A stretch of 64,000 nt of DNA from Ruminococcus flavefaciens ATCC 19208 (GTDB taxonomy: Bacteria; Bacillota; Clostridia; Oscillospirales; Ruminococcaceae), in the NCBI RefSeq assembly GCF_000518765.1, contig NZ_KI912494.1, positions 1 to 64,000 on the forward strand, written 5' to 3'. The position numbers and the translations under genes were made by a program. The first letter of the stretch is position 1. Every line of letters begins with the position of its first letter. The notes under the pieces are model-generated. The model was given only the letters and a program-made list of their open reading frames with translations, was not told the DNA's origin and did not search any database. This document shows positions 1-64,000 of the stretch, piece after piece.

Positions 1-3000
1 CCGTTGAGGAAGAAGTCAGAGAACTGCTGTGAGCTTCCTTCCTCGTTTGCTTCTGCGAGAGAATGTCCGATGTACGGTACAGTTATATCTTCAATAGCCG
101 AGCAGCCGCTGAATATATGATATCCTATACTTTCAGTACCTTCACTGATAACGATTTTTTTAAGTGAAGTACAATCGCTGAATACATAATCCTTTATCTT
201 GGTTATGGTATCAGGAACGGTCAGCTCTGAAATGCCAGTGCCTGAGAACACATATGAACTGAGTTCACTGATAGTTGCAGGTATAACGATATCCGTGATA
301 GAAGCACAGTTAGCAAATGCATATTCATCTACAGATGTAACAGCCTCAGGCATTACGAGCTGACCTTCGGGATATCTTACTTCTACAACTTTCTCCTTTT
401 CATAATCATATACATCATATGATACGGTAGAGAATGAAGAACAGTTCCTGAAAGCACTCTTACCGATGCGCTTGATGGTCTGCGGTAAATTTACAGACTC
501 CATATTGCTGCAATTTATAAATACATTGTCGCCTATGCTTGTGATCACTCCGCCGTTCTTTTCGTCACCTGCGTTTTCAATGACCGCATACTTGATAATT
601 GAAGGATCTCTGAAAGGTGATGAACTGAAATCATACATATCGCCATATCCGCAGGCATAGAGGTATCCGTCGGGATAGAGCATATATGAAATATGTTCAC
701 CAAGTTCTCCTGTTTCGGCAATTATCTCGTCCTTTGTAAAGGAAGGAGCAGGAAGAGTCTGAGGTACAAACGCAGGTTGTGTTGTTACAGGCTGTGTAAC
801 TACTGCACCTGTTGCTGTACGTGATCTTCCGGGCTTATAACCGCCGTCAGGATTGCCTTCAGGATCAACTGTAATATCAGCTTCTATCGTTTTTTCAATA
901 TGACGGTTATCTACATTCACATAACCGCTTTCAAGAGTTGTGTCGCCATATTTTACAGTGTAACTATAATTACCCGGCAGACAATAGAATACAGCATTGC
1001 CGCTTCCGCCGACAGTACGCTCCTTGTCATCGAGCTTGACTACAGCTCCGGGGATATAGCCGCCGTCCGAACTGCTTATAACGTTGAATGTGGTCCTGAA
1101 TCTGTTATAGTAACAGTCGCCCCAGCCAAAGCCTTTTTCCGACGAGAAATATGCGTTAAAGAAAGGAAGATTTATTGAGAGATCAAAAAGATTCCAGCTC
1201 TTTTTCTGCCTGAGAACACATACGTCCAGGTTGACCTTTATTACAAAGTCTGTTTTTGCTTGTATACAGAATTTGCAGGCGTGGTAATAGGATTTTGTCT
1301 CGCTGTCGTTTATAATAACATTATCGGGCGGTTCGTCCATGTTCTTAATGTATTGCTCAAACATCGCGCCGAGATCCGCTTCGGCTCTGATCCTTAAGCC
1401 AGCTTTGATGTCGAAGCCGAGAGCTGCAATGTTTTCATTTGCAACTTCAAGATACAGCTTCAGCTCAAGACCTGCGTAGATCTCGCCTGTGATCTTCAGA
1501 CTTACACTGAAAGTCTTTTCATCTAAGATCGAAGATATCGGCGTAACTTCTCCGTCTTCATATTTAAATCCTCTTATATTGTCCCATTTTACGGTAAATG
1601 TGATCTTGCCCGAGAATTCCACGAAAACACGCGGAGAAATTTGTATTAAAGTACCCGGGATAGAAGTCGGTATAACGATCTTTGCAATTGTTGCTCCGAG
1701 AGACTGAACCTTTGACGATGTTGGTTCAGAATAACCGCTGCCCGAAAAACCTCTGGTAACAGTAAATGTAGGTGTTACCTTTACTGTAAGCTCGATCTTT
1801 GTTGTTCCGAACTTCTTGAAGAAATTGAAGTTAACGGAGATCGTTACTGTACCTGAGATCTTATCCGCATTTTTAACACTAAAATCCTCATACGGATCGT
1901 GCGGTGTGGTATCCTCGGTCTGAGGGTCAAATATCGAGTCAAGACTGAATGTCTTGCTTGCACAGTAATCGAATTTGAGATCATGCTGAGGTGCAACATA
2001 CTCAAAATCAAATGAGCCGTCATCATTTACGACAACGTCACCGTTTTCATCTACATTCGGGAAAGATACGCCTTCATCTGCGGCAGAAGTGTCGATCTGA
2101 GCCTTGCTCATATTGCCGTCACTTTCTATCTTGATGAAATCAAACATATCTTCGATATCATCATTACCCGATACAGTTACTGTATCGCCGTCCTTTTCGA
2201 TCTTTTCAACGCTTACAGCTATGATATTATCTTCATCAGGCTGTATATAGAGGTATTCACCCTTTTCGAGAGAAGCAACGCTCTCATCAGCATTGTCAAA
2301 TACGAAAACATTATTGTCATAGTCGGCAGAGACAAGAGTATTCTGTTCCTCTGAGCTTTCTGCTATGACTGTGTCTTCATTGAGAACGAGGAAGTTAGTG
2401 GTTTCATCTTCGTCGAGATTAACTACCTGTTCCTGATCGAAGTCATTGATGTCCGTGGCAAGTATTTCTTGATATTCCTTGCTGTATCTGCTAAGGGTAT
2501 ATGGTTTGCCAACGGGGCGGTTCAGCGGATCAAAAAGCTGAGCCTTAACGAGATAATACCGGGGAAGCTTTGATGCATCAGTTTTGAGCTCGCTGTTGAC
2601 AAGTTCGCCTGCTGAAACAGATGTTTCAACGCTTAGTACGTTTTCCGAAGTTTCATCATTGATGAATGAAACTACGATCTTTGCTTCTGTCTGCTGGGTA
2701 GATGCTATACGTACTGTTCCGGTTTCAATGTCAAATTCCAGAGATGTGATCTGGAACTGAGAGTTGCAGGCATTTTCTGCAAGTGGATTCTGTACTTCTT
2801 CTTCGGCAGCCGCGTGTTTGAAAAAGGTTCCAAGCGAATTGGTCGATTTGATGTCATAATCGCTTGATATAGGTCTTGTTTTTTCCGTGGCTGTCTGTGC
2901 TTCGCAACCTGCATGGGATAATGCTGCATGGGGCATGACAGTTGAAGTACACATTACTGCACTTATAGTTCCTGCAATGATCCTTTTTAGTCGTTTTAGC

Positions 3001-3002
3001 AT
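1..3002 (-). CDS. BspA-like leucine-rich-repeat surface protein, C-terminus cut by window edge
   Basis: The frame is open from the ATG at 3000-3002 to base 1, about 1000 codons without a stop, so the gene continues off the left edge. The start is preceded by GAGGAGGAATG. Residues 1-30 form a signal peptide (MLKRLKRIIAG, hydrophobic core, then A-rich cleavage region). The middle part is beta-rich without a recognised family and includes an acidic stretch and a carboxypeptidase-regulatory-like segment near residue 660. After a short Thr/Pro linker (near residue 745) the last 240 residues show BspA-type LRR_5 repeats such as VNLPQTIKRIGKSAFRNCSS and VPDTITKIKDYVFSDCTSLK. BspA-type repeats are known in surface and adhesion proteins. 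A dockerin or anchor could lie beyond the edge. Confidence 0.85.
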   Translation of the reverse strand, partial: MLKRLKRIIAGTISAVMCTSTVMPHAALSHAGCEAQTATEKTRPISSDYDIKSTNSLGTFFKHAAAEEEVQNPLAENACNSQFQITSLEFDIETGTVRIASTQQTEAKIVVSFINDETSENVLSVETSVSAGELVNSELKTDASKLPRYYLVKAQLFDPLNRPVGKPYTLSRYSKEYQEILATDINDFDQEQVVNLDEDETTNFLVLNEDTVIAESSEEQNTLVSADYDNNVFVFDNADESVASLEKGEYLYIQPDEDNIIAVSVEKIEKDGDTVTVSGNDDIEDMFDFIKIESDGNMSKAQIDTSAADEGVSFPNVDENGDVVVNDDGSFDFEYVAPQHDLKFDYCASKTFSLDSIFDPQTEDTTPHDPYEDFSVKNADKISGTVTISVNFNFFKKFGTTKIELTVKVTPTFTVTRGFSGSGYSEPTSSKVQSLGATIAKIVIPTSIPGTLIQISPRVFVEFSGKITFTVKWDNIRGFKYEDGEVTPISSILDEKTFSVSLKITGEIYAGLELKLYLEVANENIAALGFDIKAGLRIRAEADLGAMFEQYIKNMDEPPDNVIINDSETKSYYHACKFCIQAKTDFVIKVNLDVCVLRQKKSWNLFDLSINLPFFNAYFSSEKGFGWGDCYYNRFRTTFNVISSSDGGYIPGAVVKLDDKERTVGGSGNAVFYCLPGNYSYTVKYGDTTLESGYVNVDNRHIEKTIEADITVDPEGNPDGGYKPGRSRTATGAVVTQPVTTQPAFVPQTLPAPSFTKDEIIAETGELGEHISYMLYPDGYLYACGYGDMYDFSSSPFRDPSIIKYAVIENAGDEKNGGVITSIGDNVFINCSNMESVNLPQTIKRIGKSAFRNCSSFSTVSYDVYDYEKEKVVEVRYPEGQLVMPEAVTSVDEYAFANCASITDIVIPATISELSSYVFSGTGISELTVPDTITKIKDYVFSDCTSLKKIVISEGTESIGYHIFSGCSAIEDITVPYIGHSLAEANEEGSSQQFSDFFLN

Positions 3003-3053
3003 GTTTCTACATTCCTCCTCAAAATAATTTTTGGTAATATATACCATTTATAT

Positions 3054-3082
3054 ATTATATTACAAAATATACAAAATGTCAA
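3054..3082 (-). promoter_or_regulatory. SigA-type promoter of the LRR surface protein
   Basis: On the minus strand TTGACA (3077-3082) and TATAAT (3054-3059) are both perfect and separated by 17 nt. They lie about 50 nt upstream of the start codon. Confidence 0.8.
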
Positions 3083-3575
3083 TGTTGATTTAGACGAATT
3101 TTTGCATTTTTAGACACAAAACATTGACGCTGCAACAATTGTTATTCGTGGCAAAATAGGTAAAAATGTACTGTAGCCATATTTGGCGATATTTTTTCTG
3201 CCGGTGATATATGTATAATCATATGTCTTATAAAATACTGAGCATAAAGACGTCTCGCAAGCACAGCAGGGAATATGTAACGCGATAGGATAAATGCTGA
3301 TCTTTCGGTAAATATGTCTGATAGAAATTCATGAGATCACTTTCGGATAAAAGTTTTGCCATTTCAAAAAGGTAAAATAACGAATTATTGCAAAGTCTTT
3401 GCTGAAAGATTTTCAAAAATAAATAATGTACGAAATATGTTACAATATCTATGGGAGATTTAAGGCCAATTATAGATCATAAGGTGTATCCGATATATTT
3501 ATTTGAATTAGTCATGTTAACAAAACGCAATTATTGATGGAATAAATTTTTAAACAAATCTGCAAATAATACTGA
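3083..3575. other. AT-rich intergenic region with no recognised gene
   Basis: Between the divergent promoters of the two surface-protein genes I find only short, low-quality frames and no RNA gene signature. Confidence 0.6.
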
Positions 3576-3604
3576 TTGACTTTTTAGGAAAGATAGTGTA
3601 TTCT
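3576..3604 (+). promoter_or_regulatory. SigA-type promoter of the LPQTG/dockerin protein
   Basis: TTGACT (3576-3581), 17 nt, TATTCT (3599-3604). A 12-nt direct repeat TGACTTTTTAGG overlaps the -35 (3577-3588) and recurs just downstream of the -10 (3614-3625), a possible regulator site. Confidence 0.6.
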
Positions 3605-3653
3605 ATACAAACATGACTTTTTAGGCTTTATATTATTTGAAAGGATATTAAAA

Positions 3654-3731
3654 ATGGACAAACTTAAAGACATACTCATCAGCAATTGCTGTAATTCACA
3701 TTATCTGCGATATCGAAAACATAACTTTTAA
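3654..3731 (+). CDS. possible 25-residue leader peptide
   Basis: An ATG at 3654 follows an AAAGGATA ribosome site and opens 25 codons (MDKLKDILISNCCNSHYLR...), ending TAA 27 nt before the LPQTG protein start. It lies inside the transcript predicted from the 3576 promoter. The paired cysteines are notable, but the peptide matches nothing I know. It could be a translated leader or chance. Confidence 0.25.
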   Translation: MDKLKDILISNCCNSHYLRYRKHNF

Positions 3732-3758
3732 AAACAAAAACAGAAAGGAAAATTTTAA

Positions 3759-6700
3759 ATGCGTAAAAAACTTAAAATTTCATTAAGTAAAAAAGCACTG
3801 TCATTCATGGTTGCTTCTTCATTAGCTTTTGTTCAAGCTTCGGCTATATTACCTGTCAATGCTGTAGCAGCTGATAATACTTCTGTTTCTAATGAAGCAT
3901 CAAATATAATATATGGTGATGCTGATCAAGACGGAATGCTTTCGATCCATGATGCGGTTTTAATTGAAAACTATGTCATAGACAGTGAAACATATCCAAT
4001 ATCTGATCCTGTAGCTGCTGATGTCAATCTTGACGGCAATATTACTTTACATGATGCAGAGATAATACTTCAATATCTATCGAAAAGATTTGAAAAATTA
4101 CCGTATAATAAAGAACTGCAATGGATCAATTACCCAGATCCTGCAAAATATGAAATCATAAATACAGGAATGAACTGGGATACAGCTAAAGAATACTGTG
4201 AGAGCAAAGGTGGGCATCTTGCTGCTATAACTTCACAAAGAGAGCAGGCGATGATAGCATCTCTTATAAAAGCAGATAATAAAGCTGCCGGAAATTACTG
4301 GATAGGTGCCTTCCGTAATAAGTATGAATGGGAATGGGTAACAGGAGAACCTATGACATATACAAACTGGAGAGAAGATGAAATACATGGACCACTTGAT
4401 GATGTATTAGGAATATATGATGTATCAGGAGATTTAGACATATCACGATTCAAATATTGCTATTGGTTTGATGATACGCGTTTTAACTTCAACCCATTTA
4501 TATGCGAATATGAAGAACCGCAAAGCCTTCAACAAGCAACTTCAATAACAACTTCTGCAGCATTTACTGACATAACAACTACTTCAACTACAACCAGCAC
4601 ATCGACTTCGTCAAGCACTACTTCTTCAACAAGCAGTACATCGACATCGACAACAAGCACATCTACTTCAACAAGCACTTCAACTGTGACAGCTACAATG
4701 ACACAGCCTGTTCCTCCTGAGCCGCGCAGACTCGATATACAGGGGGAGATGACAGTTAAGGAAATGAGCATGGATGATATCGTAAAAGCCGGAATCAATC
4801 TTAATAATAAATCTAATTACCATGTTTTTGAGTATTCGGTAAAACTTACTTTTGAGGCTAAGCGAAATATCAATATAAAAAAATACAGTGCAACGTGTGC
4901 TGAAGATGGTGCTGTTGTTCCCGTAAAATATGGTTATTTAAATAGAGATGAACAAGAAGAACAGCAAGGAGATAATCAAGAAGAATATCTTCCTGCACCG
5001 ACAATAACTATAGATGATGAACCTGTACAGGTAATTGATTACAGGGAAACAGAGCATGAAGAAATGTATATGATCATCACAGGTGAGTGCAAATGGCTCA
5101 AGGAGTTCTATGATGTACAGCTTATCGTGATAAATAAGGATACTGAGAAGGAAGCACTTACAAATTGTTCTGCTACACTTAACGTACTTGACGGTCTTAC
5201 TTTGATGAACTGTCCAAAAACTCAGTCGATCGCTAAGCTTAACGCAGGTGACGCATATACAGTACACTGGTATGTACGCGGAGATAAAGCAGGAGATTAT
5301 GACCTTACAGCTGATTTCAAGGGCAAAAACCGCGGCGAAGAATTTACATATGATTTTAAGTCACAGAACACACTGCACGTATACGCAGGTGATGCTTTGA
5401 AAATGAAGATATCACTTCCGAGATATTCATTCTTTGATGAGGATTATCCTGTTACAATAAGCTTTGAGAATGTATCAAATAAGCCAATATACAATATAGA
5501 GCAAAGAATAAACGGTTACATACAATCAGTGCAGAAGAGAAAATATATAGGTGATGAGCTTATATCTGCCGAACCTACCAAAACACTTAATAAAGAATTC
5601 TATAATGATATGAGCTATAGCGTCGGTCAGCTTGACCCGGGCGAAAAGGTGGTTGTCACCGTAGCTATTCATGATGTATGGAAATCAGTTATTGAAAAGG
5701 AGATACAGGATGCAAAAGCAGCTTCTGATCTTGCAATACTTTTGTCATCTTCAAAGAAAAATCAATATCTTCTTGCTATTAATTTGATATCAACTATTGG
5801 AAGAGCAACACTTGAAGGAATTGTGCCAGGACATATATTGAAGCATGTGAGTGTTGCAACACTGCATAATTCTACAACAACTATCCCATATGAAGTTGAA
5901 ATAATTGATGTTGCAGATGATCTGAAAAGTAAGTATACAAAAAGTATGCTTGAGGAAGTTGCAAAAAGCTTATTGGCTTTTTCATTGAGTGAGCCCGGAT
6001 TGGAATCTTATTCTGATCTCAATAATATCTGCATATTTATGAACGATGTTATTAAAAACGGAACGGAAATAGATAAAGATCTGTATCCTTTTGTAAAATT
6101 TCTAACATCAATTATGGACAAGGGCTCAATTGGTAATGCTCTTGATTTAGGAAACGATTTATATTATCGATTATATAAGCCTGAAGGAAGCGCAAAAGTT
6201 ACATTCTTTATTGTCAGAGCTGACGGTACAATACAGTATGCGCCTGCTTCAAATGTAAAAGCTCCTGACAGATCTGCATATGAGGATTTCGACATTGATG
6301 TGATCGACGGCGAATATACTGTTGCTGAAAACGGAGATATGATATTTACCAGTGACGCATTAATAAAGATAACACCTAAAAAGGCTAATATAAGAGCAAC
6401 GATAGGTGCTGTATCAGACGATGGCAAAGAAAGCTTCAATATCCCTGTTGTGGTTGTTGACGAGCATGAATGCAAGGGAGAGAATGTGATAATCGCTCCG
6501 CCTTCAGACGGAAACGGAGCAACTTCTGCTTGTTTCTGTGAAACCTGCGGTGAGCTTTTAGACTGCTCATACCTTCCTGAAGAAGCAGTGGCTATGCTCA
6601 GCAACGGTGAATGCTATAACGATATAAGAGGCGCTGTTGCCGATTATAAAAACTATGATGAGAAGGATATGAAACTCTATGTTTTCGGCAATATAAATAT

Positions 6701-7199
6701 AGTCGAAGATGTAACGGTTCCTGAGGATATCATGCTTGTAATAATACCTGAAACCAAGATCACTGTTAACGATGGCTGCAAGCTTATCGCAAAGGGTGAT
6801 GTAAAGGATTTCAGCGGTTACAATTACGATCTTAGCGGAAATGGTTCTATTTCATCAATTGTAACAACTACAGCTACAACAACTACAACTACAACAACTA
6901 CTACTTCAACGACAACATCTGCTACAACTACATCGTCTACTTCAACAACATCAAAAACTTCATCAACGACAAGTACAACTGTTACAACGGGTTCAACATC
7001 TACAACAGAAACTAATAGCGGCAATTCTTCAAATAATTATGATGAACTCCCGCAGACAGGCAATAATTCAATGATTAATTTAGCATTTATTTTTGGTGCA
7101 ATATTGCTTATCCTTGTAGGCGCTTCCTTTTTGATAATACCAAATTATGATAACAAGAAGAATAAATTTTTTCTTAATAGTTCAAAAATGAAAAGTTAA
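3759..7199 (+). CDS. LPQTG-anchored surface protein with N-terminal dockerin and C-type lectin domain
   Basis: A secreted, cell-wall-anchored protein of 1146 residues. It has a signal peptide (1-38), then a dockerin with two calcium loops (residues 51-115: GDADQDGMLS and ADVNLDGNIT), then a C-type lectin-like domain (about 122-251, with WDTAKEYCESKGGHLAAI, a WIG core and FICE). A Ser/Thr linker follows at 256-318, then several beta-rich domains. A Cys-rich ECKGE...CFCETCGELLDC region comes next, then a second Thr-rich linker, LPQTG at 1097-1101, a membrane segment and a lysine-containing tail. The LPQTG suggests sortase attachment. The dockerin is unlike the LANPNKYG dockerins elsewhere in the window, so its cohesin partner may differ. 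The start follows AGAAAGGAAA. What it binds is unknown. Confidence 0.85.
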   Translation: MRKKLKISLSKKALSFMVASSLAFVQASAILPVNAVAADNTSVSNEASNIIYGDADQDGMLSIHDAVLIENYVIDSETYPISDPVAADVNLDGNITLHDAEIILQYLSKRFEKLPYNKELQWINYPDPAKYEIINTGMNWDTAKEYCESKGGHLAAITSQREQAMIASLIKADNKAAGNYWIGAFRNKYEWEWVTGEPMTYTNWREDEIHGPLDDVLGIYDVSGDLDISRFKYCYWFDDTRFNFNPFICEYEEPQSLQQATSITTSAAFTDITTTSTTTSTSTSSSTTSSTSSTSTSTTSTSTSTSTSTVTATMTQPVPPEPRRLDIQGEMTVKEMSMDDIVKAGINLNNKSNYHVFEYSVKLTFEAKRNINIKKYSATCAEDGAVVPVKYGYLNRDEQEEQQGDNQEEYLPAPTITIDDEPVQVIDYRETEHEEMYMIITGECKWLKEFYDVQLIVINKDTEKEALTNCSATLNVLDGLTLMNCPKTQSIAKLNAGDAYTVHWYVRGDKAGDYDLTADFKGKNRGEEFTYDFKSQNTLHVYAGDALKMKISLPRYSFFDEDYPVTISFENVSNKPIYNIEQRINGYIQSVQKRKYIGDELISAEPTKTLNKEFYNDMSYSVGQLDPGEKVVVTVAIHDVWKSVIEKEIQDAKAASDLAILLSSSKKNQYLLAINLISTIGRATLEGIVPGHILKHVSVATLHNSTTTIPYEVEIIDVADDLKSKYTKSMLEEVAKSLLAFSLSEPGLESYSDLNNICIFMNDVIKNGTEIDKDLYPFVKFLTSIMDKGSIGNALDLGNDLYYRLYKPEGSAKVTFFIVRADGTIQYAPASNVKAPDRSAYEDFDIDVIDGEYTVAENGDMIFTSDALIKITPKKANIRATIGAVSDDGKESFNIPVVVVDEHECKGENVIIAPPSDGNGATSACFCETCGELLDCSYLPEEAVAMLSNGECYNDIRGAVADYKNYDEKDMKLYVFGNINIVEDVTVPEDIMLVIIPETKITVNDGCKLIAKGDVKDFSGYNYDLSGNGSISSIVTTTATTTTTTTTTTSTTTSATTTSSTSTTSKTSSTTSTTVTTGSTSTTETNSGNSSNNYDELPQTGNNSMINLAFIFGAILLILVGASFLIIPNYDNKKNKFFLNSSKMKS

Positions 7200-7457
7200 C
7201 ATATAATATACTATGTTTGAACTGATCACGTTTGGAAGAAATCAGAAAGTAAAGAGTTATACTACTTTTATTATTTTCCTACACTTCCTACGGTTTTAAG
7301 ATTTTTTTGTAAAGGCAATAAGCGTCAAATCAGCTTTTCTCCTTGAAAAACAGGTGCCAAACAGGATTCTATCAAACCATGAGAAACTGCTGAAAATCCG
7401 TCAACGTAGGATTGTGGTCCGAGGACCATGAAATATACAAAATAAAGCTTTAACTAA
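7200..7457 (+). ncRNA. possible structured transcript or long 3' leader region
   Basis: No gene is seen. CCTACG at 7287-7292 can pair with CGTAGG at 7405-7410. A tetraloop hairpin TGGTC-CGAG-GACCA occupies 7415-7428, and the region ends at a strong terminator (7458-7486). This could be a small RNA or the 3' untranslated region of the LPQTG gene. I recognise no known RNA family. Confidence 0.25.
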
Positions 7458-7486
7458 CAGAACCGCCATGTGGCGGTTCTGTTTTA
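7458..7486 (+). terminator. intrinsic terminator
   Basis: The stem CAGAACCGCCA (7458-7468) pairs with 7471-7481 and is followed by GTTTTATG. Confidence 0.75.
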
Positions 7487-7758
7487 TGTATTTACATTAT
7501 ATCGGTGATATGATATAAGATTATGTTGAATTACATGGTAAAATAATGATGTTGTTCCCTTAAAAAATGAAAAAGCTGTTGAAAAACATGTGCAAGTCCG
7601 GGTCAATGCAAACGTGGAAAAATCACTTTATTCATCGCTCGAAATGACGATATATTCACAAATAAGCACTTCTGTTGATTGGGTTGCCGTGGTACACAAA
7701 CATAACCTTAAATATAGCCTTAAACCTACGTGATTTGCCGAGTTTTGCCACTAAGTAT
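7487..7758. other. intergenic, nothing recognised
   Basis: Between the terminator and the end of the GNAT gene I see no gene-like frame, RNA gene or mobile element. Confidence 0.55.
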
Positions 7759-8214
7759 TCAGTGCTTGGAGATTGACCAGCGCGGTCCTTCTTCACCGAT
7801 AACTCCATTTAGAGCAAATCCACATTTCTCAAGCACTCTTTTTGACGCAGTATTTTCTGAATCGGTCTCTGCTTCAACTGCGGCGACCTTTGGATGCGCA
7901 AATGCCCATTCCAATACTGCTTTGACTGCTTCGGTCGCATAACCGTTATTCTGATATTCTTCTGAGATACCGTATCCAATTTCAGCAACACCGTTTGCTG
8001 AAAGTCCCTTGAAGCAGAGTTCGCCGATGTGTGTGCCGTTTTTCAGTTCGATCATCCAGATCGCATACCATTCCCATTGATCGGGATTACTCAGACATCC
8101 ATTCAGCATTTCTGTGTATGCCATCTTCAGTACATCGACAGTCTGCGCTTCAATGAAATGTTCCATGATATCCTGCGATGAAGCGTAGATATTCAGTCTT
8201 CTTGTTTCGAGCAT
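7759..8214 (-). CDS. GNAT family N-acetyltransferase (RimJ/RimL-like)
   Basis: A 151-residue cytoplasmic acetyltransferase of the GNAT fold (Acetyltransf_3-like), which transfers acetyl from acetyl-CoA to an amine. The motif A region is visible as IGYGISEEYQNNGYATEAVK (about 78-97). The downstream strand/helix SENTASKRVLEKCGFAL is typical of ribosomal-protein or small-molecule acetyltransferases. I chose the ATG at 8212-8214 (MLETRRLN), which follows AAGGAGAATACA; an upstream in-frame ATG at 8256 lacks a ribosome site. The substrate cannot be told. It is a lone gene facing away from the following operon. Confidence 0.85.
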   Translation of the reverse strand: MLETRRLNIYASSQDIMEHFIEAQTVDVLKMAYTEMLNGCLSNPDQWEWYAIWMIELKNGTHIGELCFKGLSANGVAEIGYGISEEYQNNGYATEAVKAVLEWAFAHPKVAAVEAETDSENTASKRVLEKCGFALNGVIGEEGPRWSISKH

Positions 8215-8274
8215 TGTATTCTCCTTTGGTCTGATTCTCATTTTGTACCATATCATTATATCATAATTTTTTTA

Positions 8275-8370
8275 TTCCATCAAGTCAATAAGGGCAAAAA
8301 TTAGCGGCTCATCGGAGTGAGCCACAGCCGGAAGCATCATAGTGATTATCCTTTGTTCTGTTCATTTCCT
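8275..8370. repeat. dispersed hairpin element, copy A
   Basis: The hairpin GGCTCA/TGAGCC lies at 8306-8323, preceded by a CATCAAG-like arm and GGCAAAAATTAGC. It is followed by an arm shared with copy B (GCCACAGCCG...AGC.TCAT...TTTGTTCTGTTCAT). Copies also occur near 16270, 19936 and 23167. Confidence 0.6.
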
Positions 8371-8539
8371 GTCTGGCGTTCTGAACTCCCTCCATGCGGT
8401 GAAGTTTTTGCTTCAGCAGGTATAGTTTCATCAGGGCTTGCAATCGTATCATTCAAGAATAGAAGAATATAACAGAAAGTCCATTTTAAAAAGGGACTTT
8501 CGTCATTTCACCACAAAAAGAGTATATTTCACCACATTA

Positions 8540-8570
8540 TTCACAATGCCTCGTTTTTCTGTGCTATAAT
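8540..8570 (+). promoter_or_regulatory. promoter of the peptidase/ABC/two-component operon
   Basis: TATAAT at 8565-8570 with a weak -35 TTCACA (8540-8545, 19-nt spacing). The octamer TTCACCAC occurs twice just upstream (near 8506 and 8528). Confidence 0.45.
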
Positions 8571-8596
8571 CAGAAAAAACGAAAGGATCGGTACAT

Positions 8597-9055
8597 GTGA
8601 AAAAATTTCTTATTGCATTGATCGTTCTGGCTTTTGTGGGCGGAATGGCTTGGTTTTTCCTGCTTCGCCCCGAAACGATCTCACAGGAAACTCTTACACA
8701 GGACTTTGAAGCCCATCGTCAGGCTTACGAGGATGTTGCGTACTATCTCATAAAGAAGGATATCACCACTGAGATCAAAGATATCCCGATGGCAGGGAAA
8801 CAGTATGACGGTGTCGAGTATGAGGATACAGATGAGTACCGTGCATTTATAGAAGCCATTTATGTTATCATGGAGGAAGATCACGATGCGATCATCTCTG
8901 ACGGCGAAACTGTGGAGTTCGTGTATCACAGCACGGGCGGCAAGTTCCGAAAGCTGTACGGCTCGGTGATCTATAACGGTGAAAAAACAGTAAATGGCAA
9001 GGTCACTGTTCCGCTGACGACCGACGGCTGGCACTTGTATATCGCACAGGGGTAA
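8597..9055 (+). CDS. small membrane-tethered protein of unknown function, first gene of the operon
   Basis: 152 residues starting at GTG (8597) after GAAAGGATCG. An N-terminal membrane anchor (about 4-23, LIALIVLAFVGGMAWFFLL) leaves a soluble domain of about 125 residues outside the cell. That domain has a helical first half and a beta-rich second half (EFVYHSTGGKFRKLYGSVIY...). I recognise no family. Its stop is 9 nt from the start of the M13 peptidase gene, so the two are almost certainly co-transcribed. A partner or substrate-delivery role for the peptidase is inference only. Confidence 0.75.
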   Translation: MKKFLIALIVLAFVGGMAWFFLLRPETISQETLTQDFEAHRQAYEDVAYYLIKKDITTEIKDIPMAGKQYDGVEYEDTDEYRAFIEAIYVIMEEDHDAIISDGETVEFVYHSTGGKFRKLYGSVIYNGEKTVNGKVTVPLTTDGWHLYIAQG

Positions 9056-9064
9056 GGTGATTCT

Positions 9065-10990
9065 ATGCGCAGATATGTTTCTGTAATGCTTGCATCGGTA
9101 CTGCTGTTGACGGGCTGTTCTGCCAAGATCGTGCAGAACGAACCAAAGCCCATTGACAATACTGTCTATACACGTGAAAGCGCAGGGATACGCCTTGAGG
9201 ACGATTTTTACGGGTATATGAATTTTGATCTTCTGTACGGCGGCAAAATACCTGCCAATATGAACGAATTAAGCGCGGGACAGCTTGTAAACAAAAAAAT
9301 CGAAGTTATTCTTTCCGATGAAATACTGACAATAGCCAGGGGCGAAGGTTATAGGAAAGGCAGCGATGAACAGAAAATACACGACCTGTATGAGCAGTTT
9401 CATGATGACGAAAAAAGAGAAAAAGTCGGTATTGAACCGCTTGAAAAGGGCCTTGCGTCGATTGAAGGTGCAAAGACGGCAGCTGAAATTGTTCGTGCCT
9501 GCGGTATGCTTTATACTGAATACGGAGTAGCTGTGCTGCCTGCGGTGTATGTATCGCAGGATCATTTTGACAGCAGCAGATACAGCTTATGTCTTGGACA
9601 AATGGAGCTTTTTTATTCGACCGATGAGCTTCTGAACGGCAGGGACAGCGCAGATGAGTTGCAGCGGCAGATGACAGAGCTCCTTGAAGCTGTCGGAACA
9701 GATGATGCCGATACCCTCGCTTACGATACGGTCACGATGCTGCTGGATATTGCAAAAAGCACTGCCGACCTCAACGTTAAGACAATGGAGGAAATGCACA
9801 ATATCCGAAAGCCCGGTGAGCTTGATCCTCTGATCGCGTCTTATATCGAAACGCTGGGGCTTGGCAGACGCGATGTGATCGTGTATGACACGGAACAACT
9901 CGATAAAATATGCTCTTTGCTGACCGATGAGAATCTCGCGTTTTGGAAAGTGCTTGCGGAATGTGTACTGATATGCGAATACAAGGACTATCTTCCGCCG
10001 AGTATTTCCGAGTTCTTGAGCTCGGACAAAAGCTCCGACGAAGAAAAAGCTAAGAGCGTTGTGAAAAAGCTGCTTTCGGACGAGGTCGGAAATATCTATG
10101 CTCAAAAATATCTTGATGCTCAGATAAACGCAGCTGTCAGACAGATGACAGAGGATATTATCGCAGCATACAGAAAGGTCATCGAAACGTCGGAGGTATT
10201 GTCCGAAAATGAACGTGTGGAATGTCTTGCGAAAATTAACCATTTGACCGTAAATATCGGCTGTCCTTATGAAGAATATCACAGCAGCTCTACTGTTTCA
10301 GGGAGTCTGCTTGAAAGCGCTGTAAGTATAAAAAGTGCGGCAGTAAAAGATAACTTTTCAAAGCTTGATAAGAGTCCTCAGCCGACCGACTGGTATATGC
10401 CGCCGCAGACGGTCAACGCTGTCTGCCGTCCAAAAAGCAACAGTATTACAATTCCCATGGCATTGTTTAACGAACCGTACTTTGATGTCAATGCGGATTA
10501 TTACACAAATCTTGGCGGACTGGGTTCAGTCATCGCTCATGAGATAGGCCACGATTTCGATGCGGAGGGTATCATTTACGATGAGTATGGAAATTACCGT
10601 CCCGAACGTAAGGGCAGCAACAATACGAATAGACTGTCCGATGAGATCGCAGCATATTTCGGCAGCAGGCAGGTCATGGGGACGTTCTATATCGATGGTG
10701 AACGTACAAAAGTTGAAAACGCAGCAGACCTCGGTGGCATGCAGGTTATAGTCTCCATGACTGACACCTCAGACGACCTGAAACGTATCTTTAAAAGCTA
10801 TGCGAATATCTGGGCAACGCTCAGCTTCGATACCGATACGGCAGAGCACATCGCAGAGGACGTTCACAGCCCAGCGGAGATAAGGGTAAATGCCGTGCTT
10901 TCGTGTATTGACAAATTCTATGAAGTCTATGGTATAACGGAAACGGACGGTATGTATGTGCCGCCGGAAAAACGTGTAAGGGTGTGGTGA
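9065..10990 (+). CDS. M13 family (neprilysin/PepO-like) zinc metallopeptidase lipoprotein
   Basis: A 641-residue predicted lipoprotein (lipobox LLTGC, Cys19) of peptidase family M13, which cleaves oligopeptides. Zinc ligands are visible in HEIGH at 492-496 and in ENAADLGG (Glu551). The family C-terminal signature is also present: DVHSPAEIRVN, then the end ...EKRVRVW, close to neprilysin's CRVW. A substrate-binding NAYY-like region lies before HEIGH. The size fits the family, so it looks intact. It follows the small anchored protein and is 1 nt from the FtsX permease start, so peptidase and ABC transporter are one unit. A likely role is degrading an extracellular peptide sensed or exported by the neighbouring system. 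Confidence 0.9.
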   Translation: MRRYVSVMLASVLLLTGCSAKIVQNEPKPIDNTVYTRESAGIRLEDDFYGYMNFDLLYGGKIPANMNELSAGQLVNKKIEVILSDEILTIARGEGYRKGSDEQKIHDLYEQFHDDEKREKVGIEPLEKGLASIEGAKTAAEIVRACGMLYTEYGVAVLPAVYVSQDHFDSSRYSLCLGQMELFYSTDELLNGRDSADELQRQMTELLEAVGTDDADTLAYDTVTMLLDIAKSTADLNVKTMEEMHNIRKPGELDPLIASYIETLGLGRRDVIVYDTEQLDKICSLLTDENLAFWKVLAECVLICEYKDYLPPSISEFLSSDKSSDEEKAKSVVKKLLSDEVGNIYAQKYLDAQINAAVRQMTEDIIAAYRKVIETSEVLSENERVECLAKINHLTVNIGCPYEEYHSSSTVSGSLLESAVSIKSAAVKDNFSKLDKSPQPTDWYMPPQTVNAVCRPKSNSITIPMALFNEPYFDVNADYYTNLGGLGSVIAHEIGHDFDAEGIIYDEYGNYRPERKGSNNTNRLSDEIAAYFGSRQVMGTFYIDGERTKVENAADLGGMQVIVSMTDTSDDLKRIFKSYANIWATLSFDTDTAEHIAEDVHSPAEIRVNAVLSCIDKFYEVYGITETDGMYVPPEKRVRVW

Positions 10991-10991
10991 T

Positions 10992-13403
10992 ATGCGCTTT
11001 ATTTTGAAAATGATACTATGTAATATCACGGTAAAGCCCCTTCGGACGGCTGTTATCGTACTGTGTCTTGCAGCAGTGTCACTGACATTTTCACTGTGCC
11101 TGACGATCAGCGTTTCTTCAAAGGTAGCTGTTGAGGAACAGGTACGAAGCGGAAACGGCAGAGCTGACATTGTACTGAACAGCAGCAGGGGATTTGAGGA
11201 ACTCCCTGCTCTTCCCGACAGCTGTGACAGCCTGCCTGTTCTGCTTGCAGGCTCGTATTTTCAGATACATGATATCAACAATTACAAATACCTTCAGAAG
11301 AAAAACATCAAAGTCCTCGGAATTGATACAGCAAAGGCACTGGACTTCGGTATTATTTCAGAATGTACCGCACCGAAAGACGGTGAAGCGGTCATCAGCT
11401 ACTCGGTGGCTCAGCGTTACGGCTATGAAGTCGGAGATACAATGACGCTGCCCTGTGCGGATATGACTGAGTTCACGCTAACGGTTTCTGAGATTATTCT
11501 TAACAAGGGCTTGCTTTCCATTATGCCACAGACGGTGATCGTTACTGAGAACACGGCGAGAAACTTTCTTTCCGAATCCGAAATAAAAGCGACGATGATC
11601 TATCTTGACGCACCCGACGGCATGAACTCTGAAATTGCAGAACAGCTTTCTGAAACATACCCCGAATTCATTGTTCAGCAGCTTACGGGAACAGCCGAAA
11701 CAGAGGATATGATCGGAAGTCTGACAAGGACTTTTTTCATGCTGTTCATTGTGACATTTCTGATGATACTGTTCATCATTACGGCGTTTACAAAGAATAT
11801 CGCCGCAGAACGGCTGTCTGTAATAGGAACGCTTCGGAGTATCGGTGCAGAAAAAAAGACTGCGGCGCTGACGCTGCTTGCGGAATGTGCAGTATACGGA
11901 CTGCTGGGAGGCATTCTTGGAACTGTGCTGTTTTATGCTCTGAAGGATATGCTTGTGGGAAATATGCTCCCTTCTGTGAACGGACTTGGCGGTAGCGTTT
12001 TCGTTCCGTTTTACATACCGCCGTCAGGGCTTCTGCTCTCTGCGGCGATAAGCTGTACGGTATCTCTTGCGACTGTTATACGCACATCTAAAACTCCAAT
12101 AAGGGACATTATTTTCGGCGACAAGGACAGTATATGCCGTCCGAAGAATAGTTTGGCAATAGTTGGAGCGATGCTTGTGATCTGTGCGCTGATATTTTGT
12201 TTTTCTCAGACAGGATTCATCGCTTGTATCGCTGGTCTTGCGGCTTTTGTCATCGGTCTGTGCCTTATTGTTCCGAAGCTGCTGTCTGTTGTATCGGAAT
12301 TTGCGGCAATGCGCACAAACGGCGGCAGTATGCCAGTACTAAGGTTTGCTTTGATACAGTCTGGAACTAAAAAAACAGCCGTCACGGGAACGATCATCTG
12401 TACGGCGGTCATGCTTCTTGCTTCCTCTCTCTACATCCTGTCGTGCTCGGTGGATAAGCTGTATTCGGTGAGAAATTACGACTGCGATGTTATTATCCGT
12501 GAACTTTCCGAACGTTCGGAACGCTATAATACTATCACCGCAGACAGCAGAGAGTTCATCTACAACACTGAGGAAACAATGCAGATAAACGGCAGAAATG
12601 CAAATGTCAATATCTTCGGATACGACGGCTTCGAGATGTTTTCAGGAATTCGTGATCTGCCTGAAAATCCCGCTGAAAATGAAATTGCGTTTGACAAGCT
12701 GATGATGAAGCGGCTCGGTATCAATGAGGGCGATAAGGTTACTCTCACGCTGAAAAGCAATACCATTCGTCCCGAAACTCTGACCCTGACGGCGGTATCG
12801 GGCATCGACAGCATCTATTTCGATCAGCGGTGCAATGCGGCGGTCGTAAGCCTTGACACCTACAAAAGCGTGTATCATGATTATCCGTCAACTCTGCTTG
12901 CAAAGGGCAACGCCGAACAGATACACAGACAGCTTATCGACAACGGCGCAGAATTTCGGTCGGTGGAGGAATACTATGCCGCTTCGGACGAGGATTCAAA
13001 AAGCATCACGGGATTGCTGAATATACTTGCGGTCATGGGGATACTGCTTGCGGTAGTATCAGTTTCGGGCGAGCAGATGATAGGGGTTACCCAGCGCAGG
13101 CATGAGCTTGCTGTACTGCGTTCACAGGGAATGAGTATAAGTCAGCTCTCAAAAATGCTGCTCATAGAAACTATGCTGACCGTGATCCTTCCGATATTGA
13201 TCTTCGTGTGCGCAGGACATATAGTCGTACTGTTCATCACGAAAATGCTGAGCAGTTTTGACATGAATATCCCGATCAGCTATGAAATAACGAAACTTGC
13301 GGCGTTTATCGCAGTTATGTCGGTATCGGTTGTAATGACCGTGCTGATACCGATTCTTTCGCTTAGAAAAATGAACGTTGCTGCCGAGTTGAAACAGGAA
13401 TAG
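10992..13403 (+). CDS. ABC transporter permease, FtsX/MacB type
   Basis: 803 residues. One N-terminal membrane segment is followed by a large extracellular domain (about 45-240), three FtsX-type membrane segments (about 245-365), and two central segments (about 390-430). A further segment (about 455-475) precedes a second extracellular domain, and three more segments lie at the C-terminus. This is the ten-segment, duplicated FtsX layout of peptide or lipoprotein-handling exporters and bacitracin-type resistance permeases. Residues ERLSVIGTLRSIGAEKKTAA and ELAVLRSQGMSISQLSKMLL are the two FtsX coupling regions that face the ATPase. It starts 1 nt after the peptidase stop and 10 nt before the ATPase. 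Substrate unknown. Confidence 0.9.
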   Translation: MRFILKMILCNITVKPLRTAVIVLCLAAVSLTFSLCLTISVSSKVAVEEQVRSGNGRADIVLNSSRGFEELPALPDSCDSLPVLLAGSYFQIHDINNYKYLQKKNIKVLGIDTAKALDFGIISECTAPKDGEAVISYSVAQRYGYEVGDTMTLPCADMTEFTLTVSEIILNKGLLSIMPQTVIVTENTARNFLSESEIKATMIYLDAPDGMNSEIAEQLSETYPEFIVQQLTGTAETEDMIGSLTRTFFMLFIVTFLMILFIITAFTKNIAAERLSVIGTLRSIGAEKKTAALTLLAECAVYGLLGGILGTVLFYALKDMLVGNMLPSVNGLGGSVFVPFYIPPSGLLLSAAISCTVSLATVIRTSKTPIRDIIFGDKDSICRPKNSLAIVGAMLVICALIFCFSQTGFIACIAGLAAFVIGLCLIVPKLLSVVSEFAAMRTNGGSMPVLRFALIQSGTKKTAVTGTIICTAVMLLASSLYILSCSVDKLYSVRNYDCDVIIRELSERSERYNTITADSREFIYNTEETMQINGRNANVNIFGYDGFEMFSGIRDLPENPAENEIAFDKLMMKRLGINEGDKVTLTLKSNTIRPETLTLTAVSGIDSIYFDQRCNAAVVSLDTYKSVYHDYPSTLLAKGNAEQIHRQLIDNGAEFRSVEEYYAASDEDSKSITGLLNILAVMGILLAVVSVSGEQMIGVTQRRHELAVLRSQGMSISQLSKMLLIETMLTVILPILIFVCAGHIVVLFITKMLSSFDMNIPISYEITKLAAFIAVMSVSVVMTVLIPILSLRKMNVAAELKQE

Positions 13404-13413
13404 GGGGAGCAGA

Positions 13414-14088
13414 ATGGATAATATCATAGAAATAAAGGGTATCTGCAAGAGCTTCGGCGAGAAAGACAACCGCATACAGGTGTTGAACAACGTGTCACTG
13501 ACAGTCATTAAGGGCGAGTTTATTTCGCTCATGGGCGCATCGGGCAGCGGCAAATCCACGCTCCTGTATCTCATTGACGGAATGGATACTCCAGACAGCG
13601 GAGAGATCATTCTTGATGGCAGGGATATTTCTAATATGCATGATAAGGAGTTTTCAAAACTGCGGCGTGAGGGCATGGGCTTTGTGTTTCAGTTTTTCAA
13701 TCTGGTACAGAATCTCACGGTTGAGGACAACATTCTTCTGCCCCTCGTCATGGACGGCAAAAGTCCCAAAAAATACCGCGAAAGGCTGGACAGTATCCTT
13801 GATACGGTCGGACTGTCTGACAAACGGAAAAGCTATCCGAACCAGCTTTCGGGCGGTCAGCAGCAGCGATGTGCCATCGCAAGGGCTGTGATATATGAAC
13901 CTAAGATACTCCTTGCCGACGAACCCACAGGTAATCTCGACAGCAAAAGCGGTACGGAGATTATGGAGCTGTTCAGTCGTATCAACAAGGATAAAGGCAT
14001 AACGATACTAATGGTGACACATTCGGTGGAGTGTGCGAAATATTCCGACAGATTGATACAACTTTCCGACGGGCAGATCAGCCCTTGA
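13414..14088 (+). CDS. ABC transporter ATP-binding protein (LolD/MacB class)
   Basis: A 224-residue ATPase partner of the upstream FtsX permease. All motifs are intact: Walker A GASGSGKST, Q-loop region FVFQFFNLVQNLTVEDN, signature LSGGQQQR, Walker B ILLADEPTGNLD, and H-loop VTHS. The class is known to power conformational changes in FtsX-type permeases rather than classical import. The start follows AGGGGGAGCAG. It is followed by the two-component genes after a 42-nt gap. Confidence 0.93.
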   Translation: MDNIIEIKGICKSFGEKDNRIQVLNNVSLTVIKGEFISLMGASGSGKSTLLYLIDGMDTPDSGEIILDGRDISNMHDKEFSKLRREGMGFVFQFFNLVQNLTVEDNILLPLVMDGKSPKKYRERLDSILDTVGLSDKRKSYPNQLSGGQQQRCAIARAVIYEPKILLADEPTGNLDSKSGTEIMELFSRINKDKGITILMVTHSVECAKYSDRLIQLSDGQISP

Positions 14089-14130
14089 AAACAGAAGGCA
14101 GATATGCTATACTGAAACAGGGTGATAATG

Positions 14131-14841
14131 ATGCGAATAGCCGTTTGCGATGATGAAAAATACTTTCGTGATACCATATGTGAAGCAATAAATGCCTTTT
14201 ATCAGAGCCTTGATGTTTTTTGCCTGCCCTTTGAAAGCGGTGCAGAATTGATCACAGCCTTTGAAAAGGGTCAGCGTTTTGATACCGTGCTTCTCGACAT
14301 AGAAATGCTGCCGCCCGACGGTATGGAAACCGCAAGGCGTCTGCATGAGTTTTCGCCTGAACTGCCCGTGATATTTCTCACGAGCCATACCGAGCTTGCA
14401 ATGGACGGCTACGAAGTCGGGGCGTTCAGATTCTTGCAAAAGCCTGTTGTCAGTGAAAAGCTGACACAGGCACTTAAAGACATCGGGCAGATATACGGAA
14501 GGAAAAAGACTGTCTGTATCAAGGAAAACGGTGAGGAGTATTTTCTCACGCCCGATGATATCATATACGCCGAGGCTGACAACAACTCTGTGCGTTTCAT
14601 CACGGCGGATCGTGAATATCACATGAGGATCAAGATCACTGGAGCACTTACGATGCTTGATACGGCTTCCGACAGTTTTTGCAGGGTACACCGCTCGGTC
14701 ATTGTCAACCTCGCCCACATAATCAGCCGCAGTGACAGAGAGGTAAGGCTTGACAACGGTATCGTTCTTCCAGTCAGCAAAAGCTACGGTGATGAACTGA
14801 AAAAAGGACTGATGGAATACATACGTATGAACGCAAGGTAG
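14131..14841 (+). CDS. LytTR family response regulator
   Basis: 236 residues. An N-terminal receiver domain has the acidic pair CDDE, phospho-acceptor Asp in VLLDIEM, a conserved Thr/Ser in FLTSH and the Lys in LQKPV. A C-terminal LytTR DNA-binding domain (about 130-235) includes YAEADNNSVRF and FCRVHRSVIVNLAHI. LytTR regulators (AgrA, VirR, BlpR types) often answer peptide signals. I prefer the ATG at 14131 because AGGGTG ends 6 nt upstream; in-frame ATG 14128 and GTG 14122 are alternatives. It pairs with the downstream GHKL kinase and probably controls the operon. Confidence 0.9.
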   Translation: MRIAVCDDEKYFRDTICEAINAFYQSLDVFCLPFESGAELITAFEKGQRFDTVLLDIEMLPPDGMETARRLHEFSPELPVIFLTSHTELAMDGYEVGAFRFLQKPVVSEKLTQALKDIGQIYGRKKTVCIKENGEEYFLTPDDIIYAEADNNSVRFITADREYHMRIKITGALTMLDTASDSFCRVHRSVIVNLAHIISRSDREVRLDNGIVLPVSKSYGDELKKGLMEYIRMNAR

Positions 14842-14850
14842 GTGGTGCTG

Positions 14851-16155
14851 ATGAAACAAATGGCACATTTTTCAATAATTCTTCTCGGTGTGATATACGG
14901 AGCGGCATTCAGTTTCTGTACGCTCGTCACGCTGGGTGATCTGTTTTACAGAAAAGTCAAACGTGTGATCCTGTTTCCGATAATCGCAGGAGTGATATTC
15001 GGCATAGTGGAATTTTTACAGAACAGATTCATCGGGGGCATCAATATGATGCCGCTATATCTGTTGCATACGGCCGCAGCCATTTTTCTGCTCGCTGATA
15101 AGAGCAAAGAAAATATTATTTCGCTGATCTGTGCGGAGATGTTTTCGGACTGTATGATAGGCAGTATGCAGACGGCGTTTTTTTCGGTCACAAATGGTGC
15201 GGAGAGATCATTTATCCAAGTGACTTTATTGTATCTGACCGGCTATATTACGGCTGCTTTATTTGTATTTTTTTTGAAGAGGCTTGTCCGCAGCGAGGAC
15301 AGAGACCCACTCGGATTGCTGCAAATATTTTTGCTTACCGGTATTTCCTGCGCTGTCACTTCACTGGTGAGACGCAGTTTTACAATGTCCGACTACATTC
15401 CGAATGTTTCTCCTGAAGCGGCAATACCATCGGTACTGATGCTGATGTCGGTAAGCGTTCTGCTTCTGCTATCGGTAAAGGCGGACCAGGCAAAGCGTTT
15501 CCGTGAAATGAACGAACTAAATGAAAAATACATGGCTGTACAGGCAAAGCATTTCGAGCAAAGCAGAGCTGCCGATACCGAAATGCGAATGCTTCGCCAT
15601 GATATGAAAAATCATATCACGGTAATGAACGGACTTTTTGATTCGGGCAAAACTGATGAGCTTGGCGAGTATCTCAAAGAACTGGGGACTGCCTTTTCGG
15701 ACACGCAGTCTGTCAATATCACGGGGAATGAGATCGCCGACGCGATCATTTATGAGAAAAAGAAATATGCCGAAATGAACAGCGCAAGGCTTGTGATTGA
15801 TGGCAGTCTGCAAGAACTGAATATAAGCGCAGTCACACTTTGTACGGTACTGTCAAATCTTCTGGATAATGCAATTGAAGCAGTCTCACAGACCGGCACC
15901 GAGCGTGTTGTAACGCTATCTGCTAAAAGATCGGGCAGCTTTTATTATATTTGTATCAGTAACCCGACTGCAAACGCCGTTGATGTATCGGCAGATATAC
16001 CAACAAGCAAGTCCGACTGTGCAGGTCATGGACTTGGTTTAAAAAGCGTCAGAAATGCAATTGAGAAGTGTGGCGGAACGTTGGAGTTATCCTGCAAAAA
16101 AGCGGCTTCGGGATATACCTTTACGGCAGAGGTCTTACTTCCAGCGAAAAAATAA
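14851..16155 (+). CDS. GHKL sensor histidine kinase (AgrC-like)
   Basis: 434 residues. Six or seven membrane segments fill residues 1-215. A dimerisation and phospho-acceptor helix follows (MRMLRHDMKNHITVMNGLFD, with the acceptor His in RHD). The HATPase domain has an N-box NLLDNAIEA and a G-box GHGLGLKSVRNAIEKCGG. This is the AgrC/ComD type, in which the polytopic N-terminus senses peptides. I chose ATG 14851, which is preceded by AGGTAGGTGG. It is the last gene of the operon. Sensing the substrate of the neighbouring peptidase/ABC proteins is inference from context. Confidence 0.9.
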   Translation: MKQMAHFSIILLGVIYGAAFSFCTLVTLGDLFYRKVKRVILFPIIAGVIFGIVEFLQNRFIGGINMMPLYLLHTAAAIFLLADKSKENIISLICAEMFSDCMIGSMQTAFFSVTNGAERSFIQVTLLYLTGYITAALFVFFLKRLVRSEDRDPLGLLQIFLLTGISCAVTSLVRRSFTMSDYIPNVSPEAAIPSVLMLMSVSVLLLLSVKADQAKRFREMNELNEKYMAVQAKHFEQSRAADTEMRMLRHDMKNHITVMNGLFDSGKTDELGEYLKELGTAFSDTQSVNITGNEIADAIIYEKKKYAEMNSARLVIDGSLQELNISAVTLCTVLSNLLDNAIEAVSQTGTERVVTLSAKRSGSFYYICISNPTANAVDVSADIPTSKSDCAGHGLGLKSVRNAIEKCGGTLELSCKKAASGYTFTAEVLLPAKK

Positions 16156-16261
16156 CGGTTGCATATTTTCACTTGACCGCAGTTTGTTGGTGCACGCTGT
16201 TTCCGTTCCGCCGGGGTTCAGATCAGCATTATGAGTGGATACCTTATTGAAACTGAATACA

Positions 16262-16330
16262 TAAAGCAAGGCTCAGGAAAGTGAGCCACAGCCGAAAGCG
16301 TCATACTGTTTCCAACTTTGTTCTGTTCAT
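16262..16330. repeat. dispersed hairpin element, copy B
   Basis: GGCTCA (16270-16275) pairs with TGAGCC (16282-16287). The right arm CCACAGCCGAAAGCGTCATA...TTTGTTCTGTTCAT matches copy A closely. Confidence 0.6.
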
Positions 16331-16495
16331 AACCCGACGAACACTCAATTCTGTACATCGGTCAGTCCATATTCGTTCAGATCCATTGGCCGTAGCTCAG
16401 CTGAAATGAAGATTGTCGGTTTAACTATGTTGATTTCTATGAAAATGCCAATTATCACACAGTAAATACTGAGAATGGATAAGACGTGTAACTGC
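16331..16495. other. intergenic, nothing recognised
   Basis: Only a 15-nt tRNA-like fragment (GCCGTAGCTCAGCTG near 16388) stands out; it has no accompanying arms. Confidence 0.5.
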
Positions 16496-16524
16496 TTGAA
16501 CTTTGATTTATTAAAATGTATAAT
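16496..16524 (+). promoter_or_regulatory. SigA-type promoter of the FMN reductase/CotH operon
   Basis: TTGAAC (16496-16501), 17 nt, TATAAT (16519-16524), followed by a leader of about 100 nt. Confidence 0.7.
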
Positions 16525-16635
16525 ATTGATGTAAAACAGTGACTTGAATTTCGATAAAGGAACGGCAAAAATCAGATATACAAAATAGGCAGTAATATTA
16601 TGTCTGATATAAAATAACTAAAAGGAGATAATGAT

Positions 16636-17169
16636 ATGAAAGTATTAATAATGACAGGAAGTGCACATAAGAATGGAACTACTGCTTATCTGACTGAGCA
16701 GTTAATAAAGGGAGCAGAGGAGAACGGACATGAAATATACCGTTTTGATGCAGCATTTAAAGATGTTCACCCGTGTATCGCCTGTGAAAAATGTCATAAC
16801 GGTACAGTCGGATGTGTATTCAAGGACGATATGCAGGAGCTAAATCCGCATTTGATAGAAGCAGATGTGATCGTATTGGTTTCACCTATATACTACTATG
16901 ATATCAATGCACAGCTAAAGGCAGTGATCGACCGATTTTATGCTAATGATGCCGTTCTGCACGGAAATAAAAAAGCAGTGCTTATGGTCGCAATGGCAGA
17001 TGATAATACTGAAACAGCAAATGGTGCACTGGAAACATTCAAGGGTATGGCGAAATATCTTGAATGGGACATAGCAGGAACAGTGGTAGGAGTAAACTGT
17101 ATGACTCCTGATATGCTGAAGAATACCGATTATCCAAAGCAGGCATACGAACTCGGAAAAGCTCTTTGA
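16636..17169 (+). CDS. NADPH-dependent FMN reductase family flavoprotein
   Basis: 177 residues with a flavodoxin-like fold. The N-terminal phosphate-binding loop is TGSAHKNGTTAYLTE; the active-site region is HPCIACEKCHNGTVGC with the CxxC pair typical of iron-sulfur flavoprotein-like NAD(P)H:FMN/quinone reductases. VLVSPIYYYDINAQLKAVIDRF is the second flavin-contact region. The ATG follows AAAAGGAGATAATG. It is 10 nt upstream of the CotH/dockerin gene, so the two share a transcript. The redox partner is unknown. Confidence 0.88.
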   Translation: MKVLIMTGSAHKNGTTAYLTEQLIKGAEENGHEIYRFDAAFKDVHPCIACEKCHNGTVGCVFKDDMQELNPHLIEADVIVLVSPIYYYDINAQLKAVIDRFYANDAVLHGNKKAVLMVAMADDNTETANGALETFKGMAKYLEWDIAGTVVGVNCMTPDMLKNTDYPKQAYELGKAL

Positions 17170-17179
17170 TAATAGAGAT

Positions 17180-19843
17180 ATGAATATTAGAATTAATAAA
17201 GCTTACAAAAAAGCTTTGACTGTCGTTTTAACATCAGCTTTAACATTAACAAATCACGTTCCGTTTTTTACAATTGGTGCAGATAATGAAAAAGCTGTAG
17301 TTATCAATGAAGTGTGTACAAAAAATACCGCCGCAGCTGCACCTGACGGCAATTTCTATGATTTTGCAGAGCTGTACAATCCCACCGATGAAGCCATATC
17401 TTTGAGCGGATATTCGCTCTCTGATGATATAAACGAACCGAAGAAGTATGTTTTTCCTGATGATGCCGTTATTAACGCGGGCGGTTTCTATGTTGTATAC
17501 TGTGATGTAAAAGAGGAGAGTTCGGTAGAAGGTACAACATTCGGCCTTTCAAAAAACGGGGAAACATTGCTGCTTTTTGACGCAAATGGTAATAAGCTTG
17601 AATATATGGAGATACCTGCACTTACAGACAACACTTCATATGGCAGGCTCCCTGACGGAAGTGAATGCTTCGGCGAACTGAGAGAGCTTTCTCCGGGCAG
17701 TTCCAATCCCGAAAACGCCTTTTCCATAAGTGTTCCCACGCCTGAATTCTCGCATGAGAGCGGCTTCTATGATTCGGAGTTCAGGCTTTCTCTTTCTGCG
17801 CCTGAGGGGTATAACATCTATTACACACTTGACGGAAGTGACCCGACTAAGAATTCAAAGCGTTATGATGTGCCCATAACCGTATATGACAGATCATCGG
17901 AAGAAAACGTGTATTCTGCAATAACAGATATAAAATATGGTGATTGTAATGCTCCCGAAAAGCCTGTGGATAAAGCAATGATCGTAAGGGCTGTCGCAGA
18001 AGATACTGACGGGAATATAAGTCCCATCGTTTCAAATACATATTTCGTTGGATACTCTGAAAATGATTATACAAGAAATATGCGCGTGATCTCACTTGTG
18101 ACCGATCCCGATAATCTTTTTGATTACGAAAAGGGAATATATGTAAACGGAAAAGGAGCCGATTCTGAATTCGGTCTTTCAAATTATCGGATGAGGGGCA
18201 AAGAATGGGAGCGCCCTGCAAATATAACTGTATTTGAAAACGGCAAGGCTTCGTACAGTACGAATATTGGCATACGTATTCGGGGAGGTACGTCGCGTGA
18301 GGCGCCGCAGAAGAGTTTTACTTTATATGCACGCAGTGAATACGGTCCGCGAAAAATGGAGTATGACTTTTACAACGGTAAGCTGAAAAATGTCAGCGGA
18401 AAAGTTATTGATTCATTTGACACCATATCGCTCCGAAACGGCGGCAATGACGAAAAAACAAAGATACGCGACCGTCTTAATCAGGAACTGGCAGAGAACA
18501 GGAACTTCGGCACACAGATGCAGACAGAATGCGTTTTATTCATTGACGGCGAATTCTGGGGACTTTATAATATCACTGAAAGAATTGATGAAAGCTATGT
18601 CGCCGCTCATTACAAGGTCAAAGAAAAAGATGTAATATGCGTTGATAGCAATACGGCGCTTTCTCCCGAAATATCGGAAATGTATGATAAGGTGAGCGAT
18701 ATTGTCCGCGATACGGACAGCGGTGATCTTTACGACAGATTATCCGAGGTCATAGACATGAAAAACTATATGAACTATATTGCTGTCGAATTGATTATCG
18801 GAAATGCCGATTCAGGCGACAATAATACTGCTTTCTGGAAAACAAGGACTGTTGACAGTACCGATCCTTATGCTGACGGTAAACTGCGATTTGTAATTTA
18901 TGATACAGAATCAGGTCAGGCGATATATTGGAGCAGTGCCGCAGAGGACAATAATTTCAAAACAAAAACCATAACAGGTGACTGGAGCTACAGTATTCTT
19001 TTTGCTATGCTTAAAAACAGCGAAAAAGCCCGTACTGAATTCATGCGTATTTACTTTGATCTTTGCAATGAAAATTACAGAGCCGACAATGTTCTGCGCA
19101 GACTCGATGAGCTGATCTCAGCGTATAAAGCTCCTATGACAGAGACATTTGAACGTTTTTCGTATGAAAGCTATGCGCTCGGTGAAAAGCTGGAGCTTGA
19201 TGCAGAGGAAAAATATGAAAATGAGGTCGTCAGGCTGCGGGATTACTGGAAGGTAAGGGATAAATATGCCAAATCTCAGCTTATTGAGTACCTTGGCGAC
19301 CTGATAAGCGGTGAAACATATCAGGTGACTCTGGATAATAATGCCGATCAGGGCAGTATACAGTTCAATACGCTTTGTCTTGACTGTAGCAGCGGTAACA
19401 ACTGGCAGGGGGATTATCCGCAGGAATTGCCAATAACGCTTAAAGCTGTTCCAAAATCTGGATATAAGTTCCTGTGCTGGGAAATAAGCGGTGCTGAATT
19501 CTCGTCAGGCAGCAAAACAAGTGCCGAGGCTGTTCTGAAAGCTAATGACAGTAATGTTGATATAAAGGCGGTATATGCTTCTGAGGAAACGTTTACGGAT
19601 ATGCTCTGGGGCGATGCTAACTGCGACGGTCAGGTGGATATGTCAGATGCAGTTATTATTATGCAGGCACTTGCAAATCCCAATAAATACGGATTAGGCG
19701 GAACATCGCCAAGTGCTGTAACCGAAAAAGGCAGTATACAGGCAGATGTTGACATAACTGCTGTTGGTATTACAGGAAACGATGCATTAAAAATACAGAA
19801 ATATCTTCTCGGGATCGTAAAAAGTCTTGAACCAAATAAATAA
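17180..19843 (+). CDS. secreted CotH-family protein with lamin-tail, chitobiase-C-like and dockerin domains
   Basis: 887 residues. A signal peptide (1-33) is followed by a lamin-tail domain (about 37-140, VVINEVCTKN...FAELYNPTDEAISLSGYSL). Next is a chitobiase/hexosaminidase C-terminal-like domain (about 195-290, YYTLDGSDPT), then a CotH kinase-like domain (about 295-690). Its expected residues include RMRGKEWERPANITVF, the glycine-rich IRIRGGTSREAPQKSF, and GLYNITERID. A beta-repeat domain follows (about 715-805), then a C-terminal LANPNKYG-type dockerin (about 810-880). CotH proteins with dockerins occur in ruminococcal cellulosomes; CotH of Bacillus is a spore-coat protein kinase. The ribosome site (TAGAGAT) is weak. 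Extracellular kinase activity is not proven. Confidence 0.88.
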   Translation: MNIRINKAYKKALTVVLTSALTLTNHVPFFTIGADNEKAVVINEVCTKNTAAAAPDGNFYDFAELYNPTDEAISLSGYSLSDDINEPKKYVFPDDAVINAGGFYVVYCDVKEESSVEGTTFGLSKNGETLLLFDANGNKLEYMEIPALTDNTSYGRLPDGSECFGELRELSPGSSNPENAFSISVPTPEFSHESGFYDSEFRLSLSAPEGYNIYYTLDGSDPTKNSKRYDVPITVYDRSSEENVYSAITDIKYGDCNAPEKPVDKAMIVRAVAEDTDGNISPIVSNTYFVGYSENDYTRNMRVISLVTDPDNLFDYEKGIYVNGKGADSEFGLSNYRMRGKEWERPANITVFENGKASYSTNIGIRIRGGTSREAPQKSFTLYARSEYGPRKMEYDFYNGKLKNVSGKVIDSFDTISLRNGGNDEKTKIRDRLNQELAENRNFGTQMQTECVLFIDGEFWGLYNITERIDESYVAAHYKVKEKDVICVDSNTALSPEISEMYDKVSDIVRDTDSGDLYDRLSEVIDMKNYMNYIAVELIIGNADSGDNNTAFWKTRTVDSTDPYADGKLRFVIYDTESGQAIYWSSAAEDNNFKTKTITGDWSYSILFAMLKNSEKARTEFMRIYFDLCNENYRADNVLRRLDELISAYKAPMTETFERFSYESYALGEKLELDAEEKYENEVVRLRDYWKVRDKYAKSQLIEYLGDLISGETYQVTLDNNADQGSIQFNTLCLDCSSGNNWQGDYPQELPITLKAVPKSGYKFLCWEISGAEFSSGSKTSAEAVLKANDSNVDIKAVYASEETFTDMLWGDANCDGQVDMSDAVIIMQALANPNKYGLGGTSPSAVTEKGSIQADVDITAVGITGNDALKIQKYLLGIVKSLEPNK

Positions 19844-19935
19844 AGCTTCTCTTTATAGAGAATTTTGATATATTCAATAGCTTAATGACATCATGACTAT
19901 GTCAGACTTAATTCTTGTTCCAATATATTTCCTTT

Positions 19936-19990
19936 CATTTCATCAAGTTAAAACAGGCAAAAATAGCGGCTCACTTCGGTGAGCCGCTTC
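19936..19990. repeat. dispersed hairpin element, copy C, likely bidirectional terminator
   Basis: CATTTCATCAAG arm, GGCAAAAATAGC, then a 9-bp stem GCGGCTCAC (19966-19974) with a TTCG loop pairing to 19979-19987. It lies between the convergent CotH and GGDEF genes. Confidence 0.7.
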
Positions 19991-20096
19991 TGAATGTATT
20001 ATATAGCCTGCGAAGCTCCGAAACAACTTATCATATCGTATTTCGGAATACTTTTATTGATGAGTATATTAATGATATGATACTCTGCATGCCATC

Positions 20097-21533
20097 TCAA
20101 TTGCCATCTGACCGGTTCTGTTTGCGTCTGTCCTTTTCGGGATGCAGTCTGTAGTATTCCTGCTTGTCCTTATACATACGTTCATCGGTAGTTTTCATTG
20201 TGTTACGGATATCATATTTACCTGTGACATGAACATAACCGACCGCAAAGCTCACATCAGGTGTACTGTCGGCAAGCGTCCGAAGCTGTTGCACCTGCTG
20301 AGTCAATTTCTCCTCGGAAATATCGGGACAGAAAATAAAGAACTCATCGCCGCCGGCACGGTAGATCTCATAGTCGCCGAATGCAAGCTTCAGAAGAGCA
20401 GCTGCTCTTATAAGCAGCTTGTCGCCTGCATCATGACCTTCATCATCGTTAACATTTTTAAGACCGTTCAGATCAGCTAAAACTACTCCCATTTCATTCG
20501 GCAGATTTGTCTCACCTGATACAAGCTTATCAACACGTTCATTCATAGAATTGCGGTTGAACAACTGTGTGAGACCATCAACTGTGCTTTTGAATTCCAA
20601 CTGTGAAACAAACTGATGATTAGCTATAACGGCAGAAATAAGGAAAGTAGTCAATTCGAGTGTTTCCTTGATCTGCATCATTTTTTTCGCATCGTAATTG
20701 GCAGCCCAGAGGAAGCCTACGAGTGTATTGTTATTTCTAACAGCGTAAAGAATAATGTTCCTGATACCATAATCGCACAATGACTTATACCATATGGGAT
20801 CTCGTTCCTTTATCACGCTCAGATCATCAAGCAGCAGGCAGTCGCTGTCTGCAAGATCTTCCTTCCAAGCCATAGCTACTTCAAAAGGTGATCGTCCCAT
20901 ATCAGAAGAAAACTCTTCTATTATTTCTCGCTTTTCACCTTCCTCATTGATGAAATGGCATTGTGTACTGTTAACATCGACTGTATACAAAGCGCACCAC
21001 TCTGCTTTGCATATTTTTTTGACCTCGCCCACAGCTGCTGTCATTGCCTGATAAAAATCAGGGGTTTGATGCAGTTTCAGACTTATATTCATTACTGCTG
21101 ATGAAACTTCATCTGAATGCTGTGACATATAATCTGTGTCGGGTTTAAATGAGCGTGTCGTTATGTATAAACAATATGCTGTTCGCGGTGATGTATTAGG
21201 CTCTCCCTTTTCATTGAGAATATTGCCTTCTTCGTCCAGTGGAAGATAAAAGCCCTTTATCCATATTCCGAACGCATTTACATATGAGTACAATGGCTCA
21301 TTATTGACGGCACTGCTGTATATGAATTTTTCCATATTTATCTCAGTAAAGTATCTGCGCAGAGGAACGCCGGGGTAAAAAACAGGTGCATCGGAATTGA
21401 AATTGAACATCATTTCTTTCAGGTTATTGATCGCCATAATACGGATTTCGCTGTAGCTTCCGTCCGGCAAAATATCAAAAGCGTATACACCCGCAATGAT
21501 TTTGAATTTATTAACTAATGCTTGAAGATCCAT
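20097..21533 (-). CDS. GAF-GGDEF diguanylate cyclase
   Basis: 478 residues, soluble. The N-terminal part (about 1-145) is unassigned. A GAF-like sensor domain spans about 150-295 (AVGEVKKICKAEWCALYTVD...). A GGDEF domain spans about 320-465, with DGLTQLFNRNS, ADLNGLKNVND and an intact active site AGGDEFFIF, so cyclic-di-GMP synthesis is likely. The inhibitory RxxD site is incomplete: the position five residues before GGDEF reads AFGD. I chose ATG 21533 (MDLQALVNKF), preceded by AAGGAGGGGC. It is a single-gene unit. Confidence 0.9.
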   Translation of the reverse strand: MDLQALVNKFKIIAGVYAFDILPDGSYSEIRIMAINNLKEMMFNFNSDAPVFYPGVPLRRYFTEINMEKFIYSSAVNNEPLYSYVNAFGIWIKGFYLPLDEEGNILNEKGEPNTSPRTAYCLYITTRSFKPDTDYMSQHSDEVSSAVMNISLKLHQTPDFYQAMTAAVGEVKKICKAEWCALYTVDVNSTQCHFINEEGEKREIIEEFSSDMGRSPFEVAMAWKEDLADSDCLLLDDLSVIKERDPIWYKSLCDYGIRNIILYAVRNNNTLVGFLWAANYDAKKMMQIKETLELTTFLISAVIANHQFVSQLEFKSTVDGLTQLFNRNSMNERVDKLVSGETNLPNEMGVVLADLNGLKNVNDDEGHDAGDKLLIRAAALLKLAFGDYEIYRAGGDEFFIFCPDISEEKLTQQVQQLRTLADSTPDVSFAVGYVHVTGKYDIRNTMKTTDERMYKDKQEYYRLHPEKDRRKQNRSDGN

Positions 21534-21743
21534 AATAGCCCCTCCTTTAGTACTGCCTTTCATTCAAAATAATATTTTCAACGGCAAAGCGCAGAGACAT
21601 CACATCTAATTTTGTACTAATATTATACCATAATTTTATGAATATTCCATTAATTTACTTTGATTAATGATAGCTGTATTTAAAATATTCGTGACTTTAA
21701 TTAATATATTATCTTTGCTCCTTTATGATATGGGGGATTTTAA
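21534..21743. other. upstream region of the GGDEF gene
   Basis: AT-rich sequence with a minus-strand TATAAT-like -10 near 21625 (ATTATACCAT on the plus strand). No other gene is seen. Confidence 0.4.
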
Positions 21744-21959
21744 TTTGATTTACTGGATAAACATAGCAGAAACAGCTTTGTAACTTTGAGCAGTTTCGGG
21801 GGAGCTTGGACTTTTAATTCGTTATACAAAATGTTTATCAGACGGAATGTTACAGAGCACGATGCCTATATTTTTGCCAATAAGGACTGGCTGTACGATC
21901 TTTTTTCTGTCAAGCGGACTTATATAATAAATGAAATGTGGTATTATTTTTTCTCCTGA
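21744..21959 (+). pseudogene. possible 3' remnant of a lost gene
   Basis: A frame of about 71 codons with no good start reads as plausible protein (...SSFGGAWTFNSLYKMFIRR...KDWLYDLFSVKR...) and ends at TGA 21959, overlapping the end of the transglutaminase-like gene by 16 nt. An internal ATG at 21831 gives 42 residues but lacks a ribosome site. No family is recognised; chance coding is possible. Confidence 0.2.
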
Positions 21960-23029
21960 TTGACAAAAATATTTAGCATTCTCTTGTCATCGTTATAGCC
22001 GTAAGAGATACTGCTGCCTTCCGGGATCACTTCGTACATTTCATTGACACCGCATGAATTTGCCATTGACTCCTTGGCATTTTCATAGGCTTTATCGTCT
22101 GCAAACACCAACTCGATCTTTTTTTCCCCTGCGTGTCTGCGCATTACATCAGTTATTGCATCAATATCAAAGCTTTTAAGGTATGAACCGTCAACGGTAT
22201 AGTAATATTTGTCAAGAGAATCGCATTTGGGAACAAAATAGTTATTTCCTTTTTCAAGGTCATGTTCAAGCTTGAAGTGTTCATTGTCAGCCATAAAGAA
22301 ATAATGTGTGATAGAATTTATACTGCTGTCTTCGTAAACGGGATCGTCCCATGCAGTATCCACCCAGTAGTATTTTCCGTCAAGTCTGACATAGTTCCAC
22401 GAATGACCGCCGTTGTAAACGTTTCCGCATTCAAAGCCGAGCCTTTTCATAATATACTGAAATGCCTGTGTATATCCATTGTTCTGCGTGCTTTTCCTGA
22501 CGAGACAGCCATATACTGTATTGGTATACTTGTCGGTATCGTCCAGCTGATAGTGCGTATTGTTTACAATGGTATCATGTACAAAAAGTATCTTTTCCCA
22601 GTCAGAAGCACCGTCGGGAATATCCTTTATTATGCTGTCAGCGGCATCTGAGACTTTTTCACACATTTTCTTTACATCATCAATAGACGTATTACTGTCA
22701 AGAGGAGATATGTTCAGCTGATTGTAATTAGTATTGCCGGCATGTAAAATTGACGATGTATCTGTCCAGAAGAACTCAGGGTTATCATCTGTTACCCTAC
22801 TACTTACGGCAAATATTGTAGTTGAGGAATTGTTGTCCGATATCAGTACCTGTGTTTGAAATTCTGCGATGCTTTTATATATGATATCATATAGCTTTTC
22901 TTCATTGTCCGCGTATTCAACATTGGGTTCCTGCTGTCTGATACTATAATCTTCATAATAATCAGAGTTTTCAGCGCAGCTGCACAGAAAAAGCAATAAA
23001 GCCATAGACATTATCTTTAACGCTTTCAT
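21944..23029 (-). CDS. transglutaminase-like lipoprotein lacking the catalytic cysteine
   Basis: 361 residues. A lipoprotein signal ends at LCSCAE (Cys18). A transglutaminase-core fold covers about 145-235: HDTIVNNTHY, NNGYTQAFQYIMKRLGFECG, GGHSWNYVRLDGKYYWVDTAWDDP. The catalytic triad of this family is Cys-His-Asp. His209 and Asp224 are present, but the Cys position (xCxGY) is Asn183, so protease or cross-linking activity is not expected. The C-terminal part ends in a beta-rich domain. The start follows AGGGAGATCTAA. It may be a binding-only pseudoenzyme on the outer membrane face. Confidence 0.8.
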   Translation of the reverse strand: MKALKIMSMALLLFLCSCAENSDYYEDYSIRQQEPNVEYADNEEKLYDIIYKSIAEFQTQVLISDNNSSTTIFAVSSRVTDDNPEFFWTDTSSILHAGNTNYNQLNISPLDSNTSIDDVKKMCEKVSDAADSIIKDIPDGASDWEKILFVHDTIVNNTHYQLDDTDKYTNTVYGCLVRKSTQNNGYTQAFQYIMKRLGFECGNVYNGGHSWNYVRLDGKYYWVDTAWDDPVYEDSSINSITHYFFMADNEHFKLEHDLEKGNNYFVPKCDSLDKYYYTVDGSYLKSFDIDAITDVMRRHAGEKKIELVFADDKAYENAKESMANSCGVNEMYEVIPEGSSISYGYNDDKRMLNIFVNQEKK

Positions 23030-23166
23030 TTAGATCTCCCTTCAATTTTTATATTTTTATGATGCCACATTATTAAGTATTTGTCAAGCTGATTTTGTAT
23101 ATTAATGATTAATTGCTATTATCATTACACAATGATATTTCAATACAATTTCGATAGTTTCCACAG

Positions 23167-23217
23167 CCATTTCATCAAGAAAATGGGTAAAAAAAGCGGC
23201 TCACCGAAGTGAGCCGT
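23167..23217. repeat. dispersed hairpin element, copy D, terminator
   Basis: CATTTCATCAAG arm, then CGGCTCAC (23197-23204), CGAA loop, GTGAGCCG (23209-23216). It lies just past the stop of the anti-sigma gene at 23229 and probably terminates that operon. Confidence 0.7.
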
Positions 23218-23228
23218 AAATCGTGTTA

Positions 23229-24197
23229 TCAGTCAAGAATGTCAAGGCGCATACCTATTTCTTCACCATGCTGTCTGAGATAAGACAGCTGCGTTTTTGT
23301 AAGCCATGCCTCCTCAGGGGGCTGAGTCCACGGGTGATCGGGAGTTTTGCGCCATATCCAGCCGGAACTCAGGTTAATATAATACCATGTTCCGTCGGGA
23401 GCGAGCAGCACATATTCGGGAATACCGTCGCAGGTATCCGGTGAGTAACTCAGACTTGCAAGGCTTTCAAATATATCAAGGTCTGCAAAGCCGTCAGGGT
23501 CATCGACAATAGGCTTTGTAGCAATTGGTTTTTGGCTGCCGTCGGGCGAAGTCACCACAGGGAATTCCTGTGCATGGTTTATGAAGTTATCTACGTTATC
23601 TGGCTTTGTAGAGATCGGCAGTTCTACGCCGTCAGGTGTAGTTACTACAGGGAAATCTTTTGCGTGGTCTGCGAAATCTTCTGCGCCTGTCTTTGGTGCC
23701 TGAGTTGTTTCACTGCTGCTGTCTTGATATATTCTATTTATCTCAGCATACATCGGATCAAGGTCAGTTGTTACTGCTGGTTTGTTTTCATCTCTCTCAG
23801 CGGCAGCAGTTGTATTTATATCTGAACTTTCTTTTGCTGTATTTCCGTTTTTATTTGTATCTGTAACCGATGACTCGTTATCGCTCACGTGTTCAAATGG
23901 CGAAGTCGCGTCAACTGCCGATATATCAGAGGGCAGAGCAGGTTCATCGAGCATAGGCGGACGATTTCTGAACATAAGCATACCCCCTGTACCAAGACCT
24001 GCCACAAGCAGAAATGCTGCGGCAATAAATGCAATTCGCTGCCATTTTCTTTCCTGATATATCTCAACTCCCGAAACAGTGATATTTCTTTCACTTTCGG
24101 GCTCAGATGATGGCTGATGCTCTGTATTTATCTCAGCTTCTTTTATAAGGTCTTCGTCAATAAGGTCGATGACTTTAAATAATTTCAGCTTATTCAT
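23229..24197 (-). CDS. transmembrane anti-sigma factor-like protein
   Basis: 322 residues, one membrane segment (about 54-76). The cytoplasmic part (1-53) should bind the ECF sigma factor encoded just upstream, with which it overlaps by 8 nt. It ends with TVSGVEIY at the membrane, a motif shared with three other anti-sigma proteins here. The outside part has a Thr/Asp-rich linker, then two 27-residue tandem repeats (174-200 and 203-229; FADHAKDFPVVTTPDG and FINHAQEFPVVTSPDG). A C-terminal domain with APDGTWYYINLSSGWIW follows. No zinc-finger anti-sigma motif is present. Assignment rests on gene order, topology and paralogues. Confidence 0.75.
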   Translation of the reverse strand: MNKLKLFKVIDLIDEDLIKEAEINTEHQPSSEPESERNITVSGVEIYQERKWQRIAFIAAAFLLVAGLGTGGMLMFRNRPPMLDEPALPSDISAVDATSPFEHVSDNESSVTDTNKNGNTAKESSDINTTAAAERDENKPAVTTDLDPMYAEINRIYQDSSSETTQAPKTGAEDFADHAKDFPVVTTPDGVELPISTKPDNVDNFINHAQEFPVVTSPDGSQKPIATKPIVDDPDGFADLDIFESLASLSYSPDTCDGIPEYVLLAPDGTWYYINLSSGWIWRKTPDHPWTQPPEEAWLTKTQLSYLRQHGEEIGMRLDILD

Positions 24198-24744
24198 GAT
24201 CGTAACCTTCTTTCTTTAAATAAGCTTTCAGTTTTTTTCGTGTCCGAAAAAGATAAGTTGCAGCTGTACGCTCTTTTATACCGTAATATTCAGCGATCTG
24301 TGCAAGACTGTCACCGTACCAGTAACGCCTTATGAATATTTTTCTGAGCAGCTCGTCCTGAGTTCTCAGGAAACGGCTTATAGCCTCGGCAAGAGCTTTT
24401 CCCTCGCCCATATCCTCTCTGTAGTCGGGGATACATTCCGATAGCTCCTCCAGCGAGACCGCAAATTTACTGCTGCGTTTTTCTGCGGAATTGTATTTGA
24501 GTTTATCCAGTGCCTTGTTTTTGACTGTGTGACAGAGATAGGTTTTCAGATCACTTGGCTCGTCAGGCGGAATATTGCTCCACACCTCGTAATATGCCGA
24601 ATTCACGCATTCCTCCATGTCCTGACGGTGAGAGAGGATATTTCCTGCGATATAAAAACAGAGCTTATTGTATTTTCGCTGCAATTCCGATATTGCTGTT
24701 TCATCTCTTTTGCGGAACAATTCTATTATTGAATCATCATCCAT
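24190..24744 (-). CDS. ECF RNA polymerase sigma factor
   Basis: 184 residues with sigma region 2 (about 8-75, DMEECVNSAYYEVWSNI) and region 4 (about 115-175, YWYGDSLAQIAEYYGIKERT). It directs RNA polymerase to alternative promoters when released by its membrane partner. The start follows GAAAGGAGGCTCAGCC. It is the most divergent of the eight sigma factors in the window, has no dockerin neighbour in its own operon and probably autoregulates through the site at 24817-24850. Confidence 0.9.
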   Translation of the reverse strand: MDDDSIIELFRKRDETAISELQRKYNKLCFYIAGNILSHRQDMEECVNSAYYEVWSNIPPDEPSDLKTYLCHTVKNKALDKLKYNSAEKRSSKFAVSLEELSECIPDYREDMGEGKALAEAISRFLRTQDELLRKIFIRRYWYGDSLAQIAEYYGIKERTAATYLFRTRKKLKAYLKKEGYDHE

Positions 24745-24816
24745 GGCTGAGCCTCCTTTCGTGAGGCATGAGGTCCTCTTACCTATATAGTTGAATTATT
24801 GCAGCGGATATTTCAC

Positions 24817-24850
24817 TTTTACGGAAATTTTTTAAACTGATAAAAGTTGC
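24817..24850 (-). promoter_or_regulatory. candidate ECF promoter for the 24.7-kb sigma operon
   Basis: On the minus strand GCAACTTTT (24842-24850), with the AAC core usual in ECF -35 elements, is followed by CCGTAAAA (24817-24824) 17 nt later. Confidence 0.45.
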
Positions 24851-24893
24851 AAACAGCGAGGCGGCGTTCCCGACATTGGTTTTTACACGATAA

Positions 24894-24924
24894 AAGCAGC
24901 CTGTACTTAAAGTACAGGCTGCTT
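24894..24924 (-). terminator. terminator of the sigma/anti-sigma/dockerin operon at 25-29.8 kb
   Basis: A 14-bp stem starting AAGCAGCCTGTACTT with an AA loop lies just past the stop of the 1051-residue dockerin protein. Confidence 0.75.
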
Positions 24925-24941
24925 ACGGTATAAGGTAAATA

Positions 24942-27900
24942 TCAGGTTATTGCGTCTACACCCAAGCCGTTAGCAACGGAAATATCAAGTCCGTAACGTG
25001 CAGTATTATCAAGAGAAAGTGCATTGAACTCATCGGCAGTTACGTAAATTACCAGACGCTTCGGGTCGTTCATGTACTCATATCTGATGTTCTGCTTATC
25101 GAGCTGTTTTACGGCTTCATTGGCTATGTATTTGTAATAAGCCTTTTCAGCTTCGTCATTGGCAATACGGTTTTCTTTCATTAATTCGTTGATATCGAGT
25201 CTGAGTTCTTCTTCAAGAAATTCGCCGTCAACGATATACTTTGAAAGGAGCTCTTCACCAAAGTATTCCATTCTGTCCTCGTACCATTCCTGAGTCCATT
25301 TCATGCCGTTTGGAGTACCTGTTGTGTAGACCATTTCACCGTATTTCAGCGTAGGACCGTATCCCATAAGGTCGCGGAGCTTTTCCATGTACTCACCGTA
25401 ATTTGCGTTTGCATACTCTGATAATTTTTTGCCTTTATATACAAAGTTGTAGTCAGGACTCATTGAAAGCCTGAAGTTTATAGCGAGCACTTCGTCACTT
25501 GGCTTGCGGAGCTTTTCATACAGGTTTGACATTACTTCCTTGCCATTCCATTTCGCATAAATGGAATCATAGAACATGATGTCATCATCGGATTTAGCTT
25601 CATAAGCTATCTGCGCAGCTTCCCAGCCGTTATTGCTGATGCCGACACCGTCCTCACCTACATAGAAATATATCGTCTGCTCCATGCCTGTGAAATCACT
25701 TGTGGCATTAAGCGTGTTTTCTCCGTCTGCTTTCCAGCCAAATCTGAATGTGACGCAGCCTGTGCTGCCTGTTTCGTAGTTGGAGAAGTCTATTTCAGCA
25801 GTTTCGTGGTGGTAAAGGTCATAGCAGCCAATGTTTGGACTGATATCAAGTGCCTTCATATCTTCCTTTGTGAATTCATTGGTGTACTCGCTTGTTTCGC
25901 CGTTTATGAGGAGCCTCTCATCGTCGATTTTTTTATAGTTTTCAGTAGCCGTTATGCTGTATTCGTGGTGTCCTGAATTTGGATAGCCCTCAGAATCATA
26001 ATCGGAATATTTCTGACGTGATAAGATATCTCCCATAGCCATATCTACTTTGAGAACTTCGCCCTTTGCACAGAAGGAATTGCAGTTCAGTACAAGCTTT
26101 TGTGTTGTGGAAGCAGCTGTGCTCTCAGCTCCGCCTATAAGGTATTCGGAGTTGTCAATGTTTGCAGAGCTTATGTCAAGGAGCTTAGCCATATAAGTGT
26201 TATCCACATTTGGATAATCGGCAAGCAATGGATTACCTGTGAGTATATAAACGTGCTTGTCATCGAACCACTTTATCTGAGAAAGTTTGCCTTTTGTATA
26301 AATGTATAATTTGTCGTCAAATTCATAATATGCATTATCTGCATCTGTATCGGCATTTCTCATATCTGATTTGTTGATCTGAACATCTGTAAGCTTTGGA
26401 TAAGCCAGGTAATCTTCTGAATAATGCGGACGATCATTTATTATCAAATCATAGGTCTTTCCTGAACCATCATTAAATATGTAGAAAAGTGAGAAAGTGT
26501 TATCGTACATCCAGTGACTGTTTATGGAGAACTGAACGAACTTTCCGTACTGAGTGAGCTGATCATAGGTAACTATCTTGTTTGCAAGGTCGTTTTCCTC
26601 GATATATTTTGTATATTCCTCATAGCTGTTGAAGCCTATTGTCGTAGGCTCGGAAGGAGTAATATCTTTTTCAAGGCTTACCTTTTCGCAGTCTAAAACA
26701 TTGAGCAGACCTGTAAGATCAGCTTCGGTATCGAATGTTCTTACCTTGCAGTAATGACTGCTGTCAATGCTGAAAAATGCACTTATATCGTTTTTGCCGT
26801 TATCAAGGATAATGTACATATCATCAATAGTTTTTGCGACCTTGAAGCCCAGTCTGCTGTCAAAGTATTCCCTAAAGCTTGCCGAAGCATAATCTGAGTC
26901 ATTCAGATAGTAGCATATCTGGTATTTCTTGCCCTTATAGTTCACATTATAAATTATGCCGATGTCCTCATAACTCATGCGCGGCATAAGAGCCATTCCG
27001 TTCAGCTGTATTTTTTCAGCATCGTCTTTTTCTGTGAAATGATAGATATATCCCTCATTTTTGAAGCTTGCGAACATCTGCTTATAGCTGTCATGGTAGT
27101 GTTCATCATAATCCTTGAGATCATAATTGGCGATAGTAATGACAGCGTCATTAAGGCTTTTTACTCCGATAGGCTGAGCTGTTGGCTGCATAGGATCAAC
27201 TGTATCCGAGCCGTTTACAGCTGCGTTGTAGGCTTTTTCAGCATTTTCAATACTGTCACCTATGGCAGTGCCTTTTTCGCCAACATAGTAATACATAAAT
27301 CTTTTTGTTCCGTCAGTTGAAATGCCACTGCCCAGGTCATTTATATGTTTTGAATAGAACGAGAATGTTATACAGCCTTTGCTGCCTGCCTTGTAATCAG
27401 AAAAGTCTATCTCTGTAGTTTCATGGTGGTACAGATCATAGTTTTCAAATTTACTGCCGATATCAAACAGTTTAACGTCATCTTTTGAATATTCCTTTTG
27501 ATATTCGCCTGATACTCCGTTTACTTTAAGAGTATTATCCTCAAGTTTGTGATCGTAAATGCCGTCAGATGTATAAACATCATACTCGTATACTCCTGCT
27601 GTATCGTAGTTGAGAGAGTTAAGAACAATATCTCCCATAGCTGCATCGACCTTGAGCACTTCGCCTTTAGGGCAGAATGATTTGCACTTAACTAAAATTG
27701 TTGCTGACGGTAAAGGCTTTTCGCTGTTGATGTCATCATATCCTAAAAGAACGTCAGTATTATTCGTTTTTTCGATATCAAGTCCGAGAAGCATTTTCTG
27801 TATAGTCTGAGCGTCGCCGACTGTAAGCCCGTCGCCATCCATATCTGCATTTATCTTACCCTGTGCAGTAAGGTGGCTTTCTGCTGTACCGCTTTCGCCG

Positions 27901-28097
27901 TACTTGTTTGGATTGGCAAGTGCCTGCATAATGAGCACGATATCAGCCATATCCACCTGACCGTCGCAGTTGGCATCTCCCTTGACTGTAACAGCTGATG
28001 CAGAGCTTTCGGCAGCATATGCAGCTATTCCGCTTGACAGTGGAATTGATGCAAGGCAGGTCGCTGCAAGCATTATCGACATAAATTTCTTTTTCAT
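24942..28097 (-). CDS. large secreted dockerin protein sharing a domain with the co-transcribed anti-sigma factor
   Basis: 1051 residues: signal peptide (1-29), N-terminal dockerin (39-106, LANPNKYG type), then domain A (about 133-297). Next is a domain (about 307-476) matching the ectodomain of the anti-sigma factor encoded 22 nt upstream, e.g. YEDIGIIYNVNYKGKKYQI against YEDTGIMYKVVYNGNTYQV. Another domain follows (about 487-648), then domain B (about 666-835), which repeats domain A, with KGEVLKVD.AMGDI, YDLYHHET.EIDFS and YYVGE.G in both. A 200-residue C-terminal region is unassigned. It is the last gene of a sigma/anti-sigma/dockerin operon. I see no catalytic motif; a structural or ligand-binding role in an extracellular complex is likely. 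Confidence 0.82.
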   Translation of the reverse strand: MKKKFMSIMLAATCLASIPLSSGIAAYAAESSASAVTVKGDANCDGQVDMADIVLIMQALANPNKYGESGTAESHLTAQGKINADMDGDGLTVGDAQTIQKMLLGLDIEKTNNTDVLLGYDDINSEKPLPSATILVKCKSFCPKGEVLKVDAAMGDIVLNSLNYDTAGVYEYDVYTSDGIYDHKLEDNTLKVNGVSGEYQKEYSKDDVKLFDIGSKFENYDLYHHETTEIDFSDYKAGSKGCITFSFYSKHINDLGSGISTDGTKRFMYYYVGEKGTAIGDSIENAEKAYNAAVNGSDTVDPMQPTAQPIGVKSLNDAVITIANYDLKDYDEHYHDSYKQMFASFKNEGYIYHFTEKDDAEKIQLNGMALMPRMSYEDIGIIYNVNYKGKKYQICYYLNDSDYASASFREYFDSRLGFKVAKTIDDMYIILDNGKNDISAFFSIDSSHYCKVRTFDTEADLTGLLNVLDCEKVSLEKDITPSEPTTIGFNSYEEYTKYIEENDLANKIVTYDQLTQYGKFVQFSINSHWMYDNTFSLFYIFNDGSGKTYDLIINDRPHYSEDYLAYPKLTDVQINKSDMRNADTDADNAYYEFDDKLYIYTKGKLSQIKWFDDKHVYILTGNPLLADYPNVDNTYMAKLLDISSANIDNSEYLIGGAESTAASTTQKLVLNCNSFCAKGEVLKVDMAMGDILSRQKYSDYDSEGYPNSGHHEYSITATENYKKIDDERLLINGETSEYTNEFTKEDMKALDISPNIGCYDLYHHETAEIDFSNYETGSTGCVTFRFGWKADGENTLNATSDFTGMEQTIYFYVGEDGVGISNNGWEAAQIAYEAKSDDDIMFYDSIYAKWNGKEVMSNLYEKLRKPSDEVLAINFRLSMSPDYNFVYKGKKLSEYANANYGEYMEKLRDLMGYGPTLKYGEMVYTTGTPNGMKWTQEWYEDRMEYFGEELLSKYIVDGEFLEEELRLDINELMKENRIANDEAEKAYYKYIANEAVKQLDKQNIRYEYMNDPKRLVIYVTADEFNALSLDNTARYGLDISVANGLGVDAIT

Positions 28098-28119
28098 AAG
28101 ATCACCTCATACCTTTCAT

Positions 28120-29250
28120 TTATAGAATTACGCTTTCGTAATTAAACAGCTCTAAAAATGCGATAAGCTCGCCTTTTGTGGTGTATGCTGAAGTGTAAAA
28201 ATAGTGTTCCTCGTCAATGAAAAATGCTGCGCTTACCTGACTTTGATCGCTTGAATAAAGTATACTATAGGTCTGATGTCCTACGACAATTTCATCATAT
28301 ATCGTTCGTTTAAAACGGTCGTAGAGATACTTTGGAACATTGTAGGGACTTTTTATAACAGAAGTATCGGCGTATCTGAATGATACCTGATACGTGTTTC
28401 CATTGTAAACTACCTTGTACATGATACCCGTGTCCTCGTATGCAGCATTCGGCAGAAGAATAACAGTATCTTTTTGTTCTAATTCGTCTGTATTGTCTGT
28501 TACAGGACGATAAACAACACCGTCATCATTAAACCTGTCGAACATTTTGCGGTAAGCACTACGGTATTCCTCAGCATATGAAGATACATCATTCTGCTTA
28601 ATGGTATCTATAGCTTCGTCAGCACTATTAAAAATGATCGGCTGAGCATTAAAGGTCGGCTCGGGGTTAACAGCTGATGAAGAAGTTGTTGCAACGCCGG
28701 GACCTTCATGTATAACATCTGTAGTAGTAGAAGTTGACGGCTTTTCTTTATAGGCATCATCTGTAGTTGACGTCACGGGCTGTGTATAAATTACAGTCGT
28801 CTTAGCCGATTGTACACCTGTGGTTTTGGCAGTTGTCGGTGCAGTATTTCGGCTTGTTGCAGCAGGTACAGCAGCGGTAGTTGTTCGTACCTTATCTGCT
28901 GTTATCGTCCTGTTTGTATTTGCTTTTGAAGTAGTTGCAGCTGTGGTAACAGCCGCATTTTTACTGCTTGTCTGTGTCGCAGACTGCTTTTCGGTAGTGA
29001 CCTCAGTAGTTACGAAGTCGGTTGCTGAGGTCGTAGTTATTGCAGGTTCGTCTATAGTATCGGATACCATAGGGTCAGAATTCATACTGCCAAAATGCTT
29101 CCAGCAGCCCAATCCGATGCCTGCCACCAGACAGAAGCTTACTAAGGCGGGGACAGTACGTTTTAAGATCAGTATCCTTTTTTTCTTCTTTTCTTGATAT
29201 TCGTCATATCTGGAAAGCAAGCTCTGATACATTTCATCGTTATTCTTCAT
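28120..29250 (-). CDS. transmembrane anti-sigma factor with dockerin-protein-like ectodomain
   Basis: 376 residues from ATG 29250 (MKNNDEMYQSL), which follows AAAGGAG. A short charged cytoplasmic part is followed by a membrane segment (about 32-48), a Thr/Ala-rich linker (about 65-200) and a globular ectodomain (about 203-376). The ectodomain aligns along its length with residues 307-476 of the dockerin protein downstream: shared features include ..YRKMF..F...GVVY, YEDTGIMYKVVYNG and SAAFFIDEEHYF. The gene overlaps the sigma gene by 11 nt. It should hold the sigma factor at the membrane until an outside signal acts on the ectodomain. Confidence 0.8.
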   Translation of the reverse strand: MKNNDEMYQSLLSRYDEYQEKKKKRILILKRTVPALVSFCLVAGIGLGCWKHFGSMNSDPMVSDTIDEPAITTTSATDFVTTEVTTEKQSATQTSSKNAAVTTAATTSKANTNRTITADKVRTTTAAVPAATSRNTAPTTAKTTGVQSAKTTVIYTQPVTSTTDDAYKEKPSTSTTTDVIHEGPGVATTSSSAVNPEPTFNAQPIIFNSADEAIDTIKQNDVSSYAEEYRSAYRKMFDRFNDDGVVYRPVTDNTDELEQKDTVILLPNAAYEDTGIMYKVVYNGNTYQVSFRYADTSVIKSPYNVPKYLYDRFKRTIYDEIVVGHQTYSILYSSDQSQVSAAFFIDEEHYFYTSAYTTKGELIAFLELFNYESVIL

Positions 29251-29791
29251 ATTCAAAGCCACTCCTTTCCAGTTCGGATCTTAACGCTTTTTTCGCGTTA
29301 TAAAGCAATGCCTTTATCTGATTGCTGCTTTTTTTCATTATCACAGCTGCTTCAGAGTTGCTGAATCCCTCGAAATAGCTGAGATACAGTATCTGACGGT
29401 ATTCGAGCTTCAATCTGTGCATAGCCTTATGCACAACGCGCTTCTGCTCATTTTTTATGTAATCGCCTTCGATATTTTCTTCGTCAGAAAAGTTATCCTG
29501 TTCTTCAAGCGGAACGACGCTGAGCTTTTTATGCTTTCGGAGATATTTTGCTGTGATATTGCGTCCTATAGCATAAAGCCATGTTTTGAACGAGCTTTTC
29601 CCTGAGAACTTGGGACGTTTTTTCATGAGCTCAAAAAATGTGTCCTCAGTCAGTTCTTCAGCTGTGTGTATATCCTGAACAAAGCTGTTCAAATAAAGTA
29701 TCAAACCTGCCCGATAGGCACAGATGATCTCATGCAGTCCTTCATTGTCGCCCGCAAGAAAACGGCGGTAGCTACTTTCACCGTTATCCAT
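29240..29791 (-). CDS. ECF sigma factor, group 1
   Basis: 183 residues. Region 2 includes EELTEDTFFELMKKRPKFSG and KTWLYAIGRNI; region 4 includes YRQILYLSYFEGFSNSEAA. It begins MDNGESSYRRFLAGD, nearly the same as the sigma factors at 31.9 and 37.5 kb, showing recent duplication. The start follows GAGGAGGACTCCCC. First gene of the sigma/anti-sigma/dockerin operon. Confidence 0.92.
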   Translation of the reverse strand: MDNGESSYRRFLAGDNEGLHEIICAYRAGLILYLNSFVQDIHTAEELTEDTFFELMKKRPKFSGKSSFKTWLYAIGRNITAKYLRKHKKLSVVPLEEQDNFSDEENIEGDYIKNEQKRVVHKAMHRLKLEYRQILYLSYFEGFSNSEAAVIMKKSSNQIKALLYNAKKALRSELERSGFEYEE

Positions 29792-29825
29792 AGGGGAGTC
29801 CTCCTCTCAGGTTTATAAACCCTTT

Positions 29826-29862
29826 CACTTATTAGTACCATTTCATGTGAGAAAGTCAAAGC
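29826..29862 (-). promoter_or_regulatory. candidate ECF promoter, group 1 (own sigma operon)
   Basis: Minus strand GTACTAATAAGTG (29826-29838) with GCTTTGAC (29855-29862) 16 nt upstream. The -10 and the spacing match the sites near 31.7, 37.3, 43.4 and 53.3 kb, but the -35 differs. Confidence 0.5.
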
Positions 29863-29951
29863 GAAAAGAGAAATAATTTATTTTTAACTATTATATCATG
29901 CGAAATTGACAATTACAATAGAAATTTATATTTTTTCAGACAATAATAAAA

Positions 29952-29975
29952 GCAGCCTGTATTTCTACAGGCTGC
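29952..29975 (-). terminator. terminator of the 30.0-kb dockerin gene
   Basis: GCAGCCTGTA, TTTC loop, TACAGGCTGC, then AAACTT; located just after the stop of the gene at 30012. Confidence 0.7.
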
Positions 29976-30011
29976 AAACTTATTTAATGTTGAATTATAA
30001 ATGCTTAAAGC

Positions 30012-31574
30012 TTACTTTATATCAAGCAGATTTTTCTGTATAGCCTGAGCATCGCCAACTGTCAGTCCGTTGCCGTCCATGTCGGCATTAGCCTTGCCCT
30101 GTGCTGTCAGGTGAAGCTCTGCTGTACCGTTTTCACCGTATTTATTAGGATTTGCAAGAGCCTGCATGATAAGGACTACGTCTGCCATATCTGCCTGACC
30201 GTCGCAGTTAGCATCGCCTTTTACATTAATTGCATCATAGACCCAGTATACCTTTTCGCCGTTGATAATGTGTACGAGAGTGAAGAGCTCATTGCTGATA
30301 CCGTTCTGCTCGGCAAATTCCAGCATCTGCTTCTTCTGCTCAGTCGTTACATTTTCTGTAACGTACTCAATAACGAGAGGCGGATAGTAGCTCGGGTACT
30401 CCGCGCTTGTCAGGCACTTTGCGTCCAGACCATTGTCCTCAATGTACTTGTTCAGCTTATCCATTGCTTCCTGTACCTCTGCAGAAACTGTTGTAGTTGT
30501 TATTGGTACATCTTTAGGAAGTGTTGTAGTAGTTGTTATCGGTGTATCATTATTTTCTTTCGGCGGATCAGAACAAGCTATGTAATCGTAGTAGAAGCCT
30601 GCAAAATATTCATTGAACTGAACATAGTTCCAAGCCGCATACATACTATTATCCGCCTGAGCTGTTATAGGTATGATCTCAAAAGCACAGTACTTAGTGT
30701 AACCTTCGCCCTTATCTACCGTTACAGCCCCTCTCTGTTTTATTGCAAACATATCTGTCGGAAGTCCCATTTCTTCGATGATCTTGTCATCTTCCCAGCA
30801 TACCTTGTAATCATCTGCAAGCGCTTCATTGGATACAGGGAACGGATTAGCTTCAAGAAGAACCCATACCCTTCCGATCTTATTCATTTGTGCCATATCA
30901 TCTTTTGACCATAACCTGTATTTCAGACCTTCTGTCATTCCGTTTTCTGCAAACAGTGCCTTGAATTCATCAAGTGACATTCCTCTGATGTCATCGAATG
31001 TGATATCAGAGTCGCTGCAATCAACAGGCGTATACCCTAAATCCTCGGCTGATACATATTCAGACTGCTTTATGACACTTCCCTTGATACGGTCTGAACC
31101 TGCTATCTTGTAAATCTGCTCGGGAGTTAATGAGCATCTCAGAGCTGTTCCTGTAAAGTTCGCCTCTGAAACGTCAATTCCTATAAAGTCGCAGACTTCT
31201 TTTGTTTTAGCAGCATAAGCTTCCTCATACTTCTTCTGGGAAAGATCATTTTTATAAGCACCGACCATTTCGTTTATCTCTTCTGCTGAATATACTGATG
31301 TATCCAGTGTATTTTTATATTCCTCCGCAGCTTTGTTTACTCTTGGAATGATTATTGAATAGTCGATCTTGAATGTACACCACATCATTACGTCTATCTT
31401 TTCAAGTCCTGCATCAATGTCCTTTTTCAGTTCCTCTGAAATCTTAATGTTTTCTTCCGCTGCACTCGTCTGAACTATTGCGGTCTGCGGCTGAGCTGCA
31501 ACAGCATTAAACGGAACAGCGATACAGCTTGTCAGCATTGAAGCTGTCAGCAAAATATTGATCATTTTTTTCAT
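30012..31574 (-). CDS. secreted dockerin protein, divergent from the 31.9-kb sigma gene
   Basis: 520 residues: signal peptide (1-27), a large unassigned region (about 40-345), a Thr-rich linker (about 350-370), an alpha/beta module and a C-terminal LANPNKYG dockerin (about 452-520). The module (about 375-445; VIEYVTENVTTEQKKQMLEF) resembles repeats in the dockerin protein at 36224 (VEYYWKNEDVTEQIKAFLAE). The start follows AAGGAGGTCTTAGT. Its promoter has the same -35 heptamer, spacer length and -10 as the divergent sigma gene, so both are probably controlled by that sigma factor. No catalytic motif is seen. Confidence 0.82.
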   Translation of the reverse strand: MKKMINILLTASMLTSCIAVPFNAVAAQPQTAIVQTSAAEENIKISEELKKDIDAGLEKIDVMMWCTFKIDYSIIIPRVNKAAEEYKNTLDTSVYSAEEINEMVGAYKNDLSQKKYEEAYAAKTKEVCDFIGIDVSEANFTGTALRCSLTPEQIYKIAGSDRIKGSVIKQSEYVSAEDLGYTPVDCSDSDITFDDIRGMSLDEFKALFAENGMTEGLKYRLWSKDDMAQMNKIGRVWVLLEANPFPVSNEALADDYKVCWEDDKIIEEMGLPTDMFAIKQRGAVTVDKGEGYTKYCAFEIIPITAQADNSMYAAWNYVQFNEYFAGFYYDYIACSDPPKENNDTPITTTTTLPKDVPITTTTVSAEVQEAMDKLNKYIEDNGLDAKCLTSAEYPSYYPPLVIEYVTENVTTEQKKQMLEFAEQNGISNELFTLVHIINGEKVYWVYDAINVKGDANCDGQADMADVVLIMQALANPNKYGENGTAELHLTAQGKANADMDGNGLTVGDAQAIQKNLLDIK

Positions 31575-31663
31575 ACTAAGACCTCCTTAAAAAGTGTCGT
31601 ATAAATATACGATATTGGATTAAGAATGTTTTGGAATGTATCCGATGTACTTATTTGCCTTTT

Positions 31664-31699
31664 CACTAATTAGTCGCAGTTTTTATATCCCAAATCGCA
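31664..31699 (-). promoter_or_regulatory. ECF promoter of the 30.0-kb dockerin gene
   Basis: Minus strand TGCGATT (31693-31699), 16 nt, CGACTAATTAGTG (31664-31676). The -35, spacer and first ten -10 bases are identical to the site at 31808-31840. Confidence 0.7.
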
Positions 31700-31715
31700 G
31701 TTTTTTCAAAAAAAC

Positions 31716-31744
31716 TTTTCAAGCTGCGAAAATTGTGTTATAAT
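31716..31744 (+). promoter_or_regulatory. second, SigA-like promoter of the 31.9-kb sigma gene
   Basis: TTTTCA (31716-31721), 17 nt, TATAAT (31739-31744). Confidence 0.45.
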
Positions 31745-31807
31745 AACCATACCGGCAGCGTTGTTATTGTACATATATTACAAATCTCAAAAAAACTTTT
31801 ATACGTG

Positions 31808-31840
31808 TGCGATTCTGACAGCTTTTTATACGACTAATTA
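31808..31840 (+). promoter_or_regulatory. ECF promoter of the 31.9-kb sigma operon
   Basis: TGCGATT (31808-31814), 16 nt, CGACTAATTA (31831-31840). Confidence 0.7.
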
Positions 31841-31896
31841 ATAGAAGAATGTATACACAATTGCATTTCACGATCAATTATTGAAGGGAGAATACT

Positions 31897-32451
31897 ATGA
31901 AAAACGGTGCTGAATGCTACAGCCGTTTTCTCTCAGGAGATAAAAAAGCGATCGAAGAAATAATCCGCGATTACAAAGATGGACTTATTTTTTACCTTTT
32001 CAGTATAGTCGGTGATATCCACACTTCAGAAGAACTGACTATAGATACATTTATCAAGCTTTTTTCCGAACAACCAAAATTCAAGGGCGAGGGAGCTTTC
32101 AAAACATGGCTTTATGCCATAGGAAGGCATACTGCTCTCGATCATATAAGAAAGAGTTCAAAACGCCATGAAGTTCCCCTTGAAGAAGCAGCTGATATCT
32201 CAGGTGAAGAGAGTATTGAGCAGAGCTATATAAACGACGAGGAAAAGATCAGACTGCGAAGGACTATAAACAGGCTAAAGCCTGAATACAGTCAGGTATT
32301 GTATCTTATTTACTTTGAAGGTTTCGATCACGATGAAACGGCAAAGATAATGAAGAAATCGAAAAAACAGGTCATCGACCTGCTGTACCGTGCCAAGGGC
32401 GCATTGAAAAAACAACTTGAAAAGGAGGGATATTCGTATGATGGACTATAA
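31897..32451 (+). CDS. ECF sigma factor, group 1
   Basis: 184 residues with regions 2 and 4 (EELTIDTFIKLFSEQPKFKG, KTWLYAIGRHTALDHIRK, YSQVLYLIYFEGFDHDETA). It begins MKNGAECYSRFLSGD, close to its paralogues at 29.2 and 37.5 kb. The start follows GAAGGGAGA. It is co-transcribed with its anti-sigma partner (14-nt overlap). The divergent dockerin gene shares its promoter type. Confidence 0.92.
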   Translation: MKNGAECYSRFLSGDKKAIEEIIRDYKDGLIFYLFSIVGDIHTSEELTIDTFIKLFSEQPKFKGEGAFKTWLYAIGRHTALDHIRKSSKRHEVPLEEAADISGEESIEQSYINDEEKIRLRRTINRLKPEYSQVLYLIYFEGFDHDETAKIMKKSKKQVIDLLYRAKGALKKQLEKEGYSYDGL

Positions 32452-33376
32452 AGAAATGGCTGAAATAGTCACGAAGGAAGTCGATGCGATTCTTGAACGC
32501 AAGCGTATACGTGCAATGCGTATCAAACGGGTATCTCTGACTGCTTCGGGACTTTGTGCCGCTGTACTTGTCTCCTTCGGAGTATGGAAGCTCCGTCCTT
32601 CACTCGAAAACAAAAACAACTTTGATGATACCAATATAGTTATAACTACCGTGACAACAGCAGAAACTACAGAAACGACCACTCAAACTACTTCTCGGTT
32701 TACAGCTGCCAAGACAGAAAAGACAACTTCTTCCGCTAAGACAACTGTCACAACTGCGAATACTTCAAAAGCTGCATCAACTTCAAAAACAACTACCGCA
32801 AAAGCTACCGCGGCAGTTACAATAAGGACTTCTGCTCACAGAACAACTTCACTTCCTGTAACAACGAGAAAAATTACAACAACTACAGTTGCTTTAACGA
32901 CAGTTTCTCTCCCCGTGTCAACAACTGTAACTGCTGCCCAGACATCAACTACAGTCAAAGTACACGTAACTACTCTATCCCCCACAACAGGAGCTTTCGT
33001 AGTTACTACAGCCCCTGTAACATCTACTACGACACCGCCCGGAGGAATAACCGATCCACCGCCCAATAAAAATACTATGACCGAGATCTTCCTTGCTTCA
33101 ACTGCCACAGTTGAAATAAAGAAGAACGGGACTTATGTTGACTACGAAAAACATAATACCCTTATAGAACCGGAAAATATAGGCGACTTTATCAGTTTGG
33201 TATCCTTAAAAATGGTACACCCTGACGGCACAAGACAAATAATGTCAATGGGTGTATACACTATAAAAGACGTGGATATGGAAGAAGCAGTTGCTTTAAG
33301 ACTGGTAAACGAATACAGCTTTACCGAAGGCTATTACCTGTTCACCGACCCAAACTACAAGAAAAATGATAACTGA
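32438..33376 (+). CDS. transmembrane anti-sigma factor-like protein
   Basis: 312 residues from ATG 32438 after AAAGGAGGG. The cytoplasmic helix has KRIRAMRIKRVS, followed by a membrane segment (about 33-49, ending FGVWK, as in the 38.1-kb paralogue). A long Thr-rich linker (about 70-205) leads to a small C-terminal ectodomain (about 215-312) with GVYTIKDVDMEEAVALRL and GYYLFTDPNYKK. That ectodomain resembles the one at 38063 and a domain in the dockerin protein at 33435. It should restrain the sigma factor encoded just upstream. No zinc-binding anti-sigma motif is present. Confidence 0.78.
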   Translation: MMDYKEMAEIVTKEVDAILERKRIRAMRIKRVSLTASGLCAAVLVSFGVWKLRPSLENKNNFDDTNIVITTVTTAETTETTTQTTSRFTAAKTEKTTSSAKTTVTTANTSKAASTSKTTTAKATAAVTIRTSAHRTTSLPVTTRKITTTTVALTTVSLPVSTTVTAAQTSTTVKVHVTTLSPTTGAFVVTTAPVTSTTTPPGGITDPPPNKNTMTEIFLASTATVEIKKNGTYVDYEKHNTLIEPENIGDFISLVSLKMVHPDGTRQIMSMGVYTIKDVDMEEAVALRLVNEYSFTEGYYLFTDPNYKKNDN

Positions 33377-33388
33377 ACATCAACAAAA

Positions 33389-33410
33389 AGCCCACTCGAA
33401 TGAGTGGGCT
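33389..33410. terminator. bidirectional terminator
   Basis: AGCCCACTC, GAAT loop, GAGTGGGCT, between the convergent anti-sigma gene and the dockerin operon. Confidence 0.75.
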
Positions 33411-33434
33411 TGGTTAATGTTTAAGGATATAGTA

Positions 33435-35114
33435 TCATTCATTTACGGAATATTTTTCGATAAGCTCTTGTGCTTTTTCTGCGCCAATATTGAATGTAGT
33501 TCCGCGTTCTACCATATTGGTATGAACTGCACCATTCTGATATACCCTGATACCAAAGCCGTATCTGCCTAAGAACGGTATATCACAGCCTATTTCAAGT
33601 TCACAGTAGTTCTCGGCTGTGCGGTCTATCTGAGAGATGTTGCCAAGATAATCATCATGGCTCGATGAAGCAGCAATATCTCTGTCTCCGAAGAGCATAT
33701 TATAGATATAATCCTGGTCAGCTGTATACTTTTCGTATTTGAATGCAGGCTTATATACGTGACAGTAAACGTGGTTGATGCTCAAAGTGTTTTCAAGATC
33801 AAAGTCATCAATGATCTGACCGACTGTCTGTGGCTCATACCACATATTGCGGTAAACATGGTAATTGTTGCTTCCGCTGTACTGTACGGCTACAGCGAGC
33901 TCGGAGGATATATCGTTAAGCGCGAACACCTTTCCTGTGCTGCCGTTCTTTTCACGGTCAAGGACTTCATATTCGCCCATTTCTTCGCCTATTGCGGAAA
34001 GTCCGAGTGTTGCGCCACAGTTTATGTATTCCGTGTCATTTACCCTTACTGTGAAGTTGTTGTCTTCATCTGTAAAGTCTACGTAATCGTAGTTGATAAG
34101 GGTGATATCATCGTCCTTCTGAGGGATAGGCACACTGCCGAGACCGAGAAGGCTCATCTGTATCTCTCTTGCGTCGTTATTTGTGAGTCCGTTTCCGTCA
34201 GTGTCTCCGTTTACCTGTCCCTGTGCGGTTATGCCGCCGTCTGCGGAGATACCGTACTTATCGGGATTCGCCAGCGACTGCATTATCATAATGGAGTCGG
34301 AGAGATCGACATATCCGTCAACATTTGCATCGCCCATAGTACCGTCGATTATTACAGGATCATTGCAGTAATACTTTACGGGATTAAGAAATGCAAGCTC
34401 TGTCATACCGTAGTTGAAATCCACGTTGTCTCCGTTTTCCTGCATATTTCTGAGAACTTCATAAAGATTGTTTTGATCGCCCTCATAGCCGAAGTAAAGC
34501 TTTCCTTCGATCATGCCTTTCTGCTCTGTAAAATCGGGATATTTCTCGGTAAACTCCGCCGCGGTCATATCTCCGCTGTAGTATGCGCCGTCGATGCTTA
34601 TGTAGTTTTTATCCTCATACAGCTTATAGTGCATCTCAATGGCAGTTACCTCAGGACAAGCCTTGATAAGCTCAAGAGTATAGTCGTAGGCTTCTCTTGA
34701 TGTTGCACTGACTATCTCGTATTCCTTGCCGTTCTTGCGGAAAGTAGGCATTTTTAGTTTTTCGGCTTCAACTGCCGCCTTGATATCATCATAGGGGAGC
34801 ACCGTTCCTTCTTCGACTTTTATGGCTGTAACAACAGATTCTATATTAATAATATGGAACTTGTTGTTTTCGTCAAGCGTGATAAGTGAACGGTTAAATC
34901 TCCAGTCGGGAGTTGCTTTATCCTTGCCTCCGCTCAGCCATACGTAGTTTCCTGAGATGTCCTGAACAGCTTCGTCAAAGGTCATGCCTTTGTAGCTGAA
35001 CGATTTTGCAGCTGTTTCCACAAGAGTGGGGGAGTCTGCGCTGACGGGAAGTGCGGAAGCTCCGCCGAATACCATAGCCGCAGCTGCTATAATTGACATA
35101 AATTTCTTTTTCAT
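33435..35114 (-). CDS. secreted protein with central dockerin and anti-sigma-ectodomain-like C-terminus
   Basis: 559 residues: signal peptide (1-26), an unassigned N-terminal region (about 40-250), a central dockerin (258-327, GDANVDGYVDLSD, LANPDKYG) and a C-terminal part (335-559). Residues about 370-430 (VFALNDISSELAVAVQY...Y.VYRNMWYEPQ) match the ectodomains of the anti-sigma factors at 38063 (VYEVSGRSIEQAVAVRL...YYLFQNFDYKK) and 32438. From memory, the whole C-terminal part resembles extracellular domains common in clostridial anti-sigma-type membrane proteins. It is the third gene of the operon read from the ECF promoter at 37.3 kb, 32 nt from its upstream neighbour. Confidence 0.8.
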   Translation of the reverse strand: MKKKFMSIIAAAAMVFGGASALPVSADSPTLVETAAKSFSYKGMTFDEAVQDISGNYVWLSGGKDKATPDWRFNRSLITLDENNKFHIINIESVVTAIKVEEGTVLPYDDIKAAVEAEKLKMPTFRKNGKEYEIVSATSREAYDYTLELIKACPEVTAIEMHYKLYEDKNYISIDGAYYSGDMTAAEFTEKYPDFTEQKGMIEGKLYFGYEGDQNNLYEVLRNMQENGDNVDFNYGMTELAFLNPVKYYCNDPVIIDGTMGDANVDGYVDLSDSIMIMQSLANPDKYGISADGGITAQGQVNGDTDGNGLTNNDAREIQMSLLGLGSVPIPQKDDDITLINYDYVDFTDEDNNFTVRVNDTEYINCGATLGLSAIGEEMGEYEVLDREKNGSTGKVFALNDISSELAVAVQYSGSNNYHVYRNMWYEPQTVGQIIDDFDLENTLSINHVYCHVYKPAFKYEKYTADQDYIYNMLFGDRDIAASSSHDDYLGNISQIDRTAENYCELEIGCDIPFLGRYGFGIRVYQNGAVHTNMVERGTTFNIGAEKAQELIEKYSVNE

Positions 35115-35146
35115 AGTATCAGCTCCTTTAATATTTTTGAATTTAT

Positions 35147-36193
35147 TTACATTCCGAGCAGTATCTTCTGCAATGCCTGAGCGTCGCCTACTGTAAGTCC
35201 GTTGCCGTCCATATCGGCATTGAATGTTCCCTGCGCGGAGAGTTGATATTTGTTCGGACTTGCAAGAGACTGCATTATAAGAACAACATCTGACATATCG
35301 CGTTCGCTGTCACAGTTAGCATCGCCGTCAACAGCATTCATAAGGTCGATACCGCCGAAGCTTTCGCTTACTGTACATTGATATATCTGAGATACAAGAA
35401 TACCGTCGATATTGGTGCATATCTGCTTAGACAGCTCAAACATTTCTTCAAATGACATATCACCGTTCGGAACGATAGAAATTGCCTCATAATCGCCTGA
35501 TAAGGATATGTCATAACCTTTTTCTGCTGCAAGCTCAGCTATTTGCTGTTTAAGAACAGTATTCATCTCAGCCTTTTCTTCTTTGGTCTTGTTTCTTATA
35601 TCAGTCAGATAATAACAATTAAAATCTATGGAGCCGTTGGCTGGACTGCAAACATCAGTTGAATAAAAAACATCGGTTGCAAAATTATTCTGAGCGAGGA
35701 ACTCTTTTATACGTCGTGCGTCATTTGGGGTTATTTCAAGTAATTCATCTTCTTTTGAATTATTGACAGGCTCTAAATAATAGCCGAATTCTTTATCATA
35801 GAAACTGATATATGCTCTGATACCGTCGCCGTTTTCTGTTACGAAATCCTTCAAAAGCAGGTTCAATTCATCAGTAACTTTGTTATTTGTTTGCACTGTA
35901 CTATCCGTTTTTGTTTCGGTATCGTCATTTACAGCGTTGAAGTATATCCTGTCATATCGATTTATTTCTGCTATAGCACTGCGCACATAAGGATATTTTT
36001 CATATAGTTTTTCGGCATTGTTACCATTATAAATATAAATATCTTTTTTCTCGTCAGACAGATAATCGACTCTCATGTAGTCAGTATGCTCTTGTTTTGT
36101 CATTCTCTCTGTATAAATTGCGGTCGCACAAAGCGGAGAACCGCAAGTCATTACAGCCGCAGCTGCTATAATTGACATTATTCTCTTTTTCAT
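35147..36193 (-). CDS. secreted dockerin protein of unknown function
   Basis: 348 residues: signal peptide (1-25, MKKRIMSIIAAAAVM, nearly the same as the next gene's), an unassigned region (about 40-285) and a C-terminal dockerin (about 289-348, GDANCDSERDMSDVV, LASPNKYQ). Two stretches resemble the alpha/beta repeat of the neighbouring protein (ITPNDARRIKEFLAQNNFAT). It is the middle gene of a three-gene operon with 31-32 nt gaps. No catalytic motif is seen. Confidence 0.78.
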   Translation of the reverse strand: MKKRIMSIIAAAAVMTCGSPLCATAIYTERMTKQEHTDYMRVDYLSDEKKDIYIYNGNNAEKLYEKYPYVRSAIAEINRYDRIYFNAVNDDTETKTDSTVQTNNKVTDELNLLLKDFVTENGDGIRAYISFYDKEFGYYLEPVNNSKEDELLEITPNDARRIKEFLAQNNFATDVFYSTDVCSPANGSIDFNCYYLTDIRNKTKEEKAEMNTVLKQQIAELAAEKGYDISLSGDYEAISIVPNGDMSFEEMFELSKQICTNIDGILVSQIYQCTVSESFGGIDLMNAVDGDANCDSERDMSDVVLIMQSLASPNKYQLSAQGTFNADMDGNGLTVGDAQALQKILLGM

Positions 36194-36223
36194 AATATCA
36201 GCTCCTTTTATATATTTGAGTTT

Positions 36224-37279
36224 TTACAGACCGAGAAGTATCTTCTGTAATGCCTGAGCATCGCCTACTGTAAGACCGTCGCCGTCAATATCGGCATTGA
36301 GCTTGCCAAGTCCTGTAAGGTGATTGAGGTTTGAACCGTTTTCACCGTATTTATTCGGGTTTGCAAGTGCCTGCATAATGAGTACCACATCAGCCATATC
36401 TGCCTGATCGTCAAGGTTTGCATCGCCTTTTACGATCTCAGCAGTTTCCGAAAGTACAGTTACGCTCTTTACATTGCTGAACTTTGCAGGATAAGTCGAA
36501 AGAATTCCGCTTCCCGCGCCATAATCAATATCAAGTTTCATACCTACGCTCGGCTCAATATTGTCAAGGTATTTTGTGGGGAGTGCAAATCTGCTGTAGT
36601 TTTTACTGATAAATGAGTCCTTATCAGGCATCAATATCAGTGTATCGTTGTTTATTTCTACAACTGTTAATTTCAGAATAGTGTCTACTGCCTGTGCCTC
36701 TTCAACAGCAAAGCTGACTAAATTGGTATCAATATTGTTTTCTGCAAGAAAAGCCTTTATCTGCTCTGTTACATCTTCGTTTTTCCAGTAGTATTCTACA
36801 GTTACTTTGTTTTCGATAAAATCAGGATCAACTCCAAAGACTGTTGCAGGAATATTGTTATCCTTAACGTAGTAATACAGTAATTCGGATATTCTGTTCA
36901 GTTCGTTTTCTTCTCCGTCTGTATCAAATGGAATGAACTCTAAAAGCTTATCGTCGATGTTGTTTTTCCATAAGAACTCGCCGAATTTATCGTAGTCTGA
37001 AGCATTTTCGGTGTTCCACCTTAAATATACATATTTATCGGCGTATTTATCTGATATCTTTTCCTTTGCAATAACTTTCAGACCGATCTTGCTCTCTGCT
37101 GTGAAGTCGTTTATCATGTTCTTTATTGTATCAAGGTCTGTTATTTTTTCGGCTTCGTACGTTTTTTCTTCTGTCTGTATAGCAGGCAGCGGCGATGCAG
37201 CTGCAATTACCGTGATCGGAACAGCTGCAAAACTTGTCAGCATTGAAGCTGCCAATAATGCATTGAACATTTTTTTCAT
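36224..37279 (-). CDS. secreted dockerin protein with alpha/beta repeats, first gene of the operon
   Basis: 351 residues: signal peptide (1-27), two related alpha/beta units (about 60-118 and 129-192) and a C-terminal dockerin (about 284-351). The units read VYLRWNTENASDYDKFGEFL and VEYYWKNEDVTEQIKAFLAE, each followed by a NNID.. turn and a strand. Similar units occur in the proteins at 30012 and 35147. The start follows AAGGAGGTCTTATT. The divergent ECF promoter at 37325-37362 drives this gene and the two downstream dockerin genes. Confidence 0.8.
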   Translation of the reverse strand: MKKMFNALLAASMLTSFAAVPITVIAAASPLPAIQTEEKTYEAEKITDLDTIKNMINDFTAESKIGLKVIAKEKISDKYADKYVYLRWNTENASDYDKFGEFLWKNNIDDKLLEFIPFDTDGEENELNRISELLYYYVKDNNIPATVFGVDPDFIENKVTVEYYWKNEDVTEQIKAFLAENNIDTNLVSFAVEEAQAVDTILKLTVVEINNDTLILMPDKDSFISKNYSRFALPTKYLDNIEPSVGMKLDIDYGAGSGILSTYPAKFSNVKSVTVLSETAEIVKGDANLDDQADMADVVLIMQALANPNKYGENGSNLNHLTGLGKLNADIDGDGLTVGDAQALQKILLGL

Positions 37280-37324
37280 AATAAGACCTCCTTAAAAGAA
37301 ATAATAAGGCGTGTTTTTGGCTTT

Positions 37325-37362
37325 CACTAATAAGTCGTAAAAATACATATTTTTGTCTCACC
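37325..37362 (-). promoter_or_regulatory. ECF promoter of the three-gene dockerin operon
   Basis: Minus strand GGTGAGAC (37355-37362), 17 nt, CGACTTATTAGTG (37325-37337). It mirrors the divergent site at 37425-37456. Confidence 0.72.
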
Positions 37363-37392
37363 CTTTTTTCAAAAAAATTCAGAAAATATACG

Positions 37393-37421
37393 TTGAAAAA
37401 TTTTTTCTGAAATTTTATAAT
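37393..37421 (+). promoter_or_regulatory. SigA-type promoter of the 37.5-kb sigma gene
   Basis: TTGAAA (37393-37398), 17 nt, TATAAT (37416-37421), just upstream of the ECF site. Confidence 0.6.
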
Positions 37422-37424
37422 TTA

Positions 37425-37456
37425 GGTGAGACATTTTTATGTTTTTTACGACTTAT
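37425..37456 (+). promoter_or_regulatory. ECF promoter of the 37.5-kb sigma operon
   Basis: GGTGAGAC (37425-37432), 16 nt, CGACTTAT (37449-37456). Confidence 0.72.
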
Positions 37457-37521
37457 ATATGAAGAGACATATCACTAAACCAAAACGGGCGCAGAAAATG
37501 TGCCTGCGAAAGGAGTTTAAT

Positions 37522-38076
37522 ATGGATAACGGTGCAAGTAGCTACCGCCGTTTCCTTGATGGTGATAAAAATGCTCTTATTGATATAATAGAGGACTATC
37601 GCAAGGGGCTTGTTCTGTTCCTTAACAGCATTACAGGCGATTTCTGTCTTGCTGAAGAGCTTGCAGAGGAGACTTTCCTCAAGCTCTATGTGGACAGACC
37701 GAAATTTTCAGGGAAGTCCTCATTCAGATCATGGCTTTATTCTATAGGAAGAAATACGGCTGTTGACCATATCCGTAAAGCTTCAAAGCTTGATGAAGTT
37801 CCTGTTGACGACTTTTATGAAGAGGCGGACAGGGAGGATATAGAGCAGGATTATATCAAAGGTGAGGATAAGAAACAGCTCCTCAGAGCATTGGAAAAGC
37901 TGAACGATGATTACAGACAGGTGCTGTATCTGATATATTTCGAGAATTTCAGCAACACTGAAACGGCTAAAATAATGGGCAGATCGGAGAGGCAGGTAAG
38001 AAATCTTCTCTATCGTTCAAAGGAGTCTTTGCGAAATATTCTGGAAAGGGAGGGCTTCAGATATGAGGGAATATGA
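37522..38076 (+). CDS. ECF sigma factor, group 1
   Basis: 184 residues from ATG 37522 (MDNGASSYRRFLDGD), preceded by GAAAGGAG. Longer in-frame starts are ruled out because they begin inside the predicted promoter. Region 2: EELAEETFLKLYVDRPKFSG, RSWLYSIGRNTAVDHIRK. Region 4: YRQVLYLIYFENFSNTETA. Co-transcribed with its anti-sigma partner (14-nt overlap). It likely controls itself and the divergent three-gene dockerin operon. Confidence 0.92.
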   Translation: MDNGASSYRRFLDGDKNALIDIIEDYRKGLVLFLNSITGDFCLAEELAEETFLKLYVDRPKFSGKSSFRSWLYSIGRNTAVDHIRKASKLDEVPVDDFYEEADREDIEQDYIKGEDKKQLLRALEKLNDDYRQVLYLIYFENFSNTETAKIMGRSERQVRNLLYRSKESLRNILEREGFRYEGI

Positions 38077-39121
38077 TAAGATGACCTTGAAGGTCGCTGA
38101 GCGAATATTTGAAAAAGGCGATGGAATATTAGAGCAGCGTCAGAAAAAAGCCGCTAAGATACGTCATATATCCTATGCGGTATCGGGACTTTGTGCTGTA
38201 CTGATAGTCTGCTTCGGTGTATGGAAGATACTGCCGTCAATGAAAAAGCCCGACAACAGTTTTAATGACTCAAATATTGTTATTACAACGGAAGCTCCAA
38301 CAGCTGCGAAAATTACAGAAGCTGTGACAAATGAAATTACAACTGCCGAAAAGACTGCAAATGCGATCACTACGGTAAAAACTACTGCAAAAAGTACGGA
38401 AACAGCGGCTGTAATTGTAAGAACTTCGGCTAACGCAGCAGCTCCCGCAGGAACAACTGCTGTTAATAATACTGTTACGCGCAGAACTACCGCTAAGGCT
38501 ACTGCAAAAATAACTCATACCACAGTTTATACTCATACTACAGCTAACGCAGTGACAAGCACAACTGTATGGTCTGGGGAAGAAATTGCCCATATTACTA
38601 CCTCTGGAGTAAATGAAATAATAGAAGTTCCGGTTACTGCTGTAACAACTACGGTTGCAGGACAAGAGGGTTCGCCTGTTACAATTTCGAGAACGACTGA
38701 AAAGATCGCTCCCACTACACCCGAAAACACTCAGGCAACACCTGTAAATACCCGTCTGACAGCTGAACCTGTTATTAGGCCTGTTACTACCACGACATCA
38801 GTTGATATATATTCCGATATCAGAGGTGCATTTAAGACCTATCCCGTAAGCGTAAGCCTTGATAACATAAGGTACGATAGGCAGGTCAATGAAAGCTATC
38901 CTCCAAGCTCTGATATCGGAAGTGATCTAATAGGCGGCTTTATCCGCAAAGCAAGAGTAACCATATATATTACACAAAAAAATAAAATAGTGCAGACAAT
39001 GGAAGTTTACGAAGTCAGCGGCAGAAGCATAGAACAGGCTGTTGCAGTAAGGCTGACAGATACCGATGAATATTATTTATTCCAGAACTTTGATTATAAA
39101 AAAGAAGCTGACAGTTCATAA
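38063..39121 (+). CDS. transmembrane anti-sigma factor sharing a domain with a co-regulated dockerin protein
   Basis: 352 residues. Cytoplasmic helix (QRQKKAAKIRHIS), membrane segment (about 38-55, ...CFGVWKILPSM), a Thr-rich linker of about 180 residues and a C-terminal ectodomain (about 245-352). The ectodomain's VYEVSGRSIEQAVAVRL...YYLFQNFDYKK matches residues 395-428 of the dockerin protein at 33435, whose operon has the same promoter as this sigma/anti-sigma pair. The start follows GGAGGGCTTCAGAT. Confidence 0.8.
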   Translation: MREYDKMTLKVAERIFEKGDGILEQRQKKAAKIRHISYAVSGLCAVLIVCFGVWKILPSMKKPDNSFNDSNIVITTEAPTAAKITEAVTNEITTAEKTANAITTVKTTAKSTETAAVIVRTSANAAAPAGTTAVNNTVTRRTTAKATAKITHTTVYTHTTANAVTSTTVWSGEEIAHITTSGVNEIIEVPVTAVTTTVAGQEGSPVTISRTTEKIAPTTPENTQATPVNTRLTAEPVIRPVTTTTSVDIYSDIRGAFKTYPVSVSLDNIRYDRQVNESYPPSSDIGSDLIGGFIRKARVTIYITQKNKIVQTMEVYEVSGRSIEQAVAVRLTDTDEYYLFQNFDYKKEADSS

Positions 39122-39126
39122 TAAAA

Positions 39127-39150
39127 AGCTCCGACTACTTAGTCGGAGCT
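39127..39150. terminator. intrinsic terminator
   Basis: AGCTCCGACTA, CTT.. loop, AGTCGGAGCT followed by TTTTGCG, just after the anti-sigma stop. Confidence 0.75.
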
Positions 39151-39207
39151 TTTGCGTATTAATGAAAAATAAAGCTGTGTCGGAGAAAGAAACGGATATG
39201 CAGTAAG

Positions 39208-40569
39208 TTAATGATTATAGATATCAGTACCTCTTGCCGCAGCTTTCTGTCTTTCAATGACTGATATGCTTTTGTATTTTCTTCTTTCGGTTATCATAGG
39301 AAGCTCGGCAAGGTGTAACAGAGTCATTTTATAAGGTATCAGCCTTGCTTCTCTGTCCTTTTGAGCGTCCTCGGCATTATCCAGCCATTGTACCTGAGGA
39401 CTTGCCTGAATAGTGTCATAACAGCCCAGATTCTTAAAGTAGCTGTAATCACCCGGACAGCGGTTCTTTACGGTTGCAGCAACTCTGGCAAAACCTGTTC
39501 TGATGCCGTTTTTCAGGAATCCGTTTTGCGGCATGATGTCTGAATTGTATGCGATAGTCATTTTATCGTAAAGCTCCAGCATTTTTTCATTATTGCCGAT
39601 CTCGCAGATATCGCTGAGATAAGAGCAGTTCAGGCCGTCAAAGGTCTCGCAGTTTATCTTGAATGCAGAGATATCTTCTCTGTCGGATTTTTCGTCCAGA
39701 ATAAAGAAATAGGATTTTATGACCTCATCTTCGATTCCGGAACGTCCTAAACAAGCGTGTCTTTCAAGGAAGGTCTTATAGCAGTTGCCAAGTGTCGCAT
39801 AGTGCAATCCGCCGAAGTATACGATCATGTCTGTATCAAGGTAAAGTTCTTCAAAGGTCTTTTTCCAGTCATCATTGAATACGCATGTCCTGTTGCTGAA
39901 GCAGCACTGACAGCCTGTACAGTGACGGATATTTTTTTCTCTTAAAGTTATTATCTTGGTCTCAAAGCCGCTTGCTTCAAATCTTTGTTTAGCTGATCTT
40001 ATTTCAGATAATATTGTTTCATTTTCCTTTTCACAGGTATCCAGCAAAACGACGCGACCGTGACTTTTGGCTTGGGGCATTTTTTTATTCTTATAATATT
40101 CTGTTATTGCTTTTGTATATTTAAACCAGCAAAACAGCTCTTCACGGCCTGTAGGAGAAAGTATTTCGGAGCTTTCAAGACTGAGACTGTTTATATACAT
40201 CAGGTCATTTCTTCTTGCCCACATTTCAAATCTGTTGTGAGCCATAGTATCTCCAAGCATTCCCGATGTCGACAGGAAGGTAATTGGCTTGGCCTTTAGG
40301 ATATCATAGTAGTTATCGCAAAGGATATCCAGCAATTCGCTCATACTGCTGTGGACGTCGAAATGGAATACGGCACCTGACATGATGATGAGATCTGCTT
40401 TTTGTATAGCTTCTTTGATATTGTCGGTAACTATTCCGCTGAATGCGGGAATGATATCGAACTCATCTTCACCGAGCTTTTCCTGAAACCATTTTTGCAG
40501 ATAAAAAACAGTTTGCAGCGTAATGGAAAGATCGTTTTTTGGAGAACAGTTAAGAACACATATTTTCAT
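39208..40569 (-). CDS. double flavodoxin-fold NAD(P)H-dependent oxidoreductase
   Basis: 453 residues from ATG 40569 (MKICVLNCSPKNDLS), which follows AGCAGGAAT. It is a fusion of two flavodoxin-fold units. The first (about 1-180) has the NCSPK phosphate loop. The second (about 195-350) has the CTGCQCCFSNRTC cysteine motif seen in iron-sulfur flavoproteins and NADPH-dependent FMN reductases. A C-terminal tail of about 100 residues is unassigned. The second unit lacks a standard GSP-type loop at its start. Redox role inferred from fold. Confidence 0.8.
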   Translation of the reverse strand: MKICVLNCSPKNDLSITLQTVFYLQKWFQEKLGEDEFDIIPAFSGIVTDNIKEAIQKADLIIMSGAVFHFDVHSSMSELLDILCDNYYDILKAKPITFLSTSGMLGDTMAHNRFEMWARRNDLMYINSLSLESSEILSPTGREELFCWFKYTKAITEYYKNKKMPQAKSHGRVVLLDTCEKENETILSEIRSAKQRFEASGFETKIITLREKNIRHCTGCQCCFSNRTCVFNDDWKKTFEELYLDTDMIVYFGGLHYATLGNCYKTFLERHACLGRSGIEDEVIKSYFFILDEKSDREDISAFKINCETFDGLNCSYLSDICEIGNNEKMLELYDKMTIAYNSDIMPQNGFLKNGIRTGFARVAATVKNRCPGDYSYFKNLGCYDTIQASPQVQWLDNAEDAQKDREARLIPYKMTLLHLAELPMITERRKYKSISVIERQKAAARGTDIYNH

Positions 40570-40840
40570 TGATAATTCCTGCTTTCTTTGCTTTGTTGTA
40601 GTAATATGATAGTTATGCAAGTTGTAGTAAAAGTAATTCTGTATCATAAAATGCAATTAATATCCCCGTAAATGAATTCGTTTTTCGGAAGAAATCATCA
40701 CTTATGTTATCATTATACCATGTTACTTTGAATTCTTCAAGAAAAAAGCAAAAAAAGCATATATGCAAAGTATGGTGCAGATATATAATAAATTGATTTC
40801 TGCCCATTCATGGCAGGAAAGAAAGCTTATTACCGCTCAC
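40570..40840. other. intergenic, nothing recognised
   Basis: A minus-strand TATAAT-like -10 lies near 40715 (ATTATACCATG on the plus strand). I see no gene. Confidence 0.4.
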
Positions 40841-40869
40841 TTGCATTTTTATAACTGATATGTTATAAG
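40841..40869 (+). promoter_or_regulatory. first of two tandem near-identical promoters
   Basis: TTGCAT (40841-40846), 17 nt, TATAAG (40864-40869). The first 15 nt, TTGCATTTTTATAAC, recur in the second promoter 93 nt downstream. Confidence 0.5.
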
Positions 40870-40933
40870 CGTGGAGTCCCTGCTGACTTTTTTTCGCTAT
40901 AATTCATTGTAAGGAATATATTTTTCCGCGCAT

Positions 40934-40962
40934 TTGCATTTTTATAACATATGTGATATAAT
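40934..40962 (+). promoter_or_regulatory. second of two tandem near-identical promoters
   Basis: TTGCAT (40934-40939), 17 nt, TATAAT (40957-40962); same TTGCATTTTTATAAC block as 40841-40855. Confidence 0.6.
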
Positions 40963-41085
40963 CATTGTGACCTGTTCTTAAAGAATGAAAATCAGATCAT
41001 TAAATGAGCTGATCGCCGAAGTTTATATGTCTGCTGCTTTGCATCACCATGAGAGATCATGGACGAACACAGGTGGGGAGTGGTC

Positions 41086-41145
41086 ATGCGGCTTATAGCG
41101 GTATTGATCGTTGCAGCAGCGATAAACCACAATAACAATTTTTGA
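41086..41145 (+). CDS. possible small hydrophobic peptide (19 residues)
   Basis: ATG 41086 follows the strong site AGGTGGGGAG and encodes MRLIAVLIVAAAINHNNNF, a short membrane-like peptide. An in-frame ATG at 41059 would give 28 residues. A 37-codon frame (40985-41098) in another phase overlaps its start, which could allow translational coupling. It lies between the tandem promoters and the rhodanese gene. Too short to be sure. Confidence 0.3.
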   Translation: MRLIAVLIVAAAINHNNNF

Positions 41146-41221
41146 AGAAGACAGTAACTGATGAAAAGGGAGATATGGATAAAAGAATGACTTCATAATA
41201 ATATGGAGGTGTAATTATCAT

Positions 41222-41665
41222 ATGACTAAACGGATAATTCTCATTGCAGCTTTATTCTTTTCATTGACATCATGCGCACCGGATCGTGCTTTATCTTCTT
41301 CAAATATCAGACAGACACCTACAGGGACTACTATTGCAGTATCGCAGATATATCAGCAGATCTCGCAGGAAAAAGCTAAGGAGTTCATGGACGCTGATAT
41401 AAGCAGTGTTATCGTAGATGTACGTCATCAGGAGGAGTATGACAGCGGTCATATTCCGGGTGCGATCCTCATTCCGAATGAAAACATCAATACTGAAAGA
41501 CCTGAAGAACTGCCTGACCTTGATCAGATAATTCTTGTTTACTGCCGAAGCGGAAGGCGCAGTAAGGTCGCATCACAAAAGCTTGCTGACATGGGGTATA
41601 CACACGTATATGAATTTGGCGGTATAAACGACTGGACAGGTGAAGTAGTCACAGACGAAGAATGA
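41222..41665 (+). CDS. rhodanese-domain lipoprotein
   Basis: 147 residues. A lipoprotein signal (SLTSC, Cys18) is followed by a single rhodanese domain (about 45-142): VIVDVRHQEEYDSGHIPGA, active-site loop LVYCRSGRRS with Cys108, and VYEFGGINDWTG. Such domains carry sulfur as a cysteine persulfide. Being outside the membrane it may act in sulfur or redox handling; the partner is unknown. The start follows ATGGAGGTGTAATT. Confidence 0.9.
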   Translation: MTKRIILIAALFFSLTSCAPDRALSSSNIRQTPTGTTIAVSQIYQQISQEKAKEFMDADISSVIVDVRHQEEYDSGHIPGAILIPNENINTERPEELPDLDQIILVYCRSGRRSKVASQKLADMGYTHVYEFGGINDWTGEVVTDEE

Positions 41666-41744
41666 GACTTTTCAGGTCTGCCGCAATATTTCCCAAAAAA
41701 TAACAGCATTGTCAGCTGCTTAAAACATAATTATGACGACATAA

Positions 41745-41781
41745 AAACAGCGGTATTTCCTTATGGGAATACCGCTGTTTT
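41745..41781. terminator. bidirectional terminator
   Basis: AAACAGCGGTATTTCC pairs, with one G-T pair, to the downstream half ending GCTGTTTT; it lies between the convergent rhodanese and small dockerin genes. Confidence 0.75.
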
Positions 41782-41812
41782 CGTCTGGTCAATACAGATC
41801 AGCTAAACGTTT

Positions 41813-42442
41813 TTATTCTATGCCGAGAAGCTTTTTCTGAATAGCCTGAGCGTCACCAACGGTCAGACCGTCACCGTCCATATCTGCATTGTATTTGCCG
41901 TTTACGGTAAGATGATTTTCAGCCGTACCGTCTATACCGTACTTATTAGGATTTGCAAGAGACTGCATTACAAGTACAGCGTCAGACATATCTGTATCTC
42001 CGTCGCAGTTTGCATCGCCGTCGGGAGGAGCGAGCAATCCGGCAAGAGGAGGTATCTCCTCAGTTGTAGTTGTGACTATTTCCTCAGGTGTTGCTATAGA
42101 AGTACCTATAAGACCTGTAGTAGTGGTCGTTGTTGTTTCTGTTGCCTCTGTTGTTGTGATAGTAGTACCGATGCAGCCATAGGTAGTGGCTGTGGTTCTT
42201 GTTGCGGTGGTAGTACCTATCATAGCTGTAGTAGTTGTTGTTCCGTTAGTGATGTCTTGGTTGATAGCTACACCTGCGGTGGGAACGAGCTCTTCAGGCA
42301 TTGAATCCGTAAAGCCGTCCGGAGTTGTGAATTCACCTTCAAGCTTTACACACTCTTCCGATGCAGCAGAACCTGTGTTAACAGACAGACCAACAGTAAC
42401 AGTGGCTAAAAGTGATGCTATCTCTTTGGTAAATTTCCTCAT
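41813..42442 (-). CDS. small secreted dockerin protein with three xIGT repeats, candidate radical-SAM substrate
   Basis: 209 residues: signal peptide (1-27), a Thr-rich core (about 55-130) and a C-terminal dockerin (141-209, LANPNKYG type). The core carries three evenly spaced units, AMIGTT (73-78), GCIGTT (89-94) and GLIGTS (110-115), separated by Thr-rich linkers. Its start overlaps the stop of the radical-SAM gene (ATGA, 4 nt), so the two are translationally coupled. The arrangement suggests that the repeats are modified by the maturase and that the product is displayed on a cohesin. The modification itself is inference. Confidence 0.8.
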   Translation of the reverse strand: MRKFTKEIASLLATVTVGLSVNTGSAASEECVKLEGEFTTPDGFTDSMPEELVPTAGVAINQDITNGTTTTTAMIGTTTATRTTATTYGCIGTTITTTEATETTTTTTTGLIGTSIATPEEIVTTTTEEIPPLAGLLAPPDGDANCDGDTDMSDAVLVMQSLANPNKYGIDGTAENHLTVNGKYNADMDGDGLTVGDAQAIQKKLLGIE

Positions 42443-43422
42443 TGTTTCATACCTCCGTTTTCTTTAGATAATATTTCAAGTGCAGTAAGTATATGCACCT
42501 GTTCTTCCATACAAGCGGCTTCCGAGATATCTCTTACAGTGCCTGTTGTAGCCATTTTCCTGCAAGCGCATGAATTACGGCAGTATTTTGCTATCTCGCA
42601 GCCTTTACATCTTTCCGAGACCATTGAGTAATCAGGATGAGCTTTTCTTGCAGTTTCAGCCTGAATACCAACGAAAATATCACCGCAGCGATATTCAGGG
42701 ATATTCTGAAACTGAACGCAGGGATAAAAGCTGCCGTCCCAGTTGATGAAGAGCTTCTTTTTACATATCTCGCATAAGCTTGGCTTATTGTTTTTGATGG
42801 TGTTCTTTTTTGTAGCGAGCTCATGTACGAAAAATTTGGGTATATCAGCTATTTTTCGCCATTGTTCCCGCATAATGTCACCGAAACTGTCGGGATCGGA
42901 AGGCGTCAGGAAAGCATCCATTGTTGCAGAGACCTTTTTTACGCCCATATTTTTCAGATACATTATATTATCGTACAGCTTCGGAAGAGTATCTTCGGTA
43001 TAAACAAGTTGTACAAGTGTTTCGGGCTGATATTTCAGTAATAATTTCAGGTTTGCATCGAGGATCGCTGTATCGGCACCGCGCTCGGTACACTCGCTTC
43101 CGTCATGGGACATATTGATTATGACGTTTTTTCTGTCCGCACACCATTTTATGAATTCTTCATCAAGCAGAGTTCCGTTTGTTGTGATGATGAACTCTGT
43201 TGCCTTAACATTTTCACAGTAGTATTTTACAGTATCCTTATATAGCAGAGGCTCACCGCCGAAAAGATATATTATTTCAGCATTGCCCTGACTGTTTATG
43301 AAGTCTGCGATCTTTGTTTTTATTTCATTGGTTATGCAGCCGTATTCCGTATTCAGATGCCTTTCGTAGCAGTAACTGCATTTAAGGTTGCATTTGTTGG
43401 TTATGCTGATAGTATAGTCCAT
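42439..43422 (-). CDS. radical SAM/SPASM protein maturase
   Basis: 327 residues. N-terminal radical SAM motif CNLKCSYC (Cys12, 16 and 19, CxxxCxxC) that binds the [4Fe-4S] cluster and S-adenosylmethionine, then GGEPLL and the TNGTLL strand. The C-terminal SPASM region has CEICKKKLFINWDGSFYPC, CGDIF, CKGCEIAKYCRNSCACR and a last Cys for auxiliary clusters. SPASM enzymes modify peptides and proteins (sactipeptides, SCIFF, sulfatase maturation). It is coupled to the small dockerin gene and read from a group 1 ECF promoter. The start follows GAGGTGATATT. Confidence 0.9.
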   Translation of the reverse strand: MDYTISITNKCNLKCSYCYERHLNTEYGCITNEIKTKIADFINSQGNAEIIYLFGGEPLLYKDTVKYYCENVKATEFIITTNGTLLDEEFIKWCADRKNVIINMSHDGSECTERGADTAILDANLKLLLKYQPETLVQLVYTEDTLPKLYDNIMYLKNMGVKKVSATMDAFLTPSDPDSFGDIMREQWRKIADIPKFFVHELATKKNTIKNNKPSLCEICKKKLFINWDGSFYPCVQFQNIPEYRCGDIFVGIQAETARKAHPDYSMVSERCKGCEIAKYCRNSCACRKMATTGTVRDISEAACMEEQVHILTALEILSKENGGMKQ

Positions 43423-43447
43423 AATATCACCTCATTTTCGGGCTTTT

Positions 43448-43484
43448 CAATTATTAGACGAAGCAGAGATAAGAAACTCTCACC
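43448..43484 (-). promoter_or_regulatory. group 1 ECF promoter of the radical-SAM/dockerin operon
   Basis: Minus strand GGTGAGAG (43477-43484), 16 nt, CGTCTAATAATTG (43448-43460). There is no sigma gene beside it, so a sigma factor from another locus must act here. A 9-bp inverted repeat TTATTTGAA/TTCAAATAA (43485-43509) lies directly upstream. Confidence 0.65.
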
Positions 43485-43529
43485 TTATTTGAAATTTTTT
43501 TTCAAATAAAAAAACTCTTATGTTTTATC

Positions 43530-43558
43530 TTGACATTATATCTTTTCTGTGCTATAAT
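43530..43558 (+). promoter_or_regulatory. SigA promoter of the SAM-riboswitch gene
   Basis: TTGACA (43530-43535), 17 nt, TATAAT (43553-43558), a consensus promoter. Confidence 0.85.
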
Positions 43559-43565
43559 AACTATA

Positions 43566-43646
43566 CCATAAAGAGTGCGTGAGGGACAAGCCCGCTGACC
43601 GCACAGCAACCTGCCATATGTAAGGTGCTAAAGCTTGAACGATGGG
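43566..43646 (+). promoter_or_regulatory. SAM (S-box type) riboswitch aptamer
   Basis: Conserved S-box blocks appear in order: GAGTGCG pairing with CGCAC, GAGGGAC, GCCC, CTGA, GCAACC, AAGGTGCTAA, and a closing CCAT/ATGG helix (43566-43569 with 43642-43645). It is followed by an intrinsic terminator. S-box RNAs turn off transcription when S-adenosylmethionine is abundant. The subclass (SAM-I or a variant) cannot be settled by eye. Confidence 0.75.
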
Positions 43647-43661
43647 ATAATACAGCTATTG

Positions 43662-43695
43662 AGCGATCCTGTCGTAACGATGGGGTCGCTTTTGT
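43662..43695 (+). terminator. riboswitch-controlled terminator
   Basis: AGCGATCC (43662-43669) pairs with 43683-43690 and is followed by TTTTGTG; the coding region starts 40 nt later. Confidence 0.65.
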
Positions 43696-43729
43696 GCTCT
43701 TATGGAATATTTTTAAGGAGAGTACAGAT

Positions 43730-44047
43730 ATGCATACTATCAGAGAATTATTGGGAGAAGGCGAAAAAATATGGCTTTACATTGAAAATGAAGAGCTATG
43801 GGAGAAGTTCCTTGAAATGACGGAGAATTTTCATTTTGGTGAGCTTACGAGAGACAAATGGAAGTTCGGTCATGTTATCGCTGTACACAGCAACGGTGAA
43901 ATGGGACACGTTCCGATATTTGTGTGGAGTATGTCATTCGGCGATAAAGAGGGAGCACCTGCAAAGTATGACCTGAAAAAAGTCATAAGCGATGAAGCAG
44001 ACGTAAGCTGTCGGACATCTCATTTCAGAGGCAGAATGATATATTGA
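43730..44047 (+). CDS. small protein of unknown function under SAM-riboswitch control
   Basis: 105 residues from ATG 43730 (MHTIRELLGEGEKIW), preceded by TAAGGAGAGTACAG. Frames starting further upstream would lie inside the riboswitch. There is no signal peptide or membrane segment. The protein is Glu-rich and helical at first, then beta-rich (WKFGHVIAVHS...VPIFVWSMSFGDKEG). I recognise no family. S-box control suggests a link with methionine, cysteine or SAM metabolism, but nothing in the sequence shows an enzyme. Confidence 0.75.
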   Translation: MHTIRELLGEGEKIWLYIENEELWEKFLEMTENFHFGELTRDKWKFGHVIAVHSNGEMGHVPIFVWSMSFGDKEGAPAKYDLKKVISDEADVSCRTSHFRGRMIY

Positions 44048-44051
44048 AAAA

Positions 44052-44081
44052 ATGCTCTGCGGAAATATTTCCGCAGAGCAT
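44052..44081 (+). terminator. intrinsic terminator
   Basis: ATGCTCTGCGGAAA and its complement, followed by GATTTACTTT, 5 nt after the riboswitch gene stop. Confidence 0.75.
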
Positions 44082-44378
44082 GATTTACTTTCAGTAATAT
44101 AATTGTAGTTTTTTGCATAGACATTTTGCCCTTACAATATACATTATAGCATAATATGCTTTATATTTCAAGTGCCACAATGACGAATTTTTCGGCGAAA
44201 TATTGTGATATTTAACATCTTAAAACTATTGATTTTTTGTGTGAAATAAAGTATAATAATTAAAAGAAAGAATTTAAATAGGCAAATACAGAAGCAAAAA
44301 GGGATATGGCCGTGATCCTGCTTTCTGTACCAAAATATTCGGCATTTTATTTTATTTTTTTAGAAAAGGAGTTTTGTT
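44082..44378. other. intergenic leader of the flavoprotein gene
   Basis: AT-rich; a TATAAT-like -10 lies near 44252 (AAAGTATAATAATT). No other feature is recognised. Confidence 0.4.
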
Positions 44379-45323
44379 ATGGGATTTACAGTAATGGGCG
44401 TTACAGCAGGACGTAAAGACAGCAATTGCGAGATATTGCTGAAAGAAGCACTCATGGCATGTCAGGAATTAGGTGCCGAGATAACCATGATCAATTTAAA
44501 AGACTATGATCTGCTCGACTGTACGGGCTGTACATCTTGTACAATGGGAATGTCGATGGGCAAAAACACAGGCTGTGCATTGAAGAATAAGGACGATAAG
44601 GATAAGATAATGCAGGTAATGCTCAATCAGGACGCAGTAATATTTGCTGCACCTACATATGCACTTATGCCGTCGTCATTGTTCCTTAAATTCATGCACC
44701 GAAATTTAGCCTATGAGTCTGCATTTCTTACACAGATAGGAGCCATCGAGCCACGTGACCGAGTTGGAGCACTTATATCTGTAGGCGGTTCATACCGTTC
44801 ATGGCAGTCGCTTGCACTTGAATGTATGCAGATAACTACGGTAACAAACAGCTTCAAGATAGTTGATATGTATATGGCTACCGCGGTTCCTGCACCTGCA
44901 CAGGTCCTTCTGTATGAGGAGAAGCTTGCCCGTGCAAGAGAGATAGGACAGAATGTAATGAAGGCACTGAATACACCTGCTGCTGAGAGAAAGTGGTTAG
45001 GTGATCCCGATGCAGGCTGGTGTCCTAATTGTCACAGCAACAGCCTGTGCTTAGGCGATGTTCAGTGGAAAGGATTAAAGTATCCTATCGAGTGTACTGT
45101 ATGCGGAGCAGGCGGCGATCTTGAAAAGACTCCTGACGGAAAGTGGAAATTCGTTATCGCTCCTAACGGACTCGAGCGCGACAGGACCACAGAGGAAGGG
45201 CGCGGAGTGCACTGCGACGAGATAGCCGAAGTTCAGGGCGGATTTTTCATGGATCCAAACGCTCGTGCAGAGGTAGCTCAGAAGCTTGAGAAATACAAAA
45301 AGATAACCTTTAAAGGTATCTGA
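44379..45323 (+). CDS. iron-sulfur-flavoprotein-like NAD(P)H:FMN oxidoreductase with zinc-ribbon C-terminus
   Basis: 314 residues. The flavodoxin-fold domain (1-200) has TAGRKDSNCEILL as flavin loop, CTGCTSCTMGMSMGKNTGC as cysteine cluster motif and APTYALMPSSLFLKFMHR. A C-terminal domain (about 215-314) holds CPNCHS and CTVCGAG, a zinc-ribbon pair. The family reduces flavins or quinones, or carries an iron-sulfur cluster. The start follows AAAAGGAGTTTTGTT. Monocistronic. The zinc ribbon is an addition not usual in small FMN reductases. Confidence 0.85.
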   Translation: MGFTVMGVTAGRKDSNCEILLKEALMACQELGAEITMINLKDYDLLDCTGCTSCTMGMSMGKNTGCALKNKDDKDKIMQVMLNQDAVIFAAPTYALMPSSLFLKFMHRNLAYESAFLTQIGAIEPRDRVGALISVGGSYRSWQSLALECMQITTVTNSFKIVDMYMATAVPAPAQVLLYEEKLARAREIGQNVMKALNTPAAERKWLGDPDAGWCPNCHSNSLCLGDVQWKGLKYPIECTVCGAGGDLEKTPDGKWKFVIAPNGLERDRTTEEGRGVHCDEIAEVQGGFFMDPNARAEVAQKLEKYKKITFKGI

Positions 45324-45342
45324 TAAGTGTAAAACCTGAAAT

Positions 45343-45373
45343 AAACGGCAGAGTCGAAAAGACCCTGCCGTTT
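45343..45373. terminator. bidirectional terminator
   Basis: AAACGGCAG.GTC, GAAAA loop, GAC.CTGCCGTTT between convergent genes. Confidence 0.75.
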
Positions 45374-45399
45374 ATCCTTACTATATATTCAAAAGGAAC

Positions 45400-46056
45400 T
45401 TATTTTTTAAAGAAAGCACCGCTGCCTGCGTTGTCAACATCGTCCTTCCACACATAGCCTGTATCGTCCTGACCGCCTCTTTCCGAGATAGCGATATAGC
45501 CTGTTCCGTTTGTATAAACGGTCTCGGTCGAAGAAGTCAAGCCGTTTTCGTCAAGGGTAATGATGTACTTTGAGCAGTTGTCATAGTGCAGAACAGCTCT
45601 GCCGTCGAACTGACCTGTAATGTACCAGTTATCTATCTGTGTGTCGGATACCTTGCGTGATATATTTACTTTGTAGCCATTTCCGATGTTGTCTAATACC
45701 ATAGAGAAATTGCTGTTGTTCTCATCGAAGAACTGACCTGCAAAAAGGTCTTCTGTATCTAAATTAACGTGAGAGCCTGCTGACTCATAAGCAGCATCAG
45801 TTGTTTCGGCAGATACATCGGCTGCTGTTGTAGTCTCTGTGTTTGTATTTTCTGCGGCAGCTGTAGTAGTTACGGCAGCAGTTTCAGCAACTATAGCAGT
45901 TGTCTCAGCAGCCTCCTGTGCAGCAGCAGTTGTCTCAGCAGCGGCTGTGGTAGTTGGAGTTTTTGAAGAATGATCCGGTCTCTGATGAGATTCCTCTTTG
46001 CCGCAGCTGCAAAGTGCCATTGTCATAATAAGAGCAAAAACTAATCTTTTTTTCAT
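45400..46056 (-). CDS. lipoprotein with Thr/Ala-rich stalk, probable ECF target
   Basis: 218 residues. Lipobox ALCSCGKEE (Cys18), a Thr/Ala/Glu-rich stalk (about 34-95) and a C-terminal beta-rich domain (about 97-218) without a recognised family (FSMVLDNIGNGYKVNISRKV, ...WYITGQFDGRAVLHY). It is read from a promoter whose -35 core, spacing and -10 match those of the sigma gene at 47.9 kb. It may be a ligand-binding or sensing component. The start follows CAGGAGATAATATT. Confidence 0.75.
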   Translation of the reverse strand: MKKRLVFALIMTMALCSCGKEESHQRPDHSSKTPTTTAAAETTAAAQEAAETTAIVAETAAVTTTAAAENTNTETTTAADVSAETTDAAYESAGSHVNLDTEDLFAGQFFDENNSNFSMVLDNIGNGYKVNISRKVSDTQIDNWYITGQFDGRAVLHYDNCSKYIITLDENGLTSSTETVYTNGTGYIAISERGGQDDTGYVWKDDVDNAGSGAFFKK

Positions 46057-46126
46057 AATATTATCTCCTGTTTGAAAATTTTCTGAGCAGTGCGCGAAAT
46101 GGTATACGCACTGCAGCTTTCATAAC

Positions 46127-46158
46127 ATACAAACGACATGAGAAGGAAAAACGTGTCA
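46127..46158 (-). promoter_or_regulatory. group 2 ECF promoter of the 45.4-kb lipoprotein
   Basis: Minus strand TGACACG (46152-46158), 16 nt, CGTTTGTAT (46127-46135), then TTATGAAAGC. The ACG, the 16-nt spacer and CGTTTGTAT all match 47768-47795. Confidence 0.65.
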
Positions 46159-46413
46159 TTAATTTTGCGATTTCAGCGTTTTATACAACAAAAATATGCA
46201 TTTGTCATTAAAAATGAGTATAAATCAAATACTTCATCATGTACTCAATTATCATAAAATTAATGCCGAACACAGGCGCAGAATGGCTGATAAGCAATTA
46301 GCCACCGCAAAATTCGACTTGTCAAGCGCAAAAAATGACTTGTAAAAAAATTACCATATGTTAAAATCGAATTAAGGCTCGAAAAACGGGCAGAAAGAGA
46401 GGAAATATGCCGA
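46159..46413. other. intergenic upstream of the xylanase gene
   Basis: GACTTGT occurs twice (near 46316 and 46336), and TTGTAA with a TTAAAAT -10-like box (near 46338 and 46360) may be the xylanase promoter. Nothing else is seen. Confidence 0.35.
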
Positions 46414-47682
46414 ATGATGATTAAAATTCTGAAAAAGATATCAATTGCTGCGGCATTTGCGTGTATTATAAGTACATTCACAGGCTGTAGTCAGAATAAT
46501 AAGGAGAGCGGCGGAAAGACTCAGGTTTTCCATGAAAATATTACAGGTACAGCTGACGGATACGATTATGAGCTATGGAAAGATGAGGGAGATACAACCT
46601 TCAATGTAGAGGCAGGCGGTGGTAATTTCTCATGCGAATGGGAGAATATCAATAATGCGCTCTTCCGCCGCGGTAAGAAATATGACTGCACAAAGACCTA
46701 TCAGGAACTGGGAAATATTTCCATTGACTACGGCGTGGACTATCAGCCCATAGGCAATTCGTATATGTGCGTATACGGCTGGACAAGAGAGCCCCTTGTA
46801 GAGTATTATATAGTAGAATCATGGGGAAGCTGGAGACCGCCCGGAGCACCTGCTGCACTGGGTACAGTAACAGTTGACGGCGGTACATACGATATATACA
46901 AGACCACAAGATACGAACAGCCCTCCATCGACGGTACTCAGACCTTTGAGCAGTACTGGAGCGTAAGGCGCACAAAGCCCGACAGCAGCGGCAACAAGAT
47001 AGAAGGTACTATATCTATATCAAAGCATTTCGATGCATGGAAGAAGTGCGGACTTGAGCTCGGAAAGATGTATGAGGTCGCACTTACCATAGAGGGCTAT
47101 CAGTCGCAGGGCAAGGCTACTATATATAAGAATGCCCTGAAAGTGGGCGGAACATATTCCGAGGCAAATGATATAGATGTAACAGTTGACTACGACGCTA
47201 TCGCAAAGCTTGAAAGCTCGGTCACAGAGGGTGATCCCACAGAAGCAGGCTTCTTTGATATAAGCTTTGAAAAGGGAGCTGAGGGCTGGATACCACGAGG
47301 AGGTTCGCTGGTGACTGTAGACAAGGAAAATTCCTCTGACGGCAGCCAGTCGCTGTTCGTAAGCGGAAGAACGGATAACTGGAACGGTGCGGCTATTATG
47401 CTCAGCAGTGATACCTACAAGCCCGGAAAGGCATATAAATTCTCTGCAAAGGCAATGCAGAAAAGCGGCGAAGATGTGACCATGAAGCTGACTATGCAGT
47501 ACAATGACGGTACAGAAAAGTACGACGAGGTAGCACTGGTAACAGCCAAGAGCGGTGAATGGGTTACGCTTTCCAATGATGCATATGTTATCCCTGAAGG
47601 CGCAGAGATGTTACAGCTCTACGTGGAGTCTCCCGACAGTCTCACCGACTTTTATATTGATGAGGTATCAGGAGCAGAATAA
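46414..47682 (+). CDS. lipoprotein endo-1,4-beta-xylanase (GH11) with C-terminal CBM
   Basis: 422 residues. Lipobox TFTGC (Cys25), a GH11 jelly-roll catalytic domain (about 45-245) and a carbohydrate-binding module of the CBM4/9/22 type (about 280-420; [16 protein letters not shown], ...DFYIDEVSG). The GH11 landmarks are [20 protein letters not shown] (nucleophile Glu130), [18 protein letters not shown] and the acid/base Glu227 in TIEGYQSQG. It hydrolyses xylan backbones. It has no dockerin; the lipobox predicts membrane attachment, unusual for GH11 enzymes. The start follows AGAGAGGAA. Confidence 0.93.
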
Positions 47683-47711
47683 GCTGTAAAGCTCGGAAAA
47701 CCGCATATTAT

Positions 47712-47740
47712 AGAGCCGATCTCAGTGGTCGGCTCTTTAT
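47712..47740 (+). terminator. xylanase terminator
   Basis: AGAGCCGA, loop, TCGGCTCT followed by TTATGTTTTT. Confidence 0.75.
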
Positions 47741-47762
47741 GTTTTTATGTCGGAAAAAAATT

Positions 47763-47795
47763 TTGTGACGAAAGCTCGCAAGTGTACGTTTGTAT
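47763..47795 (+). promoter_or_regulatory. group 2 ECF promoter of the 47.9-kb sigma operon
   Basis: TTGTGACG (47763-47770), 16 nt, CGTTTGTAT (47787-47795), then ATAGTGAAAGC. Confidence 0.65.
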
Positions 47796-47880
47796 ATAGT
47801 GAAAGCGACCATGGAAGCTTTAAACGGCTGTGTTCCTGTACACAGGACATGACCGCAAAAACCAAAAAGGAGGGTACCGC

Positions 47881-48453
47881 ATGACAGGCGGCGAATATCT
47901 TGAACTTCTGGAAAAGTCTCAGAAGAAGGCACATGAGAAACTGTTTGAGGAATATTACAGCTATGTCCGTGCAATAGCGTTTAACAGGCTCAGGAGCGTT
48001 GGGACTAATGAAGATGTAGAGGAGTGCATGAGTGATATATTTGCGCGAATATTCTTTACATTCGGTGAAAAGTATAACAACGGCGACATGAAGCCATTTA
48101 TAGGAGTAGTGGCTAAGCGGATAAGCATTGACCATTACAGGAGTCTTATGCGCCATACTGATAAGACATTTTCAATAGATGAAGATACAAGCCGTGAGCT
48201 GGGTTCGGACGAAGACCTTGTAAGCGAAAGCGAAAGGACTGAACTTAGGCGTATACTGATGGATAGTATCAATTCGTTGGGAGAGCCCGATTCTACCATA
48301 ATAATACAGAAGTACTATTATGCTAAACGGTCACAGCAGATTGGGGAATTACTTTCAATGAAACCGTCAACAGTGCGGATGCGCTGTAAGAGGGCAGTGG
48401 AAAAACTTCGCAGTATACTTGTTAAAATGGGTATAAAGGAGGAAATGATATGA
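47881..48453 (+). CDS. ECF sigma factor, group 2
   Basis: 190 residues from ATG 47881 (MTGGEYLELLEKSQ), after AAAAGGAGGGTACCG; a longer upstream frame lacks a ribosome site. Region 2: NEDVEECMSDIFARIFF; region 4: QQIGELLSMKPSTVRMRCKRAVEKL. It shares GEPDSTIIIQKYYY with the sigma factors at 56.7 and 58.7 kb. It overlaps its anti-sigma gene by 4 nt (ATGA). Confidence 0.9.
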   Translation: MTGGEYLELLEKSQKKAHEKLFEEYYSYVRAIAFNRLRSVGTNEDVEECMSDIFARIFFTFGEKYNNGDMKPFIGVVAKRISIDHYRSLMRHTDKTFSIDEDTSRELGSDEDLVSESERTELRRILMDSINSLGEPDSTIIIQKYYYAKRSQQIGELLSMKPSTVRMRCKRAVEKLRSILVKMGIKEEMI

Positions 48454-49757
48454 AAGATCTAAAGCTTGACATTCTTAACAGAGCCGATGATGATATCATT
48501 GATAGTCTTGTTCCTTTTTCGTCAGATGACAAAAAGACAAAAAAGCGAATACTTGCAATGAGCGAGAAAAAATTAGCAGAATTACAGAGAGGTTCCGAAT
48601 CAGAAACAAACGAAATAAGCGTCCGCGGAGTAGAACAGTATCGACGTCCTGTATGGTACAGACCTTTATGCGCAGCAGCAGCTTTTGTTGTTATGGCAGG
48701 CGGAATAGGAATGCTTACGTTGCTGAACAGAACAAAGGGAAATCAGTTTGATGACCCTGATGAAATTAATATTGCGGCTACAACAGAAGCAGATACGACC
48801 GAAACAAACACCGAAGCTGATACAACAGAAGTTCAGACTACAGAAGCAGCAACAGAAGCACAGACAGAAATAAACGGTCATACATTTGAAGAAATGAAGG
48901 GCATTGCAGACGAGCTTCTGCCTCATTGGATCGAAGCGAGAAATCTGTATTCAAAGCCGAATATTGACACAAGCGGAGAACAGTTAAAGATATGGTCATC
49001 TCATTTTGAAGAAGATCTTATATACTACAAGATCAATAATCCGCATTTTACTTCATACGATGAACTTATAAGTTATTACAGTCCGTATTTCATTGATCCT
49101 GTAAGTCAGTTCTATTGCTACAGGATAGACGGTGATGATACTTCTGTACTTAAAAATGATGAGAACATTCATGGTATGATCGAGTATAAGGGAGAGCTGT
49201 ACGCACATGAATATCTTACTCCGACTGTACCCGATTATGCAGCCGACACACCTATTTCAGAAAAGCCGTCTCAGATCAGAGAGGATTCTTTTAGGTGGGA
49301 GAGAGTTACGATCTGTCAGCCAGATGATGAGTATCTTGGCAGCGGTTCTGGGGGCTGGGTAGCTATTTTGGATATGGAATTCATTAAGGACGATGACGGC
49401 GTATGGAAAATAGCTTCATGCCAGCCATCTTCAGTCGAAAAGGAGAGCTTCGATGCTGAGTCGGGATCTTCAACAGAAGCAACAGCAAACCAAATATCAG
49501 CAGAAACAAATACCGATTATGATACTGTATATGATACAGTCAGGGAGTATTTGAAAAACGAGTATGACTATACAGGCATAGTTACAATCAATTTAGCTGA
49601 TCAGCTTTATGACAATGTAGAGATCATTAATGATAACTATGTAAACAATAATAACTGGATAAGTTGTACCTGCAGCAGCCTTCTCCATGACGGCAGCCTG
49701 CTGACGATCTTTCTTGATGAAAACGGAACGATTTTCGCAAAAAACATAACGCATTAA
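48450..49757 (+). CDS. transmembrane anti-sigma factor-like protein
   Basis: 435 residues. Cytoplasmic part (1-70) ends in SVRGVEQYRR, then a membrane segment (about 72-92), a Thr/Glu-rich linker (about 108-140) and a large ectodomain. The first half of the ectodomain (about 145-330) includes NPHFTSYDELISYYSPYFID, loosely like IseA-type inhibitor domains (low certainty). The second half (about 355-435) is unassigned. Coupled to the sigma gene by an ATGA overlap. Its function is inferred from topology and gene order. Confidence 0.75.
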   Translation: MKDLKLDILNRADDDIIDSLVPFSSDDKKTKKRILAMSEKKLAELQRGSESETNEISVRGVEQYRRPVWYRPLCAAAAFVVMAGGIGMLTLLNRTKGNQFDDPDEINIAATTEADTTETNTEADTTEVQTTEAATEAQTEINGHTFEEMKGIADELLPHWIEARNLYSKPNIDTSGEQLKIWSSHFEEDLIYYKINNPHFTSYDELISYYSPYFIDPVSQFYCYRIDGDDTSVLKNDENIHGMIEYKGELYAHEYLTPTVPDYAADTPISEKPSQIREDSFRWERVTICQPDDEYLGSGSGGWVAILDMEFIKDDDGVWKIASCQPSSVEKESFDAESGSSTEATANQISAETNTDYDTVYDTVREYLKNEYDYTGIVTINLADQLYDNVEIINDNYVNNNNWISCTCSSLLHDGSLLTIFLDENGTIFAKNITH

Positions 49758-49761
49758 CATC

Positions 49762-49796
49762 AGCTCTCCTTCGGCTAAGGTCGGAGGAGAGCTTTT
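49762..49796 (+). terminator. intrinsic terminator
   Basis: AGCTCTCCTTCG pairs, with one G-T pair, to CGGAGGAGAGCT; TTTTTAAT follows. Confidence 0.75.
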
Positions 49797-49859
49797 TAAT
49801 ACTTTTATGGCTCACATAAAGGCATCGGATATTGTCGGAAATTTGATACAAATTGTCAA

Positions 49860-49888
49860 TTGACGGAAAAAACAATGTTTGTTATAAT
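49860..49888 (+). promoter_or_regulatory. SigA promoter with palindromic -35
   Basis: TTGACG (49860-49865), 17 nt, TATAAT (49883-49888). The perfect palindrome GTCAATTGAC (49855-49864) overlaps the -35 and may be an operator. Confidence 0.65.
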
Positions 49889-49938
49889 ATATTTATTATT
49901 AAGGACGTATGTCCGAAGGATATAGAGGTATGAGAGTT

Positions 49939-51303
49939 ATGAAAAAGATGTATTTGAAAATGGCAGCAGTTTTACCGCTTGCAGCTGTTATCGTAAGCTG
50001 CGGAAGGGTAACTATTGACCCTAATGACTATCTTAATGTCGAGTTTGAGGGAATGGATTCTGTTGCAGTGGCAACCTACAGCATTGACTATGAGAAAATG
50101 GTCACCGATAACCTGAAGGCTTTCGATATAAAGAGCAAGAAGGACGAAAAGGATATCGAAAGAGCTGTAAAGAAGCTGAAAAAGTATCTCGGCGGCGAGC
50201 TTGACAACACAAGAGAGCTTTCAAACGGCGATAAGATCACATTCGAGTGGGACGATGACGATATTGAGAAGCTTGAAAAGAAGTACAATATAAAGCTCAA
50301 GGTAAGCGATAAGACTATCGAAGTTACCGATCTTGATGTTCCTGAGGAATTTGATCCTTTTGAGTATCTTGATATCGAGTACACAGGCGTTGGCGAAAAC
50401 AGCGTAATGTCCTTCAAGGTAGATGATGATCTTCCTGTAAATCTCGGCTTTGATGCTGATAAGAAATACGGCTTAAAGAACGGCGATAAGGTAACGGTTA
50501 CCTTCGGACCTTCATATTATGATGAAGAGGATATAATGGAATCCTGCTTTAACAAGGGCTACAAGCCGACTCAGATAAAGAAGGAGTACACGGTTGAAGG
50601 TGTGCCTTCATATGTTGAGAAGATAGCAGATATCGAAAAGGCTTCCTACGACAGAATGGACAAGTATGCTCTTGACAGCTTCAAGGAACTTGCTGACTCA
50701 TGGGATGACAAGGAGCTTGTTGACGTTGAGCTTGCAGGTGTTGATCTGTATATTCCTAAGGAGACAGGCTATTTTACACCTAAAAATATAGTTTGCTATG
50801 TGTATAAGGTAACTGCAAAGGATCCCGAGGCAGGCAAGGAAGAGGAAAAGAAGGAAGAAGAGAAGAAGGAAGAGACGACAGAGGCAGAAAAGACAACAGC
50901 AGCCGAGGAGACTACAACAAAGGCTGATGAGAAGAAGGACGAAGCTGCTACAACAGCTGCTGATGATAAGAAGTCGGAAGAGACTACAACAACAGCTAAG
51001 TCCGAGGACAAGGAAAAGACTACAGAAGCCAAGAAGGACGACAAGAAGAGCAAGGATACATTTACATATTACTACTACACACTCTTCGAGAATGTTGTAA
51101 CTCCCGATAATGGTAAGGGAAGCGATTTCCCGAATGTAAGCATCATAGTTCCCGACAGCGATATATTCTTCGGTGAGATCTATGGCGAAGGCTTTAAGAA
51201 GGGAAATGTTGTCTTTGATGGATTTGAGACGCTTGATAAGCTCAGAGATTCGATCAAGGAAGACTATAAGGACGCCAAGTTCGAGACAGATATCAAGAAG
51301 TGA
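49939..51303 (+). CDS. highly charged lipoprotein of unknown function
   Basis: 454 residues from ATG 49939 (MKKMYLKMAAVLPLA); in-frame ATGs at 49909 and 49930 are alternatives. Lipobox VIVSC gives Cys21 or so. Two or three similar beta-domains follow (about 30-110, 120-205), each with D(Y/P).EYL..E(Y/F).G and NGDKIT/NGDKVT turns. A Lys/Glu/Thr-rich low-complexity segment (about 285-365) precedes a C-terminal domain of about 85 residues. No family recognised. Monocistronic, with a strong promoter at 49860. Confidence 0.75.
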   Translation: MKKMYLKMAAVLPLAAVIVSCGRVTIDPNDYLNVEFEGMDSVAVATYSIDYEKMVTDNLKAFDIKSKKDEKDIERAVKKLKKYLGGELDNTRELSNGDKITFEWDDDDIEKLEKKYNIKLKVSDKTIEVTDLDVPEEFDPFEYLDIEYTGVGENSVMSFKVDDDLPVNLGFDADKKYGLKNGDKVTVTFGPSYYDEEDIMESCFNKGYKPTQIKKEYTVEGVPSYVEKIADIEKASYDRMDKYALDSFKELADSWDDKELVDVELAGVDLYIPKETGYFTPKNIVCYVYKVTAKDPEAGKEEEKKEEEKKEETTEAEKTTAAEETTTKADEKKDEAATTAADDKKSEETTTTAKSEDKEKTTEAKKDDKKSKDTFTYYYYTLFENVVTPDNGKGSDFPNVSIIVPDSDIFFGEIYGEGFKKGNVVFDGFETLDKLRDSIKEDYKDAKFETDIKK

Positions 51304-51313
51304 TAAATAACGT

Positions 51314-51346
51314 AAACGCCCGATAATTTGAATTATCGGGCGTTTT
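51314..51346 (+). terminator. intrinsic terminator
   Basis: AAACGCCCGATAATT and its complement, then TTTTTATA. Confidence 0.8.
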
Positions 51347-51363
51347 TATATATTCCGGGATAT

Positions 51364-51415
51364 AAAACTGCCCCTTCAGCAGCTGGAGAAATAAAGCCGA
51401 CTGAAGGGGAGTTTA
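51364..51415 (-). terminator. probable terminator of the 51.4-kb dockerin gene
   Basis: AAACT and CCCCTTCAG pair with CTGAAGGGG and AGTTT around a 25-nt loop; on the minus strand it follows the dockerin gene stop. Confidence 0.5.
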
Positions 51416-51443
51416 TCAAGGAATGTGGGATATGATGAAAACT

Positions 51444-53168
51444 TTACTCATTATACAGAAGAGAAATCTGTATTGCAATGGCATCATTGAGGGTAATGCC
51501 GTCGTTATTGCCTGTAACATCGGCGTTTATTTTGCCCTGATCTGAGAGCTGATATTTATTCGGATTTGCCAGAGACTGCATTATGATAACTGTATCTGAA
51601 AGATCCTTGCCGCCATCAATATTTGCGTCGCCTTCAAGTGTTGAAACAGGTTCTTCTTCGATCTCTTCTTCGTAATCATCGTACAGCTTTACCTTTAAAG
51701 GCTGAAATTCAGAAGTATCAATGACCTCGTCCTTTTCGGGCTGTCTTACGATAGTGAATTTTCCTGCCTCGTCCTCAGGAGTATGATAGTTTGTTGCGCA
51801 GTACCAGCCGAAGTAAGAATCATATTCAAACCAGCCTGATATATTGATATGAGTGCCTATTTTTAGTTCGTCAAGACCCGGGTTGTTTGTCATGAAGGCA
51901 AACTTGTATCCGCCCTCAACCGTGAATATCTCACCGTATTCTATACCTATTATTTTAACGTCTTCTAACTCAGGGGCATACTGCATCATGTGATCAGCAC
52001 AAAGTCTTTTATCTATTATCTTGCGCTTGCTGAAATCCTTCTTTATCTCCATTTCAGCATATTGCTCGTAATCCGGGTTTGCGGAAATGAGCTCATAATC
52101 ACCTGTGAATGCATAAAATTCATCTGCATTTGCGAAGTATTGGAAAAATCCCGAAACTCTTATAACATCGCCTCTGCCAAGCTCATACGGATCATGTTCG
52201 GCCGTGCTAAAGCCCCATCTTGTTCCGTCCTCGGCAACAATGATAAATGAGTCGATTTCCTTTACGGTTATTTCCTTATTAAATTTGTAAAGTGTGTAGT
52301 CATAGTAATGAACGGGATATTTGCCTTCGGGCTGCTTGCCGTCGAAAAGGTATCTCATTTCGGCAGCAGTAGTTGTGGTAGTAGTAGGGCAGGTAGTTAT
52401 ATCGTTGACATTAGTGGTAGTAGTAACGATCTCTGTTTCTTCGACCCAGTTACCGTCCTCATCTTCATAACCGCCATATCCGTTATAGCCGATCACGTAG
52501 TCGCAGATACCCATATAGCTGTCAACATTATAGAACATATCGCTGTCCTTGTCGTAAGCGAATTCCCCTTCAAGGCTTATGCAGTTGTTCTTTTTGAACA
52601 TATCGGTGTAATTTTGCAGACCGCTGCTTACGTACAGCTTCATACCGTTATCGACAGTTATAGTGTCCTTATCTGCATCAATTACATAAGTTCCGTACGA
52701 GCCGAACTCAAGATGCGGCATTTCTGCTATCTTTGCTTCCAGCTCCTTGTCCTGCTTTGTCTCGCTCTGAACGAGCTTTATATCAGCTGTGCAGTTAAGG
52801 TAAAGGTCCTGAGTCTCACTGTAAGCAAATTCACCTGAAATGCTTATCTTATTGCCCTTCTGGAACATACCTGTATAGACCTTTTTTTCGCCGCTGTTTA
52901 CGTAGAGCTTTTTGCCGTCATCAAGTGTGATGACTTCGTATGAAGCGTCAACTACTTCTGCGCAGTCATATTCAAGATCAACTCGCGGGAGCACGATTCC
53001 GCTTGACGGCTGTGGTTCTTCGTTCGGGTCGGGAGGATCAATACCTATCGCAACTATGATAGAAGGTTCGTCAGGAGCGGCGTTTGCTGAAAGAGCAGAA
53101 GTATTGATCTGTGGAACGACAGCCATTGCGCATGACAACACAACGGCTATACTTCTTTTGATGTTCAT
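51444..53168 (-). CDS. secreted dockerin protein with four tandem repeats shared with the divergent anti-sigma factor
   Basis: 574 residues from ATG 53168 (MNIKRSIAVV), after AAGGAGGTATTTATC. Signal peptide (1-31), four related beta-rich domains (about 67-125, 152-218, 290-360, 400-460) and a C-terminal dockerin (about 512-574, LANPNKYQ). Each domain runs from a strand like DTITVDNGMKLYV to an SGEFAY or EGEFAYDK strand. The anti-sigma protein at 54254 has two copies (SGSFAYDK; EDGQKWIFST against EDGTRWGFST here). The gene diverges from that sigma/anti-sigma operon and has the same promoter. No catalytic motif; the fold resembles OB-type ligand-binding domains (inference). Confidence 0.83.
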   Translation of the reverse strand: MNIKRSIAVVLSCAMAVVPQINTSALSANAAPDEPSIIVAIGIDPPDPNEEPQPSSGIVLPRVDLEYDCAEVVDASYEVITLDDGKKLYVNSGEKKVYTGMFQKGNKISISGEFAYSETQDLYLNCTADIKLVQSETKQDKELEAKIAEMPHLEFGSYGTYVIDADKDTITVDNGMKLYVSSGLQNYTDMFKKNNCISLEGEFAYDKDSDMFYNVDSYMGICDYVIGYNGYGGYEDEDGNWVEETEIVTTTTNVNDITTCPTTTTTTAAEMRYLFDGKQPEGKYPVHYYDYTLYKFNKEITVKEIDSFIIVAEDGTRWGFSTAEHDPYELGRGDVIRVSGFFQYFANADEFYAFTGDYELISANPDYEQYAEMEIKKDFSKRKIIDKRLCADHMMQYAPELEDVKIIGIEYGEIFTVEGGYKFAFMTNNPGLDELKIGTHINISGWFEYDSYFGWYCATNYHTPEDEAGKFTIVRQPEKDEVIDTSEFQPLKVKLYDDYEEEIEEEPVSTLEGDANIDGGKDLSDTVIIMQSLANPNKYQLSDQGKINADVTGNNDGITLNDAIAIQISLLYNE

Positions 53169-53308
53169 GATAAATACCTCCTTATGAACGTGATAGTGTC
53201 GTGCAGGCATGATTTAGGGAGACGTCACGCCTGCATCAACGGGGGGGAATGTACTTTCGGGAGCGTCCTCTCAAAAGTATATAGAAAAATGCGGTTTTAA
53301 AACCTTTA

Positions 53309-53345
53309 CACTTATTAGTCTTTAAAAAATAAAAAAACACTCACC
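53309..53345 (-). promoter_or_regulatory. ECF promoter of the 51.4-kb dockerin gene
   Basis: Minus strand GGTGAGTG (53338-53345), 16 nt, AGACTAATAAGTG (53309-53321). Confidence 0.75.
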
Positions 53346-53394
53346 AATTTCAAAAAATTTTTTTTGTGAAGTAAAAAATAATGCAGAAATTGGC

Positions 53395-53423
53395 TTGACC
53401 TTATTTTGATAAAGTATTATAAT
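53395..53423 (+). promoter_or_regulatory. SigA promoter of the 53.5-kb sigma gene
   Basis: TTGACC (53395-53400), 17 nt, TATAAT (53418-53423). Confidence 0.7.
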
Positions 53424-53484
53424 AAAATATGGATAATTGTGGCGTTTGGTATTAATTAGTCAAAAAATAAAAATATAATTTTTA

Positions 53485-53518
53485 TGTGAGTGTTTTTTTA
53501 TTGTTAAGAGACTAATTA
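53485..53518 (+). promoter_or_regulatory. ECF promoter of the 53.5-kb sigma operon
   Basis: TGTGAGTG (53485-53492), 16 nt, AGACTAATTA (53509-53518), matching the divergent dockerin promoter in -35, spacing and -10. Confidence 0.75.
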
Positions 53519-53544
53519 TATATAGTGTATAGGAGGAGTGCTGG

Positions 53545-54279
53545 ATGTTATTTGAAAACAGATACTCTCCGTCAGAACGTAATGTGAGATACAGCAGTGG
53601 TGCAGCTGTATACCGCAGCGTATTTGCCGCAGTACAGGACATAATTATGCAGACGGGCTGCCTTACGGTCATGGAAAAGCTTTTTGAGGCAACGTCTGCC
53701 GACAGTATTAGAAGCGAAAAAGGTGCAAACAATTACAACAGATTTATAAATGGCGATAACGACGGAATGACGGAGGTCATACGGGAATACAAGGACGGTC
53801 TTTCTCTTTATATAAACAGCATGGTGCGGAATATCTGCGAAGCAGAGGAGCTTATGGAGGAGACCTTTGTCGAGCTTATTATGAAAAAGCCTAAGTATTC
53901 AGGCAAGAGCTCGTTCAAGACATGGCTTTATGCTATAGGAAGAAACATTACTTATGATTATTTAAAAAAGCGTTCAAAGAATTATGACCTTCCCATTGAT
54001 GAGCTGTATGATATTTCAGATGAAGAGAATCTTGAGAAGTCGTACATACAGCAGGAGCAGAATATAGCTTTATACAGGGCTTTGGGCAGTGTCAACACTG
54101 ATTACGGACAGGCATTGCATCTTGTATATATCGAAGGACTAAGCATAAAGGAAGCAGCTCAGGTGATGAAAAAGACTAAAAAGCAGGTCGAAAATCTTGT
54201 TTGCCGCGGAAAAAAGGCAATGAGAGCACAGCTTGAGAAGGAGGGCTTTGTTTATGAAGGATTATATTCAAGTAAGTGA
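53545..54279 (+). CDS. ECF sigma factor, group 1, with N-terminal extension
   Basis: 244 residues, about 60 longer than its three paralogues. The shared part begins near residue 60 (GANNYNRFINGD) and has region 2 (EELMEETFVELIMKKPKYSG, KTWLYAIGRNITYDYLKK) and region 4 (YGQALHLVYIEGLSIKEAA). The extension is supported by the ribosome site AGGAGGAG just before ATG 53545 and by the -10 only 26 nt upstream. A shorter start at 53671 would lack both. The extension is unassigned. It overlaps its anti-sigma gene by 26 nt. Confidence 0.88.
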   Translation: MLFENRYSPSERNVRYSSGAAVYRSVFAAVQDIIMQTGCLTVMEKLFEATSADSIRSEKGANNYNRFINGDNDGMTEVIREYKDGLSLYINSMVRNICEAEELMEETFVELIMKKPKYSGKSSFKTWLYAIGRNITYDYLKKRSKNYDLPIDELYDISDEENLEKSYIQQEQNIALYRALGSVNTDYGQALHLVYIEGLSIKEAAQVMKKTKKQVENLVCRGKKAMRAQLEKEGFVYEGLYSSK

Positions 54280-55384
54280 AAGCGTCTTTCGTAAAGCTGA
54301 GGAGCGCATGGCAGAGAAGAAACGCCGTTCAATGAAGGTGAAGCGAAATACTTTAGCTGCGACCGGTGCGGCGGCTGTACTTTTCGTAGTTCTTATGCAG
54401 AATGAGGAAATAAGCAATGCAATCAAGTCATTCCCTAAATTTGTAAGCAGTATGTGGTCGGGTGATGAGCCTACAACTACTCAGATGACCACACAGCCAA
54501 CAGTAACGACTACTGCCGTAGTGACTACAACGCAGGCTGTGACAGATACTACCGAGACTACTACTGAGGAAACCACAACGACGACTACTACTACAACTAC
54601 ACAGCCTGTTACAACAGAACCGCCCATAGTTACGACTGTATCGCCTATAGACGGGCTTCCGAGAATGAGATCGGGTTCATGGAGCGAAGAGGTCGTTTCA
54701 GTGACGAATGATACACTTACCTTTGCAAACGGAATGACTATCAACTTTGCATATGGTTCACCTGATTTCAGGAATCAATTCAAAGTAGGGGACGAAATAA
54801 TATATTCAGGCAGCTTTGCATATGATAAAAGCAATAAGATATATTATTATCTCAGCGAGGGACGATTTGAAAAATGCGGCGGGCTCTCTGTGCAGTCGGC
54901 TTATCATGAAGAGCAGGAAACCGAGAAAACAACGGAATATCACAATGAAAATAATGATTATCAACAGTACGATGATCACGAGGGATATCCTGAGGATTAT
55001 CCCGAAGATTATGACGACTATGAAGATTACGAAGACGATGATTACGGAGATTATGTAGATAAGCCGTTTGAGTATGTAGATGACGGAACTCCTGCAATGG
55101 ATTATGCAGAGATAGTAAATGACCCTGATTTTGAATTTCAGGACAGAAACTTCTATAAATTAAAGGTCAATGGTATAAAGGTCAAGAGCAAAGAGGGTGC
55201 GTATATTATTTCCGAGGACGGTCAGAAGTGGATCTTTTCCACTCATAGCCTTAGCGGCATGACTGAAAGCGAGGTCTATGGTATAAAAGAAGGCGATGTC
55301 TTGAATATAGAAGGATATTTCTATTATCTGGCATTTGACGGCTCTATCTATAATCTTGAAATGAAGATAGAAAAGGTAAAATAG
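54254..55384 (+). CDS. transmembrane anti-sigma factor with two dockerin-protein-like domains
   Basis: 376 residues from ATG 54254 after AAGGAGGGCTTTG. Cytoplasmic helix (1-31, EKKRRSMKVKRN), membrane segment (about 32-48), Thr-rich linker (about 73-128), first beta-domain (143-205), an Asp/Tyr-rich acidic linker (234-270) and a second beta-domain (297-372). Both beta-domains resemble the repeats of the divergent dockerin protein at 51444. The acidic linker could bind calcium or cell-wall polymers (inference). It should hold its sigma factor at the membrane. Confidence 0.82.
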   Translation: MKDYIQVSESVFRKAEERMAEKKRRSMKVKRNTLAATGAAAVLFVVLMQNEEISNAIKSFPKFVSSMWSGDEPTTTQMTTQPTVTTTAVVTTTQAVTDTTETTTEETTTTTTTTTTQPVTTEPPIVTTVSPIDGLPRMRSGSWSEEVVSVTNDTLTFANGMTINFAYGSPDFRNQFKVGDEIIYSGSFAYDKSNKIYYYLSEGRFEKCGGLSVQSAYHEEQETEKTTEYHNENNDYQQYDDHEGYPEDYPEDYDDYEDYEDDDYGDYVDKPFEYVDDGTPAMDYAEIVNDPDFEFQDRNFYKLKVNGIKVKSKEGAYIISEDGQKWIFSTHSLSGMTESEVYGIKEGDVLNIEGYFYYLAFDGSIYNLEMKIEKVK

Positions 55385-55394
55385 ATCATATCAA

Positions 55395-55424
55395 AAAAAC
55401 AGACTCCGTATGGAGTCTGTTTTT
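55395..55424. terminator. bidirectional terminator
   Basis: AAAAACAGACTCC, GTA loop, complement and T-run, between two convergent anti-sigma genes. Confidence 0.8.
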
Positions 55425-55431
55425 CTATTCG

Positions 55432-56676
55432 TTAATACTTGTGATAGAAGTCCTTTGTAAGCTCATCGAGCCATTCAACGTCCTCGGGCTTGACTTCGCT
55501 GAGTTTTGCGTTCCATTCTTCCTCTGTACATTCTTCACGGTTTATAGTATAAACTTCTTTATCACCGACAACTGTGCATTGAAGCTGAGTTTGAAGTTCT
55601 AGTTCATTATTTTCATTGAGTTTAAATACCAAATAGATAGTAGGTGAGGAATTAGCTTTTATTATGACTATACCGTTTTTATTGTTATGGTGAACCCAGA
55701 TATTTTCTGATTTTGTAGTGATAGCTTCATATTTATTACCTTTTAAAGCATAAAGCTCACATACGCTGCTTGATTCGGGAGCATTTGATGTGAAATACTG
55801 TATAAACAGCTCAGGTATATCATCGCCGTTGATGTCGTATTCGCAATAGAAAGCGTCAGTGATGTTGTCATCGGCATTGTCGATGAATTCCTGCAAGCAC
55901 TGATTTAAAAGGTCTACATGGTTATTGCCGTACTTCAAGTCGTCAGAGGTCAGACCGTATGCGGTATTGCAGTTTGAGAGCTTGTCAGTAAGAGCTATGG
56001 CAGTTTCAGCATCAAAGTTTCCGTGTATCATGAAACCTGTAGACATAATTCCATCGACTATACGTGTAGAAATACATTCACCGTCTACCCATATGGATAT
56101 GGGAGTTTCTGTGCCTGCGATCTCTGAGGTAGCCTCTGCAAATAGCTGTTGACCTTCTTCGTCAAATGCTACTTGTATAGCATATTCTGATCCGTCGTTT
56201 TCGTCAAGCAAACACATTTCAGCCTTTTTAATATTACTTCCCGTTAGTATAACAGGACTTTCGGGACTGTCGCCCTTGCGGAAAAATACTTCATGCTGTT
56301 TGATGCTGTCAATCGGAAGAGAAGTAGATTCTTCGCTTACGGTAGTTTCTTCTATATCCGAGCCGTTAATACTGCCATTCCTGTGCAAAAGAGCTGCACC
56401 GCCTGCGATACCGCCTACAATAGCGATACAAGCAGCAACGGCAGTGAATACCTTCCGCATAGTCCTCGGACGGTAAGGCTCAGAACCGCTTACGGTATCC
56501 TCGTTATGGTCTGCAATGTCATTATTATTTATATTGAACTTTCTTCTGCTCATTTCCAGTATTTTTTTCTTTTCATCGCTGCTTACAGGAGCGATTTTTT
56601 TGGAAAGAGACTCTAATTCGCTGAGTTCGGCATTCTCGATGATACCGAAATCAATTTCTTTGTTGTTGTCTTTCAT
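55432..56676 (-). CDS. transmembrane anti-sigma factor with SecD-head-like and EF-hand-like ectodomains
   Basis: 414 residues. Cytoplasmic part (1-72) with TVSGSEPYRPR at the membrane, one membrane segment (about 74-97), then a domain (about 140-236) like the periplasmic head of SecD/SecDF: FDEEGQQLFAEATSEIAG, ISIWVDGECIS and FMIHGNFDAETAIALTDKL. A second domain begins near 255 and has DINGDDIPEL (281-290), an EF-hand-like calcium loop also found in the 57.5-kb paralogue. Coupled to its sigma gene by a 4-nt overlap. The SecD similarity is from motif recall. Confidence 0.78.
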   Translation of the reverse strand: MKDNNKEIDFGIIENAELSELESLSKKIAPVSSDEKKKILEMSRRKFNINNNDIADHNEDTVSGSEPYRPRTMRKVFTAVAACIAIVGGIAGGAALLHRNGSINGSDIEETTVSEESTSLPIDSIKQHEVFFRKGDSPESPVILTGSNIKKAEMCLLDENDGSEYAIQVAFDEEGQQLFAEATSEIAGTETPISIWVDGECISTRIVDGIMSTGFMIHGNFDAETAIALTDKLSNCNTAYGLTSDDLKYGNNHVDLLNQCLQEFIDNADDNITDAFYCEYDINGDDIPELFIQYFTSNAPESSSVCELYALKGNKYEAITTKSENIWVHHNNKNGIVIIKANSSPTIYLVFKLNENNELELQTQLQCTVVGDKEVYTINREECTEEEWNAKLSEVKPEDVEWLDELTKDFYHKY

Positions 56677-57257
56677 AATTCTGCCTCCTTCAAAGATATA
56701 TCGAGTTCAGCCAGTTTATCTTTGATCCGTCTAATGGCTCTTGAGCATCTTACCCTGACAGCGGCAGGTTCAAGGGAAACAGTTTCCGCAATTTCCTTTG
56801 AATTCATGCCGTAGTAGTATTTCTGGATTATGATAGTTGAATCAGGTTCTCCAAGCTCTTCAACGAGTCTCAGAAGAGTCCTGCGAAGCTCCGCGCGTTC
56901 AGCATTGTGTGCGATGTCGGTATCATCGCGTATATTGTCCGCGTCACCCTCTTCAAGTGAGACAGTACGTCCGCTTTTTGAGATAATGCTATGGAACATA
57001 TTTATAGCCTTCCTTATAGCGACAGTGCTGATGAAGCCTTTTATATTTTCGTTCTGTTGTTCTGAGTTTTGAGTGAAGTAAGAGAATATATCCGCGAAAA
57101 CATCACTGACGCATTCTTCGATATCTTCCTTTGTCGCGCAGCTTCTCAGCTTATTGAAAACGATCGTATAAACGTAGCTGAAATACTCATCGAACAGGGC
57201 ATTCTGAGCTTCCTGCGGAGATTTTCTGAAAAGTTTCCGGTAATCCTTATCTGTCAT
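56673..57257 (-). CDS. ECF sigma factor, group 2
   Basis: 194 residues. Region 2: KEDIEECVSDVFADIFSYF; GEPDSTIIIQKYYYGMNSKE precedes the region 4 helix AVRVRCSRAIRRIKDKL. The first 50 residues (MTDKDYRKLFRKSPQEAQNA) match the 58.7-kb paralogue closely. The start follows GGGGGGATCTGCC. Confidence 0.9.
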   Translation of the reverse strand: MTDKDYRKLFRKSPQEAQNALFDEYFSYVYTIVFNKLRSCATKEDIEECVSDVFADIFSYFTQNSEQQNENIKGFISTVAIRKAINMFHSIISKSGRTVSLEEGDADNIRDDTDIAHNAERAELRRTLLRLVEELGEPDSTIIIQKYYYGMNSKEIAETVSLEPAAVRVRCSRAIRRIKDKLAELDISLKEAEL

Positions 57258-57301
57258 GGCAGATCCCCCCTTGTATATGAAAAGTAGTTATGCGCATTTC
57301 C

Positions 57302-57343
57302 GCTTTCATAATATATACTCAAAGAGAACAGATAAAGTGCAAC
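57302..57343 (-). promoter_or_regulatory. candidate group 2 ECF promoter of the 56.7-kb sigma operon
   Basis: Minus strand GTTGCACTT (57335-57343), then GTATATATTATGAAAGC starting 17 nt later (end 57302). The TATGAAAGC end is shared with the sites near 46.1, 47.8 and 59.3 kb. Confidence 0.5.
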
Positions 57344-57423
57344 AAAAAATATTCTACCACATAAATAAATCAATCCTGTAGGACGACCATTGACCGTTCG
57401 CATATTGATCTGATGCAAACATG

Positions 57424-57449
57424 AAAAAAGGCGCACGATCGTGCGCCTT
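57424..57449 (-). terminator. terminator of the 57.5-kb anti-sigma gene
   Basis: Perfect palindrome built on AAGGCGCACGA (57428-57449); on the minus strand it is followed by a T-run. Confidence 0.75.
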
Positions 57450-57455
57450 CTCTCA

Positions 57456-58697
57456 TTATAATGCAGGATAGTCATAAGAATTTTCCTCATACATTTCTGC
57501 TTTGATGTTCTTGTCAGCATAGAATGTTTCAGCGTTCATCCGATCTCCGGGAAGATTGCCGATTTTTGAACTGTCGTATATAGGATTATCGCTATTAATA
57601 TACCTATCGTATGTGTTAACCAATTCGCCGTATTCATAATAACCCTGATAATTGAACTGAGCAACGTTAGTAAACGAATTATCACTGTCGAATTTTATTT
57701 TTCGTGTAAAGTTGTATCCTGACTTGTCCTCAAGGTAAAGACATTTATCCTCCTGATTGTAAGTCATCCACTGAGCATCTATATAAAGGATCATTTCGTA
57801 GCCGTCTATGTCGCAGCCTTTTACTGTTGGAGCTATGAACTCATTTCCGTCATAGATAAACATTATTGTTCTTGCTCCGCTTTCGCCTCTCATATCATAA
57901 GAGATAAAGAGTTCAGGAACTGAATCGCCGTTGATGTCGCGCATATCAGCCTTTATGTCCCATATAGGTGATGTGTCTATCTCAACTTCATATGGGCTGG
58001 TCGATTTACCGTAACCATAGAAGTTCTTGCCGAACATGAACTTATCCATAGCTTTCTGAAAAGCCGCATCGAGCTTTTCCTGAGTAGCCTCGGCAGGATC
58101 TATTGAGTCATATTTCGATATCCATTTCGGATCAATTTCAGTTACGACAGGTTCTGTATTATTTACAGGAGCTTCATTCGCAGCTGCGGCTGTAGTAATT
58201 TCGGCAGAAGTAACAGTGTTCACATTTGTATCTGTAACAGTAGTCTTTGCAGCTGCTGTACTCTTGGTTGAAGCAGCTGTACCTGTTTCGGTCGCAGTTG
58301 TATTTACGGTAGTTCCGGAAACTATGGTAGTAGTAGCCTTTTCAAGGGGCTCGGGAGTATCAGGTGAATCTCCGTTGTTTCTGCCAAACATATAAATGCT
58401 TCCGCAAACCAGTGTCAGTGCAGCAGCAGAGCAGAGGACAGTATATATTATCCTTGAAATGCCCTTGCGGCTGTAGTTTTCAACGCCTGTAACAGCGTCC
58501 TCGTTTTCTGATATATTTTCATTTCTTTGTTCTTTGTCAAGCATTTCTTTTTCCACTTTGTATTTCTTATTTGTGATCTTTAGCATACGGTCTCTTGCAG
58601 ACTTGTCTATCATCATATTATCAGCACCTATTTTCTCAAGGTCATTGATATCGGAGTTTTCAAGGACATCAAAGCCTATTATTTTGTTATCCTTCAT
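57456..58697 (-). CDS. transmembrane anti-sigma factor with EF-hand-like ectodomain
   Basis: 413 residues. Cytoplasmic part (1-80) with AVTGVENYSRK at the membrane, membrane segment (about 81-104), Thr-rich linker (about 120-185) and an ectodomain (about 190-413). The ectodomain contains DINGDSVPELFISY (254-267), very like DINGDDIPELFIQY in the 55.4-kb paralogue. It lacks the SecD-like domain of that paralogue. Coupled to its sigma gene by a 4-nt overlap. Confidence 0.78.
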   Translation of the reverse strand: MKDNKIIGFDVLENSDINDLEKIGADNMMIDKSARDRMLKITNKKYKVEKEMLDKEQRNENISENEDAVTGVENYSRKGISRIIYTVLCSAAALTLVCGSIYMFGRNNGDSPDTPEPLEKATTTIVSGTTVNTTATETGTAASTKSTAAAKTTVTDTNVNTVTSAEITTAAAANEAPVNNTEPVVTEIDPKWISKYDSIDPAEATQEKLDAAFQKAMDKFMFGKNFYGYGKSTSPYEVEIDTSPIWDIKADMRDINGDSVPELFISYDMRGESGARTIMFIYDGNEFIAPTVKGCDIDGYEMILYIDAQWMTYNQEDKCLYLEDKSGYNFTRKIKFDSDNSFTNVAQFNYQGYYEYGELVNTYDRYINSDNPIYDSSKIGNLPGDRMNAETFYADKNIKAEMYEENSYDYPAL

Positions 58698-59272
58698 ATA
58701 TTTCCCTCCTTCAGGTCATAGCCTTCCGCAGAAAGCAGTTCTTTCAGTTTTTTCAGTGCTCTGCTGCATTTCACTCTTACAACAGCAGGTGACATACTAA
58801 GCTTCTGCGCTATTTCAGTGGAATTCATGTTGTAATAATACTTTTGTATTATCATTGTAGACTCGGGTTCTCCGAGATTTTTTATTAGCTTTAGCAGTAT
58901 ACTGCGAGTTTCGGAGCGTTCTGCATTTTCTTCCATGCGTTCATTGTCTGCAAATTCCGTAGTTTCGTCCTCGATATAAACAGTGGAATTGCTTTTGGAA
59001 GAAAGCTTGCGGAACATCTGTATAGCCTTTCTGCTTGCAACAGTGCCTATAAAGCCTTTAAGGTCTCCGTCGAATTTTCTTTCTCTGTCATAGCTTATAA
59101 ATACTGCGGAGAAAGTATCTCCCACACATTCTTCTATATCCTCGCGGCTTCCGCAGCTTCTGAGCTTATTGTAAACTATAGCGTATACATATTTGAGATA
59201 CTCGTCAAACAGAGCAGTCTGAGCTGCCTGCGGTGACTTTCCGTACATAGTACGGTATTCTTTATCTGTCAT
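58694..59272 (-). CDS. ECF sigma factor, group 2
   Basis: 192 residues. MTDKEYRTMYGKSPQAAQTA, region 2 REDIEECVGDTFSAVF, GEPESTMIIQKYYYNMNSTE, region 4 AVVRVKCSRALKKLKELL. The start follows GAGGTGGTAAT. Paralogue of the sigma gene at 56.7 kb with the same gene order, indicating a tandem duplication of the pair. Confidence 0.9.
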   Translation of the reverse strand: MTDKEYRTMYGKSPQAAQTALFDEYLKYVYAIVYNKLRSCGSREDIEECVGDTFSAVFISYDRERKFDGDLKGFIGTVASRKAIQMFRKLSSKSNSTVYIEDETTEFADNERMEENAERSETRSILLKLIKNLGEPESTMIIQKYYYNMNSTEIAQKLSMSPAVVRVKCSRALKKLKELLSAEGYDLKEGNI

Positions 59273-59331
59273 ATTACCACCTCTTCTGAGTTGTTAGATT
59301 TATTAAAAAGCTTCCGATCGGTTTGTTATGT

Positions 59332-59373
59332 GCTTTCATAAACCTTACTTGCAAAAAAATCCTCAAGTGTAAC
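59332..59373 (-). promoter_or_regulatory. candidate group 2 ECF promoter of the 58.7-kb sigma operon
   Basis: Minus strand GTTACACTT (59365-59373), about 25 nt, ATGAAAGC (ending 59332). Confidence 0.45.
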
Positions 59374-59401
59374 ACAAAGACGAAAAAAAATCAAATCAAA
59401 A

Positions 59402-59424
59402 AAAGTCCGCAGCTTGCAGACTTT
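59402..59424 (-). terminator. probable terminator of the HD gene
   Basis: AAAGTCCGC pairs imperfectly with GCAGACTTT; it reaches the stop codon of the minus-strand HD gene and is followed there by an A/T-rich run. Confidence 0.5.
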
Positions 59425-60022
59425 AAATGTCATTTTTTTCAAGGAATTTCAGAGCTTTTTTATATTTTTCAATTCTTGCAAAGTCCTTTTCTGTAGGGCA
59501 GGGAATACGCGAAATGTCCATATTATGCCTGATATCAGCCATTTTTACATTTCTTGCACATTCATCAAGTTTTATTTTTTCAAGATATTCTTCATATGAG
59601 ATATCATCTGATTTTGTAAGGAGCTTTATTGAATTTACTATCCTCATAGTAAAGCCCATTTCAAGCAGATCATCGAAGGTTGTGGGGGTATCCTCGCATA
59701 CATCGTGAAGATATGCAGCTATTTTGTATTCGGTATTTTGAAGCTGGGCAGCAACTGCCTGAGGGTGTGTAAAATAGGGATTGCCGCCTTTATCAAACTG
59801 CCCATTGTGTTTCTCGGCAGCAGTTTTTTTCGCAAGTTCTAAAAGAGCGTTGAGCTTTGTACGCTGCTTATCAAGAAGAATGAGTGCTTCCTGCTCTGTG
59901 ATCTCAGTGCAGCTGTCAGCAATATCAGAATGATCCCATTTTTCTTCACCGAAGCTGTATCTGAATGCTTCGTTTTCATCTGTAAGTTTTATTACTTCAT
60001 CTTCGACCTTGAAATATCTCAT
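59423..60022 (-). CDS. stand-alone HD-domain phosphohydrolase, RelA/SpoT-hydrolase (MESH1) type
   Basis: 199 residues from ATG 60022 (MRYFKVEDEV), after GCAGGAGGGCG. The HD domain (about 60-180) carries H in FTHPQAVAAQL, the HD pair in AAYLHDVCEDT and a late Asp in KMADIRHNMD, the order seen in the hydrolase domain of RelA/SpoT. It lacks synthetase, TGS and ACT domains. It likely hydrolyses (p)ppGpp or a related nucleotide; cytoplasmic. Single gene. Confidence 0.82.
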   Translation of the reverse strand: MRYFKVEDEVIKLTDENEAFRYSFGEEKWDHSDIADSCTEITEQEALILLDKQRTKLNALLELAKKTAAEKHNGQFDKGGNPYFTHPQAVAAQLQNTEYKIAAYLHDVCEDTPTTFDDLLEMGFTMRIVNSIKLLTKSDDISYEEYLEKIKLDECARNVKMADIRHNMDISRIPCPTEKDFARIEKYKKALKFLEKNDI

Positions 60023-60107
60023 AATTCGCCCTCCTGCAATAATATAGATAATTATATCACGATACAGCCGAAAAGTAAAGAACGGCACAGATGTTCATTT
60101 TATATGC

Positions 60108-60136
60108 TTGACTGCATAAAAACTATGCTGTATAAT
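60108..60136 (+). promoter_or_regulatory. SigA promoter of acylphosphatase operon
   Basis: TTGACT (60108-60113), 17 nt, TATAAT (60131-60136). Confidence 0.8.
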
Positions 60137-60165
60137 ATTATAAAAAGTGTGCAGGAGTGTAAAAA

Positions 60166-60435
60166 ATGGAAAAGGTAAGAAAACATCTTATTTTTTACGG
60201 ATATGTTCAGGGAGTGGGATTCCGCTGGAAGGCAAGTCATACAGCCCGCAGATTAGGTATTTCAGGCTGGGTGAGAAATCTCCCTGACGGCTCTGTTGAA
60301 ATGGAAGCAGAGGGTACGGAAAGAGATATTTCAGATCTTATCGAAGCTCTCGAAAATCATTCATGGGGAAGCATCGAAAGCATAGATGAAAAAAATATCC
60401 CCATACACGGGGATTACAGCTTTGATGTTGTATAG
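60166..60435 (+). CDS. acyP: acylphosphatase
   Basis: 89 residues, the usual family length. Signature [12 protein letters not shown] contains the catalytic Arg (Arg21 here), and [12 protein letters not shown] holds the catalytic Asn. It hydrolyses acyl phosphates such as carbamoyl or 1,3-bisphosphoglycerate in the cytoplasm. The start follows GCAGGAGTGTAAAAA. The next gene begins 11 nt after the stop. Confidence 0.95.
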
Positions 60436-60446
60436 GAGTGGTGTCA

Positions 60447-61550
60447 GTGGATAAAGCAAAAACTAAAAAAACAGTCGGAATAATTGTTGATATAGCGATG
60501 TATGGACTGCTTCTTGCACAGATGCTGTACGTATTTACTGGAAATACAGTCCATGAATTACTTGGGATAGGCTTTTTTGTGTGTCTTGCAGTACACATAA
60601 TCATAAAGCGAAAATGGTATGCAACGCTGTTTAACGGCTCAAAAAAGCCTGTACCACGTAAGATATTCAATATCTCAACGATATTGCTAATGCTTTGCAG
60701 TATTGTTCTTATGGTCAGCAGCATGGGCGTTTCAAGGCTTATTTTTCCTTGGTTCAGAGCTTTGGGAAGCAGTGACCTGCATAAATATCTTGCCACAGCT
60801 GTGCTGGCACTGTCCGTATTTCACGGCGGTATGCGCGGCTATATAAGGGCGAAGAAAAAGAAAAAAGCAGGCATTTTTATTGCTTTGGCAACTATAGCTG
60901 CGGCAGCTGTGGGACTTGCTCTTGTGCCTTATCTCAACCGCCATTTCAAATTAGTGGATATAAGTCTTAATGAGGCTGTAGACGGCGAAAAAGTACAGCT
61001 CAGCGAAAAGCCTCTCGTTGTATACTTCACAAGAGTGGGCAATACGGATTTTGAGGAAGATGTGGACGCTGTATCGGGAGCTTCGCTTTTGCTTGCGGAC
61101 GGCGAGCTTATGGGAAGCAATCAGCTGCTTGCTGAGATGATAAAAAATGCGGCAGACTGCGAAACTAAGGCGATAACGGTGACAGGTAAGAAGTATCCGT
61201 CAAGCTATGGGAGTACAGTAACGGTATCATTGAAGGAGCTTCGTGATGACGCTCGTCCCGAAATAGAGCCTATCGACATAAGCGGTTATAATTCGGTGAT
61301 ACTGGTTTATCCGCTGTGGTGCGGAACAGTTCCAATGCCTGTGGCTACATTCCTTGAGAGCTGCGATCTCAGCGGTAAGAAGCTTTATCTTATCGCAACT
61401 CAGGGCAGCAGCGGCTTCGGAAGCAGTACGGAGGATATCCGCAAAATGGCTGAGGGAGCGGACGTGGAAGAGGTAATGAGCATCTACTGCGATGATATCC
61501 CGTATTCAAGGGAACGCCTTGTAAAATGGCTGAATGAAGCCTTTAACTGA
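60447..61550 (+). CDS. membrane cytochrome b-like (DUF4405) protein fused to flavodoxin
   Basis: 367 residues from GTG 60447, after TAGGAG. Four or five membrane segments (about 8-165) carry paired histidines (VHELLGIGFFVCLAVHIIIK and LHKYLATAVLALSVFHGGMR), which suggests two b-type haems. A C-terminal flavodoxin-like domain (about 185-367) has VVYFTRVGNTDF in place of the usual S/T-rich flavin loop, and VYPLWCGTVPMPVATFLE. Electron transfer across the membrane is likely; the partner is unknown. Confidence 0.85.
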   Translation: MDKAKTKKTVGIIVDIAMYGLLLAQMLYVFTGNTVHELLGIGFFVCLAVHIIIKRKWYATLFNGSKKPVPRKIFNISTILLMLCSIVLMVSSMGVSRLIFPWFRALGSSDLHKYLATAVLALSVFHGGMRGYIRAKKKKKAGIFIALATIAAAAVGLALVPYLNRHFKLVDISLNEAVDGEKVQLSEKPLVVYFTRVGNTDFEEDVDAVSGASLLLADGELMGSNQLLAEMIKNAADCETKAITVTGKKYPSSYGSTVTVSLKELRDDARPEIEPIDISGYNSVILVYPLWCGTVPMPVATFLESCDLSGKKLYLIATQGSSGFGSSTEDIRKMAEGADVEEVMSIYCDDIPYSRERLVKWLNEAFN

Positions 61551-61551
61551 T

Positions 61552-61628
61552 TGTAGGGGCGGCGTTTCGCCGCCCGTGATCTTACGATAAAAATAACATG
61601 AACGGGCTGTCGAGGATGCGCCCCTACA
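61552..61628. repeat. intergenic inverted-repeat element with TGTAGGGGC ends
   Basis: TGTAGGGGC (61552-61560) and GCCCCTACA (61620-61628) form terminal inverted repeats around a GGCGGCG.TTTC.CGCCGCC-like hairpin. No coding capacity; it looks like a small non-autonomous or REP-like unit. Confidence 0.5.
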
Positions 61629-61662
61629 CATGGTTACAGCGTAAATTATTGATTTGTGGAAC

Positions 61663-61685
61663 AGGGACGCGCAATGCGCGTCCCT
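61663..61685. repeat. second hairpin of the same repeat type
   Basis: AGGGACGCGC, short loop, GCGCGTCCCT, followed by ACAA; its TCCCTACA end resembles the element at 61552-61628. Confidence 0.5.
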
Positions 61686-61718
61686 ACAAGCATAATAACT
61701 GCGATTAAAAACGTAAAA

Positions 61719-61740
61719 GCCCCGAACATTGTTCGGGGCT
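61719..61740 (-). terminator. terminator of the pan operon
   Basis: AGCCCCGAAC, short loop, GTTCGGGGCT; on the minus strand TTTTACG follows, just after the panD stop. Confidence 0.8.
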
Positions 61741-61751
61741 GAATTTGTATA

Positions 61752-62135
61752 TTACATTAAAACGCCGTGTTTTTCGTAGTCCGCAACCTTGATTATCTCA
61801 TTCTTGTCACCTACAAATACTACCTTAGGACGGTGAGTTTTTATCTCCTCTGTAGTCATTGCAGCGTATGCCATAATGATAACATGGTCGCCTTTCTGTC
61901 CTGCACGGGCTGCTGCTCCGTTGAGGCAGATAACTCCGCTTCCGCGTTCACCTGCGATGACATAAGTCTCGATACGGCTGCCGCTGTTGACATTTACTAC
62001 GTGAACGTGCTCGTATTCATAAAGTCCCGAAGCTTCCATAAGCTCCTCATCAATAGTTATGCTGCCAACGTAGTTGAGCTCAGCCTGAGTTATGACAGCG
62101 CGGTGTATCTTGCTTTTGAGCATTGATATTTCCAT
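61752..62135 (-). CDS. panD: aspartate 1-decarboxylase proenzyme
   Basis: 127 residues, the usual length, from ATG 62135 ([13 protein letters not shown]), after AAGGAGGCAGCA; an upstream in-frame ATG is inside panC. It makes beta-alanine from aspartate for pantothenate. The self-cleavage site Gly-Ser is in YVGSITID (Gly24-Ser25), which yields the pyruvoyl group, and Tyr58-like catalytic regions are present ([25 protein letters not shown]). Third gene of panB-panC-panD, 10 nt after panC. Confidence 0.96.
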
Positions 62136-62145
62136 TGCTGCCTCC

Positions 62146-62994
62146 TTATACGTCTTCGGTGAAGAAGTTGTCGATAAGGCGAGTTTTGCCGATATATACA
62201 GCAATTGCGCAAAGTGCCGGACGGTCAAGAGCCTTTATCTGCTGCATTGTTGCGCAGTCAACTATCTTTACGTAGTCGATACGTGCAAGGGGCTCGGCTT
62301 CAATGTGCTTTTTCATAGCGGCTATGATCGCAGAGCAGTTCTTTTCGCCGCTTTTTACCATATCCATGCCGAGGAATATTGCCTGTGAAAGTACAAGTGC
62401 AGCCTTTCTTTCGGCATCATTGAGATATGTATTGCGTGAGCTCTTTGCGAGTCCGTCAGTTTCGCGGACGATAGGACAGCCGATTATCTCGATGTCCATA
62501 TTCAGGTCGTCTACCATGTGGCGGATAACTGCAAGCTGCTGAGCGTCTTTCTTACCGAAGTAGGCTCTGTCAGGCTTTACTATATTGAAAAGCTTTGATA
62601 CGACTGTGCATACACCTCTGAAATGTACAGGGCGGCTGAGTCCGCAGAGCTCCTGTGTGAGAACTGTCATATCCACGAATGAGGAGAAGCCCTCATGGTA
62701 CATTTCTGACGGCTCGGGATTGAAGATAAGGTCGCCGCCGTGGGCTTCAACAAGCTGTGCATCGTGTTCTATATCACGGGGATAGCTCTCAAGGTCCTCA
62801 GTAGGACCGAACTGCATTGGATTTACGAAATCGGATACGACTGTTCTGTCGTTGTCTCTGTGGGAAGCGTCGATAAGGCTTGCGTGTCCCTCGTGGAGAT
62901 AGCCCATAGTGGGTACGAGACCTACTGTAAGCCCCTGCGCTCTCCATTCCTTTACCTGTGCGCGTACTTCATCTATAGTCTTTACTATCTTCAT
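62146..62994 (-). CDS. panC: pantothenate synthetase
   Basis: 282 residues. It joins pantoate and beta-alanine using ATP. The HIGH-like motif [34 protein letters not shown], and the KMSKS-like SSRNTYL are all present; length fits the family. Start ATG 62994; the stop of panB is 4 nt upstream. Cytoplasmic, middle gene of the operon. Confidence 0.97.
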
Positions 62995-62998
62995 ATCA

Positions 62999-63835
62999 TT
63001 AACACTCCTTCATAAGCTCATTGATAACATCATCATCTACAGCGTAGGTATGCTCTTCAGCAGGGAATACACCTGATTTTGTCTCGCTTATATAGTCCGA
63101 GATGCCCTGTCGCATAAGTACGCCGACCTCTGCGAAACGCTTCACGAATTTTGCTGTATGTCCTGTGTTGAGTCCCAGCATATCCTGATATACCAGCACC
63201 TGACCGTCACAGCCGTTTCCTGCACCGATACCGATAGTGGGAATGAACAGCTTCTTTGTGATGATATCTGCAAGCTTTGCAGGTATACCCTCAAGCACTA
63301 CTGCGCAGGCACCTGCCTCCTGTATCATCAGTGCGTCGTCGATGAGTTTCTTTGCTTTGTCAAGGCTTTTGCCCTGTACCTTGAAGCCGCCGAATGCGTT
63401 TACTGACTGGGGAGTGAGTCCGAGATGAGCCACAACAGGGATAGACGCGTTTACGATAGCTCTTATCCGGTCGCAGACTTCTGCGCCGCCTTCAAGCTTT
63501 ACCGCATTTGCACCGCCCTCTTTGATGAGCCGTCCTGCATTTACAACAGCTTCCTGAACGCTTACCTGATATGACATGAATGGCATATCAGCTACGATGA
63601 ATGCGTTTTCTGCTCCTCTTGAAACTGCGGCAGTATGATGTATCATATCCTCCATAGTTACAGGTAAGGTGTTCTCATAGCCGAGCATCACCATGCCGAG
63701 AGAGTCGCCGATGAGTATTGCATTTACGCCGCACTCGTCGATTATCTTCGCTGTTGTGTAGTCGTAAGCAGTAAGCATCGTGATCTTGTCACCTGATTGC
63801 TTCTGCTTCAGAAGGGTTGAAACAGTGTTCTTCAT
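62999..63835 (-). CDS. panB: 3-methyl-2-oxobutanoate hydroxymethyltransferase
   Basis: 278 residues from ATG 63835 ([13 protein letters not shown]), with AAGGAGAA 9 nt upstream; TTG 63841 is a less likely start. It makes ketopantoate from 2-oxoisovalerate using methylene-tetrahydrofolate. Family motifs: [52 protein letters not shown] and [21 protein letters not shown]. First gene of the pantothenate operon. Confidence 0.97.
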
Positions 63836-64000
63836 ATTCAATTTTCTCCTTAAAAGATGTTACCTTTCCGAGTTCTCGGATAAGATACAAGGGTATTATA
63901 GCAGTGAAATGTGAAAAGCGTGTGAATACACGATATTCCGCGAAAAAATCATTGATAAATACAAACGCCTCCCACTTGGGAGGCGTAAAACTGTAATAAT
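63836..64000. other. pan operon upstream region and a terminator at the edge
   Basis: Minus strand TATAAT at 63895-63900 is the likely panB -10, with no good -35. ACGCCTCCCA (63965-63974) and its complement (63977-63986) form a strong hairpin, probably ending a gene beyond the window. Confidence 0.55.

Follow-up and report, generated by a model that had tools for sequence, protein, structure and literature searches.

In the window, the whole 64,000-nucleotide stretch of Ruminococcus flavefaciens ATCC 19208 that was analysed, eight ORFs for ECF-type sigma factors were found at the positions given by a first-pass annotation of the sequence, each overlapping the ORF of a membrane partner by 4-47 nt (Table 1). 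The division of the eight pairs into group 1, group 2 and a singleton, proposed in that annotation, was borne out by the sigma identities. The three other group 1 sigmas are 45-54% identical to sigma 37522, the two other group 2 sigmas are 44-53% identical to sigma 58694, and sigma 24190 is 20-27% identical to the remaining seven. The expectation of intact sigma regions held for region 4 (PF08281), which was above the Pfam cut-off in all eight, and only in part for region 2 (PF04542), which passed in six; it scored 21.2 bits in sigma 47881, under the cut-off of 24, and no match was reported for 56673. TIGR02937 (sigma70-ECF) was above cut-off in all three sigmas tested with it (37522, 58694 and 24190). 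One membrane segment per partner was inferred from hydropathy and reading. In agreement with the annotation, the zinc-finger anti-sigma motif HxxxCxxC was absent from all eight window partners. The Thr-rich stalk, which had been ascribed to every partner, is mainly a group 1 trait, as the fraction of Thr plus Ser at residues 60-200 was 0.31-0.45 in the four group 1 partners and 0.14-0.27 in the other four.

Table 1. Features of the locus, with positions in the window; ORFs are named in the text by their first coordinate.
Feature	Position	Strand	Basis or remark
Singleton pair (sigma 24190, partner 23229)	23229..24744	-	Related pair is L011:6030-7530
Dockerin protein 24942, has E1 module	24942..28097	-	Same operon as 29240/28120, spacing 22 nt
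Membrane partner of 29240, outer domain E1	28120..29262	-	Copies module of dockerin 24942
Group 1 ECF sigma 29240	29240..29791	-	ORF, Pfam, identity to 37522
Dockerin protein 30012, predicted target of sigma 31897	30012..31574	-	ORF, dockerin match, dyad
TGCGATT...CGACTAAT dyad upstream of dockerin 30012	31669..31699	-	Genome search
Promoter-like dyad TGCGATT...CGACTAAT of sigma 31897	31808..31838	+	Motif and genome search
Group 1 ECF sigma 31897	31897..32451	+	ORF, Pfam, identity to 37522
Membrane partner of 31897	32417..33376	+	Short outer domain resembling start of E2
Dockerin protein 33435, third gene of likely operon	33435..35114	-	Full E2 domain at 33456-33947
Dockerin protein 35147, second gene of likely three-gene operon	35147..36193	-	ORF, dockerin match
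Dockerin protein 36224, first gene of likely three-gene operon	36224..37279	-	ORF, dockerin match
TGAGACA...ACGACTTAT dyad upstream of dockerin 36224	37330..37360	-	Genome search
Promoter-like dyad TGAGACA...ACGACTTAT of sigma 37522	37427..37456	+	Motif and genome search
Group 1 ECF sigma 37522	37522..38076	+	ORF, Pfam; reference for group 1 identities
Membrane partner of 37522	38063..39121	+	N-terminal part of domain E2
Promoter-like TGAGAG...CGTCTAAT upstream of radical-SAM gene and dockerin 41813	43453..43482	-	Motif and genome search
Group 2 pair (sigma 47881, partner 48450)	47881..49757	+	Outside mirrored system as far as tested
Dockerin protein 51444, predicted target of sigma 53545	51444..53210	-	ORF, dockerin match, dyad
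GTGAGTGT...GACTAAT dyad upstream of dockerin 51444	53314..53344	-	Genome search
Promoter-like dyad GTGAGTGT...GACTAAT of sigma 53545	53486..53516	+	Motif and genome search
Group 1 ECF sigma 53545	53545..54279	+	N-terminal extension of ~55 aa
Membrane partner of 53545	54233..55384	+	Repeats of the outer region are copies of dockerin 51444 repeats
Two group 2 pairs (sigmas 56673, 58694)	55432..59272	-	Outside mirrored system as far as tested

By our own bit-score cut, the genome carries 9 group 1 and 14 group 2 sigma genes, 4 and 3 of which lie inside these 36 kb. A dockerin ORF was present within 500 nt of 7/9 group 1 pairs, 3/14 group 2 pairs and 9/146 other genes, which upholds the association of group 1 with dockerin genes; the group 1 count rises to 8/9 if the sigma start is placed at 53545 (gap of 335 nt by coordinates). 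One group 1 pair of this genome (L014) has a different type of partner and no adjoining dockerin gene. The dockerin of 24942 had its best match in 5M2S (Doc1b; E 3.5e-20), and is thus of the R. flavefaciens group-1 dockerin type; binding of Doc1a and Doc1b to ScaA/ScaB cohesins is known, according to the accessible text of PMC5429695. Group 2 partners gave no dockerin match in sequence comparison, and mirroring in group 2 was rejected; no shared promoter type, module copy or fusion was seen in this group, as far as tested, and the 24.2-kb pair gave no sign of membership in the mirrored system. What was proposed as one sensing locus is better read as four separate switches.

For three of the four group 1 sigmas in the window, a promoter type is common to the sigma gene and the divergent dockerin gene, and the fourth (29240) forms a single operon with its dockerin gene. 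In the 3.59-Mb genome the dyad of sigma 31897 has exactly 2 exact sites, before this gene and dockerin 30012; that of sigma 53545 has 2, before this gene and dockerin 51444, and no others; that of sigma 37522 has 3, before the sigma gene and two dockerin genes. Every exact site of the three dyads thus precedes a sigma gene or a dockerin ORF, and backward-read controls gave 0. Since each dyad was derived from the very sites that it recovers, and was searched by exact matching only, its absence elsewhere in the genome is the one informative result. A general motif, built from the sigma genes of many genomes, was present in 21/80 regions (shuffles reach 5), and 4 of its 5 exact matches in the genome lie upstream of dockerin ORFs (control, 1 match). 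Among 17 sigma/divergent-dockerin pairs, five were dropped as one side had no site (three of these, by eye, with CotH-like dockerin genes); the -35 letters (7/7) were common to 9 of the 12 testable pairs, a figure inflated by orthologues, compared with 51/192 mismatched pairs.

Two window partners carry outer domains that copy a module of the neighbouring dockerin protein. Domain E1 of partner 28120 is 31% identical over 191 aa to dockerin 24942 (E 7e-21, with a profile match too), and the repeats of partner 54233 matched those of dockerin 51444 at E 1e-7 and 9e-6. Two further partners (L034 and L035) show up to 87% identity, in a relative, to their own neighbour, and their same-genome copies are closer than the cross-genome ones. 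Unfused copies of this kind are a minority, seen by blastp in 4/97 group 1 pairs; the proposal that every group 1 partner mirrors its neighbour was rejected, as mirroring was confined to these and the fused ones described below. The usual outer domain is E2, which in a profile search was mainly found as an anti-sigma domain; the outer domain of 32417 matched it when its profile was built with relatives (E 2e-5, probability 77) and gave no match alone. No Pfam family was above cut-off in the four group 1 partners, or in a separate scan of eight proteins, and no NCBIfam family was above cut-off for two group 1 partners, three dockerin proteins and one fused ORF. AlphaFold models of E2 and E1 had mean pLDDT values of 91 and 81. 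Foldseek searches with these models gave no convincing solved relative (best E 0.47 and 0.0013, listed TM <0.3), and the best VIA-align scores, Z 6.8 for E2 (4r7r, 103 aligned, rmsd 3.5) and Z 7.0 for E1 (1vr8, 107 aligned, rmsd 4.0), are in the range that the tool calls common. A PDB sequence search with E2 returned an unconvincing copper ATPase (best E 0.0038), and one with the outer region at 54.6-55.4 kb returned no match.

At four other loci of the same genome, the anti-sigma ORF reads on, without a change of frame, into a full dockerin protein, and such fused ORFs were present in at least 26 of 60 genomes of the genus. R. flavefaciens YL228 is one strain with a fused ORF (L104:12258-13919). 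Generality across the order was rejected, with 0/196 other genomes positive at the strict cut of E 1e-45. The dockerin part of the fused ORFs has its own Shine-Dalgarno sequence, ATG and signal peptide, and in one of them (L013) its best match was 5M2O (Doc1a; E 1.7e-16). An internal Met followed by a signal peptide was found in 45/47 representatives with <60% identity, from a set that was collected with a fused profile and whose members are related to each other. Stand-alone secreted homologues begin at the Met equivalent to the junction Met. A Shine-Dalgarno sequence precedes 40/45 junction ATGs compared with 54/697 other internal ATGs, and the DNA consensus GAA(A/G)GGAG is conserved although the peptide varies. 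Arg codons at the junction are AGG in 25/33 cases (17% elsewhere) and Gly codons GGG in 12/20 (4% elsewhere). As codon choice preserves the internal Shine-Dalgarno sequence, a single fused gene probably yields both a membrane sensor and a secreted dockerin protein.

The gene pairing, the shared dyads and modules, and the in-frame fusion with its conserved internal Shine-Dalgarno sequence and signal peptide, all read from sequence, lead us to favour, with some reserve, the view that group 1 comprises self-mirroring ECF switches that act separately from one another. The first-pass annotation overlooked the promoter type that each sigma has in common with its dockerin gene, the module copies and the one-ORF sister loci. 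Each group 1 sigma would be held by its membrane partner and released by proteolysis, after which it would transcribe its own operon and the adjoining dockerin gene or genes at promoters of a type specific to that switch. Some partners would carry, as their outer domain, a copy of a module in the secreted dockerin protein under their control; the cell may thus sense with a module that it exports, and the exported protein could compete with the sensor, giving negative feedback. In the fused form, a single gene would encode sensor and secreted protein alike. Translation following that of the sigma would give the long product, predicted to be a membrane anti-sigma ending in a dockerin protein, its signal peptide after the membrane helix being compatible with more than one topology, and the second start inside the ORF would give the secreted dockerin protein. 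A more speculative extension, which we consider rather unlikely, is that the dockerin of the long product docks to vacant scaffoldin cohesins that the short secreted product fills, so that the switch counts free cellulosome places. If so, it would shut off once these places were full, and the unfused switches of the window would work likewise, through a copied module and a different putative ligand.

These could instead be ordinary ECF switches that lie beside cellulosome genes and have dedicated sensor domains, the shared modules reflecting shuffling among neighbouring surface proteins. Most group 1 partners do carry E2 or other domains absent from their neighbours, but the closer same-genome copies of L034 and L035, and a fusion that is recurrent and retained, argue against this view, which we hold to be doubtful. 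For the fused loci, it is improbable that they make one protein only, a membrane anti-sigma tipped with a dockerin, in which the internal Shine-Dalgarno sequence and signal peptide are relics of gene fusion. Such relics would be expected to have decayed at <60% identity, yet 40/45 ORFs retain the Shine-Dalgarno sequence with biased codons and 45/47 the Met and signal peptide, even though no internal signal peptide was seen in two partners (L080 and L088) that do have a terminal dockerin. The long product might also be a precursor, from which signal peptidase would free the dockerin protein by a cut after the internal segment, with subsequent degradation of the clipped anti-sigma. An AxA-like site 15-40 residues past the internal Met in 42/45 cases would suit this processing, which leaves the conserved Shine-Dalgarno sequence and codon bias unexplained and seems to us very improbable.

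If group 1 does consist of self-mirroring switches, expression of secreted cellulosome proteins seems to be under a family of membrane switches that display, outside the cell, a copy of the protein they control; in the sister loci, sensor and controlled protein appear to be products of a single gene. A sensor that copies its output, or is encoded by the same gene, would be an unusual feedback design; no description of it was found in the titles and abstract openings of a literature collection holding few subscription papers. R. flavefaciens has many dockerin proteins without an assigned function; for a portion of these the switches are candidate regulators, and their promoters are specific enough for targets to be named.

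The closest parallel is SigI/RsgI of Clostridium thermocellum, Acetivibrio and Pseudobacteroides, for which the accessible parts of PMC12484212 and PMC12203970 describe several parallel, cellulosome-linked pairs of sigma and membrane anti-sigma per genome, in which the outer sensor domain can be similar to a module of a regulated protein. The group 1 pairs share with it, as far as those parts go, the parallel pairs tied to cellulosome genes and the module-like outer sensor domains. They differ in that the sigmas are ECF-type, the outer domains have no Pfam or NCBIfam designation, the modules copied belong to the adjoining target itself, and some anti-sigma ORFs are fused in frame to a dockerin protein with a predicted internal start. 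The first-pass view of ECF factors with partners unrelated to RsgI agrees with the searches: the RsgI family was absent from the Pfam scan of the eight window partners at E up to 1, and the best NCBIfam matches of the three sigmas scanned (of eight) were ECF families and not SigI, with 37522 scoring 106 bits against the SigM subfamily (cut-off 148). Like ECF sigma/membrane anti-sigma pairs in general, these pairs have overlapping genes, one membrane helix and likely autoregulation; unlike them, they have no zinc-binding motif, and the outer domain or the whole C-terminus is shared with the predicted target. In R. flavefaciens FD-1, 118 proteins with group-1-like dockerins and 155 unknown domains are recorded in PMC2930009, in whose accessible main text the word sigma occurs 0 times. 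The dockerin proteins described here likewise join group-1-like dockerins to domains of no known function, but some of their unknown modules would double as sensor domains.

The window spans C11:1-64000 of the source genome (3.59 Mb, 25 contigs), which contained 140 dockerin matches (Pfam, E up to 0.001). All eight sigma genes with overlapping membrane partners claimed for the window in the first-pass annotation were found, and groups 1 and 2 were recovered as separate classes, of four and three genes in the window. Genome-wide, there were 9 group-1 and 14 group-2 sigmas, with membership set by a score cut chosen in this analysis. Group-1 sigmas were found in 47 of 60 sampled genomes of the genus (E up to 1e-45), the highest number, 21, being in a genome with 6% contamination. 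The nearest named locus among the records compared, where very near ones may be absent, was in Ruminococcus flavefaciens YAD2003, with 96% identity to sigma 37522. In the tests applied, group 2 and the 24.2-kb pair resembled ordinary pairs of sigma and partner. Their partners had in common a motif, roughly V(S/T/R)G(V/S)ExY, just ahead of the membrane segment (Table), and the group-2 partner at 55432-56676 (-) scored 41.6 bits (cut-off 27) against PF22599, the SecDF P1 head subdomain.

A dockerin ORF was located within 500 nt of 7 of the 9 group-1 pairs, compared with 3/14 group-2 pairs and 9/146 other genes. The group-1 count was 8/9 if the 53.5-kb sigma (53545-54279, +) starts at 53545, a start preceded by a Shine-Dalgarno sequence and a promoter-like site and giving an N-terminal extension of ~55 aa; open frames of 243-258 aa hold several other sigmas of the genus. 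The sole group-1 exception without an adjacent dockerin ORF, locus L014, had a different type of partner. At this locus (L014:8035-10396) the partner resembled the group-2 type (VSGIE motif), and partner exchange is possible. Sigma 29240, its partner and dockerin 24942 formed one operon, with 22-nt spacing.

A two-part motif (TGAGA, 17 nt, CGTC) was present ahead of group-1 sigmas in 21 of 80 non-redundant upstream regions drawn from 97, whereas the most frequent pattern in each of five simple shuffles reached 5. Each divergent sigma/dockerin pair in the window had its own version, common to both genes (Table); dockerin 36224 leads three dockerin genes spaced ~30 nt. Exact whole-genome searches gave 2, 3 and 2 sites for the 31897, 37522 and 53545 dyads, respectively, and none for their backward-read controls; the patterns were written from the very sites recovered, and the informative part is their near absence elsewhere. 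The general form TGAGA-N15-19-CGTCTAAT had 5 matches in the genome vs 1 in the control, and four of the five were ahead of dockerin ORFs. For the organism's own and named loci together, 12 of 17 sigma/divergent-dockerin pairs had sites on both sides, 9 of the 12 with 7/7 letters in common, but 7/7 was also reached by 51 of the 192 mismatched pairs, which included many orthologues. Promoter sharing was less clear-cut outside the window.

Promoter sites and other features in the window and genome (C, contig; L, locus)
Feature	Position or genes	Remark
TGCGATT/CGACTAAT	sigma 31897, dockerin 30012	common dyad
TGAGACA/ACGACTTAT	sigma 37522, dockerin 36224	common dyad
TGAGACA/ACGACTTAT, third site	C1:353377	ahead of ORF whose frame contains dockerin match C1:355317-355502
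GTGAGTGT/GACTAAT	sigma 53545, dockerin 51444	common dyad
General-form site		ahead of radical-SAM/dockerin 41813 operon
General-form site		ahead of dockerin-serpin in L018
General-form site		ahead of ORF whose frame contains C3:69854-70048
General-form site		ahead of ORF whose frame contains C2:617656-617826
General-form site, fifth		ahead of acyltransferase-like ORF
Radical-SAM gene, CxxxCxxC and Cys-rich tail (by eye)	41813-43422 (-)	overlaps small Thr-rich dockerin gene; group-1-type promoter site ahead; product possibly a modified cellulosome peptide
Secreted protein resembling GH11 xylanase, CBM22-like domain	46414-47682 (+)	by eye only
Partners with V(S/T/R)G(V/S)ExY-like motif	23229-24197, 48450-49757, 55432-58697, L016-L026	by eye; proteins otherwise different

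E1, a module of dockerin 24942, was matched by the outer domain of partner 28120 at 31% over 191 aa (E 7e-21); for partner 54233, the outer domain matched repeats of dockerin 51444 (E 1e-7 and 9e-6). With relatives added to the alignment, partners 32417 and 38063 matched the start of the E2 module of dockerin 33435 over 74 columns (E 2e-5 and probability 77 in hhalign); without relatives, only 38063 did so. E2 is, judged from sequence, mainly an anti-sigma domain: 21 near-full-length matches were in proteins other than dockerin proteins, compared with 3 in orthologous dockerin proteins, and another 13 matches were partial. Such mirroring was surveyed in 97 group-1 pairs (9 own and 88 from named loci, two partnerless sigmas having been dropped). 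The partner matched a neighbour at the same locus in 5 of the 97 (E < 1e-3), and in 4 once L015, where the match was the common dockerin only, was removed. At L034 (uncultured Ruminococcus) and L035 (R. flavefaciens FD-1), each partner was nearer to its own neighbour (87% over 132 aa and 86.5% over 156 aa) than to that of the other genome (78.5% over 135 aa and 75.6% over 160 aa); unmasked longer alignments gave 79.5% and 75-82.5% within and 70-76% across genomes, and the two anti-sigmas were 54% identical over 348 aa. This relationship, seen at two loci only, suggests that sensor and neighbour module evolve in concert. A further E1 copy pair was present at L110, its sigma being outside the stretch examined.

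At four loci of the source genome (L013, L015, L018 and L028; two with group-1 and two with other sigmas), the partner ORF extended in frame across an entire secreted protein, with an internal Met, a signal peptide, EF-hand-like repeats and a C-terminal dockerin. A profile built from these ORFs had long matches across the genus, among the matches listed, and none in 196 other genomes of the order outside the genus at E 1e-45. The fused set comprised 68 ORFs carrying the anti-sigma part, the single-ORF state being the selection criterion; an internal Met with a signal peptide was present in 66 of them, and 64 extended to the dockerin (45 of 47 in each case for representatives below 60% identity). 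Among the loci examined, at least 26 of the 60 genus genomes, this one included, held a fused ORF with internal start and signal peptide. Of the two representatives that fell outside the 45 for Met and signal peptide, L124 had GTC in place of the expected internal ATG, and L107 had neither internal Met nor signal peptide. At L165 and L166, where no sigma ORF was among those listed, stand-alone homologues had the equivalent Met as their start. Of the 88 named-locus partners, 13 had a dockerin-like match (iterated profile, some weak) and 12 had a separate dockerin gene within 100 nt downstream; dockerins were detected partly with profiles built in this analysis. L080 and L088 had a terminal dockerin with no internal signal peptide visible, and L056 and L107 had an unfused EF-hand-type outer domain, a secreted dockerin gene following the L056 partner. 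The fused genes at L013:12593-16120 and L018:10609-12534 were near dockerin-like serpin genes, and a group-1-type promoter site preceded one of these serpin genes.

A Shine-Dalgarno sequence (4 or more letters, spacing 4-11) preceded 40 of 45 internal junction ATGs vs 54 of 697 other internal ATGs, and with 5 or more letters the counts were 27/45 and 12/697. The associated p-value of 1.7e-34 overstates the case, because the ORFs came from a fused-profile search and the members are related. The junction peptide differed between ORFs (ERS, EGS, HRR, EGG), whereas the DNA kept GAA(A/G)GGAG at -15 to -8, with 35-41 of 45 ORFs agreeing at every position but the A/G one. Arg codons at the junction were AGG in 25/33 (17% elsewhere) and Gly codons GGG in 12/20 (4% elsewhere). 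These features point to a ribosome-binding site under selection. The predicted long product has a signal-peptide segment after its membrane helix and could adopt more than one topology.

In the proposed mechanism, the short N-terminal segment of the partner would hold the sigma, and an outside signal would lead to its release, probably by stepwise proteolysis by analogy with other membrane anti-sigmas. The freed sigma would then transcribe its own operon and its dockerin gene from a private promoter. As the sensor copies the exported module or is the same chain, the exported protein could compete with it, closing the loop. The dockerins tested were closest to the group-1 dockerins, which bind ScaA and ScaB cohesins (excerpt of PMC5429695), so the fused sensor may, speculatively, read free cohesins.

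The dockerin proteins described for R. flavefaciens FD-1 number 118 and carry 155 unknown domains, and the word 'sigma' does not occur in the main text of the paper concerned (PMC2930009). SigI/RsgI had been named as a parallel, with the caveat that the sigmas are ECF-type, and the comparison agreed: unlike in RsgI systems, the window sigmas are ECF-type and the partners had no RsgI match, so that membership fails. The closest parallel in logic to the group-1 switches is nonetheless RsgI, in which outer carbohydrate-binding modules allow polysaccharides to be sensed (excerpt of PMC12484212) and for which stepwise cutting has been reported (excerpt of PMC12203970).
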